Origin: a virus
IMG/VR virus record: IMGVR_UViG_3300048446_000614
Span: 1 to 21,316 of that record
Direction: 5' to 3' (one strand)
Length of the DNA stretch: 21,316 bases
The translations under genes and the position numbers were made by a program. Within the stretch, counting starts at the first letter, position 1; every line of letters begins with the position of its first letter. Positions 1 to 21,316 of this stretch are shown here, in pieces. Under the pieces are notes generated by a model. The model was not told the origin of the DNA and did no database searches. It worked only from the letters and a program-made list of their open reading frames with translations.

Positions 1-8
1 TAAATACT

Positions 9-143
9 ATGACTCCGATCCGATTTAGTGCGGTGGTAGCTGGCACGCTTGTTTTTATTATGCTGGGTGATATTGCCTGGCAACATACACAATCTTGTGA
101 GAATCGCGCCCACTATTTCTATTCTCTGTGTAAATCCAATTGA
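9..143 (+). CDS. small single-pass membrane protein, 44 aa
   Basis: An ATG at 9 opens a 44-codon frame ending in TGA at 141-143, directly before a clear rho-independent terminator. The N-terminus has a short positive start (MTPIRF) followed by about 17 hydrophobic residues (AVVAGTLVFIMLGDIAW), which looks like an uncleaved membrane anchor or a signal peptide. The tail carries two Cys. No family is recognised; small membrane proteins in phages can be holin-like or lysis accessories, but nothing here shows that. The terminator right behind it and the complete frame support a real gene. Its promoter would lie left of the window. Confidence 0.5.
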   Translation: MTPIRFSAVVAGTLVFIMLGDIAWQHTQSCENRAHYFYSLCKSN

Positions 144-156
144 TTAACACTAACTA

Positions 157-185
157 GGCCCCGCTAAGACGGGGTTTTTTATTGT
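157..185 (+). terminator. rho-independent terminator after the 44-aa gene
   Basis: The stem GCCCCG / CGGGG around the loop CTAAGA is followed by six T. It ends the + strand transcript of the small membrane gene and sits at the 3' end of the convergent - strand gene. Confidence 0.85.
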
Positions 186-644
186 CTACTTTTCGGTTGG
201 TGGTTCAATGCTGATGTTTAATTTGACGTCAGCCTGTGACGCGCCATCGACTTCGCCGTCGCGGACGGTTTTGCTCATGCTGTCTAGCACGCTAGCGGCG
301 GTCTGATAATGCCCCTTGGCGTAGCTCCGATTAAACAGTCGCCAGCGTGCTGCTGTAAGACGAGAGACCATCTCCTCCCTATCATTCTGGAAATCCTCCG
401 CGTTCCACTTGTTGACGGCCTTCCAGTCTTTCCAGGCAGTAGCAAGAGAGACGCTCTCCCGGGAAGAGTGATCGTGCACTAACTGCCTGGGCGTTAAGCC
501 TTCCAGCTGCCGGATATAAAGTCTGTGCTGGCGTTGCGTAATAACCTCCTCGGGATTGCGCTTCCCATAAACCATTTTTCCCTCAGAATTGACAGGCCCC
601 TTAAAATCTGGCTTAGCATCTCCCCGCTCAAAACTGTCTGGCAT
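186..644 (-). CDS. hypothetical DNA-binding protein, weakly small-terminase-like, 152 aa
   Basis: The ATG is at 644. No family is firmly recognised. After a hydrophilic 30-residue N-terminus there is a helical stretch (EEVITQRQHRLYIRQLEG, then LTPRQLVHDHSSRESVSLATAWKDW) that could fold as a helix-turn-helix. It is followed by long helices and a Gly-broken segment (SYAKGHYQTAASVLDSMSK), a pattern common in phage small terminase subunits. The C-terminus is acidic. No large-terminase gene is seen in the window, so the guess stays weak; a generic regulator is the alternative. It converges on the terminator at 157-185. Confidence 0.45.
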   Translation of the reverse strand: MPDSFERGDAKPDFKGPVNSEGKMVYGKRNPEEVITQRQHRLYIRQLEGLTPRQLVHDHSSRESVSLATAWKDWKAVNKWNAEDFQNDREEMVSRLTAARWRLFNRSYAKGHYQTAASVLDSMSKTVRDGEVDGASQADVKLNISIEPPTEK

Positions 645-681
645 TACTAGCGTTCCAGGTAACTAATGCACCCAATCTAAC

Positions 682-737
682 GCTCGCTTCGCTCGCACAG
701 TAAAAAAGCTCCCCTTGTGAGGGAGCGAAGCGACCGA
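682..737. repeat. GCGAGCGAAGCGAGC palindrome and first copy of a 23-bp direct repeat
   Basis: Positions 682-696 read GCTCGCTTCGCTCGC, the reverse complement of GCGAGCGAAGCGAGC. Positions 715-737 are identical to 1761-1783 over 23 bp. Related short palindromes recur in the spacers at 1812-1827, 2142-2157 and 2305-2319. Confidence 0.7.
702..727 (-). terminator. rho-independent terminator for the 212-aa gene (- strand)
   Basis: Read on the - strand, GCTCCC, a 7-nt loop and GGGAGC are followed by six T. It lies just past the stop codon of the gene that begins at 1377. Confidence 0.85.
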
Positions 738-738
738 G

Positions 739-1377
739 CTAGCTCCCATAGTAGGGAGCGACAGGCTCAACAAGCACAGGGAAGGCATAGTCAGCCAACC
801 GACAGACAAACGCTTTGTGCTTATCGCTCCAGGCTGGCTCAGTATTAGGACTCAGCAGCTCACCTAAGCGACTTGTTGGCCTAGCACAGTAGCCAACCGA
901 CAGTTCGTCATTAACCTCATCCAACTCACCAGCATCACCGGCAAGGTCGCGCAGCGAGCTAGCGTGCCAGCCACAAACCCAGTCGAGAAAACCGGTTTCT
1001 GCGATGTTGTCGACGCGGTAGATTTTAAAATCACTGTAATTTCCGCGAACATCGCCACCTAGGTGAGTCTCAACAGAAACAAAAACGTTATCGCTCCAGC
1101 ACCAGTCAGCACAATCTTCGGGAGTGAAGATAGAAAAAACAAACTGTGAACTTAGGTCTTGCTCGCTGTTGTAGGTGTTGTCCCTAGCTTGTTGGACATA
1201 ATCTTGCCCGGTCTCCTCCTTAAAGAAAGCGAGCAGATCGTCTTCCACATCGCTTAGCCACGCTCCAGTGTCAATAGATTCTGGGAGCTTTACAGGCTGT
1301 CCGAGACTGTTGGCTATGTGCTCATCAGTATCGATGGAAGGACAGTCCCAAAAATTTTGATCGGCGTAAGCAGTCAT
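739..1377 (-). CDS. hypothetical acidic protein, 212 aa
   Basis: The family is not recognised. The protein is acidic and rich in Asp, Glu, Trp and Cys (several Cys and Trp between residues about 85 and 145). The segment ETHLGGDVRGNYSDFKIYRV looks like a beta-rich fold and recalls conserved phage hypotheticals. There is no signal peptide or membrane segment. The ATG at 1377 is preceded by an extended -10 (TGCTATTGT, 1408-1416) and a leader containing CTACC; no Shine-Dalgarno is visible. The gene ends ...GGGAGC-TAG, and the strong terminator at 702-727 closes its transcript, so it appears to be a single-gene unit. Confidence 0.7.
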   Translation of the reverse strand: MTAYADQNFWDCPSIDTDEHIANSLGQPVKLPESIDTGAWLSDVEDDLLAFFKEETGQDYVQQARDNTYNSEQDLSSQFVFSIFTPEDCADWCWSDNVFVSVETHLGGDVRGNYSDFKIYRVDNIAETGFLDWVCGWHASSLRDLAGDAGELDEVNDELSVGYCARPTSRLGELLSPNTEPAWSDKHKAFVCRLADYAFPVLVEPVAPYYGS

Positions 1378-1407
1378 GATAGTTGGTAGGTGTGTTGGTA
1401 CTGAAAT

Positions 1408-1416
1408 ACAATAGCA
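1408..1416 (-). promoter_or_regulatory. extended -10 promoter for the 212-aa gene
   Basis: On the - strand the bases read TGCTATTGT, 30 nt before the ATG at 1377. The leader CACACCTACCAACTATC is almost the same as the leader of the gene starting at 2099. No convincing -35 is seen. Confidence 0.55.
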
Positions 1417-1434
1417 TGGATTTGGCTGTTCATC

Positions 1435-1451
1435 GAGGGAGCTTTAGCTCC
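1435..1451 (-). repeat. GGGAGC hairpin overlapping a stop codon
   Basis: On the - strand GGGAGC-TAAA-GCTCCC forms a perfect 6-bp stem that includes the TAA stop of the gene starting at 1740. There is no T-run, so it is more likely an RNA-end stabiliser or weak terminator. Confidence 0.5.
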
Positions 1452-1740
1452 CGAGATAGAGATAATCACAGCTCCCAGGATTTTCGTAGCAATCGTTCGC
1501 CCAGATCCACAGCAGCCTGTGAAGATTCTGCTGATGATCTGCCAGCTCCGCTGGCTCCCATGCTCCATATCCCTTGAGATGCTCCCTGATCAGCCAGGCT
1601 GGCCCATCAAAGCGTAGGCGTTCCACCCAGCCAGCAACGTTGCGATCAGCCTGGCCAGGCCCTGAACAATCAGCTATGCACTCTGCAGGCAACTGCCTAC
1701 GTGAGCTTCTACCGCTGAACCAGTCGTTTGAATAAGTCAT
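1444..1740 (-). CDS. hypothetical protein, 98 aa
   Basis: The start chosen is ATG 1740 (MTYSNDWF). The frame is open 18 codons further, but that part runs through the palindromic spacer repeat and is unlikely to be coding. The protein has Trp-rich helices (WVERLRFDGPAWLIREHL, then NLHRLLWIWANDCYE) and a few Cys; no family is recognised. The stop lies in a GGGAGC/GCTCCC hairpin. The spacer behind the start carries the second copy of the 23-bp repeat (1761-1783). No good promoter is visible, so read-through from the gene at 2099 is possible. Confidence 0.6.
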   Translation of the reverse strand: MTYSNDWFSGRSSRRQLPAECIADCSGPGQADRNVAGWVERLRFDGPAWLIREHLKGYGAWEPAELADHQQNLHRLLWIWANDCYENPGSCDYLYLGS

Positions 1741-1760
1741 GATTAGTAAATGGGTTGTTT

Positions 1761-1827
1761 TTGTGAGGGAGCGAAGCGACCGAACGCCTAGCATACGTGC
1801 CAGGCTATTTTGCGAGCGTTAGCGAGC
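1761..1827. repeat. second copy of the 23-bp repeat plus GCGAGCG palindrome
   Basis: 1761-1783 repeats 715-737 exactly. 1812-1827 reads GCGAGCGTTAGCGAGC. Both lie in the spacer between the 87-aa and 98-aa genes. Confidence 0.7.
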
Positions 1828-1835
1828 TTATGCTG

Positions 1836-2099
1836 CTACGCGCCGTAGGCGCACTCAATTTTGCCTGAGCAGTGATCACAGAAAAGATGATCATCCTCAA
1901 AATTCAGATCAATTCCGATAACGCACCAGCCGTCATCCCCTGTGGTGGTAGCGATTGACTCCCGCTCGGTTTTGCAGCAGCTAGGGCACAGGCACGCACC
2001 ATCAGAAGTGATAGCAAGCTTGGGATACCCACCAGGGAACGCATAGGGAGACTCAGCTATCTGATCTGCAAAACGTAGCGAGCTGGATTGTGTCGTCAT
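1836..2099 (-). CDS. small zinc-ribbon-like protein, 87 aa
   Basis: The start chosen is ATG 2099 (MTTQSSSL), because a promoter-like TGCTATTGT lies 24 nt upstream and would fall inside the longer frame that begins at 2165. Two Cys pairs, CLCPSCC (near residues 36-42) and CDHC (near 74-77), separated by about 30 residues with DDGWCVIGIDLNFEDDHLF between, suggest a zinc ribbon. Similar small phage proteins of unknown role share the order 'Cys pair, DDGW, CDHC, E-A-Y near the C-terminus'. The target (nucleic acid or protein) cannot be told. Confidence 0.65.
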   Translation of the reverse strand: MTTQSSSLRFADQIAESPYAFPGGYPKLAITSDGACLCPSCCKTERESIATTTGDDGWCVIGIDLNFEDDHLFCDHCSGKIECAYGA

Positions 2100-2123
2100 A
2101 GTTGGTAGATGTGTCGCTTCCAA

Positions 2124-2132
2124 ACAATAGCA
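2124..2132 (-). promoter_or_regulatory. extended -10 promoter for the 87-aa gene
   Basis: The - strand reads TGCTATTGT, followed by a 24-nt leader that ends ACATCTACCAACT before the ATG at 2099. Promoter and leader closely match those of the gene starting at 1377. Confidence 0.55.
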
Positions 2133-2141
2133 TATTATTGT

Positions 2142-2157
2142 GCGAGCGCCAGCGAGC
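2142..2157. repeat. GCGAGCGCCAGCGAGC palindromic repeat
   Basis: Member of the short palindrome family in the left-arm spacers, here upstream of the - strand promoter at 2124-2132. Confidence 0.6.
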
Positions 2158-2166
2158 TTTGCCATT

Positions 2167-2263
2167 TTGCCATTTTGTCAGTTTTAAGAATCCCCCAAAA
2201 AGTAGGCGCACCAGCTGTTTTGGCTGTTCTGCCCGCTTGCGGGCTTGCCATTTTGTCAGTTTT
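2167..2263. repeat. perfect 19-bp direct repeat in the divergent control region
   Basis: TTGCCATTTTGTCAGTTTT occurs at 2167-2185 and again at 2245-2263 (78-bp period), with an extra GCCATTTT at 2161-2168. A perfect hairpin GCCCGC-TT-GCGGGC (2231-2244) lies just before the second copy. The block sits between the divergent genes starting at 2099 (-) and 2320 (+), so it looks like an operator pair or iteron-like binding site. Confidence 0.75.
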
Positions 2264-2276
2264 TCTGGCAAAACTC

Positions 2277-2285
2277 TGATACTGT
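2277..2285 (+). promoter_or_regulatory. extended -10 promoter for the helix-turn-helix gene
   Basis: TGATACTGT lies 34 nt before the ATG at 2320. TTGTCA inside the second 19-bp repeat (2253-2258) is -35-like, but the 21-nt spacing is too long for a classic promoter. Confidence 0.5.
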
Positions 2286-2304
2286 ATTGAAGTACTACAT
2301 ATCT

Positions 2305-2319
2305 GCGAGCGCAGCGAGC
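2305..2319. repeat. GCGAGCGCAGCGAGC palindrome touching a start codon
   Basis: This copy of the short palindrome ends at the base before the ATG at 2320, where a ribosome binding site would normally lie. In RNA it can pair with itself and could modulate initiation. Confidence 0.55.
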
Positions 2320-2697
2320 ATGGCTAGTCAAGAAGAAATTCAGTCCAGGATCCAAGGTGCACTACAGCTGCTAGCTGGTGGCGTCGATGTGAGCACAGCT
2401 GTTTACGTACTACAAGAACGCCACAACATCAGCCAGCGCACCAGCTACAGAGCAGTAAAAGACGCTGAGAAAATTCAGCAGTTGGAAGATGACGCACCAG
2501 CTGAAGAAGAATCCACACTGGAGCAACGCAGCCAGTCAATCGTCAACATGTTGGAACTGAGAATGGTGCGTGCCATCGATTCTGGTTCTGACAAAGAACT
2601 GACAGCTGTGACAAAAGCCCTTGACGCTGCCAAAAAATGGCAGGGTTACGCACTAGCCACCCAAGACGCACCACGCATCGGCCGTTACCTAAACTGA
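2320..2697 (+). CDS. helix-turn-helix-like protein, 125 aa
   Basis: The start is ATG 2320 (MASQEEIQSRI). The frame is open further upstream, but that part crosses the repeat and promoter region. Residues about 1-50 (ALQLLAGGVDVSTAVYVLQ, then HNISQRTSYRAVKDAEK) resemble a helix-turn-helix unit with 'S-x-R-T-x-Y-R' as a recognition-helix-like segment. An acidic linker (EDDAPAEEES) and a helical C-terminal half follow. This architecture fits a small terminase subunit or a transcription regulator; the sequence does not decide. It is the first + gene beside the repeat-bearing divergent region, so autoregulation through the 19-bp repeats is a reasonable guess. Confidence 0.55.
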   Translation: MASQEEIQSRIQGALQLLAGGVDVSTAVYVLQERHNISQRTSYRAVKDAEKIQQLEDDAPAEEESTLEQRSQSIVNMLELRMVRAIDSGSDKELTAVTKALDAAKKWQGYALATQDAPRIGRYLN

Positions 2698-2705
2698 AGA
2701 TGTAA

Positions 2706-2711
2706 TACAAT
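2706..2711 (+). promoter_or_regulatory. -10-like TACAAT before the 73-aa gene
   Basis: TACAAT lies 36 nt upstream of ATG 2748 and 8 nt after the preceding stop. The leader contains ATCTACC and ends GCACC-ATG without a Shine-Dalgarno. Confidence 0.4.
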
Positions 2712-2747
2712 ACAGTCTCACACAACCCATCTACCCTTTAACGCACC

Positions 2748-2969
2748 ATGGCTTATTCAAAATTACTCCGTGCTTATCTCAGCTCTCCAGCTCACACGCA
2801 ACTGAAAAAGTTCGTTGCTGTTGACTGCGACACCGTAGAAATCTACACAACACAGCTAGGACGCTCCACCGTTAAGGAGAGGGAGCTACCTATGCAAGAA
2901 GCAATCAACTTACGCGCCAACCTGATCCGGCAGGGCTGGGTTGAGGTGACCGCTCCCGAATTGGGATAG
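2748..2969 (+). CDS. hypothetical protein, 73 aa
   Basis: The start is ATG 2748 after the leader ATCTACCCTTTAACGCACC. The protein opens with a basic helix (YSKLLRAYLSS) and has a beta-rich middle (FVAVDCDTVEIYTTQ) followed by a helix (MQEAINLRANLIRQGW). No family is recognised, and no signal peptide or membrane segment is seen. It lies between the helix-turn-helix gene and the small lipoprotein gene, each of which seems to have its own promoter. Confidence 0.6.
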   Translation: MAYSKLLRAYLSSPAHTQLKKFVAVDCDTVEIYTTQLGRSTVKERELPMQEAINLRANLIRQGWVEVTAPELG

Positions 2970-2975
2970 TACAGA
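2970..2975 (+). promoter_or_regulatory. -10-like TACAGA before the lipoprotein gene
   Basis: TAGTACAGA begins in the TAG stop of the upstream gene, 26 nt before ATG 3002. The arrangement matches the promoter-after-stop pattern seen elsewhere in the window, though the hexamer is weak. Confidence 0.35.
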
Positions 2976-3001
2976 CGCACTACCACCTAATTGCTTCACC
3001 C

Positions 3002-3130
3002 ATGACTACTTTTCTGCGCGTAGCGCTCGCTTCATTTTGTGTTCTGGCCTGCTGTATGGGTGGGCCTAGTGACGCTCCAGGCTCCACGTACGGGCAACGT
3101 ACGGACAACGCTCCAGCTATCACCCATTAG
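3002..3130 (+). CDS. small lipoprotein, 42 aa (Rz1-like spanin candidate)
   Basis: ATG 3002 opens a 42-codon frame ending in TAG at 3128-3130. The N-terminus is a lipoprotein signal: a short charged start (MTTFLR), a hydrophobic core (VALASFCVLA) and a lipobox-like V-L-A-C, so processing would leave a lipidated Cys at residue 16. The mature part of about 26 residues is Gly/Pro/Ser-rich (GGPSDAPGS). Size and layout match phage outer-membrane spanin subunits (Rz1 type), but Rz1 is usually nested in or next to an Rz gene by the endolysin, and neither is near. A -10-like TACAGA (2970-2975) follows the previous stop, and the leader carries CTACC. Two CGCTCCAG octamers lie in the coding part. Confidence 0.55.
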   Translation: MTTFLRVALASFCVLACCMGGPSDAPGSTYGQRTDNAPAITH

Positions 3131-3207
3131 GCGTCACTTGCGTATGGCGGTTTGGTCCTATTAGGCGCTAGATCGCTATGAATGGCCTCTATGTGCCCCC
3201 ACAGGGG

Positions 3208-4047
3208 CTATGAATCGCTGATTAGGTCACGTTGGGCCTGAAGCTGGTCGAAGTGCTGTTCTGCACGCTCCAGGAATAAACCTTCTTGTTCGATTAGGTC
3301 TTCTTGATTGAGGAGGGTGGTTACTGGCTCACCGCTACGACGTGCCACCACAACAGCACCCCCGATTGCTTGGATGCCTGTCATGTGTTTAAGTATTAGG
3401 CTATAGGCCCCGGTCTGAGCTTTATAGGAAAACAGGGAATCTTCCATTGAGGAGTGGAGGGATTTACCGGTGGTTTTCCAGTCGATGATGTAGGGGCCTT
3501 TTCCGCCTAGGTCGGCGAGGAGGTCACACGCTCCAGCCATTCCTGCGGGGTGGTGGCCTGAAAATTCGACGCTATGAATGGCGGTTACGTGGTCCAGCAT
3601 CCAACCGCGTAGCCCGCGAGCATAACCTGAGCTTGCCCAAGGGACTCTTGGCGCTCCAGCGATAGCTTTTTCCATTGCCCATTGCGTGATCTTTGTTGGG
3701 CAGCGGTAGAGACCGTCCTCTCCTTTTTTCCAGAGCCCTTTTTTGTTGGCTGTGGCACGGGCCAGTCTCTGTCCCAACTTGAGACAGAATTCCATGTGAT
3801 TGTGCGCTCCAGTGCCTCTTTTTGCTGCTGCGTCTCGTGTCTCATGGGATCCTGGCCTGGCTAGCCAGTTTTCGAGTTTTTTCTGTTGTGCCAGGGGAGC
3901 TGTCGTCCCAAGGATTCTTGTAACGCTGTGAAATATCTCGCCGGTTAGTACGTCTTTGTATATCCTTCCGTCTGGGTCGCTTTGGTCATCTCTGACTAGC
4001 GATTTCTGTCTGAGTGCGGCTAACTTATCTTGCTTATCTAATGTCAT
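3208..4047 (-). CDS. PD-(D/E)XK family exonuclease, 279 aa
   Basis: A RecB/lambda-exonuclease-like nuclease for DNA-end processing in phage recombination or replication. The core motifs appear in order: RGTGAHNHME (77-86, motif I with the conserved His/Glu region), Glu161, Asp175 in AGACDLL, IIDWKT (187-192, the D-x-K catalytic pair Asp189/Lys191) and YKAQTGAY (208-215, the Q-x3-Y motif). All key residues are present and the length suits a phage exonuclease. The ATG at 4047 overlaps the stop of the 57-aa gene as ATGA, so the two are translationally coupled. The gene converges on the + strand lipoprotein gene. Four CGCTCCAG octamers lie on the non-coding strand of this gene. Confidence 0.85.
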   Translation of the reverse strand: MTLDKQDKLAALRQKSLVRDDQSDPDGRIYKDVLTGEIFHSVTRILGTTAPLAQQKKLENWLARPGSHETRDAAAKRGTGAHNHMEFCLKLGQRLARATANKKGLWKKGEDGLYRCPTKITQWAMEKAIAGAPRVPWASSGYARGLRGWMLDHVTAIHSVEFSGHHPAGMAGACDLLADLGGKGPYIIDWKTTGKSLHSSMEDSLFSYKAQTGAYSLILKHMTGIQAIGGAVVVARRSGEPVTTLLNQEDLIEQEGLFLERAEQHFDQLQAQRDLISDS

Positions 4048-4217
4048 TCAAGGTAAGGCTGTACTGCTTGATCATACTTCTCGCGATATATGCGTTCCAG
4101 TTGAACAATGTGCTGGTCTACTAGGTGCATTGAGGTGACGTATTGGACGTTTGTTCCTACCGAGATGCGGTATGTGCCGTCTTCAAGCATTACTACTTCT
4201 GCTGGGGGTATCTTCAT
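4044..4217 (-). CDS. hypothetical protein coupled to the exonuclease, 57 aa
   Basis: The frame from ATG 4217 to TGA 4044-4046 reads MKIPPAEVVMLEDGTYR, ISVGTNVQYVTSMHLVDQ and HIVQLERIYREKYDQ, then ends QAVQPYLE. It is a short beta-rich start followed by an amphipathic helix. Its stop overlaps the exonuclease start (ATGA), which strongly suggests a real gene and a shared operon. No family is recognised; a partner or regulator of the exonuclease is inference from position only. Its own promoter is unclear. A terminator-like hairpin separates it from the genes upstream. Confidence 0.65.
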   Translation of the reverse strand: MKIPPAEVVMLEDGTYRISVGTNVQYVTSMHLVDQHIVQLERIYREKYDQAVQPYLE

Positions 4218-4257
4218 TTAGATACAGCTTCTCCAATGTAGTTAAATCCTAGCCCAA

Positions 4258-4285
4258 AAAGATGAGGGTGCAAAAACTGCACCCC
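4258..4285 (-). terminator. rho-independent terminator on the - strand
   Basis: On the - strand GGGTGC, a 7-nt loop and GCACCC are followed by TCATCTTTTT. It lies behind the 52-aa gene and before the exonuclease pair, so it separates or attenuates the two - strand transcripts. Confidence 0.65.
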
Positions 4286-4291
4286 CACCCC

Positions 4292-4450
4292 CTATTTTTG
4301 TTTCTTGCGTTGAGCGTGGTAAAACGCTTTGGCAAGAGCAGTCAGCTGGTCAGGTTTGTCAGCTGCTTCTGCTTCACTGCGGGAGCGAGCAATGTTCGCG
4401 AGGGTTTCGCGTTCGGTCGCTCCACGTGAGTTGTCCTTAGCTCTAGGCAT
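4292..4450 (-). CDS. small basic protein, 52 aa
   Basis: The start chosen is ATG 4450 (MPRAKDNSRGATERE), which overlaps the end of the ssDNA-binding gene by 8 nt (ATGCCTAG). The protein is rich in Arg, Lys, Ala and Glu, with a predicted long helix and a Lys-rich end (AQRKKQK). No family is recognised. The tight overlap points to one operon with the ssDNA-binding protein and perhaps a role at DNA. Confidence 0.6.
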   Translation of the reverse strand: MPRAKDNSRGATERETLANIARSRSEAEAADKPDQLTALAKAFYHAQRKKQK

Positions 4451-5033
4451 TGGACTCGCCGAATGGATTGCCACCAACTAGGAGCTGGTTTAGGTCGTAA
4501 CCCTTGGCGTCTGCATCTTTCTTGGCTGCTTCGATCTTTTCTTCCATGCCTTTCTTGCGAGGGCCGGGAACGATGCGGTACTCGGTGTTGAGCTTCATGC
4601 CTGTGCGGGAGATTGTGAAGTCCCACGCTCCAAGGTCTGCATAGTCTTCCGACTGGCTAAGGGCATCGAGCTCTTTCATCAAGCCCTTTTGACCGATCTC
4701 AAGCACCTTGATGCTTTCGGTCTGGTAGTCGAAGACGAAGCAGCTGATTGCAAACTTTGGCTTTTCGAGTGCTGTGCCCTCGTAGTTCATCCGTTGCTCG
4801 AAGTCACCGAGTTCGGCTTGGATGTCAGATGGTGAAGGTTCTGCAGCAAAACGGAATGGCTTCTTTGAGCCTTCTGCGTTTTCACCCCACACTGTGTGGT
4901 ACTCCAGGGGCTCTTCACTGACGATTGCGAAGCGCATTGATTCGCCGTCGCCAAGCTTGCTGGCTGTCAGGTAGCCACCACCACTGCCGGTGCTGTTGAC
5001 TGCTTTGGATGCTGTTGCGGAAAGGAAACCCAT
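4443..5033 (-). CDS. probable phage single-stranded DNA-binding protein, 196 aa
   Basis: The call rests on overall layout and context more than on a diagnostic motif. A Gly/Ser-rich N-terminus (about 1-25) is followed by a beta-rich core with aromatic residues (LEYHTVWGE, KPFRFA, KFAISCFVFDYQ, LGAWDFTISR, NTEYRIVPG). A Lys/Asp-rich helix and a flexible tail (GGNPFGESNA) close it, as in phage OB-fold ssDNA-binding proteins. It lies beside the exonuclease and divergent to the primase-helicase. Other nucleic-acid-binding roles are possible. Upstream, a -35-like TTGACG and TGCTAGTTT on the - strand (about 5063-5092) may form its promoter, with somewhat long spacing. Confidence 0.55.
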   Translation of the reverse strand: MGFLSATASKAVNSTGSGGGYLTASKLGDGESMRFAIVSEEPLEYHTVWGENAEGSKKPFRFAAEPSPSDIQAELGDFEQRMNYEGTALEKPKFAISCFVFDYQTESIKVLEIGQKGLMKELDALSQSEDYADLGAWDFTISRTGMKLNTEYRIVPGPRKKGMEEKIEAAKKDADAKGYDLNQLLVGGNPFGESNA

Positions 5034-5102
5034 TGAGCTTTAGCTCGTGTTGGCTTCTCAAAACTAGCACACAGATGTGGGGTTGCGTCAAGGGCCTAGA
5101 AT

Positions 5103-5139
5103 AAAAAAAGCCCTGCAGGTGGCTGAAGCCTGCGGAGCT
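5103..5139 (-). terminator. rho-independent terminator directed along the - strand
   Basis: Read on the - strand, CCGCAGG, a 9-nt loop and CCTGCAG are followed by GGC and seven T. No - strand gene lies to its right, so it would stop antisense RNA from the primase-helicase gene before it reaches the promoter of the ssDNA-binding gene. Confidence 0.6.
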
Positions 5140-5168
5140 AGTACTAATGTTCTTTAGGATTGTAACGC

Positions 5169-7481
5169 ATGAATTTGCAAGAGTTTTTGGCTGTATTGCC
5201 AAACGACTGGGTGTTGGCTCCCATCTACAAGAAGGGCGCTCCAATGAAATCGGGGAAGCTTGCCACTGGCAAGAATCCTTTTGAGCCTTCTTTTGAAAAG
5301 CCATTCAACAAGCACGATGCAAAACTCGCCTGTGAGAAGAACCCAACGCTTGGTGCTGTTGGCTTGTTCACTGGTGTTCGTGGAGGTGGCATCGTCATCC
5401 TCGACATCGATAAGAACTTGGGTGTCCTCCAACGAAAATTTGGTGCAACCCTTGACGGCGCTCCCGTGGTCACCTCCACCAGAGCCAATGCGGCTAAATA
5501 CATCTTCAGAGTCGATGAAACTTTGTGGGGGGAAGTAAGCGGTTGGGGCCACTCTGATGAGCATGCCGATGGGTACGAAGTACTTTGGGGGCCTCAGGGG
5601 CTTATTTATGGCGATTACCCAGGCTCTAGCGATGGCAAGTGGGGTATTGGCTCCTACAGCTTTGAAGGTGACCCTGATAACGTTCCAGCTGCACCGGATT
5701 GGTTGATTGCTGAGATGAAGGCGGCGAAGAAGCCGACCGGATTCCTCAAGAACAAGACGGCGCTTGACCTGAGTGATCGGACTGAAGATGAGATCGCTGA
5801 GATCATCAAGGACTGCACGACTGTTATCGAGAATCGTGGTTCTGGTCAGCGTGATCACTGGGTGAAGATTGGCATGGCCATTCACTCGGTGTTGCCCAAT
5901 GAGAAAGGGCTTGAGTTGTGGTCGGATTGGTCGCGTAAGGATGCTGAGTTTGCTGATGAGTGGGAGAAGGGCAATCCCTGTGAGCAGACCTGGAACTCGT
6001 TCAAGCCTGGTTCTGTTGGGCTGGGTTCACTGATTTGGCAGGCAGATAGGGCTGACCCCAAGCGGACTCGGTTTGATGAGAAGACGAAGAAGATTCTTGA
6101 GACTGCAGAGGCTGCGATTCAGCGCACCAGGGAAGTTGTTCTCACTTTTGATGAGGTGATTCGTCGTGGCATGGCGATTTATGAGGGTGACGATGTTGCT
6201 CGCATGAATTACGAGTTGCACGCTTTGGCGATGGAAGCTCGTTACAAAGATCAATCGGGTGTGGAGAAGCTGCTGCTTGACCACATGACTCAGAAGAACA
6301 AAGGACAGCGTCATTCGATGGCTGAGGCCACTGTTGAGCAGCGTGAATTTTTGATTCCTGGTCTGTTGCCTAGTCCTTACAGCGTTCTGTTTTTTGGTGA
6401 CGGTGGTAGTGGCAAGTCAGCTACAGCCATTGCGTTGATGAAGCACGTTGTGGATGGGATTCCTTTTTCGTTGAAGGAGCAGAGCGTTCCAGTGAAATCT
6501 GGTCCGGTGATTTATTTCAACGGAGACATGAGTGGGGCTGACTTCAAAAATGAGTACGACCTACACGAGATCAAAAATTCTCACCTGTTCCATTTCGAGC
6601 CTGATTTCAACCTCTACAGGCGGATGCAGTTTGTTCGGACGATGAATGAGGTCAAGCCGGTGATGATCTGCATTGACTCGCTCTCTAGCTGTTCTGGCGC
6701 TAAGGCTGGGGATGAGAACAAGGCTGAATTTGCTCAACCGATTTACTGGTTGAACAACAACAACGGCACTCTGTGGCCTGCCTGCACAATTGTGATTCTC
6801 CATCACCAGGCCAAGCATGGTGGCTATAGGGGCTCAACAGCCATCACGGCAGCTGTTAGTGAGGTGTGGAACATCACTGAGCCAAAGAAGGATTCAGGCC
6901 TCTCAGCGGACCAGCGAGTGATCACCATCGGCAAGAGCCGGATGAATCGCAAGGGTGAAACCTTGATTCAGAGTCAGCTGGACGATTTGACGATCCACGT
7001 AAAAGAGATTGCTCGATCGGAAGAGACTCAAACCAAAGCTGGTTCCATTGGTGAGCGAGTCATGAATCGGTTGATGACCTCCGAGACGTGGATGAGCCGT
7101 GCTGACCTCAACAGCGATCCTTTGGTTGGTGGTTCTGTTTCAGCAATCAAGAAAACGCTCCAGCGATTAGAGGCTCGTGGAGTTGTTGAGGTGAAAGAAG
7201 AGAAGGCTTCTCAAGGTTTACCTCTCAAGCTCTATAGGGTTCTTCTCGCGCACGCGCAGGGGGAGAGCCAAGAGGGGGGACAACCACCCCAAACCCCTAG
7301 TGAAAACAGGGCATCTGAAAGGGGACACGGAACAGTAAAAGAAGTGAAATCGGAAGACTGTCCCCTTTCAGAATCCAGCACTGGAGCGCCTTCTGATGCT
7401 GCTGATGATGTGTCCCTTTATTCCCGCGCGAGGAGTGAGGAGGAGCTGAACAGCACTTTGGATCAGAGCGTCTGGGATTGA
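5169..7481 (+). CDS. bifunctional primase-polymerase / RecA-fold helicase, 770 aa
   Basis: Synthesises primers and unwinds DNA at the phage fork. The N-terminal prim-pol domain (about 1-180) has the metal-binding pair Asp79 and Asp81 in VILDID, the strand VVTSTRANAAKYIFRV and the LWGPQGLIYGDYPGS segment. A PriCT-type linker domain follows at about 205-295 (RDHWVKIGMAIHS ... WEKGNPCEQTWNSF). The helicase core has Walker A GDGGSGKS (410-417), Walker B MICIDSL with Asp503, and the sensor-like HHQAKHGGYRGSTAI. A winged-helix-like part (about 635-690) precedes a roughly 80-residue Ser/Glu-rich disordered tail. The ATG at 5169 has only GGATTGTAACGC before it, so no strong Shine-Dalgarno. The gene is divergent to the ssDNA-binding gene. 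Confidence 0.9.
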   Translation: MNLQEFLAVLPNDWVLAPIYKKGAPMKSGKLATGKNPFEPSFEKPFNKHDAKLACEKNPTLGAVGLFTGVRGGGIVILDIDKNLGVLQRKFGATLDGAPVVTSTRANAAKYIFRVDETLWGEVSGWGHSDEHADGYEVLWGPQGLIYGDYPGSSDGKWGIGSYSFEGDPDNVPAAPDWLIAEMKAAKKPTGFLKNKTALDLSDRTEDEIAEIIKDCTTVIENRGSGQRDHWVKIGMAIHSVLPNEKGLELWSDWSRKDAEFADEWEKGNPCEQTWNSFKPGSVGLGSLIWQADRADPKRTRFDEKTKKILETAEAAIQRTREVVLTFDEVIRRGMAIYEGDDVARMNYELHALAMEARYKDQSGVEKLLLDHMTQKNKGQRHSMAEATVEQREFLIPGLLPSPYSVLFFGDGGSGKSATAIALMKHVVDGIPFSLKEQSVPVKSGPVIYFNGDMSGADFKNEYDLHEIKNSHLFHFEPDFNLYRRMQFVRTMNEVKPVMICIDSLSSCSGAKAGDENKAEFAQPIYWLNNNNGTLWPACTIVILHHQAKHGGYRGSTAITAAVSEVWNITEPKKDSGLSADQRVITIGKSRMNRKGETLIQSQLDDLTIHVKEIARSEETQTKAGSIGERVMNRLMTSETWMSRADLNSDPLVGGSVSAIKKTLQRLEARGVVEVKEEKASQGLPLKLYRVLLAHAQGESQEGGQPPQTPSENRASERGHGTVKEVKSEDCPLSESSTGAPSDAADDVSLYSRARSEEELNSTLDQSVWD
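7315..7371. repeat. perfect 13-bp inverted repeat inside the helicase tail
   Basis: CTGAAAGGGGACA (7315-7327) and TGTCCCCTTTCAG (7359-7371) are exact reverse complements, 31 nt apart. Near-copies of the half-site lie at about 7275-7281 (GGGGACA) and 7409-7417 (TGTCCCTTT). They fall in the part coding the disordered C-terminal tail, just upstream of the promoter at 7485. Confidence 0.8.
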
Positions 7482-7484
7482 GGG

Positions 7485-7514
7485 TTGACACGGTGCGGAA
7501 GGTGTGTTTATTAT
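7485..7514 (+). promoter_or_regulatory. strong sigma70-type promoter with operator-like repeats
   Basis: TTGACA (7485-7490), an 18-bp spacer and TATTAT (7509-7514) make the best classic promoter in the window. AAGGTGTG (7499-7506) lies in the spacer, and its reverse complement CACACCTT occurs twice downstream (7534-7541 and 7543-7550), as if a dimeric repressor or activator bound there. Confidence 0.75.
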
Positions 7515-7556
7515 CAGCCCATGCCACACAAGGCACACCTTTCACACCTTTCACCG

Positions 7557-8153
7557 ATGAACTTTCAAGACGAGCCTCGTTCCACCACTGGAGTGGTACT
7601 TCCAGAACTTGAGATCACTGCAGTTGAAGTACAGGCATTGCTGGCTGATCCTTCAGGACACGGCATGAGCAATTACTTGATTGAGCACGCTCCACAGTTT
7701 GTTATGAGTGGCGGCTGTCTTCGCACCCCTTATCGGGTTCTTTGGTACGCCGAGAATCTTGGCTTGGCCAAGAACACCTACAGCGGTCAGCACAAGGACA
7801 GCTACACCGTCCGCCTTCGTGACGTTCTCGATCAGGTCAACCAGTCAAATGCTTCTAACGGTAAGAAGACCGTTGCAATGGGAACTGTGCTCAACGGTCT
7901 TTCTCCTTTGGCAAAGACGCTGCTTCAAGCTTTCAAAGTCAAGGTTTTGATCAATCGTCAAGACGAAACGATCAAGATCCTTAGCGAAGCTTTTGCGGCC
8001 AACATGTTCACCAACATGAGAGCTGATGCTGAACGCATCTTCAAGCGTTACAACGATGTGATTGAGCAAGCCAATGCTGTTGGCGTTCCAACGAAAGGCT
8101 TGATTGCTGGCACAGAAGTAGAGCGCACAGCACGTTTAGTTGCTGCTGCCTGA
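7557..8153 (+). CDS. hypothetical protein, 198 aa
   Basis: The start chosen is ATG 7557 (MNFQDEPRS). The open frame runs back to a TTG at 7485, but that base is the first of the promoter's -35; ATG 7521 would give a nearly leaderless message. The protein is helix-rich (APQFVMSGGCLRTPYRVLWYAENLG, VRLRDVLDQVNQ, MRADAERIFKRYNDVIEQAN). No family is recognised and no membrane segment is seen. Its strong promoter and flanking repeat boxes suggest high, regulated expression, so a DNA-associated or regulatory role is possible. A GGGGCT/AGCCCC hairpin follows. Confidence 0.6.
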   Translation: MNFQDEPRSTTGVVLPELEITAVEVQALLADPSGHGMSNYLIEHAPQFVMSGGCLRTPYRVLWYAENLGLAKNTYSGQHKDSYTVRLRDVLDQVNQSNASNGKKTVAMGTVLNGLSPLAKTLLQAFKVKVLINRQDETIKILSEAFAANMFTNMRADAERIFKRYNDVIEQANAVGVPTKGLIAGTEVERTARLVAAA

Positions 8154-8163
8154 ATTAATTAAC

Positions 8164-8181
8164 TGGGGCTTCTCAGCCCCA
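8164..8181 (+). promoter_or_regulatory. intercistronic hairpin without T-run
   Basis: TGGGGCT-TCTC-AGCCCCA forms a perfect 7-bp stem between two + genes, with no following T-run. Partial termination or protection of the upstream RNA end is likely. Confidence 0.55.
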
Positions 8182-8200
8182 AACACAATCTCCTCTCGAC

Positions 8201-9256
8201 ATGACAACAACAACAATCATCCCCGCAGAAGGGCAGGTAACTGACTTGCTCGATTCTCCGATGACCGCATCAGAGAAAGCCCGTCGCATCGAAATCGAAG
8301 CTACATGTAGCGGTCAGACACTTGCTAGGGCTAAGGGCTTACTCAGCATCTATCAGGATCGCCTGTTCCGTGGCGATAACGGTGGCTGCACCTGGGGCGA
8401 GTACCTGAAGAACGACGCGTGCCGCTTGGGTTACTCCGAACTGGATACAACTAACGCAAGTAATGAGTTGAACTGGTGCGTGCTGTGCATAGCCATCGAC
8501 AAGTGGAATGCAGAAAACCCCAGCAAGTACCTGGAGTATCCACGCACTCGCAACTACATGCGGGGATGGACCACGTTATTTGACCGCAAATCTGAAAAAG
8601 GCGGTGGCATTTCTTACCTTCCTTTTGTTGCTGACGAGCCTGCTGCTGTTGCACTCAAGGTTTGGAAAACAGCCTGCTTTAAGTCAGGCGACGTTCCAAC
8701 ACTGAGCCAGTCTCTATCCATTGGTGCTGCTGCTCGCGATCAAGGTTTAGGCAGAGTTTCACGATCAGGAGAAGGGCGTGGAGATTTTTCTTTGATGCAC
8801 AAAGATCGCATCAAAGACAACTCACACAACGGGTTTGATCCGAACGAGCAGGAGCCTGTGGATCGGGTGATCGATCCAGAGGTGTTGCGTCAGGCGGAGG
8901 ATGCCAGGGCTGCGCGGGAGCACGCTAAGGCTGACCCCCGTGACATCAAGCCGCTCCAAAAGCATGACCCCATTCCGATGAATGAGGCGGAGACCTACTG
9001 CAACATGATGGGTCGCCTACAGATGGAGGCTCAACAGTTGCGGGTGTGGGTTGAGGGTCGCCTTAATCTGTACGGCACTGACGGGCTTAACGCACTACGC
9101 AACGGCATTGATCTTGGTATCTACTCCGTGTCTGATGACGTGGAGCGCATCACCGCTATCCGCAAGGATCTTGAAAACGTCCTTGACCTGCTAACTGACC
9201 ACATTGAGCCGGGTGAGCTTTCACCTAATTCCTACAACGCCGAACCCTCGGCATAA
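8201..9256 (+). CDS. hypothetical replication-arm protein, 351 aa
   Basis: The start is ATG 8201 (MTTTTIIPAEGQ), with no Shine-Dalgarno. No family is recognised. The N-terminal half (about 20-130) is helical, with TLARAKGLLSIYQDRLF and TWGEYLKND, which vaguely recalls phage proteins with a DUF3102-like start. The middle is hydrophilic, Asp/Arg-rich and probably disordered (about 175-245). The C-terminal part (about 250-335) is a long helical region that could form a coiled coil (MNEAETYCNMMGRLQMEAQ, VERITAIRKDLENVLDLL). It sits between two hairpin-flanked unknown genes, so a shared transcript with the 198-aa gene is likely. Confidence 0.6.
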   Translation: MTTTTIIPAEGQVTDLLDSPMTASEKARRIEIEATCSGQTLARAKGLLSIYQDRLFRGDNGGCTWGEYLKNDACRLGYSELDTTNASNELNWCVLCIAIDKWNAENPSKYLEYPRTRNYMRGWTTLFDRKSEKGGGISYLPFVADEPAAVALKVWKTACFKSGDVPTLSQSLSIGAAARDQGLGRVSRSGEGRGDFSLMHKDRIKDNSHNGFDPNEQEPVDRVIDPEVLRQAEDARAAREHAKADPRDIKPLQKHDPIPMNEAETYCNMMGRLQMEAQQLRVWVEGRLNLYGTDGLNALRNGIDLGIYSVSDDVERITAIRKDLENVLDLLTDHIEPGELSPNSYNAEPSA

Positions 9257-9260
9257 GGAA

Positions 9261-9280
9261 AGGGGTGCGCTAACACCCCT
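9261..9280 (+). promoter_or_regulatory. intercistronic hairpin without T-run
   Basis: AGGGGTG-CGCTAA-CACCCCT forms a perfect 7-bp stem just after the 351-aa gene. It is the same kind of element as at 8164-8181. Confidence 0.55.
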
Positions 9281-9312
9281 CTCAACGATCCAACCCTTTC
9301 ACAAATTAGATC

Positions 9313-9879
9313 ATGTCTATTCTTGCCACAATCCAACGCCTAATTCAAGGCAGTCCAGACGCGCAAGCTGCTACCTCAAGAATGATTGAGATTTTGGCAG
9401 CAGAAGCAATCAAGAGTGGTCAACCTGATGCTCTTGTTGCAGTTGCAGCGCAATGGGAGAACCTGCTTGAGGGTAGTACAAACGCATTAATGCCAGCCGC
9501 TACTTCTTCTTTTGACGATCCGATTAATTTCACGACAGCAGAAGAGCTAAAACCTGTTGTTATTTATGTACTGCAGCAATGCTATTTAGGTGGCGTTGTT
9601 GAGGTAACTAACGGAACAATCAAAAAAGGTATTAACACCCGTATTTTAAATACTGGTGGGTGGAAAGATGGAGATCTGCAAGACAGCGATCCAAAGCCTG
9701 GTGTCCAACCTCTGTGGCATAAAACTCTTTCTCAAGCTTTATATGAGATGCGCCAAACAGGAGACATTAGTAACGATCCAAGAGCTTGGCGTACTTACAG
9801 GCTTGCGCCCCAGCATCTGCCTTTGCTTCCTGGAACGCAAGAGCCTAAGCAGTTGACCGCTTGGGAGGAAGTTGCGTAG
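9313..9879 (+). CDS. hypothetical protein with winged-helix-like C-terminus, 188 aa
   Basis: The start is ATG 9313 (MSILATIQRLIQ). The N-terminal 60 residues are Ala-rich helices. The segment ELKPVVIYVLQQCYLGG followed by PLWHKTLSQALYEMRQTG and DPRAWRTYRLAP resembles the winged-helix fold found at the start of Mrr-like proteins (W-x-x-x-x-x-x-A-L-x-x-M-R-Q-x-G, then W-R-x-Y-R-L). No nuclease domain follows, so any link to restriction enzymes is only fold-level. DNA binding is a plausible role. The stop codon lies in a UUCG hairpin. Confidence 0.5.
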   Translation: MSILATIQRLIQGSPDAQAATSRMIEILAAEAIKSGQPDALVAVAAQWENLLEGSTNALMPAATSSFDDPINFTTAEELKPVVIYVLQQCYLGGVVEVTNGTIKKGINTRILNTGGWKDGDLQDSDPKPGVQPLWHKTLSQALYEMRQTGDISNDPRAWRTYRLAPQHLPLLPGTQEPKQLTAWEEVA

Positions 9880-9893
9880 CCCTTCGGGGTTTC
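9878..9893 (+). terminator. short UUCG tetraloop hairpin with partial T-run
   Basis: AGCCC-TTCG-GGGTTTCT begins in the TAG stop of the 188-aa gene. The stem is short and the T-run imperfect, so termination is probably partial. A promoter begins 3 nt later. Confidence 0.5.
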
Positions 9894-9895
9894 TG

Positions 9896-9904
9896 TGCTA
9901 TTGT
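9896..9904 (+). promoter_or_regulatory. extended -10 promoter TGCTATTGT
   Basis: TGCTATTGT lies 26 nt before ATG 9931 and directly after a hairpin. It is the same element as at 1408, 2124, 11544 and 15710. Confidence 0.55.
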
Positions 9905-9930
9905 AATCGAGTCCAACCAATTCACCACTC

Positions 9931-10098
9931 ATGACTTACGTCCATCCAAAAAACGAGCCCATGGAAGCCCTGCTCTCCAAGCAGATGGGCATGAAATGGC
10001 TATCTGTAGACGCAAGGGCGACACGTCGCCTCCGAGAACGTCTGAACGCACCAAAGAGCGGAAAGCGTGCAGCACTAAAGCAAGGTTTTGGTGCCTGA
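9931..10098 (+). CDS. small basic protein, 55 aa
   Basis: ATG 9931 to TGA 10096-10098 codes a 55-residue basic protein: MTYVHPKNEPMEALLSKQ, then a helix rich in Arg/Lys (DARATRRLRERLNAPKSGKR) and a short tail QGFGA. No family is recognised; a nucleic-acid-binding role is possible from charge alone. A clean extended -10 promoter lies 26 nt upstream, which supports it as a real gene. No Shine-Dalgarno precedes the ATG. Confidence 0.6.
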   Translation: MTYVHPKNEPMEALLSKQMGMKWLSVDARATRRLRERLNAPKSGKRAALKQGFGA

Positions 10099-10137
10099 CA
10101 CCCCGCACATTTTTACTAACTTCTCTTTTTAACCACC

Positions 10138-10428
10138 ATGGAAACATTTGAATTCCCGCATTCGCTGCTGGATCGCGCCAGGCAAATCACGCTTGCTGAC
10201 CTACTTGATACACCGTTCACTCAGCCCTGGGCAGTGTCCATGATGTGTAACAGTACCAACCCCTCTACGACGCCTGCACATGAGGACACAGCGTCTGAGT
10301 TGCTGGAGTTCAAGCTGACTCAGCTGGTGCGTTCCATCCCTACCTCCGAGCGCAATGAGCTGTTCAAAATGTGCAGCACTATGATTTCCGCTCGTCGTGA
10401 AGAAGGCCGTACCCCCAAGAAAAAATGA
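10138..10428 (+). CDS. hypothetical protein, 96 aa
   Basis: The start is ATG 10138 (METFEFPHSLLDRARQ), preceded by a pyrimidine-rich leader ending AACCACC. The N-terminal 35 residues are helical; a Thr/Ser-rich linker (CNSTNPSTTPAHEDTA) leads to a second helical segment (ELLEFKLTQLVRSIPTSERN) and a basic end (RREEGRTPKKK). No family is recognised. The stop overlaps the start of the next gene as ATGA, so the two are coupled and may act together. Confidence 0.6.
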   Translation: METFEFPHSLLDRARQITLADLLDTPFTQPWAVSMMCNSTNPSTTPAHEDTASELLEFKLTQLVRSIPTSERNELFKMCSTMISARREEGRTPKKK

Positions 10429-10667
10429 AAGAGATCAGACTTCGTCTTAGTGAGACCGACCTGGCAGTTCTTGACCATGAATCAGCACAGACAGGGTTAT
10501 CACGCGCAGACCTTCTGCGCTGCAGAGCAACGGCATCCAGGCGCTACGATCCCTCGTCGTATGCGCTCTTGGTCAGCAAAGCAGCTCGCATCGCTGATCT
10601 CCCACGTAGTCAGGTGGAACGGATCGTCAACTTTACGTTTGTTGAACTTATGGGGTCGGGTGGGTAG
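10425..10667 (+). CDS. ribbon-helix-helix (CopG/Arc-like) small DNA-binding protein, 80 aa
   Basis: The N-terminal 35 residues fit a ribbon-helix-helix: a beta strand with alternating polar residues (KEIRLRLSE), then TDLAVLDHESAQTG, then SRADLLRCRA with the G-x-S-R-A-D-L turn typical of CopG-like regulators. The C-terminal half is helical and could form the dimer or oligomer. It starts inside the stop of the 96-aa gene (ATGA). Its 3' end overlaps the - strand 60-aa gene by 20 nt. It is a likely repressor of a nearby promoter; the target is unknown. Confidence 0.6.
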   Translation: MKEIRLRLSETDLAVLDHESAQTGLSRADLLRCRATASRRYDPSSYALLVSKAARIADLPRSQVERIVNFTFVELMGSGG

Positions 10668-10830
10668 GCAACCAACCTTTAGTAACAAGCTCTTCCACCG
10701 TGTCTTGCTGATGAAGATACAGGGAGAGCAGGTCAGTTCCGATCTTCTGGAGCGTATCTACGTCGCGACACGTTTGAAGCTGTCTCTTCATCCGTTCCAG
10801 CTCGAAGAGGCGTCTAGTGGAGAGCGTCAT
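10648..10830 (-). CDS. small two-helix protein on the opposite strand, 60 aa
   Basis: The frame reads MTLSTRRLFELERMKRQL, QTCRDVDTLQKIGTDLL, SLYLHQQDTVEELV and ends TKGWLPTHPTP. Hydrophobic residues are spaced as in two amphipathic helices, which is far more protein-like than the + strand frame over the same bases. It is the only - strand gene seen between 5.2 and 17.4 kb. The pattern L-x-x-L-Y ... E-E-L-V-x-K-x-W recalls the short cyanobacterial NblA proteins (phycobilisome degradation adaptors, also carried by some freshwater cyanophages), but there is a three-residue gap in that comparison and I do not claim homology. No Shine-Dalgarno precedes ATG 10830, and its promoter would lie in the following + gene. 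Confidence 0.5.
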   Translation of the reverse strand: MTLSTRRLFELERMKRQLQTCRDVDTLQKIGTDLLSLYLHQQDTVEELVTKGWLPTHPTP

Positions 10831-10854
10831 AATGGCTGTAGAAGCGAGGACGAA

Positions 10855-11139
10855 ATGGAGGAGGAGGAATCAGTCGTTTTTTCAACGCTGGATTACTACT
10901 CCGCCAGCGAAATCCCTGGCGTTCTAGCCATCGTAAGGTTCACCACTTCGGACGACCACGAGCGTGTGTTTGACGTGACGGAAGTCGTCTATACAGACAC
11001 TCCTGAGGGCTACTGCAAGCTTGAGGAGGACGTTCCAGTGGCTCTGGCTAATGGGATTGACGTTTCAGTCTTGTCCCACATCGACCCGGAGCTGCTCCCA
11101 GAGATTAATGCGTTTCTCATCGACGCCACTGAAGTGTGA
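10855..11139 (+). CDS. hypothetical acidic protein, 94 aa
   Basis: The start chosen is ATG 10855 (MEEEESVVFSTL), which has a Shine-Dalgarno-like GAGG eight bases upstream. The open frame runs back to 10450, but that part shadows the ribbon-helix-helix gene and the - strand 60-aa gene, with an unnatural His/Arg/Trp-rich composition. The protein is strongly acidic and beta-rich (GVLAIVRFTTSD, VFDVTEVVYTDT), ending in DPELLPEINAFLIDATEV. No family is recognised. Strong negative charge is common in phage anti-host or DNA-mimic proteins, but that is not shown here. Confidence 0.55.
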   Translation: MEEEESVVFSTLDYYSASEIPGVLAIVRFTTSDDHERVFDVTEVVYTDTPEGYCKLEEDVPVALANGIDVSVLSHIDPELLPEINAFLIDATEV

Positions 11140-11231
11140 TAACGTAATGGGGTACATTTTCTTGGAGGAGATGCAACCCGTTATTTGATCAGTTAGTTTC
11201 TTCATCTCAATCATCACGTCACCGGATGTAT

Positions 11232-11262
11232 AACCTAGAGATTGGTCATCTCTAGGTTTTTT
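11232..11262 (+). terminator. strong rho-independent terminator
   Basis: AACCTAGAGAT, a 5-nt loop and ATCTCTAGGTT form an 11-bp perfect stem that runs into six T. Only five bases separate the T-run from the GTG start of the next gene, so the hairpin may also lie in that gene's leader. Confidence 0.9.
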
Positions 11263-11267
11263 ACTGC

Positions 11268-11546
11268 GTGAAGGTTATTGAGTTTGAAGGCAACGAGAGA
11301 GGTTGTCTCTTCACGTACCACAGGGTTAGGGAGGGCCCGAACTACTTCGTGGGCTACTACAAGAACTCGTCCCAGCTGTTTTATGACCCAAAGAATGCGT
11401 GGCGCATGATGGGTGTGGCCAAGTTTACGGATATGGGCAAAGCCTTAAAAGACTGGTGCGTCGAGATGGATGCGACCTACGGTGCGGATGCCAAAGAAGG
11501 TTACGCAGATGGGTCGTTCGCGGGTGACACCAAAACGATTGTGTGA
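11268..11546 (+). CDS. hypothetical protein, 92 aa
   Basis: The start is GTG 11268 (read as Met-KVIEFEGNERG). No in-frame ATG occurs until deep in the protein, and the N-terminal sequence already looks like a folded beta strand. The protein is aromatic-rich (LFTYHRV, YFVGYYKNSSQLFYDP, WRMMGVAKF), then helical (GKALKDWCVEMDATYG). No family is recognised. The start lies five bases after a strong terminator, so expression needs read-through or a promoter inside the terminator region (a TATAAC at 11229-11234 is the only candidate). The stop at 11544 is part of the next promoter. Confidence 0.55.
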   Translation: MKVIEFEGNERGCLFTYHRVREGPNYFVGYYKNSSQLFYDPKNAWRMMGVAKFTDMGKALKDWCVEMDATYGADAKEGYADGSFAGDTKTIV

Positions 11547-11552
11547 TATTGT
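11544..11552 (+). promoter_or_regulatory. extended -10 promoter TGATATTGT
   Basis: TGATATTGT starts in the TGA stop of the preceding gene and lies 25 nt before ATG 11578. No -35 is seen. Confidence 0.55.
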
Positions 11553-11577
11553 ATGGGAGTCCAATACTCCAGCTATC

Positions 11578-11829
11578 ATGACTGTTCTTCAGATCCACAA
11601 CTTCGAGATTCTTTCTGAGGACGCTGGCACGTATGCCTACATCTCAGCTGACGTTGACGTTGTAGTGAGCTGCACTTCTTACGGTGAGCAGACCATTGTT
11701 GCTACTGCTTGCGAAGCTAAGGTTCTGCTGTCTGACGACACTGATCTCGATGCGCTCCAGCACGCTGCCGAGCAGATGGAGCTCGCAGAAGACGTTGCTC
11801 TCTGGGATTACATCGACAACCCCTTCTGA
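11578..11829 (+). CDS. hypothetical acidic protein, 83 aa
   Basis: The start is ATG 11578 (MTVLQIHNFEIL), 25 nt after the TGATATTGT promoter. The longer frame back to 11470 overlaps the preceding gene and is not used. The first 50 residues are beta-rich (YAYISADVDVVVSCTSYGEQTIVATACEAKVLL); then comes an acidic helix (DLDALQHAAEQMELAEDVALWDYID). There is no signal peptide and no recognised family. Confidence 0.6.
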   Translation: MTVLQIHNFEILSEDAGTYAYISADVDVVVSCTSYGEQTIVATACEAKVLLSDDTDLDALQHAAEQMELAEDVALWDYIDNPF

Positions 11830-11834
11830 TGTAG

Positions 11835-11840
11835 TACACT
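11835..11840 (+). promoter_or_regulatory. -10-like TACACT before the 86-aa gene
   Basis: GTAGTACACT follows the preceding stop by 5 nt; 23 nt then lead to ATG 11864. The leader is AATCACCTACCGACC. It resembles the site at 2970. Confidence 0.4.
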
Positions 11841-11863
11841 ATCCAAGTAATCACCTACCGACC

Positions 11864-12124
11864 ATGACTAGCCCTTACACGACCAACAACATCTACGAGA
11901 TGAACATCGACCGTCTCCTCTATACGTTCCAGCAGCGTATGCGCGTGCTTGTCAAAGCCGAGCAAGGCAAGCACATGATGGATGCTTACGACGGTGGCTT
12001 CCTTGACATCATCGAGAATGAGATCATGCCGAACGTTGATCACATCGTTGATTGGGAGCCTTCGGACGATGAGATAATAGAAAACAACCCTTGTGGTGTG
12101 GCGTGGCACGATGGCTGCAGATGA
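11864..12124 (+). CDS. hypothetical protein, 86 aa
   Basis: The start is ATG 11864 (MTSPYTTNNIYEMN), supported by the CTACC leader. The protein has a helical segment (DRLLYTFQQRMRVLVKAEQG), then an acidic C-terminal third (DWEPSDDEIIENN). No family is recognised. Its end overlaps the DUF3310 gene by 14 nt, so it belongs to the polymerase transcript. Confidence 0.6.
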   Translation: MTSPYTTNNIYEMNIDRLLYTFQQRMRVLVKAEQGKHMMDAYDGGFLDIIENEIMPNVDHIVDWEPSDDEIIENNPCGVAWHDGCR

Positions 12125-12341
12125 CCTAGTAAACTCTCCTCCCCACTACACGAGTGGTGGGTTGGAGTGCATCACAGCAATGGAAGCCTCGATGTCGCCT
12201 GAAGAATTTCAAGGCTACCTTCGCGGAAACATCTTCAAATATTGCTGGAGATTCCGAAATAAGAACGGTGTACAGGACTTGAAAAAAGCCCGGTGGTATA
12301 TCGACATGCTCATCAAACACTACAAACCACCCAATGACTGA
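12111..12341 (+). CDS. DUF3310 family protein, 76 aa
   Basis: The start chosen is ATG 12111 (MAADDLVNSPPHYTSGG) rather than the GTG at 12093. The sequence carries the DUF3310 hallmarks: V-N-S-P-P-H-Y near the start, G-L-E-C-I-T-A-M-E, E-E-F-Q-G-Y-L-R-G-N-I-F-K-Y, and D-L-K-K-A-R-W-Y-I-D-M-L-I at the end. The family is common in phages next to replication or nucleotide genes; its biochemical role is unsettled. It overlaps the 86-aa gene by 14 nt and the DNA polymerase by 8 nt (ATGACTGA), so the three are coupled. Confidence 0.88.
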   Translation: MAADDLVNSPPHYTSGGLECITAMEASMSPEEFQGYLRGNIFKYCWRFRNKNGVQDLKKARWYIDMLIKHYKPPND

Positions 12342-14151
12342 CTACACAACGTATTTAGGCTTCGAGCATATTGAGAAGCTCAACACCGCCACATCGATCT
12401 GTTTCGACTGCGAGACAACAGGACTCCAGCCAGAAGTTGGGGGGCTCAGGTTATTGCAGCTTGGGTCGACCGCGAGAAAGATCTTGGTTGTTGTCGACTT
12501 ATTTACAGCGACGGAAGCAAACCTTAAAGAGCTTGATCTATTCTTTTCGAACGGTACTAGGTACTGGACTGCCCATAACGCCGTCTTCGATTTGGGGTGG
12601 CTCCAGGTATATGGCTGGCATCCTCGCGGAGAAGTTCGCTGCACGATGCTCGCGTCGAAGATTCTGAACAACGGCAAGCCCAACCTGAAGCACGGGTTGG
12701 CACCTGTTGCAGAACGCTACCTGGGCATCAAGCTGGATAAGGAGGAGCAGCGTTCTGACTGGAGCGCTGAGTTGACTGACTCCCAGATCCGCTACGCCGC
12801 AAAGGATGTGGAGGTGTTGTGTGAACTGGACGCTCCAATGCACCAAGAGATTGCACAGGCTGGGCTCAGTGGTGCGTATGCGTTGGAATGCAGAGCCTTA
12901 CAAGGTATGGCCTCTATGCGTAACAACGGGCTACCTTTCGATAGGGAAGCGCTCCAGGGTATTGAGGTTGATTACGAAAAAGACATTGAGAACCTCGGTC
13001 GTGAGTTCCATTTGGAGCTTGACGACGCACTACCTCGGGAAGCGAAACTACCGCGCAACGAAGATGGAACTTTTAACCTTAGGGCTCGCGAATCTGGGTC
13101 TATCCGGCTTGGTACCAAACAATTCGCCGGCTTTAACATTGGAAGCCCTAAGCAGCTGCTGGAAAAAATGACGCTGGTGTTGGGGGAAACCCCAATCGAT
13201 GCCAAAACTGGGAAACCGAGTGCGTCTCGAACAGCATTGCGGGAGTACGCAGGAAATCACAGCGTTGTTGCTACTTATCTGCAGTGGAAGAAAGCTGAGA
13301 AGCGTAGGCAGATGGTGGCTGCACTCCTTAAGCATCAGTCGCCTGATGGGTTTGTGCGTGCCAGCTATTGGCAGCTTGGTGCGGAGACTGGCCGGATGAC
13401 GTGCAGTGACCCTAACTGCCAGCAAATTCCCAGAGATGCTCAGTTCAGGGAGTCAGTAGTCGCACCAGAAGGATGGGTGTTCGTTGGAGCGGACTTCTCA
13501 CAGATGGAGCTACGACTGCTTGCAATTGTTGCGAAGGACGAGAACATGTGTACTGCTTTTATTGATGGTAAAGACCTACACACAGTTACAGCTGAGGCAT
13601 TGGGGTGTGACAGACAAATCGCGAAAAGCGCCAACTTTGGTTTGGCGTATGGCAGCGGTGCAAAAGGGCTAAGAAACTATGCCGCTGGAATGGGGGTACA
13701 GATAACGCTTGAAGAGGCAACCATTGTGCGTACCCAGTGGTTGGACACTTACTACGGGGTAAGAGCTTGGCACCGCAGGTTGGCTAATGAGTCTGACAAG
13801 ACTGCTGGGATGATGCCTTCGATTCGCGTTCCAGTGAGCAACTTTCGTCGGTTCTTGCCTGGAGATATGAACCGCCTAACAATCCGAGCCAATTTCCCCG
13901 TGCAAGGGGCAGGTGCTGCAATTCTCAAGTGTGCAATTGGCTCACTCTGGAAACATCTCCAGGGCAGTGACGAAGCCAAGCTTTGCGCCTGCATCCATGA
14001 TGAAGTCTTGCTACTGGTAAGGAAAGGTAAGGAGGAGCAGTGGATGGAGACCTTAAAGGTCGCTATGGAATCCGCTGAAGCCAAGTGGTTAGGTGAAGTA
14101 CCCTCTGTTGCAGACGTAAAAACAGGCGATACTTGGGCAGCCTGTCACTGA
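12334..14151 (+). CDS. polA: family A DNA polymerase with 3'-5' exonuclease, 605 aa
   Basis: Replicative phage polymerase related to T7 and bacterial Pol I. The proofreading domain has Exo I FDCET (Asp25, Glu27), Exo II AHNAVFD (Asn82, Asp86) and Exo III YAAKD (Tyr154, Asp158), all intact. The polymerase domain has the GAETGRMTCSDPNCQQIP segment, motif A DFSQMELRLL (Asp387), motif B RQIAKSANFGLAYG (Arg427, Lys431) with Phe435 at the position of E. coli Phe762, and motif C CIHDEV (His555, Asp556). There is no 5' nuclease domain, as in T7. It starts inside the DUF3310 stop. Phe at the 762 position has been discussed as common in virulent phages, which is only suggestive here. Confidence 0.95.
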   Translation: MTDYTTYLGFEHIEKLNTATSICFDCETTGLQPEVGGLRLLQLGSTARKILVVVDLFTATEANLKELDLFFSNGTRYWTAHNAVFDLGWLQVYGWHPRGEVRCTMLASKILNNGKPNLKHGLAPVAERYLGIKLDKEEQRSDWSAELTDSQIRYAAKDVEVLCELDAPMHQEIAQAGLSGAYALECRALQGMASMRNNGLPFDREALQGIEVDYEKDIENLGREFHLELDDALPREAKLPRNEDGTFNLRARESGSIRLGTKQFAGFNIGSPKQLLEKMTLVLGETPIDAKTGKPSASRTALREYAGNHSVVATYLQWKKAEKRRQMVAALLKHQSPDGFVRASYWQLGAETGRMTCSDPNCQQIPRDAQFRESVVAPEGWVFVGADFSQMELRLLAIVAKDENMCTAFIDGKDLHTVTAEALGCDRQIAKSANFGLAYGSGAKGLRNYAAGMGVQITLEEATIVRTQWLDTYYGVRAWHRRLANESDKTAGMMPSIRVPVSNFRRFLPGDMNRLTIRANFPVQGAGAAILKCAIGSLWKHLQGSDEAKLCACIHDEVLLLVRKGKEEQWMETLKVAMESAEAKWLGEVPSVADVKTGDTWAACH

Positions 14152-14156
14152 TGAAG

Positions 14157-14162
14157 TATATT
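14157..14162 (+). promoter_or_regulatory. -10-like TATATT before the first HNH gene
   Basis: TATATT follows the polymerase stop by 5 nt and lies 23 nt before ATG 14186, but lacks the TG extension. Confidence 0.35.
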
Positions 14163-14185
14163 GGGTTTCATATTGAAGCCCGCGC

Positions 14186-14689
14186 ATGTCACGTTCCAAG
14201 CCTTTACCTCCTTTAGATGTTCTGAACGAGTGGTTTGCTCTGGACTCCAGTACAGGTGTACTGACCTGGAAAAAACGCTCAAACAGTCGCGTGCAAGTGG
14301 GTAAAACAGCAGGGTGGACTCAAAACCACAACGGGCTTCTAAGGGTATCGATTCAAGTTCCTAACTACGGTCGATTTCTACGAGCTCGTTTAGTTTGGAA
14401 AATGCACCACAAAACGGAGCCACCTGATGTAGTTGATCACATGGATAGGAACTCTATAAACGATGCTGTCGTCAATCTGCGCGATGGTACAAACGGACTA
14501 AACAACAGGAACAGAAAGGTTTCATCTCGTTCAGGGTTGATGGGTGCTTTTCCTTCCTCTAACAACGATGGGCGGTGGCAGAGCACCATCCAAAAAGATG
14601 GCAAAACCGTCTACATAGGTACTTATGGAACTGCACTAGAAGCTAATGCTGCGTACCTACAAGAGTTAGAAAAATTAACACAAACGTAG
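14186..14689 (+). CDS. HNH endonuclease with AP2-like DNA-binding domain, 167 aa
   Basis: The start is ATG 14186 (MSRSKPLPPLDVL). The middle holds an HNH nuclease core: L-V-W-K-M-H-H (about 69-75), V-D-H-M-D-R-N (83-89) and D-A-V-V-N-L-R (93-99). The C-terminal part (about 118-160) has the AP2/ERF-like strand pattern G-R-W-Q-S-T-I ... V-Y-I-G-T-Y-G-T ... E-A-N-A-A-Y. This pairing is typical of free-standing homing endonucleases in phages. It lies directly behind the DNA polymerase, a favourite location for such elements, and is followed by a second, different HNH gene. Confidence 0.85.
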   Translation: MSRSKPLPPLDVLNEWFALDSSTGVLTWKKRSNSRVQVGKTAGWTQNHNGLLRVSIQVPNYGRFLRARLVWKMHHKTEPPDVVDHMDRNSINDAVVNLRDGTNGLNNRNRKVSSRSGLMGAFPSSNNDGRWQSTIQKDGKTVYIGTYGTALEANAAYLQELEKLTQT

Positions 14690-14732
14690 GGTGGGCTAAA
14701 ATTCAGGTTGACCGTGTTTGCTCAGAGTTTCG

Positions 14733-15053
14733 GTGGACTCAGAAGCTCTGAGTAAGTTTTGGTTGAAAGTGGATAAGCGTGGTCCGACTCAAGACCACCT
14801 CGACTCACGGTGCTGGCAGTGGAAGGGAGCTCTTTCAGCTGACGGTTACGGTCGATTTTATTACAAAGGTAAGCATTGGAGGGCTCATCGGCTCTCTTTT
14901 CTATTGACAACGGGTACGGAACCTGCGGTTGTACTACACAAGTGCAACAACCCTGCCTGCGTAAGGCCCAGTCATTTGCAGGCGGGAGATAGTAAAGAGA
15001 ACTTGTTAGATATCCTGATTGACAGGATTTACCAAGAACGCGATGTAGCCTGA
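14733..15053 (+). CDS. HNH endonuclease, 106 aa
   Basis: The start chosen is GTG 14733 (read Met-DSEALSKFWLKVD); TTG 14718 is the alternative. The protein has the phage HNH pattern: C-W-Q-W-K-G-A-L near residue 30, G-Y-G-R-F-Y-Y, the first catalytic-region A-H-R-L-S, then V-V-L-H-K-C-N-N-P-A-C-V-R-P-S-H-L and a closing G-D-S-K-E-N-L. The Cys residues probably bind a structural zinc. It is short and has no separate DNA-binding domain. It follows the HNH-AP2 gene after a short spacer with a TAAAAT (14697-14702) that could be a -10. Probably a selfish or homing nuclease; a packaging role is less likely away from terminase genes. Confidence 0.8.
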   Translation: MDSEALSKFWLKVDKRGPTQDHLDSRCWQWKGALSADGYGRFYYKGKHWRAHRLSFLLTTGTEPAVVLHKCNNPACVRPSHLQAGDSKENLLDILIDRIYQERDVA

Positions 15054-15157
15054 ACTGTTGGTTGGTGTAGCGTCAAGTGGTTGTAGCCTTTTCGGTCTGT
15101 AGGACTGGTAATGTCTGGCGTTTAAAGATGAAAGACTGTGCTACAGAGGGAACTTTT

Positions 15158-15191
15158 GGTACGCTAGGCGCAGCTATGCGCTCGGCGTACC
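15158..15191. repeat. 34-nt nested hairpin before the 71-aa gene
   Basis: GGTACGC (15158-15164) pairs with GCGTACC (15185-15191), and inside, GCGCA pairs with TGCGC around a GCTA loop, with small symmetric bulges TAG/TCG. There is no T-run. It ends nine bases before ATG 15201. TGGTACGCT in its left arm also fits the extended -10 pattern. Confidence 0.6.
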
Positions 15192-15200
15192 TACTTGCTG

Positions 15201-15416
15201 ATGGACACCAGAACAGGACGTGCAATAGCTATAGCGGACCTGCTTGAGACCTGCAAAACAGCCTGGGTTTCGGATATATTCAGGGCTATTAAGTTCCTAG
15301 AGCAAGCCGAAGAGGTAAGGACAGGTTGTAGGAAGCAACGTACCAGATCACGTACCAGGCAAAACAACGGTGCAAAGAAAAGGGCTGCCAAGTTAGACCA
15401 GCCACTCAATTGGTAG
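15201..15416 (+). CDS. hypothetical basic protein, 71 aa
   Basis: The start chosen is ATG 15201 (MDTRTGRAIAIADLLE) rather than TTG 15195. The first 45 residues are helical (AIAIADLLETCKTAWVSDIFRAIKFLEQAEEV); the C-terminal third is very basic (CRKQRTRSRTRQNNGAKKRAAKLD) and probably binds nucleic acid. No family is recognised. It lies behind a nested hairpin that may act as leader structure, operator or terminator. A second, overlapping 39-codon frame begins at 15128 but is less convincing. Confidence 0.5.
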   Translation: MDTRTGRAIAIADLLETCKTAWVSDIFRAIKFLEQAEEVRTGCRKQRTRSRTRQNNGAKKRAAKLDQPLNW

Positions 15417-15418
15417 TG

Positions 15419-15424
15419 TAATAT
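15419..15424 (+). promoter_or_regulatory. -10-like TAATAT before the TTG-start gene
   Basis: TAATAT follows the preceding stop by two bases and lies 22 nt before TTG 15447, the same distance as for other small genes here. Confidence 0.4.
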
Positions 15425-15446
15425 AGGTGTACTTGCTCTAATGTAA

Positions 15447-15707
15447 TTGGCCACCCGTCATGGCAGCAAAGTCTACCTGCAGCTACTGCTTGATCCCAAT
15501 AGGGCAAAGTTGCTGCAGGATTTGGCGGGAGAGCAGAACAAACGTACTACCGCAGTGATGCGTGACATCTTGTATTCGTACCTGGAGCGGACACTTCCTT
15601 CGTCTGTTTATGGGGAGGCTGCGGCTAAGGACCATGCGGTGTGGCGGGAGTCGGTTAGCAACAGGGTGAAGGGGCGCTCCAAGAAAAAGAAGGAGGATGA
15701 AGGATAG
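15447..15707 (+). CDS. hypothetical ribbon-helix-helix-like protein with TTG start, 86 aa
   Basis: A TAA lies directly before TTG 15447, so translation must begin at this TTG or later; the N-terminal residues (ATRHGSKVYLQLLLDPN) look like a complete strand, so TTG is the best start. The layout is a strand, then helices (RAKLLQDLAGEQNKRTTAVMRD, ILYSYLERTLP), as in small ribbon-helix-helix proteins, followed by an extension with a Lys-rich end (KGRSKKKKEDEG). An ATG at 15460 is in another frame and gives only a short, poor product. A regulator function is plausible. The stop lies three bases before the next promoter. Confidence 0.55.
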   Translation: MATRHGSKVYLQLLLDPNRAKLLQDLAGEQNKRTTAVMRDILYSYLERTLPSSVYGEAAAKDHAVWRESVSNRVKGRSKKKKEDEG

Positions 15708-15709
15708 GG

Positions 15710-15718
15710 TGCTATTGT
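15710..15718 (+). promoter_or_regulatory. extended -10 promoter TGCTATTGT of the sigma-endolysin operon
   Basis: TGCTATTGT lies 25 nt before ATG 15744, three bases after the preceding stop. The leader contains TTATCTACC. It is likely to drive the 69-aa gene, the sigma factor and the endolysin. Confidence 0.55.
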
Positions 15719-15743
15719 ATTGAGGTTGTTATCTACCTCATTC

Positions 15744-15953
15744 ATGACACGCTACGCATTGGCTCGCTCCACCGCTGATGGGTTGCAGTATCTAGCTGCT
15801 GCCTACGGGAACACAGGTGATGGGGTTGTGTACACACAGATGCGTACTGACGCTGGTTTGTATGTAACTATTGAGAAAGCTATAGATGTGTGTCGAACGC
15901 TCCAGCGGAATAGTTATTCTGATCTTTTTGTTGTTCCTGTGGAGGGGGTTTGA
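15744..15953 (+). CDS. hypothetical protein upstream of the sigma factor, 69 aa
   Basis: The start is ATG 15744 (MTRYALARSTADGLQYL), supported by the promoter and leader 25 nt upstream. The chain is a helix (STADGLQYLAAAYG), a strand region (GVVYTQMRTDAGLYVTIE), a helix (KAIDVCRTLQRNSY) and a final strand (LFVVPVEGV). No family is recognised. Its TGA shares a base with the sigma factor's ATG (TGATG), so the two are translationally coupled. It could be a sigma partner, but only position says so. Confidence 0.6.
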   Translation: MTRYALARSTADGLQYLAAAYGNTGDGVVYTQMRTDAGLYVTIEKAIDVCRTLQRNSYSDLFVVPVEGV

Positions 15954-16807
15954 TGGTTGATACTACTGCGGACTATTTGGCAGAGATTGGGCGTTACCCT
16001 CTCTTGACGAAGAGCCAGGAGATTATGCTGGCGCGCCAGGTTGCTGTCTGGGTTGCGAATGACAATCTGACTGCAAAGCAGTTGAGGATGGGGAGGAGAG
16101 CGTACGAGAAATTGATGAACTGCAACCTCAGGTTGGTGGTGTCGATTGCTAAGAAGTTTCGGAATCGGGTGGGGAAGGCGGAGATGCTGGACCTGATTCA
16201 GGAGGGGAACATCGGGTTGTCGCACGGGATTAAGAAGTTTGATCCTGAGCGGGGGTATGCGTTGTCGACGTATGTGTATTGGTGGATTCGGCAGGGGATT
16301 ACTCGGTATCTCAGTTGTAATGACAGGATCATTCGGTTGCCGTCCCACGCTGGGGAGATGTTGGCGAAGCTTAGGGCCTGGACTCCTAAGTTCTTTTTGA
16401 TTCATGGGAGGGCACCAACGCTGGTGGAGTCAGCAGAGTTCTGTGAGATTTCGGTGGAGAAGATGTCTCTCTACTTGGATAATGCGTATGACGCTGGGAG
16501 TTTGGATAAGCCTGTTAGTAATACCGATGGGGAGACCACGCTGTTGAGTTTGGTCTCTGTTAATGAGGACTTGTTGGCAAAAGTTGAGAATACTATTCGT
16601 TTGGAGGCTATGGATAGTCTGCTGGAACGTTTAAAACCTGATGAAAGAGAGCTTGTGATGCGGTACTACGGGATGTATGGGGAGAGTCCAGTAACGCTGC
16701 TGACTTTGGCGAAAGAGGTTGGGCTTTCAAGAGAAAGGGTTAGACAAAAAATCTCTAACAGTCTGAGGAGACTTAAAGTGTTGGCTATACAGCATCCCAT
16801 TCTCTGA
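15953..16807 (+). CDS. sigma70-family RNA polymerase sigma factor (RpoD/group 2 type), 284 aa
   Basis: Redirects host RNA polymerase. The start is ATG 15953 (MVDTTADYLAEIG), overlapping the previous stop. Region 1.2 is D-Y-L-A-E-I-G-R-Y-P-L-L-T (7-19); region 2 holds NLRLVVSIAKKF (58-69), DLIQEGNIGL (80-89) and YVYWWIRQGITR (107-118) with the Trp110/Trp111 pair for -10 melting. Region 3.0 keeps His132 and Glu135, equal in spacing to E. coli His455/Glu458, which read the extended -10. Region 4.2 is a helix-turn-helix (LAKEVGLSRERVRQKISNSL, about 252-271). There is no long region 1.1. It resembles cyanobacterial primary/group 2 factors, not T4 gp55 of cyanomyoviruses, so capture from a host is likely. 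It is coupled to the endolysin behind it. Confidence 0.92.
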   Translation: MVDTTADYLAEIGRYPLLTKSQEIMLARQVAVWVANDNLTAKQLRMGRRAYEKLMNCNLRLVVSIAKKFRNRVGKAEMLDLIQEGNIGLSHGIKKFDPERGYALSTYVYWWIRQGITRYLSCNDRIIRLPSHAGEMLAKLRAWTPKFFLIHGRAPTLVESAEFCEISVEKMSLYLDNAYDAGSLDKPVSNTDGETTLLSLVSVNEDLLAKVENTIRLEAMDSLLERLKPDERELVMRYYGMYGESPVTLLTLAKEVGLSRERVRQKISNSLRRLKVLAIQHPIL

Positions 16808-17418
16808 TGGCTCGACTAACGCTCGAAGGTTTTACGAACTTTTGGACTTACTACCAGGGTGAGACGCACCAGATGGATGCGGTGGGTGAGTTGTGGCGGA
16901 GGATGCCTGTGGATTTGTTGGAGGAGGATACGGATTGGGTCGTTAAATTTAGGAGCGGTCCTGAGCCTGCACCCGAACCCATCAGTGTCATCAACCAAGC
17001 AGGTATTGACCTGATTAAAAGGTGGGAAGGGCTACGGCTTGAAGCGTATTATTGCAGCGCTGGTGTGGTCACAATTGGCTATGGTTCGACTGGCGACCAT
17101 GTCTATGCAGGCATGACTATCACTGAGCAGGAAGCTGAGAGGTTGTTGCGGCTTGATTTAGCAAGATTTGAAGACTCAATCAGTAAGAGTGTCCACGTCC
17201 TGTTGACGGACAACGAATATGGTGCGCTCTGTAGCTGGGCGTTCAATGTCGGATGTGGAGCAGCAGAAAGCTCGACACTGGTACGTCGTCTTAATGCAGG
17301 AGAGCCTAAAGAGCGGGTGTTCAGCGAGGAACTGCCCCGCTGGGCTAAGGCGAACGGTCAAACGCTCCAGGGATTGCTTAACCGCCGCAACGCAGAGATT
17401 GAGCTAGCCCTCAGCTAG
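16807..17418 (+). CDS. GH24 endolysin (T4/P22-type lysozyme) with N-terminal extension, 203 aa
   Basis: Cleaves peptidoglycan at lysis. The catalytic domain (about 60-203) has WEGLRLEAYYCSAGVVTIGYGS with Glu74, Cys83 and Thr89 in the E-8-(D/C)-5-T spacing of T4 lysozyme; Cys replaces the usual Asp, a known variant. ALCSWAFNVG (about 139-148) and the NRRNAEIELAL end also fit GH24. The first 55 residues (LEGFTNFWTYYQGETHQ ... ELWRRMP ... DWVVKFRS) form an extra Trp-rich helical domain joined by a Pro/Glu linker (SGPEPAPEPIS), perhaps for wall binding. There is no signal peptide or signal anchor, so a holin elsewhere is needed. The ATG shares a base with the sigma factor's TGA. Confidence 0.92.
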   Translation: MARLTLEGFTNFWTYYQGETHQMDAVGELWRRMPVDLLEEDTDWVVKFRSGPEPAPEPISVINQAGIDLIKRWEGLRLEAYYCSAGVVTIGYGSTGDHVYAGMTITEQEAERLLRLDLARFEDSISKSVHVLLTDNEYGALCSWAFNVGCGAAESSTLVRRLNAGEPKERVFSEELPRWAKANGQTLQGLLNRRNAEIELALS

Positions 17419-17517
17419 ACCTGCTACGCTGTTCGTTCAACCAATTCCCTGAGGAGTTGGCTTGTCCCTGATGTAGCTGTGGGAGCTGCATGAAAACAGC
17501 CCTTTGGTGCGTGAACC

Positions 17518-17539
17518 ATTGGGCACTCCCCAATCTTTT
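17518..17539 (+). terminator. probable rho-independent terminator after the endolysin
   Basis: ATTGGG-CACTC-CCCAAT followed by CTTTT forms a 6-bp stem with a short T-run. It lies at the junction of the + strand lysis operon and the convergent - strand tail operon. Confidence 0.6.
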
Positions 17540-17958
17540 CAGATGGCAAAGACTGCTGCTGTTGCGGTGCGGGCTGCTGTCCGTAGGTCAAAAGTTACGG
17601 GATCGCCAGCCCATATGCGGTAAGCATTGACAGGCATGATTTCGTACAAGCCAATGCCGGCAGGGAATGAAGCTGCTTTCCAGTTGACGTGCCAGCCATC
17701 TTTAGCTGTGGCGGGGGTGATAGTTTCACCTGTCTCTTCGTCGTAGACACCATCGTCGTTGTAGATGATGCCGATGTCTGAGATGGAGTGGTCGTGTGTG
17801 GAATAGCTCCAGTTGTCGACCGTTTCGACTTCTTCGGTTTCGTTGCCGTCTTCATCCAAGACAGGCTGCTCTACTTGCGTGAGGATGCCTGTGGTTGTGG
17901 CGTAGGTGCGCCATTCGGCTTCATCGGTGAAGCGCAGGAAGAGATTGATCTTTTTCAT
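17539..17958 (-). CDS. hypothetical tail-associated protein, 139 aa
   Basis: The start chosen is ATG 17958 (MKKINLFLRFTDEAEW). A GTG at 17967 overlaps the upstream stop as GTGA and would add three residues, so it is a fair alternative. The protein begins with a strand-helix unit, has a very acidic middle (LDEDGNETEEVETVDN, DDGVYDEETGE) and ends in a beta-rich domain (GWHVNWKAASFPAGI, MPVNAYRIWAGDPVTF). Similar small proteins lie behind fibre genes in many phages and are sometimes fibre-assembly chaperones; here that is inference from position. It is the last gene of the - strand tail operon and faces the endolysin terminator. Confidence 0.55.
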   Translation of the reverse strand: MKKINLFLRFTDEAEWRTYATTTGILTQVEQPVLDEDGNETEEVETVDNWSYSTHDHSISDIGIIYNDDGVYDEETGETITPATAKDGWHVNWKAASFPAGIGLYEIMPVNAYRIWAGDPVTFDLRTAARTATAAVFAI

Positions 17959-17963
17959 GGTGC

Positions 17964-19139
17964 TCACGAAGTTAGGGCTTGCAGTTGCTCATCACTAAGC
18001 CTGCGGGGGTAGTAGGCAATTCGGGAGATGCGTTGCACTCCTGAATCTGCGGGATGAGTCCTACCGATCCACATATGGCTTAGGTCATCTTGTAACGGTT
18101 TACTTAATGGAGCCGGGGGTGTCCCGAGTTTGCCTTGCCAAGCTGCTGATACTCCCTCTGCTGAATATGCACCCGCATAATTTTGCATAGGTACTGTTGA
18201 AGTCCAGCCAGCGGTATAGTACATAAGAAGAATTTGAGAGCGGTCTTCGTACCTTAGGTTAAAACTTGCTCCGCCAGTCTCACCATTAGAAGAGAATCCG
18301 TAAGTTGTATCTTGATAAACATTGGGGCCTGTGCTGACAGAGCTTAGTAGCAATCTACCTCGCGAACTTACAGTCCCAATAAATGTCCCTGCACTTTGGT
18401 TGAACCAGCTACTGAAGTTATCTCCTGTGATGCTGCAACGATCAGCGGCTCTAGTTGCTGTTGCGCCTGCCGTCGCGATGTAGCTGGTGGGGAAACCTTT
18501 AGCTTCATCGCCGTCTTCTACTTGTGCACCCCAGATTAAAATATCAATGTTTTGATCACTTACATCTCCTCTGGCTCCTACACTCCAGTCGTTAGTGGTT
18601 CCTGTAAACCGTTGCCATGTACTTGTTACAACTGGGTTGCCAAAACCAGCCGCAAATACAGTCTGATCTGCCCCAGTGTTTGACTTCATCCATAACGAAA
18701 CTACTCTTTTAGCGGAGCCGTCTCTATTGCTTGTTAGATAACATTCATCTAAGTTAGTCGTACCGCCACCTAATGCACATTCCATTCGGGTTGCGGTGTT
18801 TGTACCATCAGGAGCAGTGCCTGCGTTGGGTGTACAAGTAGGTCCAGCTGGAGCTGTTCCATTATCAACAAAGTTCCAATCACCAGCATTGAAATCAATA
18901 CTGTTTTCGACGTAATTCACCCTACTCTCTTCAATCAACAACCCAAGGCTTTCACCTGTCGCTGGGTCATGATCAAACCGTGGCTCGTCATTAGCAGCAG
19001 TGCGAACGATTCCACGTGCGTCAACATACGTTCCCGTGCTGGCGCGAGTGTATGTAATCCTTGGGTCAAGTAAACGTTCGGCTGCAAAGTTCAGGTCAAG
19101 TGTCGGCTTTGTAGCAGGAAAAAGGTGTTTGATAGTCAT
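17964..19139 (-). CDS. phage tail protein with lectin-like (LamG/ConA-type) fold, 391 aa
   Basis: The start chosen is ATG 19139 (MTIKHLFPATKPTLD), five bases after the stop of the 605-aa fibre gene; the 30 codons upstream overlap that gene and are rejected. The N-terminal block L-D-L-N-F-A, then ITYTRASTGTYVDARG, PRFDHDPATGESLGLLIEE and SRVNYVENS, is a well-known module of phage tail/structural proteins that precedes a jelly-roll carbohydrate-binding domain. The rest is Thr/Ser/Gly-rich beta sequence with two lectin-like halves, ending in HPADSGVQRISRIAYYPRRLSDEQLQALTS, a LamG-type closing motif. A role in binding the host surface is likely. Confidence 0.8.
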   Translation of the reverse strand: MTIKHLFPATKPTLDLNFAAERLLDPRITYTRASTGTYVDARGIVRTAANDEPRFDHDPATGESLGLLIEESRVNYVENSIDFNAGDWNFVDNGTAPAGPTCTPNAGTAPDGTNTATRMECALGGGTTNLDECYLTSNRDGSAKRVVSLWMKSNTGADQTVFAAGFGNPVVTSTWQRFTGTTNDWSVGARGDVSDQNIDILIWGAQVEDGDEAKGFPTSYIATAGATATRAADRCSITGDNFSSWFNQSAGTFIGTVSSRGRLLLSSVSTGPNVYQDTTYGFSSNGETGGASFNLRYEDRSQILLMYYTAGWTSTVPMQNYAGAYSAEGVSAAWQGKLGTPPAPLSKPLQDDLSHMWIGRTHPADSGVQRISRIAYYPRRLSDEQLQALTS

Positions 19140-19144
19140 AGCAA

Positions 19145-20962
19145 TCAGGCTCCGAATACTGTCCAGTTTGTGCCGTTGTACCAGACGAGGTACTGAGCAG
19201 TACCTCCGCCAGTAACGGTTGCGCCCCACGTAAGTGCAGCTGCACCGTCTGTTACGCGGGTGATGTCCCCTACTCGTGCTGTCGGCGATGTGGGAAGTAA
19301 GGCCACCGTTGTGCCGTCTTGTATCGCTATAGCGTCCTTGTAGGCAAGCGTTCCAAGGAAACCGTTCAGTGGAACCTCGTTCGCCCTAGTGCCGATGTCG
19401 TGCTTGGTGACAACCTCCATGGGGCTGAGGTTGTACTCAGTCAGCTTGGTTAATCCTGAGCCGTCACAGATGATGTCTTGATCGCCATCGGTGACCGCAT
19501 TGATGATGTCGCCGTTGATTGTGACGTCACCTGCAAACTCCCCGTTTCCGTTGGCAGTTACTGTAAAAGTTGGATTCGAATCACCTGTTTTATATCCTCG
19601 GTAAAGGGCTTTCGTTCCTGCTGATGCAGAGGCTTGGTAGTAAAGGCTTGGATTCATTTGCAAGCCGTCTGCTATTCCCCCATTTGGATTACCTTTGATC
19701 TGCAGTTCACCATCATTTCTAATATATATATTTGCTACTGAATCACCTGTTACCCACCATTCAGATCTTGTACCAGAAGTTCCTGAAGAGATAAAGTTGC
19801 CTTTACTAAACAATCGCGTGCCAGCATTAGCGCCACTGCTGGGATCAGCCCCAGTTGGAGAAGAAACCCAAACCGATTCAGCTTGTAAGATTCCGCCAGG
19901 TTTTAATACAATGTTTTCGGTGCCGTCTGCTGCGGTGACTGCAACTGTGTCGCCACCATTGGATGGGGTTAGCTTTGTGCCATTTCGTTGCCATTGACCT
20001 GGCACTGTAGGTGGGCTGACTGGTTCCCAACTCGTGCCGTTCCAGACAAGCAGTAGTTCTAGGTCAGTGTCGAAGTAAAGGTCACCGATTTCTGGGGAGG
20101 TAGGTCTGTCACCCGTGTCACCGCTAGGCGTTCCACCGGCATCGAGCGTTGCTTTGTCCGCTGCGGTCATTAGACCCGCGAGCGCATCTGTTGCAGCGGG
20201 GATTGTGACATCCGTTCCAGTAGAACTGGTGATGTCTAATGTTTCAATGCCACGGTTATCAATGCCGAGGTCTGTTTGAACATCTACTCCGCCTGTCGGA
20301 ATGTAGCTCCATGCCGTTGGGCTTTTGACAACAAGATCACCAGGACTAACTGTTGTTGCACCAAGTCCGGTGGCGATTTGCCACGCTGCGGTCATCGCAC
20401 CAGGGCCGATGTTGACGAAGGCGTCGCCTGCGCTTCCTGCTGATGGGACTGGGTCGCTGGTTAAATCAACTGTGCCTTTATAAGACAGCGTGTCGATGTC
20501 AGCTTGCAGCTTGCCGTCAGCATCAAAACTGATGTTCGCTCCAGGGTTGATGACAAGTTGATCAGCTTCAAAGTCAAGACCTTTGTTGCGGTTGATGTCA
20601 ACGTTGAGAGTGACGGTGCTGCCAATAACTGTGACATCGATACCGTCATCACCAAGGATTTGGGTAATCCCTGACCCGCCTCCTCCGCCTCCACCTGCTA
20701 TCTCTCTCCAGATGGTGCCGTCCCAGACGTATAGCGTTTCAGTTGCAGTGTTGTACCACCACGTTCCAATGACAGCATCAGCTGGGACGTCTGGATTAAA
20801 TTTGATTCCGCCTAGTTGCTGAATGTTTCCTGCTGTGTCTTTGCAGCACAGGAACGGACCGGCTTCGTTGTAGTTAAGGCTGAGTTCACCGTTAGCTAGT
20901 TGAGCGCCGGTGGGGCGTCTGTCCTCGACAGTGCTGTTCTTCAGTATTAGCTGGACAGCCAT
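19145..20962 (-). CDS. tail fibre protein, 605 aa
   Basis: The start is ATG 20962 (MAVQLILKNSTVEDRRPTGA). The N-terminal block (LANGELSLNYNEAGPFLCCKD) is typical of cyanophage and other phage fibre proteins and probably joins the tail. A hinge of seven Gly follows (about 91-97). The shaft is Gly/Thr/Asp-rich, with ALAGLMTAADKATLD and repeated W-N-G-T-x-W units: LYVWDGTIWREI near 80, LLVWNGTSWEPV near 306 and VWYNGTNWTVFGA at the very C-terminus. There is no chaperone or peptidase motif. It is the likely adhesin or shaft of a side fibre. It lies after the collar gene and five bases before the lectin-like gene. Confidence 0.85.
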   Translation of the reverse strand: MAVQLILKNSTVEDRRPTGAQLANGELSLNYNEAGPFLCCKDTAGNIQQLGGIKFNPDVPADAVIGTWWYNTATETLYVWDGTIWREIAGGGGGGGSGITQILGDDGIDVTVIGSTVTLNVDINRNKGLDFEADQLVINPGANISFDADGKLQADIDTLSYKGTVDLTSDPVPSAGSAGDAFVNIGPGAMTAAWQIATGLGATTVSPGDLVVKSPTAWSYIPTGGVDVQTDLGIDNRGIETLDITSSTGTDVTIPAATDALAGLMTAADKATLDAGGTPSGDTGDRPTSPEIGDLYFDTDLELLLVWNGTSWEPVSPPTVPGQWQRNGTKLTPSNGGDTVAVTAADGTENIVLKPGGILQAESVWVSSPTGADPSSGANAGTRLFSKGNFISSGTSGTRSEWWVTGDSVANIYIRNDGELQIKGNPNGGIADGLQMNPSLYYQASASAGTKALYRGYKTGDSNPTFTVTANGNGEFAGDVTINGDIINAVTDGDQDIICDGSGLTKLTEYNLSPMEVVTKHDIGTRANEVPLNGFLGTLAYKDAIAIQDGTTVALLPTSPTARVGDITRVTDGAAALTWGATVTGGGTAQYLVWYNGTNWTVFGA

Positions 20963-21007
20963 GACTATTCAGTCGAGGTACAAACGGACATTCGCCGTAC
21001 CTTTATC

Positions 21008-21316
21008 TTAGCGAGCGCGGATGATATACATCAAAGCTGTGTTGACTGGGCGGGCTTCGCTGCCTCCGTCGTTATTGATAATGATGCCGGTTGATGCAGA
21101 GTCAATAATGATGCCGGTTGATGCAGAGCTGGTTTGAAGATCTGTGTCAGCACTATCACTATCCCCGCTTCCTGAAGCCGAACTCCCCATTGTTCTCGCA
21201 GCATTGAAACCGTGGCTGTGGGAATCATTGCTGACGCCGTGGCTGTGAGAATCGTTGCTAACGCCGTGATTGTGATCTGCGTTTTGGTCATGTTGTTCTG
21301 TGAGAATTGCGCGTCC
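21008..21316 (-). CDS. tail-collar-type fibre protein, C-terminal part (5' end outside window)
   Basis: The frame is open from the window end to TAA at 21008-21010; the internal ATG at 21190 is not the real start. The visible 102 residues contain a His-rich, probably metal-binding run (EQHDQNADHNHG, then twice G-V-S-N-D-S-H-S-H), a Ser/Gly/Asp-rich stretch, a doubled S-A-S-T-G-I-I-I-D unit and the end GGSEARPVNTALMYIIRAR. The last segment, E-A-R-P-x-N-x-A-x-x-Y-I-I, is the hallmark of phage tail-collar domain proteins. His-x-His runs of this kind bind iron or zinc in trimeric fibre tips. It is followed by a 45-nt gap to the fibre gene, so the two probably share a transcript. Confidence 0.8.
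   Translation of the reverse strand, partial: GRAILTEQHDQNADHNHGVSNDSHSHGVSNDSHSHGFNAARTMGSSASGSGDSDSADTDLQTSSASTGIIIDSASTGIIINNDGGSEARPVNTALMYIIRAR
21078..21130. repeat. 27-bp tandem repeat (two copies) in the collar gene
   Basis: ATAATGATGCCGGTTGATGC and following bases recur with a 27-bp period (first copy from 21078, second from 21105), coding the doubled nine-residue unit S-A-S-T-G-I-I-I-D. Confidence 0.75.
21211..21265. repeat. 27-bp tandem repeat coding the His-rich unit
   Basis: GTGGCTGTG..ATC.TTGCT.ACGCC occurs twice with a 27-bp period, coding G-V-S-N-D-S-H-S-H twice, and a decayed third start follows (GTGATTGTG). The copies differ at a few third codon positions. Confidence 0.7.

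Follow-up and report, generated by a model that had tools for sequence, protein, structure and literature searches.

A polar CGYNCCA word whose strand bias steps at a primase-helicase gene in uncultured phages, a probable primase start signal

Primase start signals are usually about three bases long and leave little trace in a genome. Lagging-strand start sites of this kind include GTC for T7 gp4 and CTG for E. coli DnaG. In NrSPol, the helix bundle reads the template sites 5'-TTTGGTTA-3' and 5'-GTG(A/G)-3' (PMC8718748). Human PrimPol starts well at 3'-GTC-5' (that is, 5'-CTG-3'), a sequence that also fits the 3'-GYY-5' preference of HSV UL52 (PMC10345425). In the NrS-1 genome (AB746912), TTTGGTTA occurs only once; this copy lies 147 bp beyond the stop of the primase gene and is oriented like the + strand words described below. 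No polar dispersed word was found in NrS-1, and with its single TTTGGTTA it was set aside as a positive control for such words. A literature search on the word described here, or on genome-wide primase words in phages, yielded nothing relevant.

The window analysed is a whole viral record of 21,316 bases. By direct count it contains CGCTCCAG 15 times on the + strand and 4 times on the - strand, CGTTCCAG 10 and 2 times, and the looser CGYTCCA 44 and 9 times (positions 401 to 20762). These are exactly the counts, and for CGCTCCAG the positions, reported in the initial annotation of this DNA, which also correctly gave the HIP1 word as missing. An order-3 Markov model predicts 5.6 CGYTCCA on the + strand and 4.7 on the - strand. 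Shuffled windows (500 runs, synonymous codons permuted in genes and spacers permuted) give 5.8 and 4.5. The largest difference between strands among the 500 shuffles is 10, against 35 in the real window, so codon use alone is insufficient, as had been proposed, and the shuffle that the initial annotation had set against its own claim does not reproduce the bias. Its CGYTCCA consensus is a real word, if slightly too narrow: the fourth base is free and the word is therefore CGYNCCA, usually with G next, CGYNCCA(G).

401 to 20768, + strand: CGYNCCA words scattered along the window (76, or one every ~280 bp)

In this form the word occurs 76 times on the + strand and 29 times on the - strand, compared with 18:17 in synonymous-codon shuffles, and is the most over-represented of all 3+gap+3 patterns in both the window and its relatives. 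Single-base variants at C1, G2, C5, C6 or A7 are at background level. The bias is present, as first noted, in + genes (35:21), - genes (29:4) and spacers (12:4). Read from the opposite strand the word is 5'-TGGNRCG-3', usually CTGGNRCG.

The bias had been described as running throughout. It is indeed genome-wide, but uneven, with a ratio of 35:3 left of position ~7280 and 41:26 to the right. The likelihood change point lies at ~7268, 213 bp before the stop of a primase gene (permutation p 0.016; window, unbiased fit).

7156 to 7388, no strand: polarity step; the last + word before it is at 7156 and the first - word after it at 7381
7381 to 20768, - strand: - words right of the step (TGGNRCG on the + strand), 26 of the 29 - words, with only 3 to the left

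The same step is found in relatives. Across 16 representative contigs, the 8 kb left of the primase end hold 393 + and 29 - words and the right side 248 and 189; in 51 further contigs the ratios around the primase end are 769:59 and 408:356, and the step is reproduced in L093 and L095-L097. CGCNCCA ranks first among 24,343 gapped words for left-side asymmetry (238:10) and also for the change across the primase end (right side 133:115). Unbiased change points cluster 120 to 240 bp before the primase stop, with free fits falling elsewhere than the primase end in some of the long contigs. The word is polar, and its polarity changes at one place only, the 3' end of the primase gene, with no flip elsewhere on the map; the initial annotation had called for a test of where the bias switches. 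GC skew gave no consistent pointer to fork direction: the mean GC3 skew differs in sign between the window's clade and the main clade, with no consistent change at the step, and does not confirm the direction.

The gene that ends at the step is common to the word-bearing contigs.

5169 to 7481, + strand: 770-aa fusion of an AEP/PrimPol primase with a helicase, proposed to read the word
5169 to 5798, + strand: AEP catalytic domain, with motif I ILDID (D79/D81), E137 and K110
5808 to 6044, + strand: helix bundle of PriCT_2 type (aa 214-292); in the pRN1 and NrS-1 enzymes this domain reads the template
6321 to 6821, + strand: RecA-fold helicase domain (aa 385-551), like RSF1010 RepA and DnaB
7245 to 7481, + strand: C-terminal tail (aa 693-770), low confidence, probably disordered

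D79/D81 and E137 are invariant, and an invariant K110 apparently stands where motif II usually has His. The PriCT_2 domain (PF08707) scores 56.5 bits against a cut-off of 22 bits and is also present in all five relatives tested. When an AlphaFold model of residues 1-321 (pLDDT 84) was compared by Foldseek, the top PDB match was NrS-1 PrimPol (6a9w, E 1.7e-4), followed by the pRN1 primase; AsfvPrimPol was also among the top matches, all with modest TM-scores of 0.32-0.50. By its predicted catalytic fold, the primase belongs to the AEP/PrimPol superfamily.

A set of inverted repeats lies within the sequence coding the C-terminal tail of the primase.

7314 to 7327, + strand: TCTGAAAGGGGACA, putative origin box, forming the left arm of a 14-nt inverted repeat without mismatch
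7359 to 7372, - strand: TGTCCCCTTTCAGA, right arm of the same repeat
7410 to 7419, - strand: GTGTCCCTTT, a further box in the series

The 14-nt repeat (7314-7372), with its GGGGACA/TGTCCCC boxes, adjoins the change point of the window. In most relatives inverted GGACA/TGTCC boxes are concentrated between -200 and +100 of the primase stop, with a density at the step of up to 1.7 per 100 bp and strand; flanking bins mostly stay below 0.2. We infer that the GGGGACA/TGTCCCC boxes form the origin.

More than 100 uncultured phage contigs with a relative of this primase-helicase show CGYNCCA, at GC contents from 0.33 to 0.63; the word-bearing marine phages form a large, uncultured group. Roughly 330 contigs in all carry the primase. 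In contigs recruited by the primase only, CGYNCCA is the top or near-top word on the strand of the primase gene; the comparison with related phages called for at the outset finds the word present and, apart from one clade, strand-biased in primase-bearing relatives. Words on the + strand are kept at 430 of 607 aligned sites (71%) versus 236 of 643 (37%) for seven control patterns, which shows that they are maintained by selection. Some clades also accept CGANCCA, some favour CGTNCCAGG, and one is without polarity: in this L094 clade the primase is kept and the word is in 2-4-fold excess, but polarity is gone. S-2L, S-EIV1, S-CBS4, S-H1 and S-CBS3 show little or no excess of the word, and the cyanophages S-2L, S-H1, S-CBS3 and S-CBS4 are without this primase. 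In KBS-S-2A the excess is mild, up to twofold.

Almost every long contig with the word has three further genes in addition to the primase.

3208 to 4047, - strand: PD-(D/E)XK exonuclease gene, shared replication module
4443 to 5033, - strand: SSB-like gene, shared replication module
15447 to 15707, + strand: 86-aa protein, weakly matching ribbon-helix-helix, carried by nearly all long relatives

Because these genes travel along, co-occurrence alone cannot single out the primase. The DNA polymerase and sigma factor of the window are ruled out as the cause of the word, since word-bearing relatives without them exist; no family A DNA polymerase is found on the near-complete circular map of the main clade. 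A search with the exonuclease as query gave no matches. Possibly, the 86-aa ribbon-helix-helix-like protein binds the origin boxes.

Of the functions suggested in the initial annotation, a primase or replication-fork site is favoured by the data, because the polarity steps at the end of the AEP primase-helicase gene, on an inverted GGACA/TGTCC array, in dozens of contigs. CGYNCCA probably marks where the replicative primase encoded by the phage itself, which we infer to be the reader of the word, starts on the template. The template would be read as 5'-CTGGNRCG-3', the complement of CGYNCCAG. Replication would begin at the inverted GGGGACA/TGTCCCC box array at the 3' end of the primase gene, and the AEP/PrimPol-helicase (5169-7481) would travel along the lagging-strand template, starting a primer where its PriCT_2 helix bundle meets CTGGNRCG; selection would retain copies of the word all along that strand. 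As to the presumed fork directions, a left-moving fork, with words on the - strand (CGYNCCA on the +), would copy the whole ~40-kb circular map, and a right-moving fork, with words on the + strand, would mostly cover only ~8-10 kb in the main clade. If the word is a primase signal, a second, left-moving passage is needed to account for the + words to the right of the step. Counting against such a role are the L094 clade, which has the primase yet no polarity, and NrS-1 and S-2L, which have their own PrimPols and no comparable dispersed polar word. The mild excess in KBS-S-2A and the free change-point fits that fall off the primase end in some long contigs also count against it.

The main rival is a Chi-like recombination word, with CTGGNRCG checking a RecBCD/AddAB-type enzyme coded by host or phage. 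Chi words, too, are found on the leading strand and switch strands at the origin, the same geometry as that of a primase signal; the PD-(D/E)XK exonuclease gene accompanies the word, and CTGGNRCG has CTGG in common with E. coli Chi (GCTGGTGG). The strand asymmetry of E. coli Chi is roughly 3:1, however, far below the 24:1 of CGCNCCA on the left side, and the word occurs at ~1 per 280 bp. It is also stable over GC contents of 0.33-0.63, and thus probably over many hosts, and other cyanophages mostly lack it, all of which makes a Chi-like role unlikely. That the word is instead a site for another fork protein of the module, for example in loading or in DNA ordering, seems quite unlikely: the SSB-like, exonuclease and 86-aa genes do occur together with the primase in almost every long contig that has the word, but SSBs as a rule lack sequence specificity, ribbon-helix-helix proteins usually bind palindromic double-stranded operators, which the GGACA/TGTCC boxes fit better, and only the primase is of a class known to read template words.

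A packaging or segregation guide (KOPS-like) read by a terminase or translocase would also be polar, frequent and genome-wide. This option, raised in the initial annotation, is highly improbable, since the step is found at the end of the primase gene rather than at the terminase, which in G008 occupies 31869-33176, ~29 kb away; polarity is not organised around the terminase and does not flip elsewhere on the map. The coding strand alternates along the genome, which could suggest that the word arises as a side effect of codon use or of mutation bias between strands, or is a modification word. The probability of this is virtually nil: codon shuffles give 18:17 against the 76:29 observed, single-base neighbours are at background, retention exceeds that of the controls, and the bias is present in genes of both strands. 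The host-modification word proposed earlier fits poorly with a word that is polar, not a palindrome, and linked to the putative origin.

The chances appear even that an uncultured phage family keeps a genome-wide grid of 6-7-base primer starts for a PrimPol-helicase, from which Okazaki starts, origin and fork reach can be read in the sequence, and that this enzyme may double as the replicase in the main clade. A word of more than the usual length, which selection maintains and which goes with a single primase family, would then allow origins to be located from sequence in many uncultured phage genomes, together with the directions and the reach of their forks. The enzyme would be a new sequence-specific primer-making enzyme, and the clades with CGANCCA, CGTNCCAGG or loss of polarity would be natural variants for studying template reading by the helix bundle.

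The system resembles NrS-1 PrimPol, in which an AEP fold and helix bundle are likewise fused to a helicase, the template core is TGG, and the primase stop is close by (step and boxes at -200 to +100 here, site at +147 in NrS-1). It differs in that the NrS-1 genome has one site where ~100 words are found here, and in that the NrSPol helicase is of a different type; no sequence match was found. The pRN1 ORF904 primase also combines an AEP catalytic domain with a template-reading helix bundle, but it reads the three-base motif GTG, belongs to an archaeal plasmid and carries a superfamily 3 helicase. T7 gp4 and DnaG share a start signal on the lagging template and a primase tied to a RecA-fold helicase; their signals are of three bases and their primases of TOPRIM type, whereas the word here has 6-7 bases and is kept by selection. 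Like the bacterial Chi and KOPS words, CGYNCCA is polar and changes its strand pattern at the putative origin, but those words are host-coded, serve recombination or segregation and are less dense, and Chi is less polar than the word described here.

The word is real, strongly conserved and polar, and it is linked to a single site where the primase gene ends. The initial annotation described CGYTCCA as strand-biased, and all of its counts were exact on recounting, with 44 copies on the + strand and 9 on the - strand. Markov models up to order 3 predict ~5 per strand and synonymous-codon shuffles give 5.8 and 4.5, so that neither of the proposed refuting tests reproduces the observed numbers. 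Position 4 is unconstrained, the base after the word is mostly G, and substitutions at the other fixed positions reduce counts to background. The fuller word, CGYNCCA, occurs 76 and 29 times on the two strands (18.2 and 16.9 in synonymous-codon shuffles). When every 3+gap+3 pattern in the window is ranked, CGCNCCA leads (42 versus 5.4 expected), ahead of ACGNNCCA and CGTNCCA. To assess selection, aligned sites were compared between relatives with 70-88% DNA identity: 430 of 607 + words remain intact, as do 139 of 241 - words (TGGNRCG on the + strand) and 236 of 643 matches to seven control patterns of similar composition; the pairs overlap and the samples are thus not independent.

The window is the complete record of an uncultured virus (21,316 bases, classed linear). 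Its DNA-replication arm encodes a PD-(D/E)XK exonuclease, an SSB-like protein, the primase-helicase, a family A DNA polymerase, HNH endonucleases, a sigma factor and a lysozyme, and then tail proteins. The features of interest are:

5169-7481 (+), AEP/PrimPol primase-helicase
7314-7419, perfect 14-nt inverted repeat TCTGAAAGGGGACA / TGTCCCCTTTCAGA and a third box, at the polarity step and primase 3' end
14186-14689 and 14718-15053, a pair of HNH endonuclease genes, possibly of the homing kind, immediately after the polymerase gene
15950-16807, phage sigma factor whose nearest counterparts (39%) are in the Synechococcus phages S-CBS3 and KBS-S-2A

The similarity of the sigma factor points to cyanobacterial hosts. 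Cyanophages make up most of the nearest isolates when this protein, or the terminase and portal of the relative G008, is used for comparison. Isolates related to the primase are remote only (S-EIV1, S-CBS4 and ZP6), and remote primase relatives also occur in cyanobacterial plasmids.

In 26 contigs aligned on the primase start, + words are dense on either side of the primase. There are almost no - words between -7 and +2 kb; their density jumps to 3.7/kb directly after the gene and then declines over ~10 kb. At finer scale, the polarity changes within the final ~200 bp of the primase gene. Of 24,343 gapped words scanned without bias, CGCNCCA had both the strongest left-side asymmetry (238:10) and the largest shift in asymmetry at the primase end (133:115 on the right). 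Combined with CGTNCCA, it gives 393:29 on the left and 248:189 on the right. Unconstrained fits, free to fall anywhere, place the change point in the window at -213 relative to the primase stop (p 0.016), and in relatives at -123 (L093), -239 (L095), -9 (L097) and, in many others, ~-160, although not every long contig has its free change point at the primase end. The step is repeated in genome contigs left out of pattern discovery, and 51 additional contigs show it too, with 769:59 to the left and 408:356 to the right. The contigs are related and some overlap, so these counts are not independent trials; GC across the clades ranges over 0.33-0.63. The terminal repeat of G008 (88/89 bases) and the ends of contigs from its relatives, which fall at differing points of one common gene order, indicate a circular or circularly permuted map of ~40 kb. 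Throughout this map + words prevail, with - words concentrated right of the primase.

The boxes at the step are inverted GGGGACA/TGTCCCC in the window. Similar boxes occur in most relatives and other sequences in a few clades. Across 62 contigs, GGACA/TGTCC boxes are most frequent between -200 and +100 relative to the primase stop codon, with few in the surroundings. The exact cluster is absent from a few contigs (L107, L163 and G018); G019 and L163 carry other inverted repeats, TGTCACATTGG and TGTCGCATTG. In the window the boxes fall where the primase gene encodes a low-confidence tail that is probably disordered.

The same word lies on the primase-gene strand in contigs found via the polymerase and, independently, via the primase. 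The module common to relatives comprises the exonuclease, the SSB-like protein, the primase and a protein of 86 aa. Neither polymerase nor sigma factor was accepted as the cause of the word, because the polymerase is present in only 7 of 20 longer relatives, and a family A polymerase in none of the four genomes tested from the main clade, that with ~40-kb maps (G008, G005, G016 and G011). In these four, PrimPol may itself be the replicase, by analogy with NrS-1 and S-2L. Some clades depart from the pattern. In the L094 clade (L094, L169-L174 and L212; GC 0.57-0.61) the primase is present (43% identical), the word exceeds expectation two- to fourfold on each strand, and polarity is lost. In low-GC members the third base may also be A, and the preferred form in the G018 clade is CGTNCCAGG.

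The best-supported explanation we can infer is that the word is a primase start signal and the place of the step an origin. With CTGGNRCG as the recognised template, left-moving forks would use the + words and right-moving forks the - words, and the distribution seen would fit an origin at the boxes, its left fork running far and its right fork less so. If CGYNCCAG were the recognised strand instead, forks would converge on the boxes, which would then be a terminus. The parallel with NrS-1 and the CTG start favour the CTGGNRCG template, and with it the boxes as a probable origin, although sequence alone is no proof. GC skew does not help to assign fork direction, since the signs of third-position skew differ between clades. 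The window's clade (the window, G001/G002 and L004) has positive + strand values whichever strand carries the genes; in the main clade the average is negative.

The primase belongs to sequence families PriCT_2 and AAA_25. Its N-terminal model best matches NrS-1 PrimPol (NrSPol), then AsfvPrimPol and the pRN1 primase, with modest TM-scores, and the helicase part of the full model matches DnaB and RSF1010 RepA. Among 24 aligned relatives, an invariant lysine (K110) seems to occupy the position of the AEP motif II histidine. NrSPol uses the template sites 5'-TTTGGTTA-3' and 5'-GTG-3', starting just 5' of the site, with its helix bundle as reader (PMC8718748). For human PrimPol, 3'-GTC-5' (template 5'-CTG-3') is a good priming site, and HSV UL52 prefers 3'-GYY-5' (PMC10345425). 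S-2L and NrS-1, which have other PrimPols, show no such word as that found here. The NrS-1 genome (L098) contains a single TTTGGTTA, at 17198 on the - strand, 147 bp beyond the stop codon of the primase gene, and its orientation is the same as that of the + words described here.
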